Shown here: one piece after another, positions 1-41,634 of the stretch
How the letters are laid out: every line of letters starts with the position of its first letter
How positions within the stretch are numbered: the stretch's first letter is position 1
Virus record (IMG/VR): IMGVR_UViG_3300010885_021922
Span: 1-41,634 of that record
DNA length: 41,634 nucleotides
Direction: 5' to 3' (one strand)
Source of the DNA: a virus
Notes under the pieces: model-generated
What the model was told of the DNA's origin: nothing
The model's input: only the letters and a program-made list of their open reading frames with translations
Database searches by the model: none
Translations under genes and position numbers: made by a program

Positions 1-123
1 CAATTTTTCAATTTTTCAATTTTTCAATTTTTCAATTTTTCAATTTTTCAATTTTTCAATTTTTCAATTTTTCAATTTTTCAATTTTTCAATTTTTCAAT
101 TTTTCAATTTTTCAATTTTTCAA
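1..123. repeat. CAATTTTT octamer array, left end
   Basis: Fifteen perfect head-to-tail copies of the octamer CAATTTTT plus CAA. The identical 123 bp ends the window, so this is most simply the overlap of a circular assembly, and the true number of copies in the molecule is unknown because perfect short repeats collapse in assembly. It is extremely A+T-rich and lies in the non-coding hub between divergent early and late units. It could be a DNA-unwinding element, a protein-binding array or a packaging landmark; nothing in the sequence decides between these. Confidence 0.95.
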
Positions 124-166
124 CCTACCAGGATGACCCATGGTCTAACCTACCAAAATGACCCAT
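122..166 (+). promoter_or_regulatory. two 20-bp direct repeats carrying the ATGACCCAT motif
   Basis: Positions 122-141 and 147-166 are 20-bp direct repeats that differ only at two adjacent bases (GG versus AA), with starts 25 bp apart. Each ends in ATGACCCAT (133-141 and 158-166). The same nonamer occurs on the minus strand at 41094-41102 inside the early-promoter operator. They lie just upstream of the first late gene, so the regulator that binds the early operator may also bind here. Function is inferred. Confidence 0.5.
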
Positions 167-183
167 AACCCAAATTAAACAAT

Positions 184-214
184 GTGACACACTCGAACAG
201 TTAACTTGTATACT
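184..214 (+). promoter_or_regulatory. candidate promoter for the late/terminase unit
   Basis: A near-consensus -10 element TATACT lies at 209-214. A weak -35 candidate GTGACA lies at 184-189, with a long spacer of 19 bp. It is the only promoter-like sequence seen upstream of the first plus-strand gene. A start of transcription about 7 bp after the -10 box would fall almost on the ATG at 224, leaving almost no leader. Confidence 0.4.
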
Positions 215-223
215 CGCCCCACT

Positions 224-826
224 ATGAATCTTTCATTGGACCCCTCTACTGGGTATGCAGTAGACCGCAAGGGCAACCTCGTATTACCCTCAGAACCACC
301 TTCCCTTCCGGAGTGGTTGTCCCCACCGCGCCCACCACCCGCACCCTTATCCCCCGCATTGATTCAGGAGCGCAGCAGCCTTAGAGCGGCCCAGATGGAT
401 GCTGTGTTTGTTCACCTCATTGATCGCATATCGGAGGGGGAGACAATCAAGGACATACTAAGATCAGATCCAAGGGGTGTGACCTATCGTGAGATGATGG
501 TGTGGATACGCATCGACCCTGATCGAAGGAACAAGTATGAGGATGCCATCAAGATCAGGGCAGAGGGGATCATTGACGAGGTGATCAAGATTGCAGATGC
601 TGTTGACAGTTTGGAGGATGTGGCCCGCTCGAAGACGCGCATCGACACCCGGTTGAAGATCGCGGGGTTTGACAATAAGGAGCGTTTTGCCCCAACCCAG
701 ACGATCAACGTCAACACCGAGATCAGCATAACCCGAGTGAACTCTCGACTCGATGCTGCCATCGCCAGAGCGATGCTGCCTAAACCCGATGATGTGGAGG
801 ATATAGAGTGCAGAAACCCATCTTAG
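224..826 (+). CDS. terS: terminase small subunit (Sf6 gp1-like)
   Basis: DNA-recognition subunit of the packaging motor; it would bind the packaging site and hand DNA to the large subunit. The 200-residue protein has a proline-rich start (about residues 20-45), a helical HTH-type region with an RISEGETIKDILRSD segment, and a later segment with IIDEVIKIADAVDSLEDVARSKTRIDTR spread over about 30 residues, the pattern of the Sf6-type small terminase family. It directly precedes and overlaps the large subunit. An upstream in-frame TTG at 206 is possible, but it lies upstream of and within the predicted -10 region, so ATG 224 is preferred. Neither start has a good Shine-Dalgarno sequence. Confidence 0.8.
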   Translation: MNLSLDPSTGYAVDRKGNLVLPSEPPSLPEWLSPPRPPPAPLSPALIQERSSLRAAQMDAVFVHLIDRISEGETIKDILRSDPRGVTYREMMVWIRIDPDRRNKYEDAIKIRAEGIIDEVIKIADAVDSLEDVARSKTRIDTRLKIAGFDNKERFAPTQTINVNTEISITRVNSRLDAAIARAMLPKPDDVEDIECRNPS

Positions 827-2334
827 GGCCAGAGGGTGAAGAGAAGCTGATGTATCAGATGTGGTCACCCCACATCGCCAACGATCCGGAAACGTTCGTC
901 ATGTTTGCGTTTCCATGGGGCGTGAAGGACACCCCGTTGGAGAGATTCAACGGACCTCGCAGATGGCAAAGGAACGAGCTTCGAAAGCTTGCCCAGAATA
1001 TCAAGAACAACAACGGGTCGTTGACCAAGGATGCGTTGCGCGAAGCTGTTGCCAGTGGTCGTGGGATAGGTAAGAGCGCACTCGTTGCGTGGTTGATCTT
1101 GTGGATGCTGACCACTCGGGTAGGCTCTACAGTGATCGTCAGTGCCAACTCGGAGAACCAGCTACGCACTGTCACCTGGGGTGAACTGACGAAGTGGACA
1201 ACCATGGCTGAAAACTCCCACTGGTGGGAGATCAGCGCCACCAAACTGGTGCCCGCTCAGTGGGTCACCGATATAGTGGAGAGGGACCTGAAGAAGGGCA
1301 CTCGTTATTGGGCTGCTGAAGGTAAGCTTTGGAGCGCAGAGAACCCCGACTCCTATGCCGGCGCCCATAACATGGACGGTATGATGGTGATCTTCGATGA
1401 GGCCAGCGGGATACCCGATAGCATATGGAGCGTGGCTGCTGGCTTCTTTACCGAGAACATCTCTGACAGGTACTGGTTCGCGTTCTCCAACCCCCGGCGC
1501 AACGAGGGCACGTTCTTCGAGTGCTTCAACGCCAAGCGGGACTTCTGGAGCACGACTCAGATTGACGCCAGGACCGTGGAGGATACCGATAAGGGGATAT
1601 ACAAGCAGATCATCGAGGAGTATGGGGAAGACTCGGCACAAGCCCGTGTTGAGGTCTACGGCGAGTTCCCCGTGGTTGGTGATGATCAGTTCATATCCCC
1701 TGTTCTTGTCGATCAAGCGTTCGCCAGAGGGAAGTGGCAGGATGAGACAGCACCTGTGGTGATCGGGGTAGACCCTGCGCGTGGCGGCGCCGACTCCACA
1801 GTCATCGTGGTGCGTAGGGGACGCGACATCCTGTCGATCAAGCGGTATAAGGGTGAAGACACCATGACCATCGTCGGGCGCGTCATAGAGGCCATAGAAG
1901 ATCACCGTCCTGCACTCACTGTCATAGACGAGGGTGGGCTGGGCTATGGCATCCTTGACAGGCTCACAGAGCAGCGGTACAAGGTAAGAGGGGTGAACTT
2001 CGGGTGGGCTAGTAGCAACTCGAACGCTTGGTTGAACAAGAGGGCTGAGATGTGGACAACCATGAAGACTTGGTTGAAAACGGCCAGTATTCCTGTGGAT
2101 AAGATGCTGAAGAATGATCTGATTGGGGTGAAGAATAAGCCAACTTCGAGTGGTGTGATCCAGCTTGAGAGCAAAAAGGACATGAGATCGCGTGGGTTGG
2201 CAAGTCCCGATGCTGCAGATGCTCTAGCTATCACTTTTGCGTTCCCGCTGGCCCATAGATCGGAAAAAGTTGACAAGGTGGTAAAATCGTCCTATTCTTC
2301 GCAAGGCATCTCCACCGGTTGGATGAGTCATTAA
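808..2334 (+). CDS. terL: terminase large subunit (ATPase and nuclease)
   Basis: Motor ATPase and endonuclease that cuts concatemeric phage DNA and pumps it into the prohead through the portal. In the 508-residue protein, GRGIGKSA at about 84-91 is the Walker A motif and MMVIFDEA at 192-199 is Walker B with the catalytic glutamate. The C-terminal RNase H-like nuclease shows VIGVDPARGGADST (Asp322), VIDEGG (Asp374) and a late DAADALA (about 468-474), the expected acidic residues. The start is GTG with a GGAGG ribosome site at 796-800, and it overlaps the end of terS by 19 bp. Length and motif order are normal for phage terminases. Confidence 0.95.
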   Translation: MQKPILGPEGEEKLMYQMWSPHIANDPETFVMFAFPWGVKDTPLERFNGPRRWQRNELRKLAQNIKNNNGSLTKDALREAVASGRGIGKSALVAWLILWMLTTRVGSTVIVSANSENQLRTVTWGELTKWTTMAENSHWWEISATKLVPAQWVTDIVERDLKKGTRYWAAEGKLWSAENPDSYAGAHNMDGMMVIFDEASGIPDSIWSVAAGFFTENISDRYWFAFSNPRRNEGTFFECFNAKRDFWSTTQIDARTVEDTDKGIYKQIIEEYGEDSAQARVEVYGEFPVVGDDQFISPVLVDQAFARGKWQDETAPVVIGVDPARGGADSTVIVVRRGRDILSIKRYKGEDTMTIVGRVIEAIEDHRPALTVIDEGGLGYGILDRLTEQRYKVRGVNFGWASSNSNAWLNKRAEMWTTMKTWLKTASIPVDKMLKNDLIGVKNKPTSSGVIQLESKKDMRSRGLASPDAADALAITFAFPLAHRSEKVDKVVKSSYSSQGISTGWMSH

Positions 2335-2350
2335 CCCGACAGGAGTCATC

Positions 2351-2467
2351 ATGGCGACAAAACCTAAACCGTTCGAGCGTTCCAAGAAGGACACTGAGAA
2401 AAAGGCTCCGGGTAAAGAGGGCAGTAAGCGAGAAGAACGCTTCGATGCCAAACAGAAGAAGAAATAG
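2351..2467 (+). CDS. small lysine-rich protein, 38 aa
   Basis: A very short, strongly basic protein: 12 Lys and several Arg/Glu residues in 38, ending in KQKKK. It has a clear AGGAG ribosome site 5 bp before its ATG and sits in a chain of closely spaced genes between terL and the portal, so translation is likely. No known family is recognised. The composition suggests an intrinsically disordered nucleic-acid-binding or packaging-associated peptide; this is inference. Confidence 0.6.
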   Translation: MATKPKPFERSKKDTEKKAPGKEGSKREERFDAKQKKK

Positions 2468-2469
2468 CC

Positions 2470-2619
2470 ATGCCACTTGCCAAATCTCCCTCACCTAAGG
2501 TATTTTCCAAGAATGTAGCTGCCGAAATGAGGGCTGGCAAGCCTCAGAAACAGGCTGTGGCTATCGCATACTCGGTCAAACGCAAGGCTGAGAGCAAGTC
2601 ACCACCCAAGGGTAAATAA
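2470..2619 (+). CDS. small basic phage protein, 49 aa (EMRAGKPQKQAVAIAYS motif)
   Basis: A 49-residue protein with the central motif VAAEMRAGKPQKQAVAIAYS. Similar short motifs recur in small proteins encoded next to portal genes in podoviruses; their function is unknown. The stop codon overlaps the portal ATG by one base (TAATG at 2617-2621), so its translation is probably coupled to that of the portal. It starts 2 bp after the preceding small gene. It is below common length cut-offs and easily missed. Confidence 0.7.
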   Translation: MPLAKSPSPKVFSKNVAAEMRAGKPQKQAVAIAYSVKRKAESKSPPKGK

Positions 2620-4778
2620 TGGCAAACTCGCGAACTGATCAGGAAATTCTCTCAATTGCCCGCAAACGTCTGGATATGGCTATAAACGCCTATTCAGAAA
2701 GCCGTGAGGATGAGATGGATGACGTGAAGTTCGCGGCAGGATCTCCGGACAACCACTGGCAGTGGCCAGCTGATGTCTTGCAGACCCGTGGGGCTGTGCA
2801 GGGCCAGACAATCAACGCAAGACCTTGCATAACCATCAACAAGCTTCCTCAGCACATCAAGCAAGTCACCAACGAGCAGCGGCAGAACCGTCCGAGCGGG
2901 AAGGTGATCCCGGCCAGTGATGATGCGAATGAAGACATAGCTGAAATCTTTGATGGCATCATTCGGCATATTGAATACATTTCAGACGCTGACGTAGCGT
3001 ATGACACCGCCTGTGAGAATCAAGTGACTCAGGGCGAGGGCTATTTCCGGATTCTCACGAAATATTGTGATGATGCCTCATTTGACCAAGACATATTTAT
3101 CGGGCGGGTCCGGAATTCATTCAGTGCTTATCTGGACCCTTTGATCCAGGACCCCTGCGGCGCCGATGCCGAGTGGGGATTTGTGACTGAGGATATCCTC
3201 AAAGAGGAGTTCGAGGTCAAATACCCGAATGCCAAACCGTTATCGAGTCTCCAGCAACAAGGTGTTGGTGATCAGAATTTGTCTCAGTGGATCAGTGAAG
3301 CGACTGTCAGGATTGCGGATTATTACTATGTAACCCACGAGCGCGTCACGCTGAATTTGTACCCCGGTAATCGATCCGTGATAGCAGGTTCTCCTGAGGA
3401 TAAACAAGCCCAAATAATGGGTCTGAAACCCATCAAATCCCGACAAGTCGATGTGAGGAGGATTAAAGCCCTCAAGATCAATGGGTACGAGGTTTTGGAG
3501 AGCAGTGATTGGGCCGGGAAATACATCCCCATTATTAGGGTGGTTGGTAATGAGGTCGAGGTCGAAGGTAGACTCTATCTCTCGGGTATTGTTCGCAACG
3601 CGAAGGACGCACAGCGAATGTACAACTACTGGGTATCGCAAGAGGCCGAAATGCTGGCCTTGGCGCCGAAAGCACCATTTATTGGGTATGGGGGCCAGTT
3701 CGAAGGGTACGAGAACCAGTGGAAGACCGCTAATACCCAAAATTGGCCCTATCTGGAGGTCAATCCAGACGTTACTGATGGTCAGGGTAGTGTTCTCCCC
3801 CTCCCTCAGCGTTCACAGCCTCCTATGGCCTCTAGCGGCCTCCTGCAGGCTAAAGCAGGGGCATCTGATGATATCAAGTCAACCACTGGTCAGTATGATT
3901 CGTCTCTGGGTCAAACATCGAACGAACGTTCTGGAAAAGCTATCTTGGCTCGTGAACATCAGTCTGATACTGGCACTTATCACTACGTTGATAATCTGGC
4001 CCGCGCTATTCGCTATGGCACTCGCCAGATCGTGGATCTGATTCCCAAGATCTATGACACCCAACGAGTTGCCCGAATCATCGGCATTGATGGCAAGGTT
4101 GACAAAGCCGAAGTCAACCCACAGCAACCCCAGGCAGTTAACAAGATCGTGGACGAGCAGGGCATCACGATCAGGAAGATATATAACCTTGGTGTCGGCA
4201 AGTATGACGTTCGAGTCACTACCGGTCCAAGCTATGTGACTAAGCGCCAAGAGACTCTTGAGGCAATGAGTCGCTTACTGCAAGGTAATCCGGAACTCTG
4301 GAAGGTGGCGGGTGATCTGTTCATCAAGAATATGGATTGGCCCGGTGCCGAAGAAATGGCAGCGCGATTCGCTAAGACCATCGACCCGAAACTTCTGCAG
4401 GGTGATGACCAATCTCCTGAAATGCAAGCTGCTCAACAACAGATGCAAGCAATGGCCCAAGAACTTGATCAACTCCATGGGATGCTCAAGAATGTCCAAC
4501 AGTCGTATGAGGCGAAGACGTTGGAGAATGACCACTTCAAGGCAGATATTCAAGCCTTCGATGCGGAAACCAAACGACTTACCGCTCTGGCCGGTGCTGC
4601 TGCTTCCACTCCCGTTTCCCCAGATCTGCAAGCAGTTGTCGCACAGTACGTGAGAGAAATTTTGGCCCAACCAAACCTCGAAGAAGAGGAACCCGTGTCT
4701 TTTGAGGCCGGTGAGCGTCACGGTCAAATGGAACAGCAAGCCCCGATGCCAATGCAACAACCTGGAGTACCCCAATGA
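2619..4778 (+). CDS. portal protein (P22 gp1-like)
   Basis: Dodecameric ring at the head vertex through which DNA enters and leaves; it docks the terminase and later the tail. At 719 residues it matches the P22-type portal family in length and in its N-terminal part (a DNHWQWPADV segment, then INKLPQHIKQVTNEQRQNRP, and an AYDTACENQVTQGEGYFRI segment). The C-terminal quarter is Gln/Met-rich and helical (about residues 595-719), as expected for the barrel and disordered tail of P22 portals. It follows terL and is coupled to the small gene in front through TAATG, and its stop overlaps the next gene by ATGA. Confidence 0.92.
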   Translation: MANSRTDQEILSIARKRLDMAINAYSESREDEMDDVKFAAGSPDNHWQWPADVLQTRGAVQGQTINARPCITINKLPQHIKQVTNEQRQNRPSGKVIPASDDANEDIAEIFDGIIRHIEYISDADVAYDTACENQVTQGEGYFRILTKYCDDASFDQDIFIGRVRNSFSAYLDPLIQDPCGADAEWGFVTEDILKEEFEVKYPNAKPLSSLQQQGVGDQNLSQWISEATVRIADYYYVTHERVTLNLYPGNRSVIAGSPEDKQAQIMGLKPIKSRQVDVRRIKALKINGYEVLESSDWAGKYIPIIRVVGNEVEVEGRLYLSGIVRNAKDAQRMYNYWVSQEAEMLALAPKAPFIGYGGQFEGYENQWKTANTQNWPYLEVNPDVTDGQGSVLPLPQRSQPPMASSGLLQAKAGASDDIKSTTGQYDSSLGQTSNERSGKAILAREHQSDTGTYHYVDNLARAIRYGTRQIVDLIPKIYDTQRVARIIGIDGKVDKAEVNPQQPQAVNKIVDEQGITIRKIYNLGVGKYDVRVTTGPSYVTKRQETLEAMSRLLQGNPELWKVAGDLFIKNMDWPGAEEMAARFAKTIDPKLLQGDDQSPEMQAAQQQMQAMAQELDQLHGMLKNVQQSYEAKTLENDHFKADIQAFDAETKRLTALAGAAASTPVSPDLQAVVAQYVREILAQPNLEEEEPVSFEAGERHGQMEQQAPMPMQQPGVPQ

Positions 4779-5044
4779 GTAATTACAAGGCAATATCAGC
4801 CACAAGCCAAGTCAAATTGATGGGTGGAAAACTGAAGAGTATCTTCGTGTCAAGCGCAGGGAGTACCCCAAAGATCACCGTGTACGACTCAGGCATTGCC
4901 AGTACCAGTGATCCTGTGGTTATCGCCGAGTTTGTGCCCGTGTCTGCTACGGTCTACAACTTTGGGTTCGACGGTCCGATGACAAATAACGGCATCTATG
5001 TCGTTCTCGCCGGCACGATCACAGCTACCGTAATATTTGAGTAA
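4775..5044 (+). CDS. small putative structural protein, 89 aa
   Basis: An 89-residue protein without charged clusters, rich in Ser, Thr, Val and Gly, and predicted to be nearly all beta strand (VKLMGGKLKSIFVSS, KITVYDSG, VVIAEFVPVSATVYNFGF). This pattern is common in small virion surface or decoration proteins encoded beside portals and fibres. The gene overlaps the portal stop by ATGA and is followed 3 bp later by the fibre gene. No certain family; a virion protein is the likely role. Confidence 0.65.
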   Translation: MSNYKAISATSQVKLMGGKLKSIFVSSAGSTPKITVYDSGIASTSDPVVIAEFVPVSATVYNFGFDGPMTNNGIYVVLAGTITATVIFE

Positions 5045-5047
5045 TTT

Positions 5048-8000
5048 ATGTCCCTACCTGACATCAAGATTTCTGAGTTGCCTCACGCAACTCTGCCACT
5101 TGGTGGCACGGAGGCCATGCCTGTTGTTCAGGGCAATGTAACTAAACAGGCTCCTGTTTCTGCAGTAACCGGCCCTCCCGGCCCCACTGGTGCCACAGGT
5201 CCCACTGGCGCAACTGGAACTACCGGTCCCACTGGTTCTGTTGGTCCCACAGGCCCAACTGGTGCAACCGGGGCTACTGGTGCAACCGGGGCTACTGGTG
5301 CAACCGGGGCTACTGGCGCAACTGGGGCTACTGGTGCCGGGGCTACTGGTGCAACCGGGGCTACTGGCCCTGCCGGTCCGATGAGTGGCCCATCGTCAGC
5401 TATTGATGGTAATTTCGCATCGTTTGATGGAGTTACCGGAGCGATACTTAAAGACAGTGGTGTATCTGCCGCGAGTGCGTTTGTCCCTTACACAGGAGCG
5501 TCAAGTGCGGTTGATCTTAACAACAAGTCGCTCGTCAATGTAAGTCATTTGGGGATTGGCACAGCTGTTGTTCCCACTATCCTGAGTCGGTTCGTTGGGG
5601 ATAACGGCGCGAATTCTAGGTCATCTATTCGGGGCTATTCTAGCGATGCTAATAGCTCTTCTTGGAGGCTGACCAAGTTCCGGGGTGCAGTTGCCACTCC
5701 GCAGGTTCCCCAAAGTGGGGATAGCCTGGGCAAATTTGAGTTTGCGGGATATACAACTACCTCCTCAGATGGTCTGCCCAGTGCTACGTTGGAGGCAGTC
5801 ACTACGGAAACATGGGGCGCTACCGCAAGAGGCACAAAAGTACAGCTCAAGGTCACCGCAAATACGACGACTACTCAAGTCGTTGCGATGACGATAGACC
5901 AAGACAAGAGTCTAACTCTTCCGGGGGCACTAAGTGTCACAGGGCATACGACCTTTGAGGGTGTTACAAGCACTGGAGCTACCGGTACAGGCAAGCTTGT
6001 CTACGACACAAGCCCAACGTTGGCTACGCCGCTATTAGGCACACCGACTAGCGGTAACTTCTCCACAGGCACCTTTACCTGGCCTACATTCAATCAGAAC
6101 ACTACTGGCTCTGCTGCCACGCTCACCACATCTAGGAACATTGCGGGAGTCAGTTTCAATGGCTCTGCTGATGTCGCTATCCCTCTGGATAACCTATCTG
6201 ATGTCACTATTGCGAGTCCAGTTGTAGATGAGATCCTGAAATATAACGGGGCTAATTGGGTCAATGGGGCCGCATCCTCCATCAGTGCTGGATACGGCAT
6301 TGAGTACTTTAACGCTACCCCACAGATCACCGCAGCGGGCACGAATAACGCCATAGCTATATTCACGTTATCGGCGACACCTATCACCACTACCGAGCAG
6401 ACGACAACCTCCACTTCAATAGTTGGGACAGCAGTATCGACTTCTTGGCTATCTACGGCACTCGGTAGAACTACTATTGACGCTGGTTCTTGGGACTACA
6501 CAGTGTTCGCTGGAGTGAGTAGTGTGGGTGGGGCGACGACAACCCTCTCCCGGCAGATGTATGCTGCGTTGCCCTTTGTGACAGGGACTGTAACCACAAC
6601 AGGCACAGGCACTACTAGAACCGCAACTGCCTCAGCGGGAACGCCATTCGCTACCTCTGCGATAACCGCCTCGGGGACTGTCACCCTGGCGTCCTATCTT
6701 CAGACACCGCAGGGCTTGTATCAAATCTCCGCAAGAACCTCTGACACGGTAGTGACGATAGTTACACTATCCACCTACGCTAACGAGTCTGCGGTGGCCG
6801 GTACGGTCTGGAAGTTGTTATTCGCCACAGGCCAAACCCCCAATCTGACGACGACGATAACTCAGTACGACATTCTCACTGTCCAGCCAGCGTTCACGAT
6901 AACCACTGCTACTAAGCTAGGGGCCATCACTTTCATTACCGGCACCAATGCTGGCCGAATAGTGACCACGACGTTCAATGGCACTACGCGAAATACGCAT
7001 ATGGCTTCGCCATTGGCTATCCTGCACAACCAGTTAGGCGGGCTGCAAGGCGGTACCTCGAATGAGCAGTACCATCTGACAGATGCAGAGTACACCGGGA
7101 CGGGAACCGGGAACTTTGTGAGGCTAAATAGCCCGACGCTGACGGGTACGCTGAGTGCGAGTGGTGATGCCTCTATCGGTGGTACTGCTGCGGCTCACCA
7201 AGTAGAAATAAGCGGAAACGGCACCGGTACTGGGGGCGGGGCGGGTATCGTAATAAGGAACGCGGGCGGGGCTAATACAAGTCTAGGTAATTATTCTTTC
7301 TTGACTGGTACAGCCTACTCAGATGTAAGTCGCCTTTCCGCAGAGAACGGGCTTACTATCGGGAAGTTTAGCGGCCTTACTACATGGCTTGCTATTAACG
7401 GCACAACCGGCGCAATCACCACCAACAACAACACCCTCAACACCGGCTCTGGCTCCATCACCACCACCGGGACGCTGAGTGCAGGAGCTACGAGTGTTAC
7501 TACGCTGGCGGCGAGTGGTGATGCAACACTGTCGCAAACCTACTACAACCTCGGATCGAGTTTAGGTGGTGGCGCTGGTTGGTATCAAGGCTACAACATC
7601 ACTAACGCTACAGGATATAAAAATCTATTAACCGGGGCAGTAGGTGGCTGGGCGTATGCTTCTGGCGACATTGTTGCATACACCAACACAAGTCAAACCG
7701 CAGGGACGGCAGCAGTTGAGCGACTGAGAATAAGCACAGCGGGAGTCGTCACCATCCCGGGGGCGCTGGGGCTTGGCAGAGCGCCTACAACAAAACTCGA
7801 CCTTTACGGCGACGATCAAGTGCTCGGGATCATTCAAGACCCCGGAGCCAGTGGCAACTCAACCATAAATATGACTGCCGCTGGTGGGGCGAATTACAGC
7901 GCACTCACGCTTGACGGGCTGAGTATCTATAAGCGTACCGATGGTGGGGCCGTGATTCATATTGGCCCTGACACTGTAGCCGCCAACGCAACAGCAAAAT

Positions 8001-9532
8001 TTAATACCTCCACAGGAGCCATCACCATCCCGGGGATGCTGAGTACGGGTAATTCTGCTTCACAGAATACACTAAAAATTACAGGGCTGTCTACTGCGAA
8101 TATGAGTCCTGCGCTGTCTCTGTATAGAGTAGGAACCGCCGAATGGCTGATAGCCGCAGGGGGGGGAGCAACCAGTGACTTGACATTTGCGGTAAACCCT
8201 GCTGGATATTCAGACGCCCAGATAGGTGCAGCAGCCAAACTATCTATAAACGCCTCAACAGGGTACATTCACCTTGGCCCCGCACCCTCAGATGGTAATC
8301 CAAAGGCCCAAGCACCAGTTCATATTCAAGGTGGATCGGCCCAAGGCCCAAGCATTACCGCGACAGCCACCCAGTTGCGGCTATCTCGCAGTGGCACAGG
8401 AGGGACGAAGTACAGCACCAATGTTGACTTCGCACTTGGCACCTACGCAGCGGGGTTGAACTCTCTAACTCAGTTGGATATCAAGCTGTCCAATGGCGGG
8501 TTCAACTCGCCGGACATGACGGTGATGACGCTAAAAGGGGATGGAACAGTAACCGCTGCGACCTTTGTTGGCCCACTTAATGGCACTGCCAGTGCTGTCT
8601 CTGGCCGGGTAAATAGTGCAGGGAGTAGTGGTAACTGGAATACCGACTTTGCTAATACTCCAGTCTCTACCACCCTATTTCACGGTGATACCAATGCCTC
8701 TACTAATGGCCCCGGTGGGTGGTGGTTTCACCAGAGCTATCGCCACAGTAATGCCTCTCTTCAATGGGGCACTCAAGTCGCGTGGGGATGGGAAGATAAC
8801 GCCTGCAAACTTGCACAAAGAAATGTAAGCGGGGGGTCATGGGGGTCTTGGGTTTATTACCTGAATAGCGGCAACTACACCAGCTATGCGCCGTCCCTTA
8901 CTGGCACTGGTGCTTCAGGGTCTTGGGGTATTAGCGTTACAGGCAACGCCGCTACTGCCACAACAGCCACCTATTTGAGTGGTACTTCGCAAACTTCCCT
9001 GATTGCCGGAAAATGTAATACAGCGGTGCTAGTCGTAGACTCTTCGGATACCGGATCGTTCTCTGTTAGAGGCGATTCCGGTCACTCCGCAGCGATGTCA
9101 TTTCACCGGGTCGGTGCTTACGCGATAAATTTCGGACTCGACACTGACAACATTATGAAGTTGGTCGGGTGGTCGGGTGGCACAACCCCTCGCTTCACTT
9201 CTGATACGGTAGGTAATTTTGTGGCGTCTGGAAACGTCGCTGCGTATTCAGACGAACGGCTCAAGAAAGATTGGGGCTGTTTGGCAGACAACTTTGTAGC
9301 CAAGTTGGCCGATATTAAATCAGGCACCTATACCCGTATTGACAACGGATTGCGGCAGGTCGGCGTATCGGCTCAAGCCCTCCAGACCTTGTTGCCTGAA
9401 GCGGTTATTACCGACTGCAATGAAATGCTGACCGTGAACTACGGCAGTGCAGCCCTTGCAGCTTGCGTGGCACTGGCAAAAGAAGTGGTGGAACTTCGCG
9501 CTGAGATTAACGCGCTGAAGGCGGCAAAATGA
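5048..9532 (+). CDS. long tail fibre: collagen-like stalk, pyocin-knob, S74 chaperone
   Basis: A 1494-residue host-recognition fibre. Residues 1-41 form a short attachment region. Residues 42-112 are a collagen-like Gly-X-Y stalk with mostly GPT/GAT triplets and one phase break (GAGAT). A long repetitive beta-rich body follows, with segments such as [25 protein letters not shown] that are typical of phage fibres. A pyocin-knob-like Trp-rich segment lies around 1215-1280 ([20 protein letters not shown]). The end (about 1400-1494) is a peptidase S74 intramolecular chaperone starting at SDERLKKD; in this family the chaperone drives trimer folding and then cuts itself off at the conserved Ser, here Ser1401. 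It lies between portal and lysis cassette A, and its stop overlaps the next gene by ATGA. Confidence 0.9.
5261..5365 (+). repeat. 18-bp tandem repeats coding the collagen-like stalk
   Basis: Units of GGTGCAACCGGGGCTACT at 5261, 5279, 5297 and 5348 are identical, the unit at 5315 differs at two positions, and the unit at 5333 is shortened to 15 bp. Each full unit encodes GATGAT. The short unit encodes GAGAT and so interrupts the Gly-X-Y register once. Near-identical DNA units suggest recent expansion and make stalk length prone to slippage or recombination. Confidence 0.9.
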
Positions 9533-10626
9533 CGCTACCAGCATCAGGCTCGATCTCATTAAGTCAGGTCAACTATGAGTTGGGACTCTCTACGACGGCT
9601 TATAGCACTATGGATGATGCTGCGGTGCGAAGCCTGTTCGGAGTGGCAAGCGGCGCTATCTCTATGAGTAGCGGGTACGGGAAGTCCACAGTAAAAGTAA
9701 TAAGCAGCACTGCCAATGTGCCCGGTGGTGGAGCGCAGATTATATCTTTCTGTCTTTCTAGGGATGGTAGAAAAGCCTATGCCTTTGCTTATGTGAGCTA
9801 CCCAGCAGCATACCCATTTTATAAATCAACAGATGGTGGCACTACTTGGACATCCTATACCAATCCCGGCATTAACGTTGCACAGGAAATGTGCTGCTCC
9901 AGTGATGGTACTAAAGTATATGCTACCGGATATCCGGGCTATATTTGGTCAAGTAGCAATAGCGGGACATCATGGACTCAAAATACTTCTGGGTTGCCTA
10001 ATACTTATTGGAGAAGTATTTGCTGCTCTGCCGATGGTGCCATTGTGTATGCTATAGCCAATGGCGAGTACGGGGTCTATAGAAGTTTGGATAGTGGAGC
10101 CAATTGGTCATTACTAAGCTATACAGACACTTTGTATTACTCGGTTGCCTGTTCAGCAGATGGTTCCAAAGTAGTTACTTGTCGTGGTTACTCTCGGGAG
10201 CTTATAGTTAGTTCTAACTATGGTGTTACTTGGGCCAGTAAGACAATGACAATATCAGAACCCATCGGCTATCCACCCGATAACGTATCAATGTCTAATG
10301 ATGGCACGAAGATAGCTGCTTGTCCACAAAACATATCTAGCTATATATACGTTAGCTCGGATTCAGGCAATACATGGACAGAACGAACTACACCTTTGAC
10401 CCGCACTTATAACGTGAGAATATCAGGTGACGGTTCTAAGATAATTGTCTCTGAAGGATATGGAACGCATAGGGTTCTGTATAGTTCAGACAATGGGGTA
10501 ACTTGGACAACAATACTAAGTCTTAGCCAAGATGCACAGAAAAATATAGCACTATCCGATAACGGAAACGCGATTATTGCGGTAAATGCTTCTATCGGGA
10601 CTACCACTATCTATACCTACAAATAG
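9529..10626 (+). CDS. putative adhesin with Asp-box (BNR) beta-propeller
   Basis: A 365-residue protein. The first 55 or so residues ([17 protein letters not shown] and then [21 protein letters not shown]) match a short N-terminal module common in phage tail proteins. The rest is a propeller with two interleaved signatures: six Asp-box motifs of the S-x-D-x-G-x-T-W type (for example [32 protein letters not shown]) and about seven SxDGxK-type motifs (SRDGRK, SSDGTK, SADGSK, SNDGTK, SGDGSK). Such propellers bind or cut glycans; no catalytic residues could be assigned. It is coupled to the fibre by ATGA and probably acts as a second receptor-binding or fibre-associated protein. Confidence 0.75.
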
Positions 10627-10637
10627 GAGGACTAAGT

Positions 10638-11201
10638 ATGGAATTCACATTCAAAATAGAAAATTACTACCCTTATGAAAATAGGCTATTTGTGTTGTAC
10701 ACACCGATAGATGTACTTTTAGAGCCTATGGGGGGATGGGTCTACATTACGGCAAGCATGACGGAGAGCGAAATTCAAGATGCAGTTGTTGCCGCAGCAC
10801 CCATCGACAGGTGGGGCGTCACCAAAAATGTATTTGCTGGCAATATGGTTGGGTACACCAATACTGGCGTAAAGGTTCAAGGCGCTCCGTCTGAAATACC
10901 AGAACCTACCATAGCGGAATTAGCAGCCGAGTTTCAACGATCAGTAGTGTGTAGTGTGCAAAACCGACTAGATAGTTTTGCAGCTACAAAAAACTACGAC
11001 GGCATTCTCTCGGCTTGCTCTTACACCACCAGTGCTGTTCCCAAATTTGCCGCCGAGGCTCTGTATTGCAGTTCAGTTCGGGATGCAACATGGGCGGCGC
11101 TGTATCAGGGTCTTGCAGAAGTTGAAGTTGGCACTCGCCCAATGCCTAGCACCTACGCAGAAGTTGAGCTTCTTCTACCTCCACTGGAATGGCCTCTATG
11201 A
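10638..11201 (+). CDS. fibre-associated / tail-fibre assembly-like protein
   Basis: A 187-residue protein directly behind the fibre and propeller genes with a strong AGGAGG ribosome site. The C-terminal half contains a pattern common in proteins encoded after phage fibres: LDSFAATKNYDGILSAC, then FAAEALYCSSVRDATWAALY, then VEVGTRPMPSTYAEVE. Members are usually annotated as fibre-associated or hypothetical. A chaperone or cap role is inferred from position only. The stop overlaps the next ATG (ATGA). Confidence 0.65.
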   Translation: MEFTFKIENYYPYENRLFVLYTPIDVLLEPMGGWVYITASMTESEIQDAVVAAAPIDRWGVTKNVFAGNMVGYTNTGVKVQGAPSEIPEPTIAELAAEFQRSVVCSVQNRLDSFAATKNYDGILSACSYTTSAVPKFAAEALYCSSVRDATWAALYQGLAEVEVGTRPMPSTYAEVELLLPPLEWPL

Positions 11202-11431
11202 AAGCCCGCCTACTCCTGATCCTGATCCAGCTTGATGTGCTGCTGATGGTGACCCTGTTCGGTGGCAAGCGCAATGAAACCCTATCGGCAGCGGCGTGGG
11301 TTCTGCGCGAGGACGGCAAGTGGGCTGGCCGGTTGTTTGTGCCACTGATCGACTGGCTGATGACATGGATCGAGCGCGATCACTGTCAGGTGAGTTGGCT
11401 GGTTGAAAAAGACTTCTACCCGAAAGATTGA
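11198..11431 (+). CDS. small membrane-associated protein, 77 aa
   Basis: A 77-residue protein with a hydrophobic N-terminal segment (LLLILIQLDVLLMVTLF) followed by an amphipathic region and a conserved-looking end (LIDWLMTWIERDHCQVSW). Similar short proteins occur at the front of lysis cassettes in podoviruses of proteobacteria; their function is unknown. ATG 11198 overlaps the upstream stop (ATGA) and is preferred over ATG 11189. It is probably the first gene of lysis cassette A. Confidence 0.6.
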   Translation: MKARLLLILIQLDVLLMVTLFGGKRNETLSAAAWVLREDGKWAGRLFVPLIDWLMTWIERDHCQVSWLVEKDFYPKD

Positions 11432-11432
11432 T

Positions 11433-11732
11433 ATGGATGAACCAATTTTGCTGCGCCGAGCCGGGGACGGTAAAGAAGACTGTCCTGTGGGCGGCTGCAA
11501 GGCGATGGAAGTGCTGGAGTGGAGGTTCAATTTGAATCACGAACGCATGGATCGGATCGAGGCCAAGCTGGATCAGAACTGCGCTGATACGACTGAGGTG
11601 CTGGACATCCTGCGCTTGGGTAAATCATTTTTCCGGCTGGCCGGGTACTTTGGTGCGGTGGTCAAGTGGGTTCTAGGTATTGCCACTGCTGTGCTGATCT
11701 TTTGGGTGGCGCTTAGAGGGGTACCAAAATGA
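11433..11732 (+). CDS. putative holin/XhlA-like membrane protein, cassette A
   Basis: A 99-residue protein with a cytoplasmic-type N-terminal helical part (EWRFNLNHERMDRIEAKLDQN, a short coiled coil) and one C-terminal membrane segment (VVKWVLGIATAVLIFWVAL). This architecture resembles haemolysin XhlA-type phage proteins and single-pass holin candidates. Position directly before a SAR endolysin and spanins supports a role in lysis, either as holin or as antiholin/pinholin partner. ATG 11433 is chosen; the upstream in-frame TTG at 11403 overlaps the previous gene. The stop overlaps the next tiny ORF (ATGA). Confidence 0.6.
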   Translation: MDEPILLRRAGDGKEDCPVGGCKAMEVLEWRFNLNHERMDRIEAKLDQNCADTTEVLDILRLGKSFFRLAGYFGAVVKWVLGIATAVLIFWVALRGVPK

Positions 11733-11794
11733 TTGATTTGCTGTGGGACGCGCTGGCTGAGTGGCTTGATTTCTGGGGGAGCATTCTGCGATGA
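11729..11794 (+). CDS. 21-residue ORF coupled at both ends
   Basis: A tiny ORF encoding 21 residues, rich in Trp, Leu and acidic residues (MIDLLWDALAEWLDFWGSILR), predicted to be one amphipathic helix. Its ATG overlaps the stop of the holin-like gene and its stop overlaps the ATG of the endolysin gene, both as ATGA, so ribosomes would pass through it. It could be a membrane-active peptide or simply a device for translational coupling. No family recognised. Confidence 0.45.
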   Translation: MIDLLWDALAEWLDFWGSILR

Positions 11795-12264
11795 CTCCAG
11801 AGCAACGCACTGTCGTTCTTGCGCTGGCAACTGCCTTGGCCGTGCCATGCGAGGGACTGCGCCAGTATGCGTATCGGGATGTGACGGGCTTGCCCACGAT
11901 CTGCATGGGGGCCACCCGAGTGTTTGAGCGCGGGGTCGAAATTGGGGACTACTTTTCAGTGGCGCAGTGCAAAGAATTGCTTACCAAGGAGATGCTCAAT
12001 GTCATATCAGCCGTGGACAAATGCAGGCCGGGGTTACCGCCCCGTGTCCTCGCGGCGTTTAGTGATGCCGCATACAACATCGGAGCCACCGTCGCCTGCG
12101 ATACCCACAAGTCCACCGCTGCTAGAAAACTCAAGGCCGGTGACTACGTTGGCGCTTGCAATGAGTTGCCCAAGTGGGACAAGGCCAGAGTGGCCGGTGT
12201 GCTGGTGAGCTTGCCGGGGCTGACAAAGAGGCGGGAGATGGAGCGTGAGCTATGTTTGACATAA
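11791..12264 (+). CDS. SAR endolysin, GH24 lysozyme (R21-like), cassette A
   Basis: Muralytic lysozyme that cleaves the glycan strands of peptidoglycan. The 157-residue protein has a weakly hydrophobic N-terminal segment (about residues 7-19, TVVLALATALAVP) of the signal-anchor-release type, followed immediately by the catalytic motif: Glu21, Asp30 and Thr36 in the E-8-D-5-T spacing. Cys20 and Cys38 flank the triad and could take part in disulfide control, as known for some SAR endolysins. Such enzymes are exported by the host Sec system, stay tethered and inactive, and are released when the membrane is depolarised. It overlaps the 21-residue ORF upstream and the Rz gene downstream. Confidence 0.9.
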   Translation: MTPEQRTVVLALATALAVPCEGLRQYAYRDVTGLPTICMGATRVFERGVEIGDYFSVAQCKELLTKEMLNVISAVDKCRPGLPPRVLAAFSDAAYNIGATVACDTHKSTAARKLKAGDYVGACNELPKWDKARVAGVLVSLPGLTKRREMERELCLT

Positions 12265-12635
12265 CCCAATGTGTAGCAGTGGCAGTGGTGGCCGCAGCAC
12301 TGGGATTTAGTGCCGGGTGGAAAGTGACAGATTGGCGCTATGGCGCAAGGGAGAAAGATCGTGCTGAACAGGTACTGGTTGATGAGCGACTTACGGCGAC
12401 GGCGGCAATCAGACGCAGCGATGCCGTGGCGGCTGCACAAAATGCTGCGACTGTGCGGCTGGCTAGGCTGCGAGTGGATGCTGCTGGTAGCCGTACTGCT
12501 CTTATCAGCCTGTATGACGCCGCCACCAGTGCCCTGCTTAGTGCAGAAACTTCCCACTCCTCCTGCATTGACAGAGCCGCTGCCTCCGCAAACGTACTAA
12601 AACTCTTGGCGGGATTATTTTCGATACCACGTTGA
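12252..12635 (+). CDS. Rz: inner-membrane spanin Rz, cassette A
   Basis: A 127-residue i-spanin: an N-terminal membrane anchor (VAVAVVAAALGFSAGW) and a periplasmic Ala/Arg-rich helical domain. It overlaps the endolysin by 13 bp and contains the whole Rz1 gene in its +1 frame, the classic embedded spanin arrangement. The central part (AAQNAATVRLARLRVDAAGSR) aligns with the Rz of cassette B (AAQNASAARMVSLNRAAASSR), so the two are homologues. With Rz1 it would span the periplasm and fuse inner and outer membranes in the last step of lysis. Confidence 0.82.
   Translation: MFDITQCVAVAVVAAALGFSAGWKVTDWRYGAREKDRAEQVLVDERLTATAAIRRSDAVAAAQNAATVRLARLRVDAAGSRTALISLYDAATSALLSAETSHSSCIDRAAASANVLKLLAGLFSIPR
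12361..12600 (+). CDS. Rz1: outer-membrane spanin Rz1 lipoprotein embedded in Rz, cassette A
   Basis: A 79-residue o-spanin lying entirely inside Rz in the +1 frame. A hydrophobic stretch (WMLLVAVLLLSAC) ends in a lipobox with Cys51 as the lipidated residue, and the mature part is proline-rich (TPPPVPC, PTPPALTEPLPPQ). GTG 12361 is chosen because it follows a GGGAG ribosome site by 7 bp and because the resulting N-terminus (VLNRYWL in the reading frame) lines up with the Rz1 of cassette B (MNNRFWL). With these starts the lipobox Cys is residue 51 in both. Internal ATGs at 12421, 12442 or 12478 would give a shorter signal peptide. Confidence 0.8.
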   Translation: MLNRYWLMSDLRRRRQSDAAMPWRLHKMLRLCGWLGCEWMLLVAVLLLSACMTPPPVPCLVQKLPTPPALTEPLPPQTY

Positions 12636-12705
12636 ACAAGCTCTGCGTTGGCGGCGCTTCAGCGTGGGAAGTCGTTACTTCAGTCTAATTTTCAAAGGAT
12701 TCATC

Positions 12706-13254
12706 ATGGCAATCACCAAAACAACCCAGCCCTACGAATTTCTGGTTCGATGGACAAATGGCAGCGTCACCGGAGCGCATATCCGATTTCTGGAAACGCT
12801 TGCAGAAGATGGCGTGACCATCAGCGAAAAAGAAGGCAACGCACAAGCAGTGAGTCTTGCCGGGGAAGTCGGTTACCCTATCGCTGACGTGCTTAGTCTT
12901 GTGCAATCTACTGCGTTGTCTGATCTTGCAACCGCACAGGCCGCACTAGCCACAGCGCAAGCAAAAGTCACAGAGCTACAGGCCAAGATTGATGCCTACA
13001 CGCCACCTGTTAGCACTACCCCAACAGTGCCAACGTCGATCACGATGCGGCAAGCACGGCTGGCACTACTCGGTGCGGGTCTGCTCGATACTGTCAACGC
13101 TAGCATGGCTGGTATGGGCCAAGCGGCGCAGATAGAGTGGGAGTTTGCATCTGAAGTGCAGCGTAGCAACCCACTGATCGGGGCGATGGCAGCAGCACTG
13201 GGCATGACGGACGCGCAGCTTGATGATTTGTTTACTCTCGGGTCAACCTTATGA
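12706..13254 (+). CDS. phage protein with coiled coil and C-terminal QARLAL motif
   Basis: A 182-residue protein with an AAAGGA ribosome site before ATG 12706. It has an N-terminal domain, a helical coiled-coil stretch (about 80-105, DLATAQAALATAQAKVTELQAKI), a Pro/Thr linker, and a C-terminal helical module (ITMRQARLALLGAGLLDTVN, then IEWEFASEVQRSNPLIGAMAAALGMTDAQLDDLF). The C-terminal module is widespread at the ends of phage fibre-region proteins with unknown function. It follows cassette A and overlaps the next lipoprotein gene by ATGA. Confidence 0.6.
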   Translation: MAITKTTQPYEFLVRWTNGSVTGAHIRFLETLAEDGVTISEKEGNAQAVSLAGEVGYPIADVLSLVQSTALSDLATAQAALATAQAKVTELQAKIDAYTPPVSTTPTVPTSITMRQARLALLGAGLLDTVNASMAGMGQAAQIEWEFASEVQRSNPLIGAMAAALGMTDAQLDDLFTLGSTL

Positions 13255-13991
13255 AATATCTCCTGCTACCCTTGGTTCTACTCACCGGCTGTGCTTCGCA
13301 GAATTACACCAGCTATATTGCTGCTGAGACTGCACGCCATACTGCCGAGGGCGAGAAATACAAGGCAATGGCAGCGATTGCCGCTACCGGCTCAGACACA
13401 GCCAAAGTCGCCGCTGTAATGGCGATGGCGATGGGGCAGTCAGGTCAGGGCCAGCAGACGCAGGCTCCCGTAAATGAGGCTTTGCAGTGGGCCTCGATCC
13501 TTGTGCCGTCAATCACGCAAGTGGTTGGTATGAAATATCAGTATCTGAGCCAGCAAAACGCAAGTAATAACGCCACCGCAGTGGCAGTCAGCACCAACGA
13601 AACGATGGCGGGAATAGCTGGCAAAATCCAAGCGCCTGTGGCTAATATCACCACCACAACAACGCTCTCTGGCACCGGTAATCTCGGCAGCGGTTCCTAC
13701 ACGACCAATGCCAATCCGGTGCTTAGTGGCACTGGCACGCTCGGCAGCGGAGCCTATAGCACCGTGGACAATCATTCAGTTGACAACCACACAATCACTC
13801 CGACGCCTGTCACGGTCATAACCCCGGTAGTCATCACCCCCGTCACACCCACAGTGCCGGTAGTTATTGTCCCGCCTGTAACGCCCATTGTCCCTGTCAT
13901 CCCAACAGTGCCGGTCATTATTACGCCGGTAGTCAATACACCAACAACTGTTGTGTGCACCGTCTTAGCGGGAGTGACCTCGTGCAACTAA
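13251..13991 (+). CDS. phage-encoded lipoprotein with Pro/Val/Thr-rich tail
   Basis: A 246-residue predicted lipoprotein: signal peptide MKYLLLPLVLLTGC with a lipobox ending in Cys14. An Ala-rich helical part follows (about 20-120), then two GTGxLGSG(S/A)Y repeats (about 140-170) and a C-terminal tail of about 70 residues made almost only of Pro, Val, Thr and Ile. It could be displayed on the inner or outer membrane of the infected cell. A role such as superinfection exclusion (a moron) or a lysis accessory is possible from its position between cassette A and the scaffold gene, but no family is recognised. Confidence 0.6.
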   Translation: MKYLLLPLVLLTGCASQNYTSYIAAETARHTAEGEKYKAMAAIAATGSDTAKVAAVMAMAMGQSGQGQQTQAPVNEALQWASILVPSITQVVGMKYQYLSQQNASNNATAVAVSTNETMAGIAGKIQAPVANITTTTTLSGTGNLGSGSYTTNANPVLSGTGTLGSGAYSTVDNHSVDNHTITPTPVTVITPVVITPVTPTVPVVIVPPVTPIVPVIPTVPVIITPVVNTPTTVVCTVLAGVTSCN

Positions 13992-14049
13992 AATGCGTGA
14001 ACATAATAACCGTACTAGTTCGGCTAACTAGGGATTCGAAGGAATCAAA

Positions 14050-14805
14050 ATGCTAGATGAAGTTGTAGTAGCGGAAGTACCCGCGCCAGAACCGGTTGTC
14101 ACGGCGACATCGGCGACGGATGGTAGTGCGCCGGTTGTAGACACACCAGTTGTCCCACCCAAGACCTTCTCACAAGAGGAGTTGGATGCGGCAATCGGGA
14201 AAAGGCTTGCAAGAGAGCAGAGAAAATGGGAACGTGAACATCAGATTGCAGCCACACCACCTCCGGTGGATGTTGCCCCTGTCGATCAATTTGACTCTGT
14301 TGAAGCTTATGCTAAAGCAGTTGCCGAAAAGACCATCGAGCAGAGGGAAGAAATGCGGAGGCAGTCCGATGTCATCGAGCATTATCGTGAGCGTGAAGAG
14401 GAAGCGCGGAGTAAGTACGACGACTTTGACCAAGTTGCCTACAACCCCAAACTTATGATCACATCCGCGATGGCGCAGACGATCCAGCAATCTGATATGG
14501 GTACGGACGTGGCTTATTACCTCGGGTCGAACCCCAAAGAGTCGGAACGTATCTCCAAACTCGCGCCCTTTCTGCAAGCTAAGGAAATCGGGAAGATTGA
14601 AGCGAAGATCGCATCAGATCCCCCGGTAAAGAAAGTATCAAGTGCGCCAGCACCTTTTACTCCTGTTTCGTCCGGAGGGGGTAGCAATACTCCTAGTTAC
14701 GACACCACTGATCCTCGCTCGATTTCATCGATGACGACTTCTGAATGGATCGCGGCTGACCGGTTGAGGCAAGAGAAAAAATGGGCAGCGCAATATTCCC
14801 GCTAA
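14050..14805 (+). CDS. scaffolding protein
   Basis: A 251-residue, highly charged, mainly helical protein directly before the coat gene. It has an acidic, Pro/Val-rich N-terminus (1-38), a KTFSQEELDAAIGKRLAREQRKWE segment spread over residues 38-62, typical of phage scaffolds, a long central helix with EEMRRQSD...REREEEARSKYDDFDQVAYNPKLMITSAMA, and a basic C-terminal end (ADRLRQEKKWAAQYSR) that would contact coat subunits. Scaffolds direct prohead assembly and then leave the head. A GAAGGA ribosome site precedes the ATG. Confidence 0.85.
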   Translation: MLDEVVVAEVPAPEPVVTATSATDGSAPVVDTPVVPPKTFSQEELDAAIGKRLAREQRKWEREHQIAATPPPVDVAPVDQFDSVEAYAKAVAEKTIEQREEMRRQSDVIEHYREREEEARSKYDDFDQVAYNPKLMITSAMAQTIQQSDMGTDVAYYLGSNPKESERISKLAPFLQAKEIGKIEAKIASDPPVKKVSSAPAPFTPVSSGGGSNTPSYDTTDPRSISSMTTSEWIAADRLRQEKKWAAQYSR

Positions 14806-14826
14806 CTTCAATTTTAGGAGCCAATC

Positions 14827-16035
14827 ATGGCCGGTAATTCAATTCTCACGATTGACATGATCACAAGGAAAGCCCTTGAGATCTTGGAAAACAACCTTGT
14901 TCTGTCCCGGAACATCAATCGCCAATACGACGACTCGTTCGCCGTTGTCGGCGCGAAGATCGGTTCCACACTGCGTATCCGTCTTCCGGATCGCGCTTTG
15001 GTTACTGATGGCGCTGCCTTGCAGGTCCAGGACGACAATGAGCAGTTCACAACGCTGCCCGTGGCGACCCAAAAGCACATCGGCATTAACTTCACCTCTG
15101 CTGAGTTGACGATGCAGTTGGACGACTTCGCAGAACGTGTACTCAAGCCACGTATTTCGCAGTTGGCCTCCTCCGTCGATGCTGATCTGGCGACGGTCTA
15201 TAAGAATGTCTATAACTCTGTCGGCACCCCCGGCACTGTTCCGTCAACTTCTTTGGTGCTGTTGCAAGGCCAGCAGAAACTCAATGAGTTTGCAACCCCT
15301 ATGTCCCCCCGCTATGCCACTGTCAATCCTGCTGCGAATGCCGGGTTGGTTGAAGGCATGAAGGGTCTATTCAATCCGGGTGGCACTATCTCTTCGCAGT
15401 TCAAGAACGGCATGATGGGCACGGGCGTCTTGGGTTATGACGAGATTAACATGTCTCAGTCGATTCAGGTTCATACCACGGGCGCTTGGGGCACCACGAT
15501 CACTAGCACCGGAACTCTGTCTACTCAAGGTCAGGCAACGCTGCCGATCAGCTTCACTGGTTCTGCCCAGACCTGGAAACAGGGCGATGTGTTCACTATC
15601 GCTGAAGTCTATGCTGTGAACCCGCAGACTCGTCAATCAACTGGTTCGCTCCAGCAGTTTGTCGTGACTGAGGATGTCGCCAGTTCGAGCGCAACTGCAA
15701 CGGTGAAGATCTCTCCACCTATCTACACAGCGGCCCATGCGTTGGCTACTGTGAATTCGTTCCCTGTTGCCGGTAAGGCGGTTACGATGTTGGGTACTCT
15801 CAGCACTCAGTATCCACAAAACCTGATCTACCACAAGGATGCGTTCACCATGGCTACTGCCGACTTGCTGCTGCCTCAGGGTGTCGACATGGCTTCGCGT
15901 CAAGTCCATAATGGCATTTCGATGCGGATCGTTCGTCAGTACGATATCAACAATGACCGGATGCCTTGCCGAGTTGATGTCCTCTACGGTTTTGCCGCGA
16001 TTCGTCCAGTGATGGCCGCTCGTATCTGGGGCTAA
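14827..16035 (+). CDS. major capsid protein (P22 coat-like)
   Basis: A 402-residue HK97-fold coat protein of the P22 gp5 type. N-terminal landmarks are MITRKALEILENNLVLSRNINRQYDDSF and GAKIGSTLRIRLPDR, and GINFTSAELTMQLDDFAERVLKPRI follows. The middle (about 220-290), with SFTGSAQTWKQGDVFTIAEVYAVNPQTRQS, would be the inserted I-domain of the P22 family. The C-terminal end has VDMASRQVHNGISMRIVRQYDINNDRMPCRVDVLYGFAAIRP, spread over the last 55 residues. It has a good AGGAG ribosome site and lies between the scaffold and a decoration-like gene, as expected. Confidence 0.93.
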   Translation: MAGNSILTIDMITRKALEILENNLVLSRNINRQYDDSFAVVGAKIGSTLRIRLPDRALVTDGAALQVQDDNEQFTTLPVATQKHIGINFTSAELTMQLDDFAERVLKPRISQLASSVDADLATVYKNVYNSVGTPGTVPSTSLVLLQGQQKLNEFATPMSPRYATVNPAANAGLVEGMKGLFNPGGTISSQFKNGMMGTGVLGYDEINMSQSIQVHTTGAWGTTITSTGTLSTQGQATLPISFTGSAQTWKQGDVFTIAEVYAVNPQTRQSTGSLQQFVVTEDVASSSATATVKISPPIYTAAHALATVNSFPVAGKAVTMLGTLSTQYPQNLIYHKDAFTMATADLLLPQGVDMASRQVHNGISMRIVRQYDINNDRMPCRVDVLYGFAAIRPVMAARIWG

Positions 16036-16068
16036 GCCCTTAACCCTTTCAAACTTTAAGGAAAAATC

Positions 16069-16476
16069 ATGGCACTCCCTTCCGTTGGTGGTGGTCGTCA
16101 AGTTGGCGACGGTAATCTCAATGAGGTTGTTCTCACCACATCCCCCGCTCCCGCAACTTTCACAGCAACTGCAACCGTCACTGTTGCTGACATTCTTAGC
16201 GGGATCATTTCCTGCAATAAGGGGTCGGACGCAGCTACGGCATTGACTTTGCCTACCGTGGCTGATCTTGAGGCTCAGTTGGTCAATGCCAAAGTCGGTA
16301 GCTGCTTCGATGTGGTTGTTCTGAATGTGGCATCCGGGACTTCTGCTGATGTTACGGTCACTACAAACACAGGCTGGACACTCTCTGGTCTGATGGTTGT
16401 GCAGAATGCGTCTTCTGCCGCATTCCGTGCCCGTAAGACCGACACTGGCACTTGGTCGTTGTACGCCATTTCGTAA
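16069..16476 (+). CDS. putative head decoration protein
   Basis: A 135-residue, Thr/Val/Ala-rich protein predicted to be nearly all beta strand (TFTATATVTVADILSGII, VVVLNVASGTSADVTVTTNTGWTLSG). It follows the coat gene and has an AAGGA ribosome site. Size, composition and position fit a capsid decoration or stabilising protein. No catalytic motif is visible. Confidence 0.65.
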   Translation: MALPSVGGGRQVGDGNLNEVVLTTSPAPATFTATATVTVADILSGIISCNKGSDAATALTLPTVADLEAQLVNAKVGSCFDVVVLNVASGTSADVTVTTNTGWTLSGLMVVQNASSAAFRARKTDTGTWSLYAIS

Positions 16477-16482
16477 CCCAAA

Positions 16483-16502
16483 GCGGCCCCTAAAAAGGCC
16501 GC
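16483..16502 (+). promoter_or_regulatory. GC hairpin after the decoration gene
   Basis: Perfect 6-bp stem GCGGCC (16483-16488) and GGCCGC (16497-16502) around an 8-nt loop CCTAAAAA. There is no U-run after it, so it is more likely an mRNA-stability or processing element, or a weak attenuator, than a full terminator. Confidence 0.4.
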
Positions 16503-16518
16503 GAATCAAGGAAATATT

Positions 16519-16887
16519 ATGGGCGACACAAAATCAATTGGTATCGCATATCGCGACCAAGACCTTGACGGGTCTACCATCTCAAACTCCACTCTCTCGA
16601 ATTCCACCATCAATGCCTCATCGGTTGGGGCTAGTGGTGGCACGGTGGGTTTCTATGGGACTACCCCTATCGCAAAACCTGCGGCACTGACTGCACAACT
16701 CACTACCATCACGATTACGGATGCTGTGGGAACACCGGACTATGCTTTGTCAGCGTTAACCACTACTCTTCCTTATGGGTTGGCTACTGCTGCTGAGGCC
16801 ATTACTCTGATGTATGTCATCAAGAATCTTCAGGTTCGAATGGCTGAGTTGGAGACTAAGGTGGTTGCTCTCGGCCTAGTGGCCTAA
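16519..16887 (+). CDS. putative head fibre protein
   Basis: A 122-residue protein with an N-terminal Ser/Thr/Asn-rich stretch that looks like a short beta-helical repeat (DGSTISNSTLSNSTINASS), a GGTVGFYGTTPIAKPAALT segment, and a C-terminal helix/coiled coil (AITLMYVIKNLQVRMAELETKV). The GFYGxTPIAKP segment followed by a trimerising helix is the pattern of small head-fibre proteins. It lies in the coat-decoration group with an AAGGA ribosome site. Confidence 0.65.
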   Translation: MGDTKSIGIAYRDQDLDGSTISNSTLSNSTINASSVGASGGTVGFYGTTPIAKPAALTAQLTTITITDAVGTPDYALSALTTTLPYGLATAAEAITLMYVIKNLQVRMAELETKVVALGLVA

Positions 16888-16890
16888 ATC

Positions 16891-16917
16891 AAGTGCGCTC
16901 CCTCGGGGGCGTACTTT
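16891..16917 (+). terminator. strong hairpin before the gp4-like gene (attenuator candidate)
   Basis: AAGTGCGC at 16891 pairs with GGCGTACTT ending at 16917, giving a stem of about 11-12 bp with two G-U pairs and a tiny loop. Only a short UUU follows, and the AGGAG ribosome site of the next gene begins directly afterwards. It could lower expression of downstream tail genes relative to coat genes by partial termination or RNA processing. Confidence 0.45.
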
Positions 16918-16928
16918 AGGAGAACAAG

Positions 16929-17639
16929 ATGGCAACAGCCGGTGATCAAATCAATGGCGCGTTCCGACTGATAGGAATGTTGGCTGAGGGTGAAACACCC
17001 TCTTCTGAATCAACGAATGATGCTCTCTTCGCACTGAATCAGATGATCGACTCTTGGAATACAGAGCGACTATCTATATTCAGCACCCAAGATCAAATAT
17101 TCTCGTGGCCCGCCTCCATAAGCACACAGACTCTTGGTCCGACGGGAGACTTTATCGGGCACCGTCCGATCTTGATTGATGACGCTACTTACTTTCGCGA
17201 TCCAACCAATGGGGTGTCTTACGGGATCAAGATCATTAACCAGCAGCAGTATGATGGTATTGCTGTAAAGACAGTCACATCCACATACCCTCAGGTGTTG
17301 TGGATCAACATGGAAATGCCAAACATCCGGTTGGTCATTTACCCAGTACCAACACGGGTGTTGGAGTGGCACTTCGTCAGTGTCGAAGAATTGACTCAAC
17401 CTGCGTTGCTTGCTACCGAGTTGGTCATACCCCCTGGGTATCTTCGCGCTTTTCGATTTAACCTTGCTTGCGAAATCGCGGCAGAATTCGGTGTTGAGCC
17501 ACCACCCACAGTTGCCAGGATCGCCATGGCGTCTAAGCGCACGATCAAGCGGATCAACAACCCCGATGACATCATGTCGCTGCCGTATTCGATTGTTGGT
17601 ACTCGTCAGCGGTTCAACATCTTTAGCGGGAACTACTAA
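16929..17639 (+). CDS. tail accessory factor / head completion protein (P22 gp4-like)
   Basis: A 236-residue protein matching the P22 gp4 type: N-terminal AFRLIGMLAEGETPSSESTNDALFALNQMIDSWN and a later region with NIRLVIYPVP and LVIPPGYLRAFRFNLACEIAAEFG. In P22, gp4 binds the portal after packaging, closes the exit channel and provides the platform for gp10. The stop overlaps the gp10-like start (TAATG), and the gene order gp4-gp10 is as in P22. Confidence 0.88.
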   Translation: MATAGDQINGAFRLIGMLAEGETPSSESTNDALFALNQMIDSWNTERLSIFSTQDQIFSWPASISTQTLGPTGDFIGHRPILIDDATYFRDPTNGVSYGIKIINQQQYDGIAVKTVTSTYPQVLWINMEMPNIRLVIYPVPTRVLEWHFVSVEELTQPALLATELVIPPGYLRAFRFNLACEIAAEFGVEPPPTVARIAMASKRTIKRINNPDDIMSLPYSIVGTRQRFNIFSGNY

Positions 17640-19153
17640 TGAAATCCCCGATTCTAGGTGGTTCGTATTTAGCCCGTAGTACCAATGCGGCGGCGAATCG
17701 CTGTATGAATCTCTTCCCTGAATCGGTGCCAGAAGGGGGCAAGGATGCTGCGTGGTTGATGCGTTGTCCCGGCCTTAATCGCATCACCACGGTGGGCAGC
17801 GGTCCCATCCGGGGGATGTGGCAGATGGGCAGTTATGGGTATGTGGTGTCTGGATACGAGTTCTATAAAATCACAACCGATTGGGAAATTTCTTTATTGG
17901 GGCCGGTGAACGGCACTGGTCCTGTATCCATGTCCGATAACGGCACCCAGATATTTATTGCTTGTAGTCCGAGTGGGTTTATCTATGATACCCAGACAGG
18001 ATTGCTGCAGGAGATCACTGACCCTGATTTCCCCGGTGCCGTTACCGTGTCTTACATCGACGGGTACTTCGTATTCAACGAACCGGGGTCACAAAAGATT
18101 TGGGTAACGGCACTCCTGGATGGCACTCAGATCGATGCTTTGGAATTCGCCAGTGCTGAAGGTTCTCCCGACAATGTTGTTGCGTTGATCGCGGATCATC
18201 GAGAGGTTTGGGTGTTTGGGACGAATTCCGTAGAGGTCTGGTATGACTCCGGTGCATTGGATTTCCCCCTAGAACGGCTCCAAGGTGCCTTCAATGAGAT
18301 TGGATGTACCGCGCCATTCTCTATCGCCAAACTCGATAATGGTCTGTTCTGGCTAGGTTCTGATTCGCGAGGCAGGGGCATTGTCTATCGGAACCGTGGA
18401 TACACGGGGGTCAGGATATCGACTCATGCTCTCGAGTTCGCTATCCAGAACTACGGCCCCATTAATGATGCTGTTGCGTACACATACCAACAGGAAGGCC
18501 ATAGCTTCTATGTGCTGACTTTCCCTTTGGCGAACAAGACATGGGTGTACGATGCGTCCACCGAAATGTGGCATGAGCGCGGTGGATTCCACAATGGGCA
18601 ATACTACAGGCATCGGTCCAATTGTCGTATGGTTTTTGCTGACAAGATCATAGTGGGCGACTTCGAGAATGGAAACATCTATTTCTTCGATCTGGACAAG
18701 TACACCGACAATGGGTTCCCCCAGCGTTGGACTCGTGCGTGGAGGGCATTGCCTCCAGGACAGAATAATCTGAAACGCACAGTCCACCATGCATTGCAGA
18801 TTGATTGCGAGTCTGGTGTGCCTCTTGAGGCGTCTGATGCCCAACAGATCATCGATGCTGAGGACACAGCGAACATGATCACTGAGAACATGTCTACCTT
18901 CATCACTGAGGATGGTCGCATTACTGGTTATTCGCAGATGGTCCTTCGTTGGTCTGATGATGGAGGCCACACATGGTCAAATTGGCACAAGCGGTCAGTC
19001 GGCATCCTTGGTGAAACTTGGTGGCGTGTTATCTGGCGTCGACTCGGTATGACCCTTGCGCTCAGGGATCGAGTCTATGAGCTTAGTGGTGCTGACCCTG
19101 TGAAGATTGCGATCATGGGAGCGGAACTAACCATATCTCCGACAAACGCATGA
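17639..19153 (+). CDS. packaged DNA stabilisation / tail hub protein (P22 gp10-like)
   Basis: A 504-residue protein of the P22 gp10 family: SPILGGSYLARSTNAAANRCMNLFPE at the N-terminus, repeated beta-strand pairs suggesting a propeller-like core (VVSGYEFYKI, GTQIFIACSPSGFIYD, GYFVFNEPGSQKIWVTALLDG), HREVWVFGTNSVEVWYDSG, and TWVYDASTEMWHERGG. In P22 this protein forms the hexameric tail hub that carries spikes and needle and stops DNA leakage. It follows the gp4-like gene with a 1-bp overlap. Confidence 0.88.
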   Translation: MKSPILGGSYLARSTNAAANRCMNLFPESVPEGGKDAAWLMRCPGLNRITTVGSGPIRGMWQMGSYGYVVSGYEFYKITTDWEISLLGPVNGTGPVSMSDNGTQIFIACSPSGFIYDTQTGLLQEITDPDFPGAVTVSYIDGYFVFNEPGSQKIWVTALLDGTQIDALEFASAEGSPDNVVALIADHREVWVFGTNSVEVWYDSGALDFPLERLQGAFNEIGCTAPFSIAKLDNGLFWLGSDSRGRGIVYRNRGYTGVRISTHALEFAIQNYGPINDAVAYTYQQEGHSFYVLTFPLANKTWVYDASTEMWHERGGFHNGQYYRHRSNCRMVFADKIIVGDFENGNIYFFDLDKYTDNGFPQRWTRAWRALPPGQNNLKRTVHHALQIDCESGVPLEASDAQQIIDAEDTANMITENMSTFITEDGRITGYSQMVLRWSDDGGHTWSNWHKRSVGILGETWWRVIWRRLGMTLALRDRVYELSGADPVKIAIMGAELTISPTNA

Positions 19154-19668
19154 ACGTCACAAACATTCCTGCTCCTCGCGTTCCGTTCTTGGACTCCAAC
19201 ACCGGGTTAATCGCGCGTGAGTGGTATATGTTCTTGCTTAATATATTCACTCTATTGGGGAGTGGTGGTAGCGACATGATTGTTCAGGATCTGGCGGTTG
19301 CGCCGCACTTTGATGTGAATGATCCTGCGTTCACACTGGAGTCTGTCGCCTCTAGGATTGAGGCATTGGCCGCTGATGTGCAGAATTTGAATTTGGCTCC
19401 AGCGGCTGTGCCGCCAACGATGGGGGTTGCTGGCGGTGCGACCTTTCCCATCACTCTGACGGCATCACCGTTCATCTACACTAACACAACCGGCGTACCT
19501 ATATCAGTGGTGATTAGCGGGGGCGGTGTATCGAATTTACGATTCTCAAGGAACGCTGCACCATTCATATCAACCGGTTCTTTTTATGGATTTTTCCCGC
19601 TTGGTGTGGGTGATCTCATAGAAGTTACCTACACAGTTGCCCCAATCATGACAGGAGTACCCACATGA
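19150..19668 (+). CDS. putative tail structural protein
   Basis: A 172-residue protein that starts with NVTNIPAPRVPFLDSNTGLIAREWYMFLLNI, an N-terminal pattern common in small tail or virion proteins of podoviruses, then a short helical stretch (ESVASRIEALAADVQNLN) and a beta-rich C-terminal half (FPITLTASPFIYTNTTG, ISVVISGGGVSNLRFS). It overlaps the gp10-like gene and the next gene, both by ATGA. In P22 the needle gene (gp26) stands here, but this protein has only a short coiled coil, so it is not called a needle. Confidence 0.6.
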   Translation: MNVTNIPAPRVPFLDSNTGLIAREWYMFLLNIFTLLGSGGSDMIVQDLAVAPHFDVNDPAFTLESVASRIEALAADVQNLNLAPAAVPPTMGVAGGATFPITLTASPFIYTNTTGVPISVVISGGGVSNLRFSRNAAPFISTGSFYGFFPLGVGDLIEVTYTVAPIMTGVPT

Positions 19669-20003
19669 CAGTCTATGTAAAAACATTAATTCCATCTAAG
19701 ATCGCCGAGGCTAGTCAGACGACCCAATACACAGCCCCGGCCACAGTGAATACGATCATCGACAAGTTCACAGCGACTAACTACTCGGCTACTGCTGCGA
19801 CTCTCTCGGTTAATCTTTGCACCGTAGGGGCCACAGCAGGGAACGCTGACTTGATCACAAAGACAAGAACATTACAACCCTCGGAGGTTTACATGTTCCC
19901 TGAATTGGTGGGGCATATTCTGATGACGGGAAGTTTCATCAGTACGATAGCGGGAACAGCAACATCGATCAATATTCGGGCATCGGGCCGCGAAGTAAGT
20001 TAA
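19665..20003 (+). CDS. small beta-rich structural protein
   Basis: A 112-residue protein predicted as a beta sandwich (PATVNTIIDKFTATNYSATAATLSVNLCTV, PSEVYMFPELVGHILMTGSFISTIAG, TSINIRASGREVS). Proteins like this recur in phage tail and head clusters and resemble the small protein at 4775-5044 in composition. It lies between tail genes, so a virion component is likely. Confidence 0.6.
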   Translation: MTVYVKTLIPSKIAEASQTTQYTAPATVNTIIDKFTATNYSATAATLSVNLCTVGATAGNADLITKTRTLQPSEVYMFPELVGHILMTGSFISTIAGTATSINIRASGREVS

Positions 20004-20013
20004 GGAAAATACC

Positions 20014-21636
20014 ATGCCGACACTTGTACCTCCTCCCAAGATCCAGTTTTTCGACGCTAACGGAAACCCCCTTGTCGGGGGCAAGTTGTACACCTACGCA
20101 TCGGGGACTACCACCCCTCTTGCGACGTACACCAATTGGGGTGCGCTTACCCCGAATTCAAATCCTGTCATCCTGAATAGCCGGGGTGAGGCATCGGTAT
20201 GGCTTGCCAACGCCTCATATACTCTCTATTTGACGAGTGCCGCAGATGTTGCCATATGGTCTGTGGATCACATCGATGGGGATACAAGCGCGGCTATCTT
20301 GGCGGCACTGGCGGCACCTGGGGGATCGGCATTGGTTGGATTTCTCCAAGCGGGCACAGGTGCCGTTGCGAGAACCGCTCAGAACAAGATGCGGGATATT
20401 GTCAGCGTCAAAGATTATGGTGCCGTTGGTGATGGTGATATTGATGACCGTACCGCTTTTGTGAGAGCGTACACATACGCATATTCCATAGGTGCAGCAG
20501 TGTATGCTCCTCCCGGCTATTATTACATTAGTTCGGCTTTCAGCATCTATGAGGTCCCCTTGATCTATTCCCGTGGAGTAATATTTACACAGTTCAAGCC
20601 ACCGGGGGATGCTGGTAATATTTACGGGGAAGCTCTTGTCGCGTACCAAGCATCCGTCCAAAAGGCCGGGTTTATATCTCAGTCGGGAAGTGCTAATGAG
20701 ACAGGTTTGTATGTTGGACTCGTAAGCGCCACTAGCGGGGCACTATCGAATTACCAAAAGAATGCGATCTTTGCCCGTATCGTACAAGCCGATCCAAGCA
20801 CTACCTTAGCTTATCACGATGGCGTCGGGATAGAGGGACAAGGGATTATCCCGGCTACTAATGCGCTAGGTCGTGTTTGGGGTGTTCATGGTTTGGCATA
20901 TGTCACGAGTGGAGGTGATGGTTCGGCATACGGTGCGGAGTTTGAGGTGTACAACTTCGGGTCAGACCAACCATTAGTAGATACGTATACTTCGAAATAC
21001 GGTCTTCATGTCGTCGCGGGTGCGCATTTGACCACTGCCGGCATAAAGCTCACCGCAGCAGATGCGGGAAACATCTCGAATCCCAATAGAGGTTCTTTCA
21101 CCTACGGGATTTATTCTGACCCTGAGGCATTTCCTCAAGGGTATTTCATCGCGCTAAGAGATAGGATGTCCTTTAATGAAAATGGGCATCTTACTATTGG
21201 GGCAATGTTTCCTTACGATACGGAAACATTGACTACTAATTGGAGTTCTGGAACTTACGGTAAGTCTATGATGGTGAACACCAACTCTGGTGGATGCACC
21301 TATTGGGGCTTTGTGTATAAGAATGAAACGACCCCGGCAAACTCGAAGGTTTACAGTGTTGGAATCCAAAACACGGCTGGTGAATTCCGCATCACAAACC
21401 TCGATGATGGTGCGATGAACACTAACATCAACTTCTCCATCCTTGATAACGTAGGTATCGGATTGTTTGGTTCTGCGGCTACACATCTTGCGAATGGTAC
21501 TAAAGTCGTGTATCTGGCGAATTGCACAGCGGCCCCATCAGGCACACCCTTCGGAGGAGGTATCTTATATGCTGAGGCTGGCGCTTTGAAGTGGAAGGGT
21601 TCCAGCGGTACGGTAACTTCAATAGCTTCAGCTTAA
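20014..21636 (+). CDS. tailspike-like protein with pectate-lyase-type beta-helix start
   Basis: A 540-residue receptor-binding candidate. Residues about 10-90 form an attachment domain with the common phage pattern FFDANGNPLVGGKLYTYASG, LNSRGEASVWL and IWSVDHI. Residues from about 128 (VSVKDYGAVGDGDIDDRTAF) are the start of a pectate-lyase-3 type right-handed beta-helix, as in many tailspikes that bind or cut surface polysaccharide. The remaining helix and C-terminal part carry no recognised catalytic signature and no S74 chaperone. An AAGGA ribosome site precedes the ATG. Confidence 0.75.
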   Translation: MPTLVPPPKIQFFDANGNPLVGGKLYTYASGTTTPLATYTNWGALTPNSNPVILNSRGEASVWLANASYTLYLTSAADVAIWSVDHIDGDTSAAILAALAAPGGSALVGFLQAGTGAVARTAQNKMRDIVSVKDYGAVGDGDIDDRTAFVRAYTYAYSIGAAVYAPPGYYYISSAFSIYEVPLIYSRGVIFTQFKPPGDAGNIYGEALVAYQASVQKAGFISQSGSANETGLYVGLVSATSGALSNYQKNAIFARIVQADPSTTLAYHDGVGIEGQGIIPATNALGRVWGVHGLAYVTSGGDGSAYGAEFEVYNFGSDQPLVDTYTSKYGLHVVAGAHLTTAGIKLTAADAGNISNPNRGSFTYGIYSDPEAFPQGYFIALRDRMSFNENGHLTIGAMFPYDTETLTTNWSSGTYGKSMMVNTNSGGCTYWGFVYKNETTPANSKVYSVGIQNTAGEFRITNLDDGAMNTNINFSILDNVGIGLFGSAATHLANGTKVVYLANCTAAPSGTPFGGGILYAEAGALKWKGSSGTVTSIASA

Positions 21637-21646
21637 GGAATTAAAA

Positions 21647-21781
21647 ATGACACAAGAACAGATCAATGCCCTCTTTCTTCTTTTGGGAACTAAGGAGTTT
21701 GAGATTATGCAACTCCATAGAGCACTTGCTGAGGCAGAAATGAAACTCAAGAAGCTTGCTCAATTGGAAGAATCGAAATGA
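21647..21781 (+). CDS. 44-residue helical protein
   Basis: A short ORF with an AAGGA ribosome site that overlaps the stop of the tailspike region by no bases and the next ATG by ATGA. The 44 residues are predicted to be one long helix (LLLGTKEFEIMQLHRALAEAEMKLKKLAQLEE), probably a coiled coil. Function unknown; it could be a trimerisation peptide or a spike cofactor. It is too short for most ORF filters, but the ribosome site and coupling make it credible. Confidence 0.6.
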   Translation: MTQEQINALFLLLGTKEFEIMQLHRALAEAEMKLKKLAQLEESK

Positions 21782-22218
21782 CACAAGCCCTCGAGTCAGC
21801 GCCCATTTCCATGCGGGATCGGGTGCTTGCGCTTCAGGAGGAAGTGTCGAAGTTTCCTCAATACGAACCCGTCACCACACACACGTTCCATGCGGGTATG
21901 TATTGCCGGGAAGTATTTCGTGAGGCGGGGGTTCTTGTCGTGGGCAAGGTCCACAAGAAAGAACATTTCTATTTGATCGTATCGGGCACTGTTGCGATTA
22001 CCACGGATGATGGGGCGCAGGAAGTCACTGGACCTAAACTACTGTGCAGTAAACCTGGAACTAAGCGGGCGGTCTATGCTGTTACAGATGCTCTTTGTAT
22101 GACATTCCATGTCGTGACTGCCACCACGATAGACGACGCAGAAGCAGAGTTAGTGGAAAACGATATTAATGACATGTATCTTCCAGGAAATAAATTAAAG
22201 CAGGAGTACTTATCATGA
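21778..22218 (+). CDS. cupin-domain protein
   Basis: A 146-residue protein with a double-stranded beta-helix (cupin/RmlC-like) core: TFHAGMYCREVFREAGVLVVGKVHKKEHFYLIVSGTVAIT, TGPKLLCSKPGTKRAVYAVTDALCMTFHVV. The metal-binding histidine pattern is reduced (KKEHFY has a single His), so an enzymatic role is uncertain. Similar cupin proteins occur beside ejection genes in podoviruses. It is coupled by ATGA to the genes on both sides. Confidence 0.7.
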   Translation: MTQALESAPISMRDRVLALQEEVSKFPQYEPVTTHTFHAGMYCREVFREAGVLVVGKVHKKEHFYLIVSGTVAITTDDGAQEVTGPKLLCSKPGTKRAVYAVTDALCMTFHVVTATTIDDAEAELVENDINDMYLPGNKLKQEYLS

Positions 22219-22928
22219 CATTTTGGAATGTGGGTGCTATCGTAGGTAGCGCAGTAATAGGTGGTATCGGGGCAAACAAAGCAGCGGGGGTTCAAGCTGA
22301 CGCTGCTAATGAGGCCACTCAGCTTCAACGCGAACAGTGGCAACGGCAGCAGGAGAATCAAGCTCCTTGGCTTGCCGCTGGCACAAACGCATTGGCTCAG
22401 ATGACAGCGGGGACTCAGCCCGGGGGTAGGTACACTCAGCAATTCGGAATGGACCAATTCCAGAAAGACCCCGGATATGCTTTCCGAATGTCGGAGGGGA
22501 TGAAAGGACTTGATCGAACTGCTGCCGCTCGAGGGGGGTTACTCTCGGGGTCCACGCTCAAGGGTGCCATGCGATATAACCAGGACATGGGTTCTCAGGA
22601 GTATCAGAATGCCTACAACCGATTCAATCAGGGGCAGACCCAACAATGGAATCAGCTTGCGGGGCTTGCTGGTGTTGGTCAGACTGCTAATGCGGCGCTA
22701 GGTCAGGCCGGTCAGGCTTATGCGACTAATGCCGGTAACTACGGGATGCAAGGTGCTCAAGCGCAGGGTGCCGGGTACATGGGTGCTGCTAATATTATCG
22801 GGAATGCCATAAGTCAGGGTGTTGGGTCCTATCAACAGTCCAATCTCTTGAAAGCACTCCAGCAAAACCCTGGGCAATACGCATACAACGCTGGCGTCAA
22901 CTTCACAGCCCCTAATACTTACGGTTAA
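22215..22928 (+). CDS. DNA ejection/injection protein (small, Gln/Gly-rich)
   Basis: A 237-residue protein with a hydrophobic glycine-rich N-terminus (GAIVGSAVIGGIGANKAAG), then QADAANEATQLQREQWQRQQENQAPWLAAGTNALAQMTAG, a DPGYAFRMSEGMKGLDRTAAARGGLLSG segment, and a Gln/Gly/Ala-rich tail. This is the pattern of the first, smallest member of P22-type ejection (pilot) protein sets, which are packed in the head and injected to build a DNA channel. Two larger ejection candidates follow. Confidence 0.75.
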   Translation: MTFWNVGAIVGSAVIGGIGANKAAGVQADAANEATQLQREQWQRQQENQAPWLAAGTNALAQMTAGTQPGGRYTQQFGMDQFQKDPGYAFRMSEGMKGLDRTAAARGGLLSGSTLKGAMRYNQDMGSQEYQNAYNRFNQGQTQQWNQLAGLAGVGQTANAALGQAGQAYATNAGNYGMQGAQAQGAGYMGAANIIGNAISQGVGSYQQSNLLKALQQNPGQYAYNAGVNFTAPNTYG

Positions 22929-22937
22929 GGATAGATC

Positions 22938-24308
22938 ATGACACTTAATGATGTTATCGCACAGGGGATTCAGTTCAAGATGCCTAACATGCTGGAGCAG
23001 TATGCCCAGATGCAGCAACTCCAGGGGGGAGTGCAAGCGAACCAATTGAATCAGATGAAGATGCAGGAAATGCAGCGTTCTCTGCAGGAGCAGGAAGGAT
23101 TACGGAACTATCTGTCAACCGCCACTGACTTGACAACCCCCGCATCGCGCATGGAAATGCTTAAACACGGGGCAACGGGGTTGGCGTACGGTAAATCACT
23201 CGATGAAGCTCAAAAGGCTGGTATGGAACGCCAGAAGGCGAGTGCTGATCTAGTCGATGTCAAATTAAAACAGTCTCGTCAGATGTTGGAAGGGGTGACC
23301 ACACCAGATCAGTATTTGCAGTGGCATCAGGCGAATCATGCTGATCCCGTATTGGGCAAATATTTAGCTGATCGGGGGGTGTCTGCTGAACAGTCTCGTG
23401 CCCGAATCGATGCTGCGATTGCAGAAGGACCACAGGCATTTCAGCAAATGCTAAATGCTTCCAAACTCGGATCAGAGAAGGCGATGGAAAATCACTTCAT
23501 CGAATCCAGCAGTGGACAGCAGAAGTGGACAAGCACAGTTCCGAAATACGGGACAGGGGGCGCTCAGATCATTCCAGGCACTATCGTCAATCAGCTTGCT
23601 ACTCCGGGTGAACTTTCTACCGCAGCAACTGCACTTGCGGGGCAAAAAGTCACAGAGCGTGGTCAGAATATCACCGCAGCAACTGCCAAAGAGGGCCAAC
23701 GAATCACGACTGCTGGACAAATTAGTGTTGCACAAACAGCAGCTAATGCCCTCAAGCAAGCTGGTGACCCGGTTATTCAAGGTAATCTTGCAGCAGCACG
23801 GACAACTGGAGAGACAATCGCGAAAGATACAATCGCCGCAAAAGCTGCGTTGCCACAGATTATCGCCGATACCGAGAAAGGTGTTAAGCTTATTGATGAT
23901 GCTTTGGGATCGGCTAAAGTTGATGCTAAAACTGGCAAGGTCACATGGGGTAAAGGTGGTCCTTCTACTGCTGCTCGTGGATTTGGATCAGTTGGTGGAT
24001 TACTTACCCCACTACTCCAATGGGTACCGGGAACTGCTACGGCAGACTATGTAAAACGTCACGACCAGATCACGGGCAGTGCCTTCTTGAAAGCATATGA
24101 AACCCTGCGTGGCGCTCAAGCGATCACGGATATCGAGGGTGCGAAAGGTACCGCTGCCATTACCCGCATGTCAATGGCTCAATCCCCTGCTGAATATATA
24201 ATGGCCGCGAAAGAATTGCAGGATATCATGAAAGGAGGTCTTGTACGAGCGAAAGCCAAGGCCAGTGGCGCTGCTTCTATTGATTCCCTTCTTGAGAAGT
24301 ACAAATAA
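22938..24308 (+). CDS. DNA ejection protein (middle member)
   Basis: A 456-residue, mostly helical protein rich in Gln, Ala, Met and Lys (AQMQQLQGGVQANQLNQMKMQEMQRSLQEQ), with a long alanine-rich central helix region (about 230-330) and a C-terminal part that includes TDIEGAKGTAAITRMSMAQSPAEYIMAAKELQDIM. Composition, size and position between the small and the large ejection candidates fit the P22 gp20 class. It overlaps the next gene by TAATG. Confidence 0.72.
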   Translation: MTLNDVIAQGIQFKMPNMLEQYAQMQQLQGGVQANQLNQMKMQEMQRSLQEQEGLRNYLSTATDLTTPASRMEMLKHGATGLAYGKSLDEAQKAGMERQKASADLVDVKLKQSRQMLEGVTTPDQYLQWHQANHADPVLGKYLADRGVSAEQSRARIDAAIAEGPQAFQQMLNASKLGSEKAMENHFIESSSGQQKWTSTVPKYGTGGAQIIPGTIVNQLATPGELSTAATALAGQKVTERGQNITAATAKEGQRITTAGQISVAQTAANALKQAGDPVIQGNLAAARTTGETIAKDTIAAKAALPQIIADTEKGVKLIDDALGSAKVDAKTGKVTWGKGGPSTAARGFGSVGGLLTPLLQWVPGTATADYVKRHDQITGSAFLKAYETLRGAQAITDIEGAKGTAAITRMSMAQSPAEYIMAAKELQDIMKGGLVRAKAKASGAASIDSLLEKYK

Positions 24309-26284
24309 TGGCTACCCTTGAACAACTCAATGCGGCGTTGGTCAAGGCTGACGCTGCTGGCAATACTACTGATGCGAAAGCTTTCGCTGACGAGATCCGG
24401 AAAATGCGTGGAGTTGGAGAGGCCCCCGTCGCTCTAGCGGGTGCCACACCTACCACGGTGCCCGCCACTGCCGCGCCACGGGTTGAACTCACAGGTATGG
24501 CGCAGCCCGACAAGCCACAATCGGCATGGGAAAGAGCGTCCGGTGCTGATATTGTGGCCGGGTTGCCCCTTACTCGTGCTGTAATGGGCGTCGGCGCTCC
24601 CGTAATCGGGTTGGCACAACTTGGAGTAAATATAGCCGAGAAATTCGGACTAGATCCAAAATTTGGACAGGCGATCGCTGAACACGTTAGTACGCTGCAA
24701 GGCATGAAAGTACGTGGGATGGCCGCGCTTGGTGAACCCTCAAGTAATGATCTTATAGGTGGCGCAGCATCGATGGCGCTTCCCGGTGTGGGGTTGTCTG
24801 GTAAAATGGCCCCCGCTACTTCATATCTTGGTCGAGTAGCGCAAGGCGCGGGTGTGGGTGGGGCCGCTGGATTAACAACCCCAAGTGCGACTTCTGGATT
24901 GGAAGCCCAATTGGAACAGGGGGTAAGCGGCGCGGTATTGGGTGGAGGTATTCCTGCTGTTGCTCCCGCAGTTGCTGCTGTTGCTAGGGGTGGCTATCGT
25001 TCTATGGTTGAGCCTTGGTTGAATCCAGGTGCGATCAGGGGTCGGGCGTATCTAGAAGCCGCAGGAGAGAAGGCCCCGCAGATCTATAACGCTCTGATCA
25101 AAAATGAACAGCTTGTCCCCGGAAGTATGCCCACAGCAGGTCAAGCAGCAGTTGGGGCTAACCGACCTGAATGGTCAGCATTCCAGAAATCCGCTGCCGA
25201 GGGTGTGTTGCCCGAGAACTATCTTGCTCGAACTGATGCACAGAAGGCCGCACAAATTGCCCAAGTCCAAACGGTGGGGCAGACCCCCGCAGCGTTGAAA
25301 TCTGCTGAAGCGTCACGGGCTGCTGACGCGCTAATTAATTACGCCCGTGCAGAGACTGAAGGATTTGATGATGTCATGGCGAAAGCTATGAAGCCACAGA
25401 TCCGGCAGTTGATGTCAAACCCAAGCATCAAGGAAGCAAAAGTCGTGGCCGCTGATTTGGCAAGGCGGAATGGCATGAAGTTTGATGGCGGCGGATCTAT
25501 TGAAGGTCTGGATTGGCTGAAGAAGGGGTTAGATGAGAATATCGGTATCGCCTCCAAATCTACATCCGCTGTGGGCGATGCAAAATTACGCGCCCTGATG
25601 CAAGCCAAGGAAGATTTACTCGCAACGATCAAGGAACTCTCTCCCGCTTACGACGAAGCACGCAGCGCATTCGCAAAAGCTAGTGTTCCGATCAATCAGA
25701 TGGAAGTGGGCCAGTATCTTGAGAAGAAATTGGTTCCTGCTCTTGGTGAAGGTACGGGCGCTCTAAAAGCCCGTGGATTCGCTACCGCCGTTCAGGACGC
25801 CCCCGGAACTATTAAACGGGCACTTGGTGGTGGACCCCGTTACCAAGAACTGAAGGACGTCCTGACCCCACAACAGTTATCAGCGGTACGTTCTGTTGAG
25901 GACGATTTAGCGAGACAAGCCCGCGATGAATTATTAGCAGAGGCGGGATCCGCAACTGCCCCAAATGCATTGGATATTGCCACGGGGTCTATGCGGGCCG
26001 CTACTGGCGGTAAGGGTATTCCTAATCCACTTAGCCGTGTGGTGACCGTAGCAAATGCTCTGATTGGGCGACTTGAGGGCAAGATCGATAGGAAACTTGC
26101 CATCGAAATCGCCACTGAAATGTTGGATCCCAAAGCTACGGCAGCAGTGCTGAAAGAGGCCATGCAAAGAGAAGCGCGACGCAAAGGCACAAAGGCACTT
26201 ATAGGGATGGGGCGAATACCGGCTACATTTGTCGGTACCCAGAATATGCTAGCTCCAGAATCGCAAAATGCGATGGTGCCGTAA
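24308..26284 (+). CDS. DNA ejection protein (large member, P22 gp16-like)
   Basis: A 658-residue protein. An N-terminal helical domain (about 1-40) is followed by a Pro/Thr linker, a glycine/alanine-rich amphipathic and partly hydrophobic region (about 75-230, with GAPVIGLAQLGVNIAEKF and GVGGAAGLTTPSATSGLEAQLEQGVSGAVLGG) and a long helical C-terminal part. This arrangement is typical of gp16-like pilot proteins that insert into the inner membrane during DNA entry. It ends one base before the lysis cassette B start region. Confidence 0.7.
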   Translation: MATLEQLNAALVKADAAGNTTDAKAFADEIRKMRGVGEAPVALAGATPTTVPATAAPRVELTGMAQPDKPQSAWERASGADIVAGLPLTRAVMGVGAPVIGLAQLGVNIAEKFGLDPKFGQAIAEHVSTLQGMKVRGMAALGEPSSNDLIGGAASMALPGVGLSGKMAPATSYLGRVAQGAGVGGAAGLTTPSATSGLEAQLEQGVSGAVLGGGIPAVAPAVAAVARGGYRSMVEPWLNPGAIRGRAYLEAAGEKAPQIYNALIKNEQLVPGSMPTAGQAAVGANRPEWSAFQKSAAEGVLPENYLARTDAQKAAQIAQVQTVGQTPAALKSAEASRAADALINYARAETEGFDDVMAKAMKPQIRQLMSNPSIKEAKVVAADLARRNGMKFDGGGSIEGLDWLKKGLDENIGIASKSTSAVGDAKLRALMQAKEDLLATIKELSPAYDEARSAFAKASVPINQMEVGQYLEKKLVPALGEGTGALKARGFATAVQDAPGTIKRALGGGPRYQELKDVLTPQQLSAVRSVEDDLARQARDELLAEAGSATAPNALDIATGSMRAATGGKGIPNPLSRVVTVANALIGRLEGKIDRKLAIEIATEMLDPKATAAVLKEAMQREARRKGTKALIGMGRIPATFVGTQNMLAPESQNAMVP

Positions 26285-26285
26285 C

Positions 26286-26639
26286 ATGGAAGTATTCAAC
26301 TCAATTGAGGATAAGCGTTCAACCGATGCGATGATCCTTGACATGATTACCACCGTGTTGCAAGAGCAACGAAAACTGAGTTCTGCGCTGACTCAGCATA
26401 TCCAAGATGAATCGATTAATTTCGATAAGATGATACTTGCAGCCCTTGCCCTTGGATATCCCGGAGGGGATGCTGAAGAGCACCGCAGGGGTCACGAGTT
26501 GACTATAAGAGTATTGCTAAAGCGTATTGAATTTTGGGACAAGATGAAGATATCGGTGAGCAGTTGGGGACTCATTGGGGTATTGGGGGCATTGGCGTTA
26601 TGGGCATGGACCGGGTTCTTGAAGGGACCACATCCTTAG
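26286..26639 (+). CDS. putative holin-type membrane protein, cassette B
   Basis: A 117-residue protein with a helical cytoplasmic-type N-terminal part, the motif GYPGGDAEEHRRGHELTIR (about 58-76), which is common in single-pass phage membrane proteins, and one C-terminal membrane segment (SWGLIGVLGALALWAWTGFL). It stands directly before a lysozyme and spanin pair, so it is the holin candidate of cassette B, but the motif family has no proven function. ATG 26286 is preferred; an in-frame ATG at 26268 overlaps the previous gene. Ribosome site is weak. Confidence 0.6.
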   Translation: MEVFNSIEDKRSTDAMILDMITTVLQEQRKLSSALTQHIQDESINFDKMILAALALGYPGGDAEEHRRGHELTIRVLLKRIEFWDKMKISVSSWGLIGVLGALALWAWTGFLKGPHP

Positions 26640-26643
26640 GAAT

Positions 26644-27363
26644 ATGAAAATGAGAACTTCATCAAAAGGTCTATACACACTGAAAGGGCTTGAGGGCTTT
26701 CGGGGGAAAGCATATCAATGCCAAGCAGGACGTTGGACATGGGGATATGGGTCAACTGAGAATGTGAAGGAGGGCGATGAAATCACTGAACCCGACGCAA
26801 GCCTGTTGCTCAGTCGGGAACTCATCCCTTACGAACACGCAGTCTCGACAGCGACGAATGGTTGCTGTAATCAAAATCAATACGACGCGCTCGTCATGCT
26901 GGCCTGGAACATAGGCATTGAAGGGATGCGAACCAGTAGCGTCATCAAGGCCCATGATCGTGGAGACTTCATCGCTGCTTCCCGAGCATTCGGTCTATGG
27001 AACAAATACACTAATCCCGCGACAAAACAGAAAGTGGTCAGCACGGGTCTAACCCGCAGACGTGCCATTGAGGCAACCCTCTATCTCACACCTGTATTTG
27101 GTGAAGCGATAATTGAGATACCGCAGGCGGTGGAGCCTCCAAAACCCATGTCTGAAAGCACCATCAATCGGGCGGGATTAGTTGCCGGCAGTACTGCTAC
27201 GATTGCGGCGGTGACACAGACTGCCACGCTGATGAACCAGTTGAAGGATCAGGTCACAGAACTTGGCACATGGGTCGTACCGATCCTGTTGTTGTCAACT
27301 ATCATCTCGATTAGCTATATGGTCTATCAGCGATTCCAACAGCGAGAGCAGGGACACGTGTGA
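26644..27363 (+). CDS. GH24 lysozyme with Glu-Cys-Thr triad and C-terminal membrane segment, cassette B
   Basis: A 239-residue endolysin. The catalytic region EGFRGKAYQCQAGRWTWGYG has Glu17, Cys26 and Thr32 in the E-8-x-5-T spacing, with Cys where Asp is usual; natural E-C-T lysozymes are known and the T4 D20C variant is active. The domain continues to about residue 150 (NQNQYDALVMLAWNIG, TGLTRRRAIEATLY). After a proline linker the protein ends in a hydrophobic segment (WVVPILLLSTIISISYMVY) and a basic tail. There is no N-terminal signal or SAR segment, unlike the endolysin of cassette A. ATG 26650 may be the true start because it fits the AGGA site better. It overlaps the next gene by GTGA. 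Confidence 0.85.
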   Translation: MKMRTSSKGLYTLKGLEGFRGKAYQCQAGRWTWGYGSTENVKEGDEITEPDASLLLSRELIPYEHAVSTATNGCCNQNQYDALVMLAWNIGIEGMRTSSVIKAHDRGDFIAASRAFGLWNKYTNPATKQKVVSTGLTRRRAIEATLYLTPVFGEAIIEIPQAVEPPKPMSESTINRAGLVAGSTATIAAVTQTATLMNQLKDQVTELGTWVVPILLLSTIISISYMVYQRFQQREQGHV

Positions 27364-27794
27364 TATACAACTATGCCATCGTCGCCCTGATTGCCGCATC
27401 TATTGCGGGTGTGGGCACTTGGCGAGTGGAAGAGTGGCGATGGACTGCAAAGGAGGTGAAACGTGAACAACAGGTTTTGGCTGACCAGCAACGCATCGCA
27501 AAGGAGACTTTTCGGAAATCCGAGAAAGTCATTGCTGCCCAAAATGCCAGTGCTGCCCGCATGGTGTCTCTTAATCGCGCTGCCGCTTCTAGTCGTGATG
27601 CTCTTGGCAGCTTGCAGTACACCTCCGAAGTCCAGCGTCGAGCAGCCGCCGATTCCCTCTCTACCTGCACTGCCAATGCAGCTACCGTTGACCTCGTATT
27701 CGGCAAGTGTGGAGTTGCTCTTCAACGAGTGGCGGCAGATGCTGACCTCTGGGCGTCCACAGCCGTGATGCTGCACGATGCTTGCTTTAAATAA
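27360..27794 (+). CDS. Rz: inner-membrane spanin Rz, cassette B
   Basis: A 144-residue i-spanin starting at GTG, which overlaps the lysozyme stop (GTGA). It has an N-terminal anchor (YAIVALIAASIAGVGTW) and a charged helical periplasmic domain. The part AAQNASAARMVSLNRAAASSRDALGSL aligns with the Rz of cassette A. The Rz1 gene is embedded in its +1 frame with an offset of 103 bp (109 bp in cassette A). Its 3' end overlaps the convergent minus-strand gene by 8 bp. Confidence 0.8.
   Translation: MIYNYAIVALIAASIAGVGTWRVEEWRWTAKEVKREQQVLADQQRIAKETFRKSEKVIAAQNASAARMVSLNRAAASSRDALGSLQYTSEVQRRAAADSLSTCTANAATVDLVFGKCGVALQRVAADADLWASTAVMLHDACFK
27463..27768 (+). CDS. Rz1: outer-membrane spanin Rz1 lipoprotein embedded in Rz, cassette B
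   Basis: A 101-residue o-spanin. GTG 27463 follows a near-perfect AAGGAGGT ribosome site by 6 bp inside the Rz gene, strong evidence that this embedded frame is translated. The N-terminal 30 residues are basic, then a hydrophobic segment (WCLLIALPLLVVMLLAAC) ends in a lipobox with Cys51, and the mature part is proline-rich (STPPKSSVEQPPIPSLPALP). The C-terminal end (ASVELLFNEWRQMLTSG) is longer than in the cassette A copy. Confidence 0.82.
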   Translation: MNNRFWLTSNASQRRLFGNPRKSLLPKMPVLPAWCLLIALPLLVVMLLAACSTPPKSSVEQPPIPSLPALPMQLPLTSYSASVELLFNEWRQMLTSGRPQP

Positions 27795-28254
27795 GAGGTT
27801 CTTTGTGTTTCAGGTTCCTTACCGCAGCAGCAATGTCCTTGCCTGTATGGATAAAACTTTTATCACAAAGCACCGCTGCCTCCTCCAACGCAGCATGACG
27901 AGTGTAGTAACTGTAGCGTTGCAGTACGGCATTTTTGACAATCAGGCGTTCTAACTCTGCCGGTACTTCACCCTTTTTATACCGCATTTGCTGGCTGGTG
28001 CAAAAGCACAAGAGTGTGGACACATAGCAATAACTCTCCCCATCGGGCCTGTTTTCCAACACGCACCAATCTTCCGAGTTGCCCACAGCCATGGTTGGCT
28101 CGAAGGCGATTTCGTAGTCATCGGGTACGTCGATCCTGCACAGATACGATCCGACTTCATCGTGCTGGATGGTCCATTCCTTGGGCACGGGCGCAGCATC
28201 CTGTCGGTTGATGGCAAGGCTCAGGGCCAGTTGGGTTGCTTGGGATTTGTTCAT
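27787..28254 (-). CDS. hypothetical early protein, 155 aa
   Basis: A 155-residue cytoplasmic-type protein with several Cys (SYLCRIDVPDDYEIAFEP, YCYVSTLLCFCTSQQMRYKKGE) and no recognised domain. It starts with MNKSQATQLALSLA, which resembles the start of the gp88-like protein at 41039. It has an AGGA ribosome site. It is the last gene of the leftward replication operon and overlaps the rightward Rz gene by 8 bp; no intrinsic terminator is seen at this convergent junction. Confidence 0.6.
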   Translation of the reverse strand: MNKSQATQLALSLAINRQDAAPVPKEWTIQHDEVGSYLCRIDVPDDYEIAFEPTMAVGNSEDWCVLENRPDGESYCYVSTLLCFCTSQQMRYKKGEVPAELERLIVKNAVLQRYSYYTRHAALEEAAVLCDKSFIHTGKDIAAAVRNLKHKEPLI

Positions 28255-28257
28255 GGT

Positions 28258-28341
28258 CTATCCTGTAAAAGAATGAAAGTCTAGCGAAGTGAATGGGGGC
28301 TTATTCGGCATCGAGGGGCGTAACCTTTCGAGTAGGCTCAT
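28258..28341 (-). CDS. possible 27-residue ORF
   Basis: A 27-residue ORF (MSLLERLRPSMPNKPPF and ten more) whose ATG overlaps the stop of the upstream gene (ATGA) and which ends 3 bp before the next gene. The coupling and its fit in an otherwise gene-free 80-bp gap make translation possible, but nothing else supports it; it could be a leader or spacer. Confidence 0.3.
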   Translation of the reverse strand: MSLLERLRPSMPNKPPFTSLDFHSFTG

Positions 28342-28535
28342 TTCCCATCCTCCTTAGTCAGCATACCGATGTACCTTTTTAATCTGCTGATCCGATCATT
28401 GTTGTAACCCACAAGTGCTGCGGCAAACTCCTTTGCTGTCTCTGCCTCGAGCTTCGCCAGTTCAGCCACCATGAGTTCTGCGCTTGCCACTTCGAGTGGG
28501 GTCAGTTTGCGAAATAATTTCTTTAGCCAATTCAT
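28338..28535 (-). CDS. small phage protein, 65 aa, helical
   Basis: A 65-residue protein with an amphipathic basic start (MNWLKKLFRKLTPLEVASAEL) and two helices (EAETAKEFAAALVGYNNDRISRLKRYI). The arrangement KLFRKxTPLEVA...YNxxRIxRLxxYI is familiar from small proteins in phage replication regions, of unknown role. It lies directly after the helicase gene with an AAGGAG ribosome site. Confidence 0.65.
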   Translation of the reverse strand: MNWLKKLFRKLTPLEVASAELMVAELAKLEAETAKEFAAALVGYNNDRISRLKRYIGMLTKEDGK

Positions 28536-28546
28536 TTCATCACTCC

Positions 28547-29956
28547 TTACATTTTCCTTGATATTCGATATTGCTTTACCGCCTCGCGCAGACCTGATTG
28601 CGTCTGCGCCTTTTGGTCAAGCGCCAATGCTTGCGCTTGATCCATCGTGTCAAGCATCAAGATACGATGACAGATTACAGGTGCCCCCTGACCTTGGCGC
28701 CTGATTCGCGCAGTGAACTGCTCGTATAGATCCAGACTCCAGTTCAACCCATACCAGACCACGATGTGACCAGTGTCCTGTAGACCGTCGATACCATGCC
28801 CCATAGAAGCAGGGTGCCCGATCATCAGGGGGCAATCCCCACTCTTCCATCGGCGCATCGCCTCAATCAAGGACGATTCGCTTTTACACTCAGTCAGATT
28901 GATTGGGCGAATCTTCTTGAACCGGGTCATGATCCTCTCAGCATCTGAGCGATATGCGTAAGAGCATAGGACAGGTTGCCCCTGGGCCTCATCGAGCACC
29001 TCCTCGAGCGCGTCGAGTTTGAGATCATGCACAGGCTCCCACAGAGGCATACCTGCCACGGGATACATGGCGCCGTTGCTAAATTGCAAACATTTATTTG
29101 TCAGTGACGCCTGATTGAACAGGTCAACCTCTGCACCACTGTCGAGCTTAATAAATAGTTCCCGCTCCATCTTGTCGTACATGATCCTGAGATCGTCTGG
29201 CATCTCAATCTCGATATCGTTCACCCGAAGGTCAGGAAGGGGGTTGTAGTCAGCCGCAGACATCTCCAGTGTGATTTCCCCTATCAACTGTTTGATCGTT
29301 GATTCTGTGTCATCGTAGGCCACTTCCTTATAGGGGCCGATCTTGCGGTAGAACCGGGTGCGAAATGCAGTCTTGCTGACCCCGAGGCGAAAGCCCCGGT
29401 CAACAACCAGGAACTGACCATGCAGATCCTTATACCCGTTGCTTGCGGGGGTGCCCGTGAGGCCAGTTGCCCAATCGAATTTGTCCAACACAGTCTTGAT
29501 CGACCTGACCCTCTCTGTGCCTGAGTTTTTCATCTTACTCACTTCATCCCATACGATGCCATTGAATGGGATTGGTAGATTCTTCTTGGTGAAGTAGGTC
29601 TGAAGCGACTCTGCCAACCACTGCAGATTCTCATAGTTGATCATGTAGATGTCAGCGGGACGCAGCAGAGCACGGATGCGTTGGTCACGGGTGCCAGTAA
29701 CCATCGAGAAGGTCAGATGCTTGGTGTGCCCCCATTTAGCAGCCTCTTGGCGCCACACAAGCCTGATAACCCGGATGGGGGCCACGATAATCACACCACG
29801 TAAGAACCGCTGGGCCAGCAGATGCGCCAGCGTGGTGAGCGTGATCACCGTCTTACCTAAACCCATATCAAGCCACAACATCGACTGTGGGTGGGTGCAT
29901 TGGAAGTTGACTGCTCTTTTCTGGTAGTCGAATAGGAGGTCGGGGGTAAGGGTCAT
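28547..29956 (-). CDS. SNF2-type DEAD/DEAH helicase
   Basis: A 469-residue superfamily 2 ATPase. Motifs in order: FDYQKRAVNF (Q-like), MGLGKT (motif I, about 31-36), WDEVSK (motif II), LTGTP (motif III), and in the second RecA domain YGLNWSLDLYEQFTARIRRQGQ (motifs V-VI with both arginines). This compact SNF2-like helicase accompanies VRR-NUC, DUF2815 and DUF2800 genes in many phages and prophages and probably remodels replication or recombination intermediates. The GAGG of its ribosome site lies in the end of the preceding mini-ORF, whose stop directly abuts its ATG. Confidence 0.9.
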   Translation of the reverse strand: MTLTPDLLFDYQKRAVNFQCTHPQSMLWLDMGLGKTVITLTTLAHLLAQRFLRGVIIVAPIRVIRLVWRQEAAKWGHTKHLTFSMVTGTRDQRIRALLRPADIYMINYENLQWLAESLQTYFTKKNLPIPFNGIVWDEVSKMKNSGTERVRSIKTVLDKFDWATGLTGTPASNGYKDLHGQFLVVDRGFRLGVSKTAFRTRFYRKIGPYKEVAYDDTESTIKQLIGEITLEMSAADYNPLPDLRVNDIEIEMPDDLRIMYDKMERELFIKLDSGAEVDLFNQASLTNKCLQFSNGAMYPVAGMPLWEPVHDLKLDALEEVLDEAQGQPVLCSYAYRSDAERIMTRFKKIRPINLTECKSESSLIEAMRRWKSGDCPLMIGHPASMGHGIDGLQDTGHIVVWYGLNWSLDLYEQFTARIRRQGQGAPVICHRILMLDTMDQAQALALDQKAQTQSGLREAVKQYRISRKM

Positions 29957-30052
29957 TCAGACCTCACTCAAAAAGGCATCACATCCAATGAGGGGGACGG
30001 TATCGGGGTTGTAATCAAACAGTTCCCTAACACGAGTTTGTGTAATCTTCAT
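29957..30052 (-). CDS. 31-residue ORF resembling an HNH-endonuclease N-terminus
   Basis: The ORF encodes MKITQTRVRELFDYNPDT followed by 13 unrelated residues. The first 18 residues are very like the conserved opening of many phage HNH homing endonucleases (ITQxRLxELFxYxPxTG), but the Gly and the whole catalytic domain are missing. Its ATG overlaps the VRR-NUC stop (ATGA) and its stop abuts the helicase ATG. It may be the stub left by deletion of an HNH gene and kept because it couples translation. Confidence 0.5.
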   Translation of the reverse strand: MKITQTRVRELFDYNPDTVPLIGCDAFLSEV

Positions 30053-30342
30053 ACTGACCCCCAGGACATCACATCAACCATGTCCTTACCATCGGCAATG
30101 TTGTCAATGACAAACACTTGAACCCCTTGACGCTGAAGCCTGTAGTGCTCTCGTAGTTGTGCAGCAGTAGCCTTCTTGCCGGGTGCTTTGAACTCGCAGA
30201 AAAACACTCTACCGTGCTTGGCGATGAACAGTCGATCAGGCACTGAGGACCGGGACGGACTTGTGAACTTGTACACGAGCATCCCTTTGGTTGAGGCATA
30301 CTCACACACCTTCTTCTCAATCTGTTTCTCTAACATAGACAC
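30049..30342 (-). CDS. VRR-NUC domain nuclease
   Basis: A 97-residue single-domain nuclease of the PD-(D/E)xK fold. The active site is visible as VPDRLFI (Asp) and VFFCEFKAPGKKATAAQ (Glu-x-Lys), followed by the typical LQRQGVQVFVID. Stand-alone VRR-NUC proteins can cut branched DNA such as Holliday junctions, which would help resolve replicative DNA before packaging. GTG 30342 or ATG 30336 are both possible starts. It overlaps the polymerase gene by 13 bp. Confidence 0.9.
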   Translation of the reverse strand: MSMLEKQIEKKVCEYASTKGMLVYKFTSPSRSSVPDRLFIAKHGRVFFCEFKAPGKKATAAQLREHYRLQRQGVQVFVIDNIADGKDMVDVMSWGSV

Positions 30343-32171
30343 AAGGTGATCTTCTCCACCTCCCTCACGTAGTAGTCGTAATCCACAGGCAACACACCAG
30401 CATCTTTGATGTCATTGCACACCTGTACACCCCACCCGGCCTCCACTCTGATCTGCCGCCATTCCTTCTTGTCTTTGAGGGGTGGCATCCACTTTGTCAG
30501 ACGACCACCACCCACGGCAATGTAGTATCGCGTGGTGTTCTGCAGTTGCTCCAGGATCGTGTCCTTCTCAATGGACAGATAGCTGGTGCGGGGGATCTTT
30601 GCCCTCAGCATGAAGTCGTAGATATCGGGCCATGCCTCCACAGTCCTCCTGATCGACACTCCATGAAGCAACACCAACTCAGCCACCTTGGGGACCACCA
30701 GTGCGCTATGATTTTGTGACCAATCCATGTCGTACTCATAGCAACCCTTGCGCTTGACCTTGCCCTCGGCAGACTCCGCGATGTAGTTGTTTACATCGCG
30801 AATAAACATTCTCTTATAGGTAACCTGCTCGAGTTGCAGCCTTGTGCGATGCTGCCATGCCTCGCAAGCAAGATCGACCAGAGCCTTCTTGTCCCTCGGA
30901 ACACGCACTGTCACACCATCGGTGTTTAACTGGATCAGGGATAACCCCTCAATATGAAGTAGACCTTCAGTTAGTAGACACAAAAGAAGTTGACCATTCA
31001 ATGTGATCCTCATCGTAAACAGTGGGTCGTAAAAGACACTGAATTTATTGTTCGAGTCGCCGTAGACTCCGTTGAGTGCAAGTTTAAGCATTGCGTTCTC
31101 GGTTGTTCCTTTGGCGTGGTGCTTGCGCTGCTCATAGAGATCAGCGTAGATGGCGCAGAACTCTGAGCCGAGGTGTTCTGGGTAGAACCCATTCGCAATC
31201 GCCAAGTTTGGATAATAAGATTGGACATCGAGGTCCACGATGACGAATTCATCATCGGAGGTGATGATCCGGTTTTCAACGCTACCGTGGATTCCTCCGA
31301 GGCCGAAGACAAACTCGAATCCTTCGATGTTTGCTGTGATGTCATTGAATACCCCTTTTGTCTCAGTTATGGTTTGTCCTTTGAGCCACTCAAGGATGCG
31401 TTGGAACTCGGGCTGGTCGAAGTGCAGCCAGTGCAGGATGGCGTCCTTGAGCACGATCACCGGCCGCTTGGTCTGCCTCGGTGTGCGCCCATCAGGGCCA
31501 TACTCATAGCAAGGAACTCCTGCTTCTTCTAGCTTCATGATGAAGTAGTCCTTCCCAATCTTGGTGTCGTTATGGTTCATAAAGTCCCGTGAATATTTCT
31601 GAGTCAATTGCTCACGGAACTTGATCATGTCGAGTGTGTGGTGGTAGAACAGTTTGGTCATGGACACATCGTGTGCGTTGTACCGCTTGAGCAGGGGTAA
31701 CTGGTCCTGAGTCAGATCAGTGCCCACAGGGAACGGTAAGTCCTGGATGCTATCTGCCCTCATGTTGAACTCGAGCACCTTCAAACTGGTAGACCGCGCC
31801 CGGTTGTCAAAGTGGTGGATCTTGAACAGATCGATCTGTTCAACAACCCGGTCCTTGGGGTAAACCTGATGCACCCACTTGTCATCATCCTGAGAGTCGA
31901 TGATTGATTGGGCCTTGAGGTAGAGGGTCTTGGCATCAGACTTACCCATGCGGGCCAGGGTATGCAGGATCGGGTAGTCGAACCCAAGATTGTTAAACCC
32001 TATCATCCTGGCTCCAGTGTCCCCCAAATGCACCAGGAAATCGATGATGGCGCCAGAATCATTGCGCCATGGGCTGATCTCATATGCAAGCCTCATCGGC
32101 CCCAAAGTCTGTTCGAACGCTATTGTGAATACATTTGGGTATGTTTCACAATCGTAGATCCAATCGGTCAT
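30330..32171 (-). CDS. family B DNA polymerase with 3'-5' exonuclease
   Basis: A 613-residue replicative polymerase. Exonuclease motifs: YDCETYPNVF (Exo I, D-x-E), MIGFNNLGFDYPIL (Exo II, N...FD) and YNAHD (Exo III). Polymerase motifs: DLDVQSYYPNLAI (motif A), LKLALNGVYGDSNNKFS (motif B, K...NxxYG) and LNTDGVTV (motif C, a D-T-D-G variant as TDG with Asn before it). ATG 32171 is chosen because GGAG lies 8 bp upstream; the in-frame GTG 32207 lacks one. Note that motif C reads N-T-D-G rather than D-T-D-G, so the first acidic residue is Asn. It is short for a family B enzyme (T4 is about 900). Confidence 0.85.
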   Translation of the reverse strand: MTDWIYDCETYPNVFTIAFEQTLGPMRLAYEISPWRNDSGAIIDFLVHLGDTGARMIGFNNLGFDYPILHTLARMGKSDAKTLYLKAQSIIDSQDDDKWVHQVYPKDRVVEQIDLFKIHHFDNRARSTSLKVLEFNMRADSIQDLPFPVGTDLTQDQLPLLKRYNAHDVSMTKLFYHHTLDMIKFREQLTQKYSRDFMNHNDTKIGKDYFIMKLEEAGVPCYEYGPDGRTPRQTKRPVIVLKDAILHWLHFDQPEFQRILEWLKGQTITETKGVFNDITANIEGFEFVFGLGGIHGSVENRIITSDDEFVIVDLDVQSYYPNLAIANGFYPEHLGSEFCAIYADLYEQRKHHAKGTTENAMLKLALNGVYGDSNNKFSVFYDPLFTMRITLNGQLLLCLLTEGLLHIEGLSLIQLNTDGVTVRVPRDKKALVDLACEAWQHRTRLQLEQVTYKRMFIRDVNNYIAESAEGKVKRKGCYEYDMDWSQNHSALVVPKVAELVLLHGVSIRRTVEAWPDIYDFMLRAKIPRTSYLSIEKDTILEQLQNTTRYYIAVGGGRLTKWMPPLKDKKEWRQIRVEAGWGVQVCNDIKDAGVLPVDYDYYVREVEKITLCLC

Positions 32172-32216
32172 TACAGTTACTCCAATTACAAGGGCCGGGG
32201 TACTCACTGCACCATT

Positions 32217-32241
32217 ACACAGGGGTCATAACTCCCTGTGT
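32217..32241. promoter_or_regulatory. 8-bp inverted repeat upstream of the polymerase gene
   Basis: ACACAGGG (32217-32224) and CCCTGTGT (32234-32241) form a perfect 8-bp stem with a 9-nt loop in the 98-bp gap between the DUF2815 and polymerase genes. There is no U-run on either strand. It may attenuate or protect the mRNA, or serve as a protein site. Confidence 0.4.
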
Positions 32242-32269
32242 TCTGGCATCCGCTTTCCCCCGTATTACA

Positions 32270-32968
32270 TCAGGTCAAGAAGGAAGGCAACCCAAGTGGT
32301 GCGAAACTAGGTGCCGCAGTCTGCCCAAAAGGAGCAAAGGGCATCTGGACCACAGGTTGAGTCGCAGGACCACTGACCACTGAACCAAACATCCCAGTGG
32401 TGTCAACTGGACCCTCGCCGAAGGCTGTATCATCACCAGCGAACTGCAGAGCGACGAGATCACAACGGATGCCACGACCAAATTTGTTCTCCTGCAGCCA
32501 CGGTTTGATTGCAGCGTTGACACGGCATCCACCATACATTTTGCGAGTAATCAACTGGTAGGCCATGGTATTTGATGGATCGATGGGTTTACCATCAGCA
32601 TCAATGATCTGCGGCGGGCTATCCTTGCCGCATGTGATATAGGCATGACCCGCATACCCGTCATAAGGCAGGAAGGTCTTCTTGTTGACCTTCTCCTCAC
32701 CGGCCCCAAAGCAGCGCACCTTGCGGTCCTGCTGGATCATCTGCATCACAGTGTTGACATGTTCTTTCCACTTATCAGTCACCAACTCAACATACCGTGC
32801 GATGAACGCTGCCATTGCGGGACCGTCTTTGGGCACGATTAGTTCGCAGTTATAGCTGATACGTTCCTTGCCGGTGGACTCATCCACCTTGCGTTGAGGT
32901 TCAGCGATGTGGGGAAAACTCAGCCTAGCGTTAGAGATCAGGACGACCCCATTCATTTCAGTTGCCAT
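32270..32968 (-). CDS. DUF2815 protein, ssDNA-binding-like
   Basis: A 232-residue protein of the DUF2815 family, whose phage Enc34 member was shown to be an OB-fold ssDNA-binding protein. Landmarks: VLISNARLSFPHIAEPQ near the N-terminus, GKERISYNCELIVPK, YDGYAGHAYITCG, and MYGGCRVNAAIKPWLQEN. The C-terminal 40 residues are Pro/Phe/Ala-rich and flexible, as in many SSBs. It would coat single strands during replication or recombination together with the neighbouring polymerase and DUF2800 nuclease. A GGAG ribosome site is present. Confidence 0.88.
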   Translation of the reverse strand: MATEMNGVVLISNARLSFPHIAEPQRKVDESTGKERISYNCELIVPKDGPAMAAFIARYVELVTDKWKEHVNTVMQMIQQDRKVRCFGAGEEKVNKKTFLPYDGYAGHAYITCGKDSPPQIIDADGKPIDPSNTMAYQLITRKMYGGCRVNAAIKPWLQENKFGRGIRCDLVALQFAGDDTAFGEGPVDTTGMFGSVVSGPATQPVVQMPFAPFGQTAAPSFAPLGLPSFLT

Positions 32969-32985
32969 TTTAAATTACTCCAAAA

Positions 32986-34287
32986 TTACTTTAACCAATC
33001 TGGCAATGTCTCCACTGCCAGCACTTCAACTGCACCGAAGAGGGGTGCAGCGTTCAGACTCACGGCTTGTCGTGAATCGGACTCGGATACGACAGTCGGT
33101 TTCCCGGCCATCTTTGTGACGTACTCATCATTCAGGATCTTAAGTTGCCGTGCACTGAGTTGCTTGCATATCTTCTCACCCTTGGACTCTTTTGTCCACT
33201 GGAGCTTCTCAGTCTTGGCTATGCTCACCAGTTTTGTCTCGAACACTGCACTTTTGGGAACACCCATCGTAGTCAGTTTCAATGCAATCTGATCATCGGG
33301 TAATGCCCACACCCTCGAACCGCGACCATACACCACCTTGAGGCCGGGGATACTGATCCCTGCATTCATGCGGCGCAGTGCCTCGATTTCAACAGCATCA
33401 ATCATTGTACGCATCAGAGGTGCAGCCTCAAGGATCTCCTTGATCTTCCAGTTTGAAAGTTCAGTGGGTTCCTTGTTTGCAGATTGCTGTGCAATGTTGA
33501 TGGGACTGAACAGACTCATTGCATCCATGACATGCGAATTCACAGCAGCGCATCCACCCTTGGCACGGCAGAATTTGCACTGACTATCCCCTGGCACCAA
33601 TGGCGCATCAGGATCATCAGTAGCTGCAGCCTTGCTCACAATTTCACCAAGCTTACCCATCAGTTCCTTCGATGTCATCTCATGTGAGGTGATTGGAGGG
33701 ATGCCCTTGAGCGCGAGTTTGGGTTGGATAATTGTGAATCGCACTGTTGAGGGCAATGATTCGCTGTTGACAGGAAGCTTCAGACCAGCCAATACACCGA
33801 GAGCATACTGCTCAAGCTGTGGGTTAGACTTGGCATCCACGGTCCCCATGCCATCCTTGTAGTCGATCACTTCGACAATGTTTGCACTCCAGATGATGAC
33901 ATCAACTGTGCCTCCCATGTCGGGTCGTCCTGTGTAATAAGCGGGATCAACATGGGACTCTGACCACAGTTGTGACGGGATGCCTGATCTTATAAGCTCT
34001 GCCCCCATCCGGTCCTTGATGTAGTCTACGGCGACCCTTACTCGTGCTGCCCGATCTGCGTCAACGATGAACTCCCCCTCATGGTCACTGAGAGTCAGTC
34101 CTACCATCGTGGTAGGGTCTGCCAGATCTACCTTGATGCATCGCTCCAGTAGATAGTGGGTGTGGGTGCCATCAATGGCAGCAGCACCACCAGAGGAGTC
34201 GGGGTACTTCGCCTCCTCCCGGATCGAACCGGGACACAAGTGCCACCGATGTGCCCTGCTTGGCGACAGTGTAGAGTGTGCGCTCAT
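32986..34287 (-). CDS. DUF2800 protein, RecB-like PD-(D/E)xK nuclease
   Basis: A 433-residue member of DUF2800. HSTLSPSRAHRWHLCPGSIREEAKYPDSSGGAAAIDGTHTH spread over residues 3-45 is the family start, GGTVDVIIWSANIVEVIDYKDG carries the D...DxK active site, and CKFCRAKGGCAA forms a Cys cluster like the Fe-S clusters of Cas4/AddB nucleases. It is probably a 5'-3' or 3'-5' exonuclease used in phage recombination with the DUF2815 protein as partner. The ATG overlaps the upstream stop by one base (TGATG). Confidence 0.88.
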   Translation of the reverse strand: MSAHSTLSPSRAHRWHLCPGSIREEAKYPDSSGGAAAIDGTHTHYLLERCIKVDLADPTTMVGLTLSDHEGEFIVDADRAARVRVAVDYIKDRMGAELIRSGIPSQLWSESHVDPAYYTGRPDMGGTVDVIIWSANIVEVIDYKDGMGTVDAKSNPQLEQYALGVLAGLKLPVNSESLPSTVRFTIIQPKLALKGIPPITSHEMTSKELMGKLGEIVSKAAATDDPDAPLVPGDSQCKFCRAKGGCAAVNSHVMDAMSLFSPINIAQQSANKEPTELSNWKIKEILEAAPLMRTMIDAVEIEALRRMNAGISIPGLKVVYGRGSRVWALPDDQIALKLTTMGVPKSAVFETKLVSIAKTEKLQWTKESKGEKICKQLSARQLKILNDEYVTKMAGKPTVVSESDSRQAVSLNAAPLFGAVEVLAVETLPDWLK

Positions 34288-34712
34288 CAGAGCACCTTGA
34301 TGCCAGCATACAGTGCGGGGTAGTCCTTTGCCGCAATGTCGTTAATGTTCTTGTAGCCCAGACTTTCAAGCACTCCTTGGATCAGCGGGCCTTTCGCAAC
34401 CCCCAACTCTTTGTAACGGCCCAGAACGTAGTCGAGCATCGTCTTAGGGTTGTTGAACGGGACCACATCGGGGGCAGCAGACTGTGTGTTGAACACTGGG
34501 GGTGGTGGCATTGCGGATGCAGGAGCAGGAGTGGGTGCGGCCTTGGGTGCAGGAGCAGGAGTGGGTGCGGCCTTGGGTGCAACAACCTCAGCAGCTACAG
34601 CAGCTACAGCGACTTTGGCCTCATGGGGCAGTGCGTTGATCAATGAGTTCAGTGCATCTGCGTTTGCCTTCACGGCATTGGCAATGGAAATGATCGCTTC
34701 ATTACTTAACAT
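34287..34712 (-). CDS. hypothetical protein with Ala/Pro linker, 141 aa
   Basis: A 141-residue protein with three parts: a helical N-terminus (about 1-42), a low-complexity Ala-Pro-Thr linker (about 43-72) containing a duplicated APTPAPAPKA block, and a C-terminal small helical domain (NPKTMLDYVLGRYKELGVAKG, LESLGYKNINDIAAKDYPALYAGIKVL). The layout suggests a two-domain adaptor, perhaps DNA- or protein-binding; no family is recognised. It stands at the head of the recombination operon between the RHH-like gene and DUF2800 and overlaps both. Confidence 0.6.
   Translation of the reverse strand: MLSNEAIISIANAVKANADALNSLINALPHEAKVAVAAVAAEVVAPKAAPTPAPAPKAAPTPAPASAMPPPPVFNTQSAAPDVVPFNNPKTMLDYVLGRYKELGVAKGPLIQGVLESLGYKNINDIAAKDYPALYAGIKVL
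34519..34578 (-). repeat. 30-bp perfect tandem duplication
   Basis: Positions 34519-34548 and 34549-34578 are identical 30-bp units inside the Ala/Pro linker of the 141-residue protein. The reading frame is kept, so the second copy adds 10 residues to a flexible linker. A recent slippage event is likely. Confidence 0.9.
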
Positions 34713-34893
34713 CTGGATTTCCTTGGATAGTTACAGGGGGAGTGAGAATGAGTCGTTCATTGACGATTGACTCGATTACTTCGCGCAAAACGGCAGACGG
34801 TGTAGTCACTCCAATTTTGGCGCGAAATGCTTTGTAGACAGCAGGGGATACCCTGACTGTCAGGAAGTGGGTTTTGACTTTCTTTGGTTTCAT
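34702..34893 (-). CDS. ribbon-helix-helix-like small DNA-binding protein
   Basis: A 63-residue protein with a basic start, a beta strand with alternating residues (THFLTVRVSPAVYKAFRAKIG) and two following helices (TPSAVLREVIESIVNERL), the pattern of MetJ/Arc-type ribbon-helix-helix repressors. It is the first gene of the leftward replication operon, divergent from the methyltransferase gene over a 67-bp gap, a good place for an autoregulator. No Shine-Dalgarno is seen before its ATG. Classification is by pattern only. Confidence 0.6.
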   Translation of the reverse strand: MKPKKVKTHFLTVRVSPAVYKAFRAKIGVTTPSAVLREVIESIVNERLILTPPVTIQGNPDVK

Positions 34894-34900
34894 GATTTAA

Positions 34901-34909
34901 ATAGTACCA
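34901..34909 (-). promoter_or_regulatory. candidate extended -10 promoter for the replication operon
   Basis: On the minus strand TGGTACTAT reads as an extended -10 element (TG, one base, TACTAT at 34906-34901) in the 67-bp gap between divergent genes. No good -35 is seen, which extended -10 promoters can tolerate. Transcription would start about 7 bp downstream, nearly at the ATG of the RHH-like gene at 34893, so the mRNA would be leaderless or almost so. Confidence 0.35.
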
Positions 34910-34960
34910 CGAAACCACACAACGTGCTAGACTTGCGAAAATAAATTTTAGAGAGTAGTA

Positions 34961-35836
34961 ATGTCAGCTTATTACAACGAGATAGACCCTTATGCTGTTC
35001 AGTGGATGAGGAACCTAATCACAGAAGGCTTGATTGCCAAAGGAATCGTGGATGATAGGTCAATATCAGATGTCAAACCTTCCGAGTTGGCTGGTTTCAT
35101 CCAATGTCACTTCTTCGCAGGTATCGGAGGCTGGAGCCACGCTCTCAGACTCGCAGGATGGGGTGATGACAGACCAGTGTGGACAGGATCATGCCCTTGT
35201 CAACCTTTCAGCACGGCAGGCAAAGGAGCAGGAACTACTGACGAGCGGCACCTATGGCCGCATTGGTTCCATCTTATACGGGCAGTCAGACCTCAAGTTG
35301 TCTTTGGTGAACAGGTTGAAGCAGCGATTAACCACGGGTGGCTCGACCTTGTTCAAGATGACCTGGAAGGAGAAGGTTACGCCTTCGCTCCAGTCGGTCT
35401 ACCTGCTGCGTGCGTCGGGGCACCGCACATCAGACAGCGACTCTGGTTCGTGGCCGACTCCAGATTGTCACAACAGCAGAGATGGGACGAATCTCAGGAA
35501 GGACTGCAACATAGGAGAGGGGATGCACGGGGTGAGCCTACATCATGCTGTTCACCTCTTGGCGCAGATGGCATCTTGGCCGACAACAACAACACGGGAT
35601 TGGAAAGACGGCAGTCAGTGCGACAACGTACCACTGAACAGTCTCCTTGGCAGGACGGTCTGGTTAACTGGCTCCCCTGTCGCGATGGAAAAGCAAGGCC
35701 AGTTGAACCCGGCACATTCCCGCTGGCTCATGGGATACCCAATCGAGTGGGACGCTTGCGCGCCTATGGTAACGCGATTGTCCCGCAAGTCGCTGCTGAA
35801 GTGATTAGAGCCTACATGGAGTGTCAACCCAAATGA
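34961..35836 (+). CDS. C5 cytosine-specific DNA methyltransferase
   Basis: A 291-residue phage cytosine methyltransferase. Motif I FAGIGG at 52-57 (AdoMet binding), motif IV GSCPCQPFS with catalytic Cys80, an EQV in place of the usual ENV of motif VI (Glu117), RQRLWFVA as motif VIII, and YGNAIVPQVAAE as motifs IX/X near the C-terminus. It would methylate phage DNA and protect it from host restriction. The region between motifs VIII and X (about 165-255) is a poorly structured Arg/Gln/Ser-rich stretch that coincides with the strongest part of an overlapping reading frame. Ribosome site AGAGAG; the stop overlaps the next ATG (ATGA). Confidence 0.9.
   Translation: MSAYYNEIDPYAVQWMRNLITEGLIAKGIVDDRSISDVKPSELAGFIQCHFFAGIGGWSHALRLAGWGDDRPVWTGSCPCQPFSTAGKGAGTTDERHLWPHWFHLIRAVRPQVVFGEQVEAAINHGWLDLVQDDLEGEGYAFAPVGLPAACVGAPHIRQRLWFVADSRLSQQQRWDESQEGLQHRRGDARGEPTSCCSPLGADGILADNNNTGLERRQSVRQRTTEQSPWQDGLVNWLPCRDGKARPVEPGTFPLAHGIPNRVGRLRAYGNAIVPQVAAEVIRAYMECQPK
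35034..35804 (+). CDS. overlapping +1-frame ORF inside the methyltransferase gene (dual coding)
   Basis: A 256-residue ORF wholly inside the methyltransferase gene in the +1 frame. It does not look like a random shadow: it has protein-like segments that I recall from many phage and prophage ORFs overlapping similar methyltransferases, namely LVNLSARQAKEQELLTSGTYG, GSTLFKMTWKEKVTPS, SWPTPDCHNSRDG, SWPTTTTRDWKDG and a C-terminal NPAHSRWLMGYPIEWDACAP. The repeated WPT...D.KDG units and the WLMGYPxEWDxCAP end are the hallmarks. No strong ribosome site was found, so translation might use coupling or frameshifting. Function unknown. Confidence 0.5.
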   Translation: MPKESWMIGQYQMSNLPSWLVSSNVTSSQVSEAGATLSDSQDGVMTDQCGQDHALVNLSARQAKEQELLTSGTYGRIGSILYGQSDLKLSLVNRLKQRLTTGGSTLFKMTWKEKVTPSLQSVYLLRASGHRTSDSDSGSWPTPDCHNSRDGTNLRKDCNIGEGMHGVSLHHAVHLLAQMASWPTTTTRDWKDGSQCDNVPLNSLLGRTVWLTGSPVAMEKQGQLNPAHSRWLMGYPIEWDACAPMVTRLSRKSLLK

Positions 35837-38289
35837 ACACCGTCCCAATCATGCAACACCCATCCTCAATTGACGCATACATCAGACACGGATGGAGCCT
35901 GATTCCGATTCCACCGGGAACGAAGGGACCGACAACGGTAGGGTGGAATCTCAAAGGAAACGCAGTCAAGATCTCGGACGATCTACCGTATGGTTCAGGC
36001 ATCGGGCTGGCCCATGCATACAGTGGCACGATGGCGTTTGACATTGATCATTGGGACAACACCCTTGAGATACTACGTCAGCGAGGGATCGACCTTCAGA
36101 TTCTGTATGACGCCCCCGATGCGGTGATCATCGACTCTGGCAGACCGGGTCACGGCAAACTGTTGTACTCGATGCCTTTTGGTCTGGTTCTACCAACCAA
36201 GAAGAAAGTCGACCAGCACATTACAGCATTTGAGTTGCGTTGCGGTACTGCAGGGGGACTTACGGTTCAGGATGTACTGCCACCGTCAATCCACCCCATC
36301 ACCAATCAACCTTATCGGTGGGCCGGTCTTGGCAATTGGCAACGACCACCAACCATCCCTCAACCCCTGCTCGATCTGTGGCATGAGATGCTGGCGCAAA
36401 ATGATGCCCCATCATCCACCGGGGTGACCCCCTCTGAGCCACTTGATTGGGACGAGATCACATCGGCAGTGAATGCAGTAGATCCGGACTGCTCGAGAGA
36501 TGAGTGGATCACCATAGGCATGGCACTGCACACCACAGGGGAACCGGGATTCAAGGTATGGAGGGAGTGGTCAGTCAAGGGAACCAAGTTTCCAGGGGAG
36601 CGCGAGATCGTCAAGCAGTGGACAAGCTTCGATTCGGGCAAAGCGACCACGGTCAAGATGGGCAGCTTGTTCCACATAGCCAAGCAGCATGGATGGTCCA
36701 AACCACCCATTGATGTGACCGGACTCTTCCCATCGAATGTGATCACCCCAGAGCAGCTACTGGCGGGACTTCACGCACCTATCCCCAACATCGACCTTAC
36801 CCTGTTCCCCAAGGTGCTGGCGCACCACGCCCACCAAGTGAGTGAGCAAATAGGGTGTGACCCCTTGGTGCCACTTTTTTCCGGCCTTGCAGCGGTGTGC
36901 GGGGTGATCGACGCACGCATCAGACTCGAGTTGATGAATGGTTACAGGGTGCCTCCTGTGTTATGGTTAATGACCATCGGTGCGCCGGCCGACAAGAAGA
37001 CACCGGGTGCGAAGCCAATGATGCACACCCTTGGCGACCTTGAGCGAGAAGACATGCCCGCATACGCCAAGGCACTCAAAGATTGGGAATATGCCGAAGT
37101 GACATACGGTGCAGCCGATAAATCAAACGTCGAACTGCTCAAGAGTGCCGACTATGCAGCGGGGGTTACACCTCTGAACACTCTGCCACCTAAGCCAATC
37201 AAGCCCGTCCCCCTTCGCATCACTGTATCGGACATCACTTCTCAAAAGCTGGTCTATCACGTAGCGGAACGCCCTCGGGGTGTGCTGTGTCACCTCGACG
37301 AGATGAGTTCGTGGATACGCAAGATGGCAGACTCATCGTCAGGTGATGATAGAGCCACCTGGACACAAAGCTACGAGGCAAACGACTACATCGCAGACCG
37401 GGTAGGGACCGGGTCGACTACTTGCATCAATTTCGCAGTCAGCATATATGGAAACGTGCAACCCAAAGTACTTGAAAAGAACATCACATCATTGACCGGT
37501 GACGGGTTGCTGCAACGCTTTTTGTTTGCTAATCTGAGAGGGTCGTACACCAAATTAGGTGAGCCTGACATGCCCTGCGGATCTGAGGCGTGGGATAACT
37601 TGCTGCGCCTCACTCACGCACTGCCTCAGAGAATCTACACGATGAGTGACGGAGCCTACCGGGTATATCGTGAATTTCAGCGATGGTATGAGGGTGCAAA
37701 GCGCGACGAGCGACTGACGATGGCGGCAGATGATTACATGACAGCATTTGGCAAGCTCGAGGGCACTGCGGGCCGATTGTGTCTATTGTTTCATGTCATG
37801 GAGTCCCCATTCGACCCCCAAGTGTCGATTGATGTGGTGCAAAGAGTTGTGAAGCTCGTTAAGACGTACCTGATACCGTCCTTCCGGTTCACTCTTGGTG
37901 AAGTGGGCGGTATCGACACCTTAAGCTCTTTCCTATCTGACCTTGTCATCCAGTACTCGGATCAGTCTGTAATAAGCCTACGCGACATCAAACGATCAGC
38001 CAAGCGTCGATTTGAGAAAATGAATACCCAGGTAGTCACCGACATCGTTATTGCAGCAATGGTCGAAATGGAGGTCGCCGGGTGGGTGATTAGGACTGAT
38101 GACCTGACGAAAGAAAAACAAGGATATGCGACGTGGGCTATTAACCCGATCCTGGTCACAATCTTTGCGAGTCACCGCAAGTCAGTGATTGATGCAAAGA
38201 TGCGGATTAAAGAACAGATCATCAGTAGAACAGGATCCGAAAAAAAGCCCCATGTGCATGGGGCTAATGACCTGCAGGGAATGTTCTAG
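35833..38289 (+). CDS. primase-polymerase / DUF3987 helicase-like protein
   Basis: An 818-residue replication initiator-type protein. Residues about 5-170: Prim-Pol domain with the catalytic D-x-D as MAFDIDHWD and the HGKLLYS motif. Residues about 203-285: PriCT-2 type domain (ITSAVNAVDPDCSRDEWITIGMALH, VWREWSVKGTKF, GSLFHIAKQHGW). Residues about 318-750: DUF3987 helicase-like ATPase, with GAPADKKTPGAKP where a Walker A loop is expected (Lys in place of the second Gly) and GVLCHLDEMSSW as Walker B. It would make primers and unwind DNA for the phage polymerase. ATG 35833 overlaps the methyltransferase stop (ATGA) and is preferred over GTG 35821. The 3' end contains a terminator for the opposite strand. 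Confidence 0.85.
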   Translation: MNTVPIMQHPSSIDAYIRHGWSLIPIPPGTKGPTTVGWNLKGNAVKISDDLPYGSGIGLAHAYSGTMAFDIDHWDNTLEILRQRGIDLQILYDAPDAVIIDSGRPGHGKLLYSMPFGLVLPTKKKVDQHITAFELRCGTAGGLTVQDVLPPSIHPITNQPYRWAGLGNWQRPPTIPQPLLDLWHEMLAQNDAPSSTGVTPSEPLDWDEITSAVNAVDPDCSRDEWITIGMALHTTGEPGFKVWREWSVKGTKFPGEREIVKQWTSFDSGKATTVKMGSLFHIAKQHGWSKPPIDVTGLFPSNVITPEQLLAGLHAPIPNIDLTLFPKVLAHHAHQVSEQIGCDPLVPLFSGLAAVCGVIDARIRLELMNGYRVPPVLWLMTIGAPADKKTPGAKPMMHTLGDLEREDMPAYAKALKDWEYAEVTYGAADKSNVELLKSADYAAGVTPLNTLPPKPIKPVPLRITVSDITSQKLVYHVAERPRGVLCHLDEMSSWIRKMADSSSGDDRATWTQSYEANDYIADRVGTGSTTCINFAVSIYGNVQPKVLEKNITSLTGDGLLQRFLFANLRGSYTKLGEPDMPCGSEAWDNLLRLTHALPQRIYTMSDGAYRVYREFQRWYEGAKRDERLTMAADDYMTAFGKLEGTAGRLCLLFHVMESPFDPQVSIDVVQRVVKLVKTYLIPSFRFTLGEVGGIDTLSSFLSDLVIQYSDQSVISLRDIKRSAKRRFEKMNTQVVTDIVIAAMVEMEVAGWVIRTDDLTKEKQGYATWAINPILVTIFASHRKSVIDAKMRIKEQIISRTGSEKKPHVHGANDLQGMF
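38240..38265 (-). terminator. intrinsic terminator of the leftward early operon
   Basis: A perfect 9-bp stem (AGCCCCATG at 38246-38254, CATGGGGCT at 38257-38265) is followed on the minus strand by a run of six or seven T. It stops leftward transcripts that leave the HTH regulator gene at 38298. The element lies inside the coding end of the rightward primase gene, where it encodes KKPHVHGAN. Confidence 0.85.
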
Positions 38290-38297
38290 AAACCCCG

Positions 38298-38531
38298 TCA
38301 GGTGTCGGAGAGGGAGCCGACGAATGCATTATGAACCTCGGGGCATAAAGTCTCAAAGATTTGCAACACCTCGATGAGTCGACCTACCACAGCAGCCGGT
38401 GACCTTTCACCACTGATCCACTTCCTGAGGGTGGGCACTGGCACTCCGAGATACATCGCACACTCAGTGATTGACATGCGGCGACGCACCATAAGTTCCT
38501 TTATCTGCTGCGGAATTGTCATAGTATCCAT
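38298..38531 (-). CDS. helix-turn-helix regulator (XRE/Cro-like)
   Basis: A 77-residue protein with an HTH of the Cro/XRE type: IPQQIKELMVRRRMSITECAMYLGVPVPTLRKWISGERSP, in which SITECAMYLGVPVPTLRKWISG supplies both helices of the motif over about 22 residues. It is the last gene of the leftward early operon, followed by an intrinsic terminator, and may be the protein that binds the palindromic sites in the hub. ATG 38531 has GGAG 9 bp upstream; ATG 38522 is an alternative. Confidence 0.75.
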   Translation of the reverse strand: MDTMTIPQQIKELMVRRRMSITECAMYLGVPVPTLRKWISGERSPAAVVGRLIEVLQIFETLCPEVHNAFVGSLSDT

Positions 38532-38534
38532 GGG

Positions 38535-38597
38535 TTACTTCTCCAGCACGAGTATAAACAGTGCCACGATTATGAATAATACGAGTGTCGTAATCAT
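38535..38597 (-). CDS. possible 20-residue hydrophobic peptide
   Basis: A short ORF encoding MITTLVLFIIVALFILVLEK, a single membrane-spanning segment. It ends 3 bp before the HTH gene, and its last codons form the ribosome site of that gene. Its own ribosome site is weak. It could be a small membrane peptide or a leader; the hydrophobic pattern is unlikely to be pure noise but proof is lacking. Confidence 0.3.
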   Translation of the reverse strand: MITTLVLFIIVALFILVLEK

Positions 38598-38724
38598 GAT
38601 GTCGCAAGTTCAATCCTCGCTGGTATTGGTACTTTTTTGTATCTCAAGATATGTTTCCTTTCGTAAGTATTCCGGTTTCGATCAAATGCTGTTGCTATCG
38701 AGAATTGTTGTTATAGCCAGCGGC

Positions 38725-39075
38725 TCATCGTCGGGCATAGTTTTCCCGAGATTCTTGAGCAACTTGGTCCAGCCTGATGAACAAGGGGAACAAGCGCGGA
38801 TTTTCAATAATGTTGTTTTCATGTGTCATCTCTTTCTCAAGCGCAGCGATTGCAGCGTCAATACGACCTTGCTCGCACTCCTCTAGCCGATAACCGTTGT
38901 CGTTCATAAAGTGCAGCATCGACAGCGCCAGCTTCATCGCCGCACATTGCTGATTCATAATATTAGTGCGGGCGGCTAGGATTGCCCGGTCACACTCAAT
39001 TGCGTCTGCCGCAGCTATCCTGTCTTCAAGTGTGCAGCCGACAGGGTGGCGCAGTCGTTGTTGTAGTGTCGTCAT
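38725..39075 (-). CDS. hypothetical early protein, 116 aa
   Basis: A 116-residue, all-helical-looking protein (LEDRIAAADAIECDRAILAARTNIMNQQCAAMKLALSMLHFM, EECEQGRIDAAIAALEKEMTHE). A strong GGAGG ribosome site stands before its ATG, which overlaps the upstream stop (ATGA). No family is recognised. The 127 bp between its end and the next small ORF (38598-38724) hold nothing convincing. Confidence 0.6.
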   Translation of the reverse strand: MTTLQQRLRHPVGCTLEDRIAAADAIECDRAILAARTNIMNQQCAAMKLALSMLHFMNDNGYRLEECEQGRIDAAIAALEKEMTHENNIIENPRLFPLFIRLDQVAQESRENYARR

Positions 39076-39248
39076 TTCTTACCTCCCGGTTTACGTATCG
39101 TGTCAGGTATAGAATTCGCGTCGGTCAGACGCTCGATTGTGATTACTCGATCACTGCACACGGGGCAGCGCTTCTCGCGAAAGACCTCGTGGCCCCTGTC
39201 GAACACCGATATTGTTTTCAGCTTGATCTCGCATTGTGTGCATTTCAC
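39072..39248 (-). CDS. small zinc-ribbon protein (NrdR-N-like), 58 aa
   Basis: With GTG 39248 as start the protein opens with M/V-KCTQC and has a second pair RCPVC 26 residues later, a C-x2-C / C-x2-C zinc ribbon with the layout of the NrdR N-terminal domain (MKCPxC...RRRECxxC..RFTTxE; here CPVCSDRVITIERL). GTG 39248 overlaps the stop of the upstream gene (GTGA), which supports it over the longer frame that begins inside that gene at 39329. It could be a small transcription factor or adaptor. Confidence 0.6.
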   Translation of the reverse strand: MKCTQCEIKLKTISVFDRGHEVFREKRCPVCSDRVITIERLTDANSIPDTIRKPGGKK

Positions 39249-39397
39249 TTCACACCCCACAGTCCAAGGGCGAAGCAAGTGAATAGGAACCCCACACCGC
39301 ACAGAAAACTCAATATCCGCCCAACCCACTTGTCGATGTCGTCGGTGTAGGGGTCAGCTTCTTTCGGTTCTTCTTCTGCAAACCATACTTTCATCAT
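39245..39397 (-). CDS. small membrane protein, 50 aa
   Basis: A 50-residue protein with an acidic N-terminal half (MKVWFAEEEPKEADPYTDD) and one C-terminal membrane segment (ILSFLCGVGFLFTCFALGLWGV). Its ATG overlaps the stop of the gene upstream (ATGATG) and its stop overlaps the GTG of the zinc-ribbon gene. The chain of overlaps strongly suggests translation although the gene is below usual length filters. A host-membrane or superinfection role is possible. Confidence 0.6.
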   Translation of the reverse strand: MMKVWFAEEEPKEADPYTDDIDKWVGRILSFLCGVGFLFTCFALGLWGVK

Positions 39398-39624
39398 GGA
39401 GTCTCCAATATTTCTGTTTCAATGCGCTCAACATCATCAGGTGTGAGCTTCCTTGTCAGCCACGGTGCCTCCCGGCCACGGCGGTCAAGCACTGTGAATT
39501 CGATTTCTGCGTAGCCGTAGCAGTCTTGGTCGCTATCGCAGTCGGGGCCGAGTGGTTCTTGCACGAAGCAGTGGTCCACCCGAATGATGCAGGGTATGCC
39601 TGACACGGTTGATACGATCGTCAT
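39394..39624 (-). CDS. hypothetical early protein, 76 aa
   Basis: A 76-residue acidic protein with several Cys (IPCIIRVDHCFVQEPLGPDCDSDQDCYGYAEIEFTVLDRRG) and a helical C-terminus (LTPDDVERIETEILET). ATG 39624 overlaps the upstream stop (ATGA), so the longer frame from 39651 is not used. The beta-strand and Asp/Cys pattern could bind metal; no family is recognised. Confidence 0.6.
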   Translation of the reverse strand: MTIVSTVSGIPCIIRVDHCFVQEPLGPDCDSDQDCYGYAEIEFTVLDRRGREAPWLTRKLTPDDVERIETEILETP

Positions 39625-39830
39625 ATCTTTACCCTCAGTTGGTGGTCCCATTCAGCAAGCCAAGATGTCGACATGTCTTCAGTGTCGGGGTGACCCTCCG
39701 ATGCGTCGGCAATCACACGTACAGCGTCCGACAGTGCGGCCAGGAGAGTCGACATAGCCTGAGGTCGTGGTTTGGGGTGAATGTACAACATGCGCTCCAA
39801 TTCCTCTGGCGCCAGTACTAAGATGCTCAT
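39621..39830 (-). CDS. hypothetical early protein, 69 aa
   Basis: A 69-residue protein of mixed helical character (LAPEELERMLYIH, MSTLLAALSDAVRVIADASEG, WLAEWDHQLRVKI). A GAGAGGGA ribosome site precedes ATG 39830, and its stop overlaps the next ATG. Unknown function. Confidence 0.6.
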   Translation of the reverse strand: MSILVLAPEELERMLYIHPKPRPQAMSTLLAALSDAVRVIADASEGHPDTEDMSTSWLAEWDHQLRVKI

Positions 39831-39844
39831 TTTGGTATTCCCTC

Positions 39845-40033
39845 TCAGTGTGGTAAGTCGGCCAGCTTGTCATAACACAAGCACAAGAGTCCACATACGA
39901 CAGATGTGATTAGGGCAAACCCTACATTGCGGAGTTCACAGAATCCCGCAAACAGGATCGCGACCCCAATCAGTACGATCGCGATGAATCCAAAGATCCT
40001 GGACAACATCGCGTAATATGATAGGTGGTTCAT
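39845..40033 (-). CDS. small membrane protein with two membrane segments
   Basis: A 62-residue protein with two hydrophobic segments (IFGFIAIVLIGVAILFAGF and VGFALITSVVCGLLCLC) and short polar ends, thus a likely inner-membrane hairpin. The ATG overlaps the upstream stop (ATGA). It might modify host membrane functions early in infection; this is inference from topology and position. Confidence 0.65.
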   Translation of the reverse strand: MNHLSYYAMLSRIFGFIAIVLIGVAILFAGFCELRNVGFALITSVVCGLLCLCYDKLADLPH

Positions 40034-40326
40034 ATCATCCCCTTAAGTTCAATCTTTACCCGCTTTGCAACATCACCGCGCCATGCTTTGGCATTGCTCA
40101 GGAAATAGAGCACGATAGACTTTCCATCATCGGCACCGTAGTAGTCCCTGGAAGTATTCATTGTTGACATGGCTTGAAGGTAGGGGACCGCGCCAAAGTA
40201 TGGTTTTTTCCAATCAGCTTGAATTTCTTGGGCGATAGCGCGAAGTGTGCGGATCTTGAAGTCACCTAACAGCCCATCAATGCATTTGGGGTCAGATCCC
40301 ACTCTGACTTGGGGTTTATAGCTCAT
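40030..40326 (-). CDS. conserved-looking phage protein, 98 aa
   Basis: A 98-residue soluble protein. YFGAVPYLQAMSTM, DYYGADDGKSIVLYFLSNAKAWRGDVAKRVKIELK form a pattern I recognise from uncharacterised phage early proteins (YFGAVPYLxAM ... GxDxGKSIVxYFLxNAxxWRG). No catalytic site is evident. It stands after an attenuator-like hairpin and overlaps the next gene by ATGA. Confidence 0.65.
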   Translation of the reverse strand: MSYKPQVRVGSDPKCIDGLLGDFKIRTLRAIAQEIQADWKKPYFGAVPYLQAMSTMNTSRDYYGADDGKSIVLYFLSNAKAWRGDVAKRVKIELKGMI

Positions 40327-40359
40327 GGTAATTTTCCTTTACAGTTATTGGTATCGGCC

Positions 40360-40392
40360 AAAAATAGCCCGTAAGCCCGCTAGAACGGGCTT
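40360..40392 (-). terminator. attenuator-like terminator behind the gp88-like gene
   Basis: On the minus strand AAGCCCG (40392-40386) and CGGGCTT (40379-40373) form a perfect 7-bp stem. A third arm CGGGCT (40371-40366) directly before a T5 run (40364-40360) can pair instead with the first arm. Two alternative hairpins, only the second next to the U-run, suggest partial termination between the first and the remaining early genes. Confidence 0.6.
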
Positions 40393-40403
40393 GCAGTCGA
40401 CCT

Positions 40404-41039
40404 TTAGTGCAGCTTGTAGCTTACTGGCTTATCTGACCAGCAAGCCCTACAGTCTCCACATTTGCCGGCCTGATTCGGTGCAGGGCAAACCTGAGAATTA
40501 ATAGCTATCACCCGGTGAACATTTGATACAGCTATTCCCTTTACCCCTTGTAGTGATTTTGGCACTACGACGGGGACGTCAGGATACATAGCTGAAAGTC
40601 GAATTGTGAGATTCGATGGGATTACATTGTCAGCGCAATACTGCTTGACTATTGAGTATTCCCGTGTAGGAAGCCAAAACTTGCAGTCTGGCAGCTGGCG
40701 CGCAATCTCGGCTATTTTGCCCAGGTGGGCCGCATCCTGTAGATCTCCGCTATCGTGCCAGCGAAATAGCGGCGCTGACCCAATCAATATGACCATTGCG
40801 TCGACCCAATCAGGATCTGGTATCGAGTCGAGTCGGGCATGCTGTGCTGGCTCGACGGTTGACGCATACATCGAATAAAAACCCTTATTCGCATAGCACA
40901 TGGAGCAAATGCTACCCGCAATTTTAGACATCTTAAACCCGACTTTACATGCGAGGGTAGGCAAGCTGTAGCTGTCACATGGCATTTTACTGGTGGAGGT
41001 TAAAGATCCTGCTATTGATTTGGCCTGGGTTTTGTTCAT
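40404..41039 (-). CDS. gp88-family phage protein
   Basis: A 211-residue Cys-rich protein matching the phage gene-product-88 family: MPCDSYSLPTLACKVGFKMSKIAGSICSMCYANKGFY at about 19-55, then FRWHDSGDLQDAAHLGKIAEIARQLPDCKFWLPTRE, RLSAMYPDVP, and the end CPAPNQAGKCGDCRACW. The conserved Cys sets could bind metal or an Fe-S cluster, and RWHDSGD and WLPTRE look like active-site motifs, but the activity of the family is not known to me. It is the first gene of the leftward early operon, with an AAAGG ribosome site and a strong regulated promoter 40 bp upstream. Confidence 0.8.
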   Translation of the reverse strand: MNKTQAKSIAGSLTSTSKMPCDSYSLPTLACKVGFKMSKIAGSICSMCYANKGFYSMYASTVEPAQHARLDSIPDPDWVDAMVILIGSAPLFRWHDSGDLQDAAHLGKIAEIARQLPDCKFWLPTREYSIVKQYCADNVIPSNLTIRLSAMYPDVPVVVPKSLQGVKGIAVSNVHRVIAINSQVCPAPNQAGKCGDCRACWSDKPVSYKLH

Positions 41040-41081
41040 TTTGAGTTACCTTTACGAGTGGGTTTAAGTGCTGACGTGTTT

Positions 41082-41110
41082 AGTATCGACCCAATGGGTC
41101 ATCTTGTCAA
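41082..41110 (-). promoter_or_regulatory. early leftward promoter with operator in the spacer
   Basis: On the minus strand TTGACA (41110-41105), a perfect -35 box, is followed by a 17-bp spacer and GATACT (41087-41082) as -10. The spacer contains the 13-bp palindrome GACCCATTGGGTC (41100-41088) which directly abuts the -10 box. A bound repressor would exclude RNA polymerase. The promoter drives the gp88-like gene and the whole leftward early operon. Confidence 0.8.
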
Positions 41111-41135
41111 TAAGAGAATTGTAAAGATGATGTAA

Positions 41136-41165
41136 ACCCATTGGGTCTAGTGGCGCCACTGGCGC
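41136..41165. promoter_or_regulatory. operator copy 2 next to second palindrome copy 1
   Basis: ACCCATTGGGT (41136-41146) is followed by AGTGGCGCCACT (41149-41160, a perfect 12-bp palindrome) and the overlapping GCGCCACTGGCGC (41153-41165). The first equals the core of the early-promoter operator 48 bp away, so co-operative binding or looping is possible. Confidence 0.6.
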
Positions 41166-41309
41166 AGGGATGAGGGTAGGTGCGTATCGTCATCTTTTAG
41201 AAAAGAGATTAAAAAATAATGTGTATTCGTGTGCGAGGTGCATCTGGGGACAGGATGCACCCATCGGGGTATTAGGTGTCGCCAGTGGCGCCAGCACTAG
41301 GGGTTGTCT

Positions 41310-41341
41310 GCGCCAGTGGCGCCAGTGTGCACCCATTGGGT
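41310..41341. promoter_or_regulatory. second palindrome copy 3 next to operator copy 3
   Basis: GCGCCAGTGGCGC (41310-41322) and, 8 bp on, ACCCATTGGGT (41331-41341). It mirrors the pair at 41136-41165 in the opposite order. A further core CGCCAGTGGCG stands between them at 41280-41290. Confidence 0.6.
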
Positions 41342-41355
41342 TTTAACTGTGGCTT

Positions 41356-41456
41356 GGGCGCTGGGCGCTGGTCGCTGGGCGCTGGGTGCTGGGTGCTGGG
41401 CGCTGGGTGCTGGTGCTGGTGCTGGGTGTTTGTACTGGGTGTTTGTACTGGGTGCT
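41356..41456 (+). repeat. G-rich heptamer array, potential G-quadruplex
   Basis: Eight consecutive heptamers of the type GGG(C/T)GCT (one as GGTCGCT) at 41356-41411, two hexamers GGTGCT at 41412-41423, two identical 13-mers GGGTGTTTGTACT at 41424-41449 and a last GGGTGCT at 41450-41456. The regularly spaced GGG runs with 4-nt loops fit G-quadruplex formation on the plus strand. Confidence 0.85.
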
Positions 41457-41511
41457 GCGCCGGGGTCCCGTACCCTGCCGTCTGCGATTGGTATGGGCAG
41501 ACCCCGTGAAC

Positions 41512-41634
41512 CAATTTTTCAATTTTTCAATTTTTCAATTTTTCAATTTTTCAATTTTTCAATTTTTCAATTTTTCAATTTTTCAATTTTTCAATTTTTC
41601 AATTTTTCAATTTTTCAATTTTTCAATTTTTCAA
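41512..41634. repeat. CAATTTTT octamer array, right end
   Basis: Fifteen perfect CAATTTTT copies plus CAA, identical to positions 1-123. The duplication of exactly the same 123 bp at both ends indicates a circular or circularly permuted molecule, or a terminal repeat, with an array whose real length cannot be told from this assembly. Confidence 0.95.

Follow-up and report, generated by a model that had tools for sequence, protein, structure and literature searches.

Two lysis cassettes with homologous embedded spanins in the genome of a P22-like podovirus

Lysis genes of the lambda Rz/Rz1 type encode an i-spanin with an N-terminal transmembrane (TM) segment and an o-spanin lipoprotein whose gene lies wholly inside that of the i-spanin, in the +1 frame. 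N-terminal SAR endolysins of the P1 and phage 21 type are GH24 enzymes in which a weakly hydrophobic, Ala-rich N-terminus stands just before the catalytic Glu. Acidovorax phage AP1 has a holin that was read as a pinholin and an enzyme, LysAP, that is published as a C-terminal SAR endolysin for which Sec is involved, the C-terminal TM is required and D24 is a catalytic residue (PMC8879335). According to the account of Lessievirus phages and Burkholderia phage JC1, spanins are kept while the holin/endolysin part varies among close relatives between the SAR type and the canonical one (PMC9144972). Moreover, Kongari et al. (2018) compared different phages and inferred that spanins pass through a stage with two copies, of which one pair is shortened by deletion (PMC6139136). 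In the literature that we searched on double lysis sets, the only case of "two lysis modules" found is a staphylococcal phage (PMC4111496), SXP01 is described as having two endolysins inside one cassette (PMC12571629), and two spanin pairs were not found in any Gram-negative phage.

We analyzed the full 41,634 b (the window) of the IMG/VR record IMGVR_UViG_3300010885_021922, which is one P22-like podovirus genome with two lysis cassettes aboard, termed A and B. All features described below are on the plus strand. As the original prediction had it, each cassette consists of a single-TM protein, a GH24 lysozyme, an Rz and an Rz1 embedded in the +1 frame, and the corresponding ORFs are open at the predicted places. 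Both cassettes resemble the lambda Rz/Rz1 type in their spanins; unlike that type, the genome has two homologous pairs, and pair A is devoid of the C-termini of both partners. There is a single set of head genes, collinear with those of relatives, and the reading of two phages in one contig was rejected on account of this single set. Phage DSL-LC05 (OR003940), for which a family Luchaoviridae was proposed (PMC10611076; name matched by list order), is likewise P22-like and collinear with this genome, its capsid protein is 70% identical, and it shares the SNF2 helicase, DNA polymerase, SSB, exonuclease and primase. However, its annotation shows only one lysis cassette, which is at the site of cassette B and includes an M15 peptidase and a holin annotated as 3-TM.

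Cassette A is preceded by a gene (11189..11431) for a small protein with an N-terminal hydrophobic stretch, which matches phrog_3342 (function unknown, E 2.3e-10); in L002, L217, L218, L219 and L232 its homologs precede a lysozyme by no more than 1.5 kb. Candidate holin A (11433..11732), delineated by its ORF and homologs, is predicted to have a soluble N-terminus and one C-terminal TM; it has no match in PHROGs and none above cut-off in Pfam, and its homologs precede the lysozymes of L002 (31% identity) and L237 (39%). A possible 21-codon ORF (11729..11794) that shares ATGA overlaps with both neighbours may be due to chance; L002 has a 22-codon ORF at the equivalent position. Lysozyme A (11791..12264), which is 67% identical to its counterpart in L002 and 62% to that of L003/G001, scores 95.6 bits with PF00959, and both lysozymes are far above the cut-off of 22.3 bits. 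Its catalytic spacing, E21-x8-D30-x5-T36, agrees with the GH24 motif E-x8-D/C-x5-T. Residues 7-19 are, as read by eye from the sequence, Ala-rich and hydrophobic and may form a SAR-like segment directly ahead of the catalytic Glu, comparable to that of the P1/phage 21 type. Unlike those enzymes, lysozyme A is encoded in a fibre island and in a genome with a second lysozyme cassette.

Rz A (12252..12635, 127 aa) matches the Rz-like spanin families phrog_2466, phrog_312 and phrog_1152. Rz1 A (12361..12600 from its GTG start, lipobox LLLSAC) lies inside it in the +1 frame and has a longer alternative reading from an ATG at 12340. The two genes downstream of the cassette (12664..13991) have homologs near lysis genes elsewhere. 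Those of 12664-13254, in L239 (75%), L231 (53%) and L218 (34%), are all within 1.5 kb of a lysozyme. The product of 13251-13991 begins with a lipobox; one of its homologs directly follows Rz/Rz1 in L212 (38%), another, in L207 (50%), is however 9.5 kb away from the lysozyme. A DNA-level search of the phage collection found no relatives of the cassette A region.

Candidate holin B (26286..26639), also delineated by its ORF and homologs, has the same predicted topology as candidate holin A. Its homologs (28-32%) precede B-type lysozymes in L239, L208, L209 and L238, and no family in PHROGs or Pfam matches it better than E 0.09. Lysozyme B (26644..27363; PF00959, 110.2 bits) has the spacing E17-x8-C26-x5-T32 and a C-terminal TM. 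Over its full length it is 47-49% identical to LysAP, and the AP1 cassette likewise combines a GH24 enzyme having a C-terminal TM with a candidate holin gene directly upstream (PMC8879335). Cassette B differs from it in that Cys26 is aligned with the catalytic Asp (D24) of LysAP, in that the TM of its candidate holin is C-terminal, and in that embedded Rz/Rz1 genes follow directly. The two spacings bear out that the endolysins differ, E-D-T versus E-C-T. The accompanying claim that enzyme B has no SAR is right for its N-terminus but has to be revised for its C-terminal membrane segment, which is of the LysAP type. Used as the sole query, lysozyme B found no relatives in viral contigs, whereas an alignment of lysozyme B with the AP1 enzyme found 126, of which 80 were kept. 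A C-terminal hydrophobic segment is present in 67 of 81 B-type ORFs (these 80 loci plus AP1).

Rz B (27360..27794) is full length. Its best PHROG match is phrog_5777 (function unknown), phrog_2466 is matched as well, and its homolog in Curvibacter phage PCA1 is 37% identical (E 4e-15). Rz1 B (27463..27768 from its GTG start, lipobox LLAAC), in the +1 frame inside Rz B, has kept its C-terminal W box. Neither Rz1 A nor Rz1 B matched anything in PHROGs better than E 0.05, and in the DNA-level search of the phage collection only the helicase part of the cassette B region was matched.

Both Rz were recovered, including the hydropathy filter for one N-terminal TM, when both strands were scanned for embedded lipoprotein/TM pairs; besides A and B the scan returned one antisense pair within the portal gene, which we took as spurious. 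In the genome-contig scan only 3 of 80 matches reach query residue 230, and its loci were used solely in a separate embedded-pair scan and in comparisons. Alignment shows that the two spanin pairs are homologous, as had been proposed: Rz A and Rz B align with a score of 169 (best of 2000 shuffles 69; 40% identity), Rz1 A and Rz1 B with a score of 104 (shuffle maximum 71; 36% identity). It was also correctly predicted that both Rz1 start with GTG behind a ribosome site, seen here as a purine-rich Shine-Dalgarno-like stretch, and that, counted from the GTG, residue 51 of either protein is the lipobox Cys. To call both cassettes complete, in contrast, goes too far, since Rz and Rz1 of cassette A are C-terminally truncated. 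Rz A has a shorter C-terminus than all nine aligned relatives (143-177 aa). Rz1 A ends at PQTY, short of the C-terminal W box. All 12 of its aligned relatives go on to a W-x(3)-L box, and just past the stop of Rz1 A the same frame reads NSWRDYF, which resembles the lost box. These C-terminal segments, a trait of the spanin subfamily aligned here and not of spanins generally, are thus absent in A and present in B, in 9/9 Rz and in 12/12 Rz1. The cassette A ORFs are otherwise intact, and cassette A is therefore not plainly decaying. The Rz and Rz1 alignments exclude L223, in which only the Rz N-terminus matches and the o-spanin is unrelated, as well as L229 (weak Rz match) and L209 (matched like L208); L215 and the near-identical pair L224 and L225 were aligned for Rz1 but not for Rz.

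Cassette B occupies the lysis site of the family, in the interval from the ejection genes to the SNF2 helicase. A recognised endolysin was found in 13 of 14 reference genomes, one in each and of three types in all. It lies between ejection genes and helicase in 12 of these 13, the 13th being without the helicase landmark; in G008 the endolysin follows the ejection genes and the helicase is unmatched. For the IMG/VR references, 10 of 11 endolysins lie between an ejection match and the helicase, where G010 and G011 count on condition that their records are circular, although neither showed an end repeat. In both public genomes an endolysin is annotated between ejection genes and SNF2 helicase. 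Cassette A, for its part, is found in a fibre island between portal and scaffold. The portal-scaffold intervals inspected in 7 of 12 relatives contain genes that are fibre-like or unknown, and none of lysis type, in a listing that omitted minus-strand ORFs of less than 90 aa. Capture, one of the origins suggested in the original prediction, is supported by these comparisons, in which B is at the family site and A has been added to the fibre island. GC3 does not cleanly mark cassette A as foreign.

Two spanin pairs in one phage had been called unusual, and the survey of lysozymes supports this: among 128 virus records searched, the window alone has two GH24 genes. Exactly one is present in each of 7 records with A-type lysozymes and in each of 44 with B-type lysozymes (44 of 80 loci, without L251-L286). 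Of the capsid relatives, 76 of 80 loci were searched (without L023, L069, L086 and L088), many of which are fragments, and no GH24 gene was found in any. Spanins and endolysins swap between phages; another genome with two such sets was not found in the records searched.

The explanation that we consider reasonably probable as a whole is that cassette B stands in the usual lysis slot of the family, at the late-gene end, that cassette A is a second lysis module independently captured beside the tail-fibre genes, and that the spanins of A have been weakened. Both cassettes would come from a pool, circulating among phages, of lysis modules whose embedded spanins are related. The loss of the C-termini of both overlapping proteins of pair A is consistent with one small deletion, and the pair is probably weakened and heading for loss or replacement. 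The two cassettes are apparently an unusual intermediate stage of lysis-gene exchange, with A captured and partly shortened, and we read the double cassette as transient redundancy. Late expression of both is probable, since they are in the same plus-strand late-gene run; scans for promoters and terminators did not exceed what shuffled sequence gave, which counts against this, so that co-expression is presumptive.

Because LysAP is published as a C-terminal SAR endolysin (PMC8879335), both lysozymes may be membrane-tethered and released by depolarisation, enzyme A as an N-terminal SAR lysozyme and enzyme B, of the LysAP type, through its C-terminal membrane segment. If the published behaviour of LysAP holds here, both would stay at the inner membrane until either candidate holin depolarised it and so freed the two together, after which spanin pair B would disrupt the outer membrane. 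The Cys of lysozyme B at the place of the catalytic Asp of LysAP counts against this explanation. That lysis would be double with a shared trigger, N- and C-terminal SAR lysozymes being freed by one depolarisation while the spanin pairs are at different stages of replacement, is a tentative proposal that we would not expect to hold. Were it true, this phage would be a live example of the postulated two-copy spanin stage together with topologically opposite tethered endolysins.

Alternatively, the phage could have two working lysis programs under selection, in which the N-terminal and the C-terminal SAR cassette serve different times, hosts or membrane states. The open frames of A and B, save the shortened spanin tails of A, would agree with this, as would endolysins of different mechanistic types (PMC8879335) and candidate holins without convincing similarity to each other (best E 4.4). 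We nevertheless hold it to be unlikely: no second record with two GH24 genes was found among the 128, no separate promoter stands above chance, and the truncated A spanin pair speaks mildly against two equal programs. An assembly chimera, with one of the two cassettes belonging to another phage, comes to mind because the record derives from IMG/VR, but is very improbable. On the two flanks of cassette A, portal and scaffold/capsid match a common set of relatives with the order conserved. The fibre that opens the island matches, in its residues 2-41, the equally placed fibres of G006 and G019. Cassette B lies at the site used by the family, and there is one head-gene set.

A further alternative is that the spanin locus was duplicated within the phage lineage and a different endolysin acquired afterwards, along the duplication-then-deletion path of Kongari et al. 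(2018). The identities between the pairs and the common Cys51 speak for it, and one copy being shorter is what that model predicts (PMC6139136). An A+B clade is, moreover, not rejected in the AU test (p 0.17 for Rz, 0.54 for Rz1), and A and B are nearest by path in a weakly supported Rz1 tree. Yet for each Rz the alignment with PCA1 outscores that between A and B, for Rz B clearly (236 versus 169) and for Rz A slightly (182 versus 169; 64.3 versus 62.8 bits). Blastn of cassette A against B gave no significant match (best E 0.088), holins and endolysins differ too, and the neighbours of cassette A have lysis-linked homologs elsewhere. Recent tandem duplication was for these reasons, the blastn result and the PCA1 scores, dropped as first choice, and duplication followed by endolysin replacement is not supported in the form originally put forward, given these results and the separate recurrence of cassette parts; we consider it quite improbable. 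The parts of cassette A recur together in L002, a 4.9 kb IMG/VR contig whose one cassette comprises homologs of both A genes upstream of the lysozyme, the lysozyme, Rz and Rz1. Single parts also accompany B-type lysozymes in L217-L219, L232, L237 and L239. Given such other combinations and the higher PCA1 scores, recent duplication is a poorer fit than the capture of modules out of a shared pool. The standing of the A+B clade in the AU test and the slightness of the PCA1 lead for Rz A count against independent capture.

With two homologous pairs in one genome, of which pair A is shortened in both frames, the two-copy idea becomes testable on natural genes, and N-terminal and C-terminal tethering of lysozymes, opposite ways, would be combined in one phage. 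The Lessievirus phages and JC1 resemble this genome in the kept spanins and differ in that one cassette is described per phage (PMC9144972), while here there are two. In phage PCA1 (OP588919), which has the top-scoring homolog of both Rz, the Rz gene with an embedded Rz1 lies between fibre and head genes, a DUF5675 protein is encoded at the expected place of the lysozyme, and one cassette was found (8.4 of 57.8 kb compared). Tblastn of Rz A in phages gave no match, and L002 was the sole match when viral contigs were searched with the Rz alignment. Finally, the hosts of the named phages nearest to cassette B are Curvibacter and Paracidovorax oryzae, both Comamonadaceae.

The window, an entire IMG/VR virus record of 41,634 b, represents one P22-like podovirus: the small and large terminase, portal, scaffold, coat, head-closure and ejection proteins are each encoded in single copy, and a replication block with helicase, DNA polymerase, SSB and exonuclease occupies the opposite strand. 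Positions 1-123 and 41512-41634 are identical and consist of an 8-base tandem array, (CAATTTTT)n, at both record ends. Thus, a repeat array is probably where the contig closes or where it was broken. Near the repeat end, a Gene product 88 family protein is encoded on the minus strand (40404-41039; PF17338, E 2.7e-23), and a fibre-region protein (9529-10626) contains sortilin/BNR-type repeats (PF15902, E 1.1e-12).

Two lysis cassettes are present, as originally predicted, namely cassette A (11189-12635), in a fibre island between portal and scaffold, and cassette B (26286-27794), between the ejection genes and an SNF2 helicase. Calling A complete, as in the original prediction, is too strong, as its spanins are shortened at the C-termini. 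Each cassette encodes a candidate holin, in which a soluble N-terminal part precedes a single C-terminal TM, as well as a GH24 lysozyme, and ends with an Rz gene holding Rz1 in the +1 frame, with the lipobox Cys at residue 51. The two candidate holins are not convincingly similar (best E 4.4), and neither matches a PHROG or Pfam family convincingly. Scanning both strands of the window for embedded pairs recovered the A pair, the B pair and an antisense pair within the portal gene, which we took as spurious. A possible Trp-rich 21-codon ORF at 11729-11794 (MIDLLWDALAEWLDFWGSILR) shares ATGA overlaps with both of its neighbours in cassette A, the genes for the candidate holin and for the predicted SAR lysozyme. 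A different Trp-rich ORF of 22 codons has the same position in contig L002 (1726-1794), and five of the seven other examined loci with relatives of the A lysozyme (A-type) have instead a hydrophobic protein of 75-90 aa directly upstream of the lysozyme. Overall, the gene set is real and unusual and is assembled from familiar components. The best description is of a single podovirus with a pair of homologous embedded spanin cassettes, of which B sits at the family site and A was apparently captured and is shortened.

The predicted homology of the two spanin pairs was confirmed. Rz A and Rz B align with a score of 169, compared to a maximum of 69 in 2000 shuffles, and since their periplasmic parts alone score 135 (shuffles, 64), the match is not merely due to the membrane segment. 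For Rz1 the score is 104 against a shuffle maximum of 71; the mature part alone matches weakly (48, with 12 of 2000 shuffles equal or better). Among 18 other embedded-pair candidates, which include known relatives, Curvibacter phage PCA1 (OP588919) alone beats the Rz A-B score, which is thus better than that between unrelated spanins.

Cassette B occupies the position where relatives have their endolysin, between the ejection genes and the helicase. We mapped 12 long capsid relatives from IMG/VR (34.7-38.4 kb) with the window proteins and added the public genomes DSL-LC05 (OR003940) and MW202483. Searches for three endolysin families gave exactly one match in 13 of these 14 references (PF05838 in nine, PF13539 in three, PF08291 in one) and none in G018. 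By computed positions, the endolysin follows the last ejection match and precedes the helicase in 10 of 11 IMG/VR cases, a count that presumes a circular map for G010 and G011, in neither of which an end repeat was found. In G008 it follows the ejection genes and the helicase landmark was not matched, and for both public genomes the annotation puts it between ejection genes and helicase. Embedded spanin-like pairs were found at the cassette B position in G010, G014 and G018, and none within the portal-scaffold intervals of capsid relatives; other matches are antisense within the portal genes of G018 and G026, or lie at 26.7 kb in G008. Of 12 portal-scaffold intervals, the seven inspected contain fibre-like genes and genes without assigned function, none of them of lysis type. 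Moreover, none of the 76 capsid relatives searched (80 were found) has a GH24 gene, although many are fragments, which makes absence weak for any single record. The podovirus group has one site with changing endolysin type, which is PF05838, PF13539 or PF08291 in 13 of the 14 references, whereas the window has GH24 there. A protein of the ejection-gene region of MW202483 (6892-8676) is annotated as a second lysozyme.

The original prediction proposed duplication or capture with endolysin replacement, or two lysis programs; between duplication and capture, the evidence favours the latter. Rz B is clearly closer to PCA1 (236) than to Rz A (169), and Rz A slightly so (182 against 169 for Rz B; blastp, 64.3 against 62.8 bits). 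The best partner of Rz1 A is that of L002 (38.9 bits; Rz1 B, 36.6), and that of Rz1 B is PCA1 (34.7 bits; Rz1 A, 26.6). Because of these better partners, and because no significant DNA similarity is left between the cassettes, the sequence comparisons favour two acquisitions from a common pool. Counter to this reading, the AU test does not reject a sister relation of the A and B spanins (Rz, p 0.17; Rz1, p 0.54). The Rz1 tree also places the two nearest by path, with little support and long branches.

Both spanins of cassette A are shortened. In an alignment of 13 Rz1 sequences, a conserved Y or F is followed, close to the C-terminus, by a W-x(3)-L box in all 12 others, whereas Rz1 A ends directly after PQTY. 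Likewise, Rz A (127 aa) ends before all nine other Rz proteins (143-177 aa) in an alignment of 10. In the same frame, the DNA past the Rz1 A stop encodes NSWRDYF, which resembles the lost box and makes one small deletion in the DNA that both genes share a plausible cause of both shortened C-termini. The short pair may work. Spanin loci have been proposed to pass through a two-copy stage in which one copy is shortened by deletion (Kongari et al., PMC6139136), and the window seems to show this intermediate, arrived at through capture and not duplication.

Cassette parts are shuffled in other phages. The B lysozyme aligns from end to end, C-terminal membrane segment included, with LysAP, the lysozyme of Acidovorax phage AP1, at 47% identity, and Rz B is 37% identical to that of PCA1 (E 4e-15). 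Since these named relatives have Comamonadaceae hosts, we infer a host in or near this family. The A lysozyme is 67% identical to that of L002, which also encodes counterparts of both proteins upstream of the lysozyme as well as of Rz and Rz1. Homologs of the first cassette A protein occur near relatives of the B lysozyme (B-type) in contigs L217-L219 and L232, one of the second precedes such a lysozyme in L237, and in L239 and L231 a homolog of the gene downstream of A lies close to a B-type lysozyme that related spanins follow. Homologs of the two genes at 12664-13254 and 13251-13991, the latter with a lipobox, recur near the lysis cassettes of L239, L231, L218 and L212. That two sets in one phage are unusual was borne out: each searched record with an A-type (seven) or B-type lysozyme (44 of 80) has exactly one GH24 gene, and the window alone has two. 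In an annotated phage collection, one of the lysozymes matched 2028 places in 2016 records and the other 2401 in 2394, so a second place is rare there too.

In the literature, LysAP alone lyses E. coli and requires its C-terminal TM; azide slows and holin speeds lysis, from which the authors conclude that LysAP is a C-terminal SAR endolysin and its holin a pinholin (PMC8879335). A C-terminal hydrophobic segment is found in 67 of 81 B-type ORFs. Two endolysins with catalytic domains described as other kinds, M4Lys and Enc34, also have a C-terminal TM and lyse independently of holin, M4Lys acting without Sec (PMC7143992; PMC8943055); export may thus differ. Set beside the domain make-up, position and shortening seen in the window, the published behaviour of LysAP suggests that both lysozymes would be held at the membrane and released together by depolarisation. 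The cassettes would then be free of conflict and could coexist, with the B spanins finishing lysis. No putative spanin is reported for AP1 (PMC8879335), but downstream of its lysozyme (L125), two adjacent genes at 5313-5702 and 5699-6004 look like a separated spanin pair, an N-terminal TM protein and a lipoprotein with the lipobox LLGGC.

Follow-up and report, generated by a model that had tools for sequence, protein, structure and literature searches.

A phage C5-cytosine DNA methyltransferase gene with a second conserved gene, the probable recognition subunit, inside its catalytic subunit

The locus and its catalytic polypeptide

The window, the whole stretch of DNA analysed here, comprises 41,634 bases and is a virus record of IMG/VR. 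On its plus strand, at 34961–35836, lies a gene of 291 aa, here called alpha, that matches the catalytic polypeptide of C5-cytosine DNA methyltransferases (C5-MTases; PF00145, E 4.6e-16; phrog_363, E 1.8e-84). A leftward replication and recombination block (exonuclease, Gp2.5-like SSB, DNA polymerase, helicase) is found 5' of alpha, and the ATG of a primase/helicase gene on the plus strand (35833–38289; phrog_1156, E 2e-28; phrog_2373, E 3e-21) overlaps the alpha stop as ATGA. Inside alpha, the +1 frame contains an overlapping gene, beta, at 35070–35804 on the same strand (244 aa; phrog_1008, E 1.5e-28), which we propose to be a subunit carrying the recognition region and motif IX.

Alpha has the features of PF00145, namely motifs I, IV (PCQ), VI, VIII, and X on a Rossmann-like fold. 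The sequence-only reading had credited the methyltransferase with all catalytic motifs, which was right for II, III, I, IV, VI, VIII, and X but not for motif IX, a pattern that is absent from alpha's own frame and present in the +1 frame. The motifs follow the order II-III-I-IV instead of the classical I-II-III-IV: motifs II and III (YYNEIDPYAVQW ... DDRSISDV, 34964–35095, located by hhalign to classical-order MTases) lie 5' of motif I (HFFAGIGGWSHALRLAG, 35102–35152, a weak profile match to M.HhaI residues 3–32). Profile and motif comparisons placed motifs IV (GSCPCQPFS), VI (GEQV), and VIII (GAPHIRQRLWFVAD) at 35183–35464, and motif X (LRAYGNAIVPQVA) follows at 35756–35794, where it aligns to the MTase of Mycobacterium phage Zerg and its LR..GNA is invariant in 42–43 homologues. 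Residues 2–45 of alpha align to motifs II–III of classical-order MTases (hhalign, alignment A4 against A5), a collinear alignment in which motif I is skipped, and structure comparison places residue 1 near M.HhaI residue 34. Over motifs II–VIII alpha aligns to single-chain enzymes of the type found in Mycobacterium phage prophiGD91-2; it keeps motif X and has nothing for motif IX. The predicted structure (pLDDT 75) is a good model of a C5-MTase catalytic domain, with a VIA Z of 16.3 to M.HhaI and an rmsd of 2.2 over 169 residues; its low-confidence stretches are 184–227 and 253–270, the latter just before motif X.

The II-III-I-IV order of the alpha family is an internal swap and not a circular permutation. 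A REBASE survey recorded no natural permutation of C5-MTases outside the variable region, using motif X before motif I as its criterion (PMC5944983), and for this reason an II-III-I-IV order would be undetectable by that survey. We found no description of this order among natural C5-MTases in the literature searched, and the swapped order adds a natural topology.

Conservation of the +1 frame

The +1 frame of alpha is open for 256 codons, from a TTG at 35034 to a stop at 35804, just as the sequence-only reading had described. We compared this run with 2000 shuffles in which synonymous codons were swapped within alpha, preserving the protein and its codon counts: shuffled genes had a mean run of 113 and a maximum of 253 (p=0.0005), and the +2 frame was unremarkable in the same shuffles (50 aa, p=0.60). 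The +1 run was long in 45/45 dereplicated homologues and reached p<=0.01 in 31 of the 45, with a median p of 0.73 for +2. The earlier reading had proposed looking for +1 stop codons in homologues, and these proved rare: 59 of 61 complete alpha genes, fetched by alpha alone with beta not used for selection, have no +1 stop between codon 60 and the end of motif IX (LNP...WLMGYP). Identity in the +1 frame was higher in real than in shuffled sequences in all 990 of 990 homologue pairs (0.399 vs 0.257), an excess that partly reflects shared ancestry and general synonymous constraint, since +2 identity also rises to 0.351.

Selection on the two frames was assessed by position-specific rates, shuffles, and start-codon usage rather than by a phylogenetic codon model. 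Among homologue pairs with 50–85% identical alpha, the difference at alpha's fourfold sites was about 0.69–0.72 upstream of beta, 0.28–0.35 in most bins under motifs VI–VIII, 0.27–0.30 across the recognition region, and 0.091 under codons 248–262, which correspond to motif IX (bootstrap 0.062–0.132), returning to 0.64 past the beta stop. Both flanks thus serve as within-gene controls; pair counts are non-independent, and the main contrast is robust to this given those controls and the bootstrap over sequences. Synonymous variation in the methyltransferase frame, a second check that had been suggested, is therefore strongly reduced and not normal. Across the recognition region and motif IX, alpha position 1, which is the beta wobble position, varies most and exceeds position 3, a signature of +1 coding. 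Between motifs VIII and X, frame 0 position 3 (+1 position 2) differed at 0.416 vs 0.535 and 0.482 at positions 1 and 2, which bears out the idea that the +1 frame carries the constraint in this segment. Substitutions in close pairs, just four in number, included 5 changes altering both frames vs 22.9 expected and 0 stops in +1 vs 2.2 expected. The first ~35 residues of beta are weakly conserved.

Start signals for beta were also conserved within alpha codons. The alpha codons GAT GTN create a +1 ATG, which in the window is the ATG at 35070, and GAT was used for the Asp of the alpha motif 'I.DV' in 33 of the 40 homologues having that Asp vs 412/1097 elsewhere (p=1.5e-8). The Arg four codons before that Asp was AGG in 17/45 homologues vs 105/1310 other Arg codons (p=7e-8); in the window it is Arg33, whose codon at 35057–35059 forms an SD-like AGG 10 nt 5' of ATG 35070. 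A second start in the window is plausible at the ATG at 35052–35054, which has the SD AAAGGA at 35039–35044 and would give a product of 250 aa, although it is less conserved, with GAT at this first Asp in 21/45 homologues, near background Asp usage. The TTG at 35034, where the 256-codon frame opens, is unsupported and unlikely as the beta start; the most conserved start is ATG 35070.

Because the ATG and the AGG are selected inside alpha codons, separate initiation is favored over a programmed frameshift that would yield a single chain running from the N-terminal part of alpha into the recognition region and motif IX of the +1 frame. Single-chain forms of the enzyme do exist, and in one locus described below (L035) a frame change has naturally fused alpha to beta, but a frameshift is an unlikely account of the gene in the window: constraint on beta already shows under motifs VI–VIII, well before the recognition region, and one shift would drop motif X.

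It is not unusual for a GC-rich gene to have a long +1 ORF, and some homologues, taken singly, gave only p 0.05–0.09 for the +1 run, so we considered whether base composition or repeats could leave the frame open with no product. Such a chance ORF is highly improbable against the consistency over 45 homologues, the null result of the +2 control, the strongly reduced third-position variation, and the selection on start signals. The +1 frame of alpha is a real second gene, beta. The original impression that both frames read as real proteins was well founded: this is a genuine conserved overlapping gene with purifying selection on each frame, as seen in fourfold sites, shuffles, and homologues.

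Beta as the probable recognition half of the enzyme

The C-terminal half of beta resembles the part of a C5-MTase that follows motif VIII. Residues 127–231 align to the recognition region after motif VIII and to motif IX of single-chain C5-MTases (hhalign E 1.1e-8), and this part is exactly the part that alpha is without. In the window the variable recognition region, with its WPTP/WPTT...D.KDG units, spans 35448–35702 on the plus strand by hhalign to single-chain C5-MTases, and motif IX, LNPAHSRWLMGYPIEW, spans 35703–35750, where the fourfold-site difference is low. This motif matches LAPAFSEWMMGWPAGW of the prophiGD91-2 MTase (pairwise BLASTP E 2e-4) and resembles the C5-MTase motif IX whose counterpart in E. 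coli Dcm is RRLTPRECARLMGFE. Hhalign also finds similarity (4.8e-19) between the N-terminal part of beta and the beta-like ORFs that distant MTases carry; we do not count it as proof, since the overlapping alpha sequences are themselves homologous and could produce it.

We detected no Pfam or NCBIfam match to beta, and a PDB sequence search with beta or a beta profile returned nothing meaningful. The model of beta alone had a pLDDT of 57.5 and was of poor quality outside a hairpin and the helices of motif IX; Foldseek and VIA-align gave only weak, unrelated matches to it, searches that are uninformative because model confidence is low. A low-confidence fold for beta alone would be expected if beta folds on alpha.

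The sequence-only reading had suggested that the second frame could be an overprinted gene whose function is unknown, with a partner in anti-restriction as one possibility. The overlap is genuine and conserved, but beta did not simply arise by de novo overprinting, since a methyltransferase domain has been displaced into its C-terminal half; that half's homology with the recognition region and motif IX speaks against the function proposed. A separate function for beta more generally, as an anti-restriction protein, regulator, or toxin and not a subunit, would fit with its being under selection and having no Pfam match. We regard this as improbable, since the C-terminal half of beta is homologous to the very C5-MTase part missing in alpha and since the two genes occur together: when genomes were scanned with the beta motif, 80 loci were kept, and alpha overlaps in the same relative frame in 80/80. 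Alpha looks broken in 4 of these 80 beta-selected bacterial loci. Out-of-frame ORFs in phage methylase genes have been documented (PMC11855218), which raises the question of a hidden homing endonuclease insertion like the ShiLan-type out-of-frame HNH elements. This is very hard to reconcile with the absence of HNH or other nuclease domains by Pfam in 40 beta members, with the presence of beta in nearly all relatives rather than as a disjunct insertion, and with its overlap with core catalytic motifs.

Very probably, this one stretch of DNA specifies a C5-cytosine DNA methyltransferase of two polypeptides, with the recognition subunit, beta, encoded inside the catalytic subunit, alpha; the two are most likely halves of a single DNA-methylating enzyme. 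Frame 0 would give alpha, responsible for SAM binding and catalysis through motifs I–VIII and X, and the internal ATG at 35070 behind the SD-like AGG would allow beta to be translated in +1. Beta would then supply what an ordinary C5-MTase has between motifs VIII and X, the variable DNA-recognition region and motif IX. The two polypeptides may associate into one active, sequence-specific heterodimer that would methylate the phage DNA, probably protecting it against host restriction.

Distribution and comparison with known systems

Beta was detected by tblastn in 218 phage records, covering at least 80% of its length in 203. Within the family of a Citrobacter reference, 32 of 392 genomes have beta. 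The split arrangement occurs in phages, prophages, or plasmids of Pseudomonadota, Actinomycetota, Bacillota, and Cyanobacteria. Distant C5-MTases without an in-frame motif IX (Mycobacterium phage Zerg, Vibrio phage 1.091.O, Stenotrophomonas phage SBP5phi2, Paenibacillus phage Gryphonian, a Lacticaseibacillus plasmid, and the enterobacterial locus L316) contain a long +1 ORF that closes with an IX-like motif (p 0.001–0.008 for those tested). Two MTases with motif IX in frame, Dcm (p 0.80) and that of prophiGD91-2 (p 0.45), show no excess +1 ORF. The split is not uniform, because in Gordonia phage Baddon and a small number of others motif IX stays in frame 0 while the PTP units lie in +1.

Several variant arrangements were also observed. 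A second, classical-order class of C5-MTase has a beta-like +1 ORF and an IX-like motif (L316 reverse complement 831–1647; L196, L198, L200, L201, L202), and a form with PTP units in +1 and motif IX in frame 0 (L197, L213, L214, L216, L220) is possibly an intermediate step between the split and single-chain forms. At L035:1265–2467 one ORF joins the N-terminal part of alpha to the beta recognition region and motif IX, with motif X in another frame. In L004, L107, L151, and L168 alpha is 443–478 aa and extends about 500 nt past the beta stop, which suggests an extra C-terminal segment. In E. coli ECCTRSRTH03 (L283:1489–2658) PGAP splits alpha into two incomplete pieces, though the frame is intact and beta is open.

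We favor, with rather less assurance than the reading of the locus itself, a broader view in which a recognition half in the +1 frame of the catalytic half is a widespread and ancient phage C5-MTase architecture, possibly arising through the recognition domain sliding into the other frame, with the II-III-I-IV order in the alpha family. We also considered that paired indels could have produced the split; the direction could be either a split from a single chain or a fusion from split forms.

Most phage records with the overlap annotate only one of the two proteins, and the second ORF is annotated only occasionally, as 'Mte8-like' in Escherichia phage K1G, where both genes are annotated, and as 'not called by any program' in Gryphonian. 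Many phage and prophage 'DNA methyltransferase' genes appear to be annotated as one protein while encoding two complementary ones, and cloning or synonymous recoding of alpha alone would therefore be expected to give a dead or specificity-less enzyme. The locus offers a clear case of a long overlap in which the function of the partner can be read from homology and not guessed, as well as a testable claim on how two enzyme halves share the same DNA.

The closest family matches, phrog_363 for alpha and phrog_1008 for beta, are direct and both labelled 'DNA methyltransferase', but these labels are silent on shared DNA or complementary motifs. In the single-chain type (the prophiGD91-2 MTase, L199, L204–L207, L210, L212, and L218) the catalytic motifs are the same and are followed by a recognition region with PTP, by motif IX, and by motif X; this type differs in using one frame and one chain, and its prophiGD91-2 member has no excess +1 ORF. 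M.AquI is a C5-MTase naturally split into two polypeptides (PMC3404938) and in this resembles the phage alpha and beta. Its small subunit comprises the distal recognition region, motif IX, and motif X, whereas in the phage motif X stays in alpha and beta lies wholly inside alpha.

M.EcoHK31I requires both of its polypeptides for methylation and has YGGCCR specificity, and M.EaeI is the same kind of system. Lee et al. (1995) reportedly described the beta of M.EcoHK31I as encoded within its alpha in an alternative frame; the phage beta also lies inside alpha in another frame. In M.EcoHK31I, whose MTase record a 2018 STEC paper gives as X82231, the large subunit has motifs I–VIII and X and motif IX is on the small one (PMC3404938), a division that the coding capacity of the phage locus matches when the two are compared by description. 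Since M.EcoHK31I has motif IX on a small, internally encoded polypeptide, the split principle is already known. A Klebsiella aerogenes plasmid match considered as an EaeI system was set aside as prophage-like, the gene being matched only in pieces. We found no paper calling the overlapping split general in phages in the literature searched, which lay outside most subscription journals and REBASE. The phage system may differ from M.EcoHK31I in the placement of the recognition region, which aligns to beta in the phage, whereas the target recognition domain of M.EcoHK31I was predicted, in the published account, to lie in the large subunit. It also differs in having motifs II–III before I in alpha, and in being phage-borne with no endonuclease gene recognised alongside. 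Set apart from M.EcoHK31I are the probable recognition region in beta, the unusual motif order, and the very wide spread of the arrangement in phages, including distant C5-MTases.

Follow-up and report, generated by a model that had tools for sequence, protein, structure and literature searches.

In the Cro-C2 regions of phages lambda and P22, operators overlap an early promoter and the regulators are Cro/C1-type helix-turn-helix (HTH) proteins. Aca autorepressors such as Aca2 are small HTH proteins that repress their own promoters, mycobacteriophage stoperators are asymmetric repressor sites spread over the genome, and MqsA antitoxins carry an N-terminal zinc-binding, toxin-neutralising domain with MqsR encoded adjacently. 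The MqsA HTH binds ACCT-N3-AGGT and TAACCT-N3-AGGTTA via Asn97 and Arg101, as given in PMC4901048; PMC5422877 and PMC4894380 are further sources on this HTH and its operators.

Lytic phages that rely on the host polymerase must replace early by late transcription, and how they do so is obscure for most uncultured groups. In the window described here, which is the whole stretch of 41,634 nucleotides that was analysed (IMG/VR record IMGVR_UViG_3300010885_021922), one small region of a P22-like phage brings together a candidate protein, its putative DNA site, and a pair of promoters whose geometry is defined. We favor the explanation, which we regard as reasonably probable, that this is an early/late transcription switch with an HTH autorepressor, serving early-to-late timing in a lytic phage rather than lysogeny.

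As in the Aca systems, a small HTH gene is last in a phage operon, and a palindrome that may be its operator is nested in the promoter of that operon, but no anti-CRISPR was identified here, the palindrome is different, and there is an array of 3–12 sites, with further sites close to the late promoter; it may represent the end-of-operon autorepressor theme extended by an array and, probably, by an effect on the late promoter as well. It resembles the lambda and P22 Cro-C2 regions in having an operator over an early promoter and a Cro/C1-type HTH protein, and P22 C2 is among the PDB matches of the HTH profile, but there is no integrase, no second repressor was seen, the 11-bp core is centered on a single base, and the junction is early/late rather than early/early. 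As with stoperators, many copies of one putative repressor site are present per phage genome, but these are palindromic and, instead of being dispersed genome-wide, lie in a single cluster of at most 1.2 kb that holds every site in 11/11 motif-bearing records. The likeness to MqsA is in the fold class, the geometry of two half-sites separated by N3, and the outer bases of the sites, but the phage sites have ACCC-N3-GGGT, with the same spacing and one base different in each half, and the 77-residue phage protein corresponds to the HTH part only; no toxin-family match was found among the early genes scanned.

Organization of the intergenic region

An identical 123-bp repeat is present at both ends of the window, which means that the record either is circular or was assembled as a circle; positions 41040–41634 and 124–223 therefore form one intergenic region. 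It is flanked by a leftwards-transcribed early operon, of which GP88 is the first gene (40404–41039, minus strand; Pfam GP88, E 2.7e-23), and by the rightwards-transcribed TerS and TerL genes of this complete phage (TerS, 224–826, plus strand; Pfam Sf6_terminase, E 4.6e-13). There are three exact ACCCA-N-TGGGT sites (cores at 41089–41099, 41136–41146 and 41331–41341) and no more in the 41,634 bases, all three of them between the two operons; the core ACCCANTGGGT is expected 0.035 times under a Markov-1 model. We refer to the 13-bp palindromes as P1 (GACCCATTGGGTC, 41088–41100), P2 (AACCCATTGGGTC, 41135–41147), whose center is 47 bp from that of P1, and P3 (CACCCATTGGGTT, 41330–41342). The helical phasing of P1 and P2 is suggestive only (p 0.054, n = 8 lineages). 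Imperfect tandem repeats of CTGGGTGC, rich in TGGGT half-sites, follow at 41355–41457 (plus strand), and the terminal repeat itself is (CAATTTTT)15.4 at 41512–41634 (plus strand), the same sequence as window positions 1–123; it stands where the relatives have a short AAATTTTTTCAAAA tract.

Closely packed sites next to AT-rich DNA, in an intergenic region of this length, could also mark a replication origin, in which the palindromes and TGGGT repeats would be iterons bound by an initiator, the AT-rich CAATTTTT repeat an unwinding element, and the overlap with the promoter a form of initiator autoregulation. Cumulative GC skew reaches its minimum within the window's first kb, but GC skew tracks transcription direction too and fails to come back to zero by the opposite end of the window. 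The sites are moreover placed relative to two promoters, nested in one and phased to the other, and the spacing of the remaining sites is irregular. We therefore consider an origin unlikely and prefer the transcription switch.

The same region contains a second palindrome type, CGCCANTGGCG, with three copies (41154, 41280 and 41311) within 41151–41324. It is an odd palindrome that shares the CCANTGG core and is nearly private to the window phage; as a candidate for a second conserved motif it was rejected, being present among the loci counted only in the window (three copies), L097 (two) and L141 (one).

A palindrome nested in the early promoter

A sequence-only reading of this DNA had pointed to a minus-strand promoter whose spacer encloses a palindrome touching the -10 box, and the sequence confirms this: the minus strand from 41110 to 41082 reads TTGACA-AGATGACCCATTGGGTC-GATACT, with a -35 hexamer at 41105–41110, a 17-bp spacer, and a -10 hexamer at 41082–41087. 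P1, with 6-bp arms and a 1-bp center, occupies 13 of the 17 spacer positions and adjoins the -10 hexamer, and P2 is upstream of the -35 box. The promoter matches the consensus at 10/12 positions. Promoter-like sites as such are not enriched (11 between 30000 and 41634, compared with 11.8 expected from shuffles), and P1-type palindromes with at most one mismatch have three matches (in two places), whereas 100 shuffles average 0.03; the P1 palindrome is beyond chance. Its membership of an array, the 123-bp terminal repeat, and the retention of the nesting in relatives, described below, were not part of that reading.

In the switch that we propose, host sigma-70 RNA polymerase would act at TTGACA-17-GATACT early in infection and transcribe the leftwards early operon, the last gene of which would yield a small Cro/C1-type HTH protein that accumulates. 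A dimer of this protein on ACCCA-N-TGGGT at P1, between the -35 and -10 hexamers, would block the promoter and thereby repress its own synthesis, and P2 and P3, as further sites of the array, would raise occupancy. The region of about 700 bp that separates the early from the late operon in a lytic P22-like podophage would then constitute the switch as a whole.

Conservation of the array and promoter

We scanned IMG/VR for two ACCCAWTGGGT sites separated by 20–50 bp, using no protein information, and recovered 59 contigs. When the TerS, TerL, portal, primase and HTH proteins of the window were used as tblastn queries, 47 of these contigs fell in the same P22-like group (44 with TerS or TerL, and three with primase and HTH); the remaining 12 have two to four motif copies each. 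A control palindrome of the same composition gave ten IMG/VR contigs with exactly two copies each, none of which is in the group. The motif can also be used as a sequence tag that pulls this phage group from metagenomes without a protein search. It is present in 11 of 22 records examined and absent from the other 11, and among exact palindromes with 5-bp arms and a 1-bp center in the control regions, the ACCCA type is represented 286 times, TTTTT 26 times and CATTG seven times. The consensus of 213 phage sites is T(52%)-R-ACCC-ANT-GGGT-Y-A. This is a real, conserved regulatory region, and P1 is one of the matching sites common to the whole group of aquatic bacterial viruses.

Relatives retain the nested arrangement as well. 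In an alignment anchored at the site most distant from TerS, most of them have TTGACA-N5-ACCCANTGGGT-TAGAAT/TATAAT, with an exact TTGACA at equal distance from the palindrome and TATAAT, TAGAAT or TATACT as the -10 hexamer; the spacer is mostly 16 bp, compared with 17 bp in the window. Of 222 distinct sites, 23 are nested in a promoter scoring at least 10/12 on the early strand and none is on the late strand; among random positions in the same regions the rate is 0.2%. Counted by locus, 23/39 have one at 10/12 or better and 31/39 at 9/12 or better, with the nested promoter absent at the lower threshold from eight of the 39; counted by motif-bearing TerS lineage, the numbers are 7/11 and 9/11, and one of these nine, the L101/L113 lineage, is a weak match. 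The denominator of 11 leaves out a twelfth TerS cluster, L164, which lacks the motif. The proposal in the sequence-only reading that this is a repressed early phage promoter gains support from the retention of its geometry.

The named relative is Phage DSL-LC05 (OR003940; TerL 67.5%, primase 57%), a metagenome-assembled P22-like phage with a gammaproteobacterial host on record that, in the partial text of the paper, its authors call lytic; the strings promoter, operator, palindrom and repressor have no occurrences in that text. The distant named phages P26218, VvAW1 and BA3 have no motif copies, and positions 36634–41634 have no DNA similarity to named phages. In the open-licence literature, the strings ACCCATTGGGT and ACCCAATGGGT are present in four and three papers, respectively, all of them off-topic judging by title and opening of the abstract, and topic searches of that literature returned nothing on the group of the window phage.

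Because the binder is a candidate only and DSL-LC05 has a gammaproteobacterial host on record, the phage might have hijacked a host regulator, with the motif as its operator. The same motif is however found in divergent phages from many samples, and bacterial genomes seldom contain paired sites (31 stretches, taking one genome per species), such that this explanation is the most improbable of those we considered.

The early promoter was initially read as either a lysogeny-type or a timing switch in a phage without a visible integrase, and of these alternatives timing is the one upheld. A lysogeny switch, with a temperate phage using the palindrome as operator for a CI-like repressor, is suggested by the nested operator, the several operators between divergent promoters, and the Cro/C1-type HTH protein. 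None of the 11 records, however, has a match to PF00589 or PF00239 (tyrosine and serine recombinases; control genomes with a match, 14/14 and 10/14), and no prophage was found: the 31 bacterial-genome stretches with paired sites (one genome per species) include none with a homologue of the phage core. The HTH gene itself ends the operon that would be repressed, and DSL-LC05, as noted, is called lytic. We regard lysogeny as very unlikely, and an early-to-late timing function as the better reading of the region.

The candidate regulator

The HTH gene (38298–38531, minus strand) was proposed as the last gene of the operon, and its position bears this out: a terminator-like hairpin with a T run is immediately behind it (38246–38265, minus strand), and the primase gene beyond is convergent to the leftwards early operon. 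The 77-residue product contains an HTH_3 domain (26.0 bits, cut-off 23), which assigns it to the Cro/C1 type (Xre). Its AlphaFold2 model is all-helical with a pLDDT of 88.9, and its Foldseek neighbors, none of which matches at E ≤ 0.001, are the Cro/C1-type proteins HigA2, DdrO, Aca2 and P2 C. In a search of the PDB with the HTH profile, the MqsA HTH (3fmy) is the best natural sequence match, with a modest E of 1.3e-4, second after the designed protein 8tac. Lys37, which aligns with MqsA Arg101, is present in 17 of 18 aligned homologues; the exception is L141, one case only, which has Asn at this position and is the only relative with primase and HTH but without ACCCANTGGGT.

Every motif-bearing locus that extends as far as the primase (23/23) encodes a homologue of the HTH protein, and searches over the full length of 32 records located one in 16. 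The homologues came from these loci and records, and short-peptide patterns in IMG/VR with the HTH query alone gave no relatives. Its standing as the best regulator candidate, which had been proposed at the outset, is strengthened by this co-occurrence and by an MqsA-like HTH paired with a site of like shape. TerS accompanies the motif almost as consistently; co-occurrence therefore cannot single out the HTH protein, and the case for it as binder draws on the geometry of the sites, their placement in the promoter, and the position of the gene in the operon. We infer that the HTH protein binds P1, that binding there represses, and that binding on the late side may activate.

The probable late promoter

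After the TerS-proximal site, the relatives have a -10 of the TGnTAnnnT type and then a conserved ACTATG that includes the TerS start codon. Of 37 distinct loci, 32 have ACTATG no more than 250 bp from the last site, with distances from the site center of 45–46 (four loci), 54–57 (14), 65–66 (seven) and 78–114 bp (seven); the three near classes account for 25/32, with 7/32 outside them, and one TerS cluster alone displays distances of 45, 55 and 65 bp. When each distance is counted once per TerS cluster (90% identity), distances of 70 bp or less, a cut set after seeing the distances, give R 0.91 at 10.5 bp with a best period of 10.1, and all ranges together give R 0.62 with a best period of 9.7; clustering at 70% identity gives p 0.02 for all ranges. 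This spacing looks like helix-face phasing, as expected of a protein on one face of the DNA.

DSL-LC05 is among the relatives with an exact site here (33446), spaced at 54 bp, whereas the window itself has no exact site at the late promoter. It has an intact half-site ACCCA at 161–165 (plus strand, within TGACCCAT; a single case), and a full site built from its TGACCCA would be centered at 166, 55 bp before the ACTATG at 221–226, which is the commonest distance in the relatives. The probable late promoter has the -10 hexamer TATACT at 209–214 (plus strand), of the type kept in relatives, and ACTATG lies very close to where the transcript is predicted to begin. TerS translation would start at ATG 224, about 7 nt past the predicted -10 and with no evident ribosome-binding site, so TerS mRNA may be leaderless across the whole group.

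The proximity of TerS to the array raises a further alternative, that the array is a packaging site (a pac or cos region) bound by TerS. TerS homologues are present in 46 loci, the window and named phages included, at a median of 58 bp from the nearest site, and TerS and the motif are nearly always found together. A packaging site need neither occupy a promoter spacer nor be phased to a promoter, however, and there are TerS homologues without the motif (L141, L145), which leaves packaging decidedly unlikely. Under the transcription switch, the TerS-nearest site in most relatives would be on one helix face at about -45, -55 or -65 of the TerS promoter, and because of this placement the HTH protein probably regulates late transcription too, perhaps as an activator.

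Other arrays and accessory genes

Clear arrays of other kinds are present in two of the 11 motif-less TerL relatives examined. L163 (TerL 63%) has six GTTTA-NN-TAAAC palindromes at its early/late junction (28220–28590), and its last early gene (31423–31719) codes for a protein with a DnaA domain IV HTH; L161 has eight copies of AAATGACC in both orientations at its early/late junction (4986–5520). No array above the shuffled maximum was found in L141, L145, L147, L148, L152, L155, L156, L157 or L164. These cases, in which L163 and L161 hold different arrays and L163 also has a different last early gene, hint at a possible joint exchange of array and regulator. A more far-reaching proposal, which we offer tentatively and hold to be doubtful, is that one 77-residue Cro/C1-type protein could be the whole early-to-late clock of these widespread lytic podophages, with nested sites shutting the early promoter and phased sites at about -45, -55 or -65 switching on the TerS promoter, and with the array and the end-of-operon DNA-binding gene together forming an exchangeable specificity cassette.

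The GP88-family gene is accessory, with at least 585 IMG/VR relatives in many unrelated phage contexts; because of this, footprinting upstream of gp88 homologues was dropped, the nearest gp88 relatives also being in unrelated contexts. We also note a gene coding for a C5-cytosine DNA methyltransferase (34961–35836), located between replication genes.
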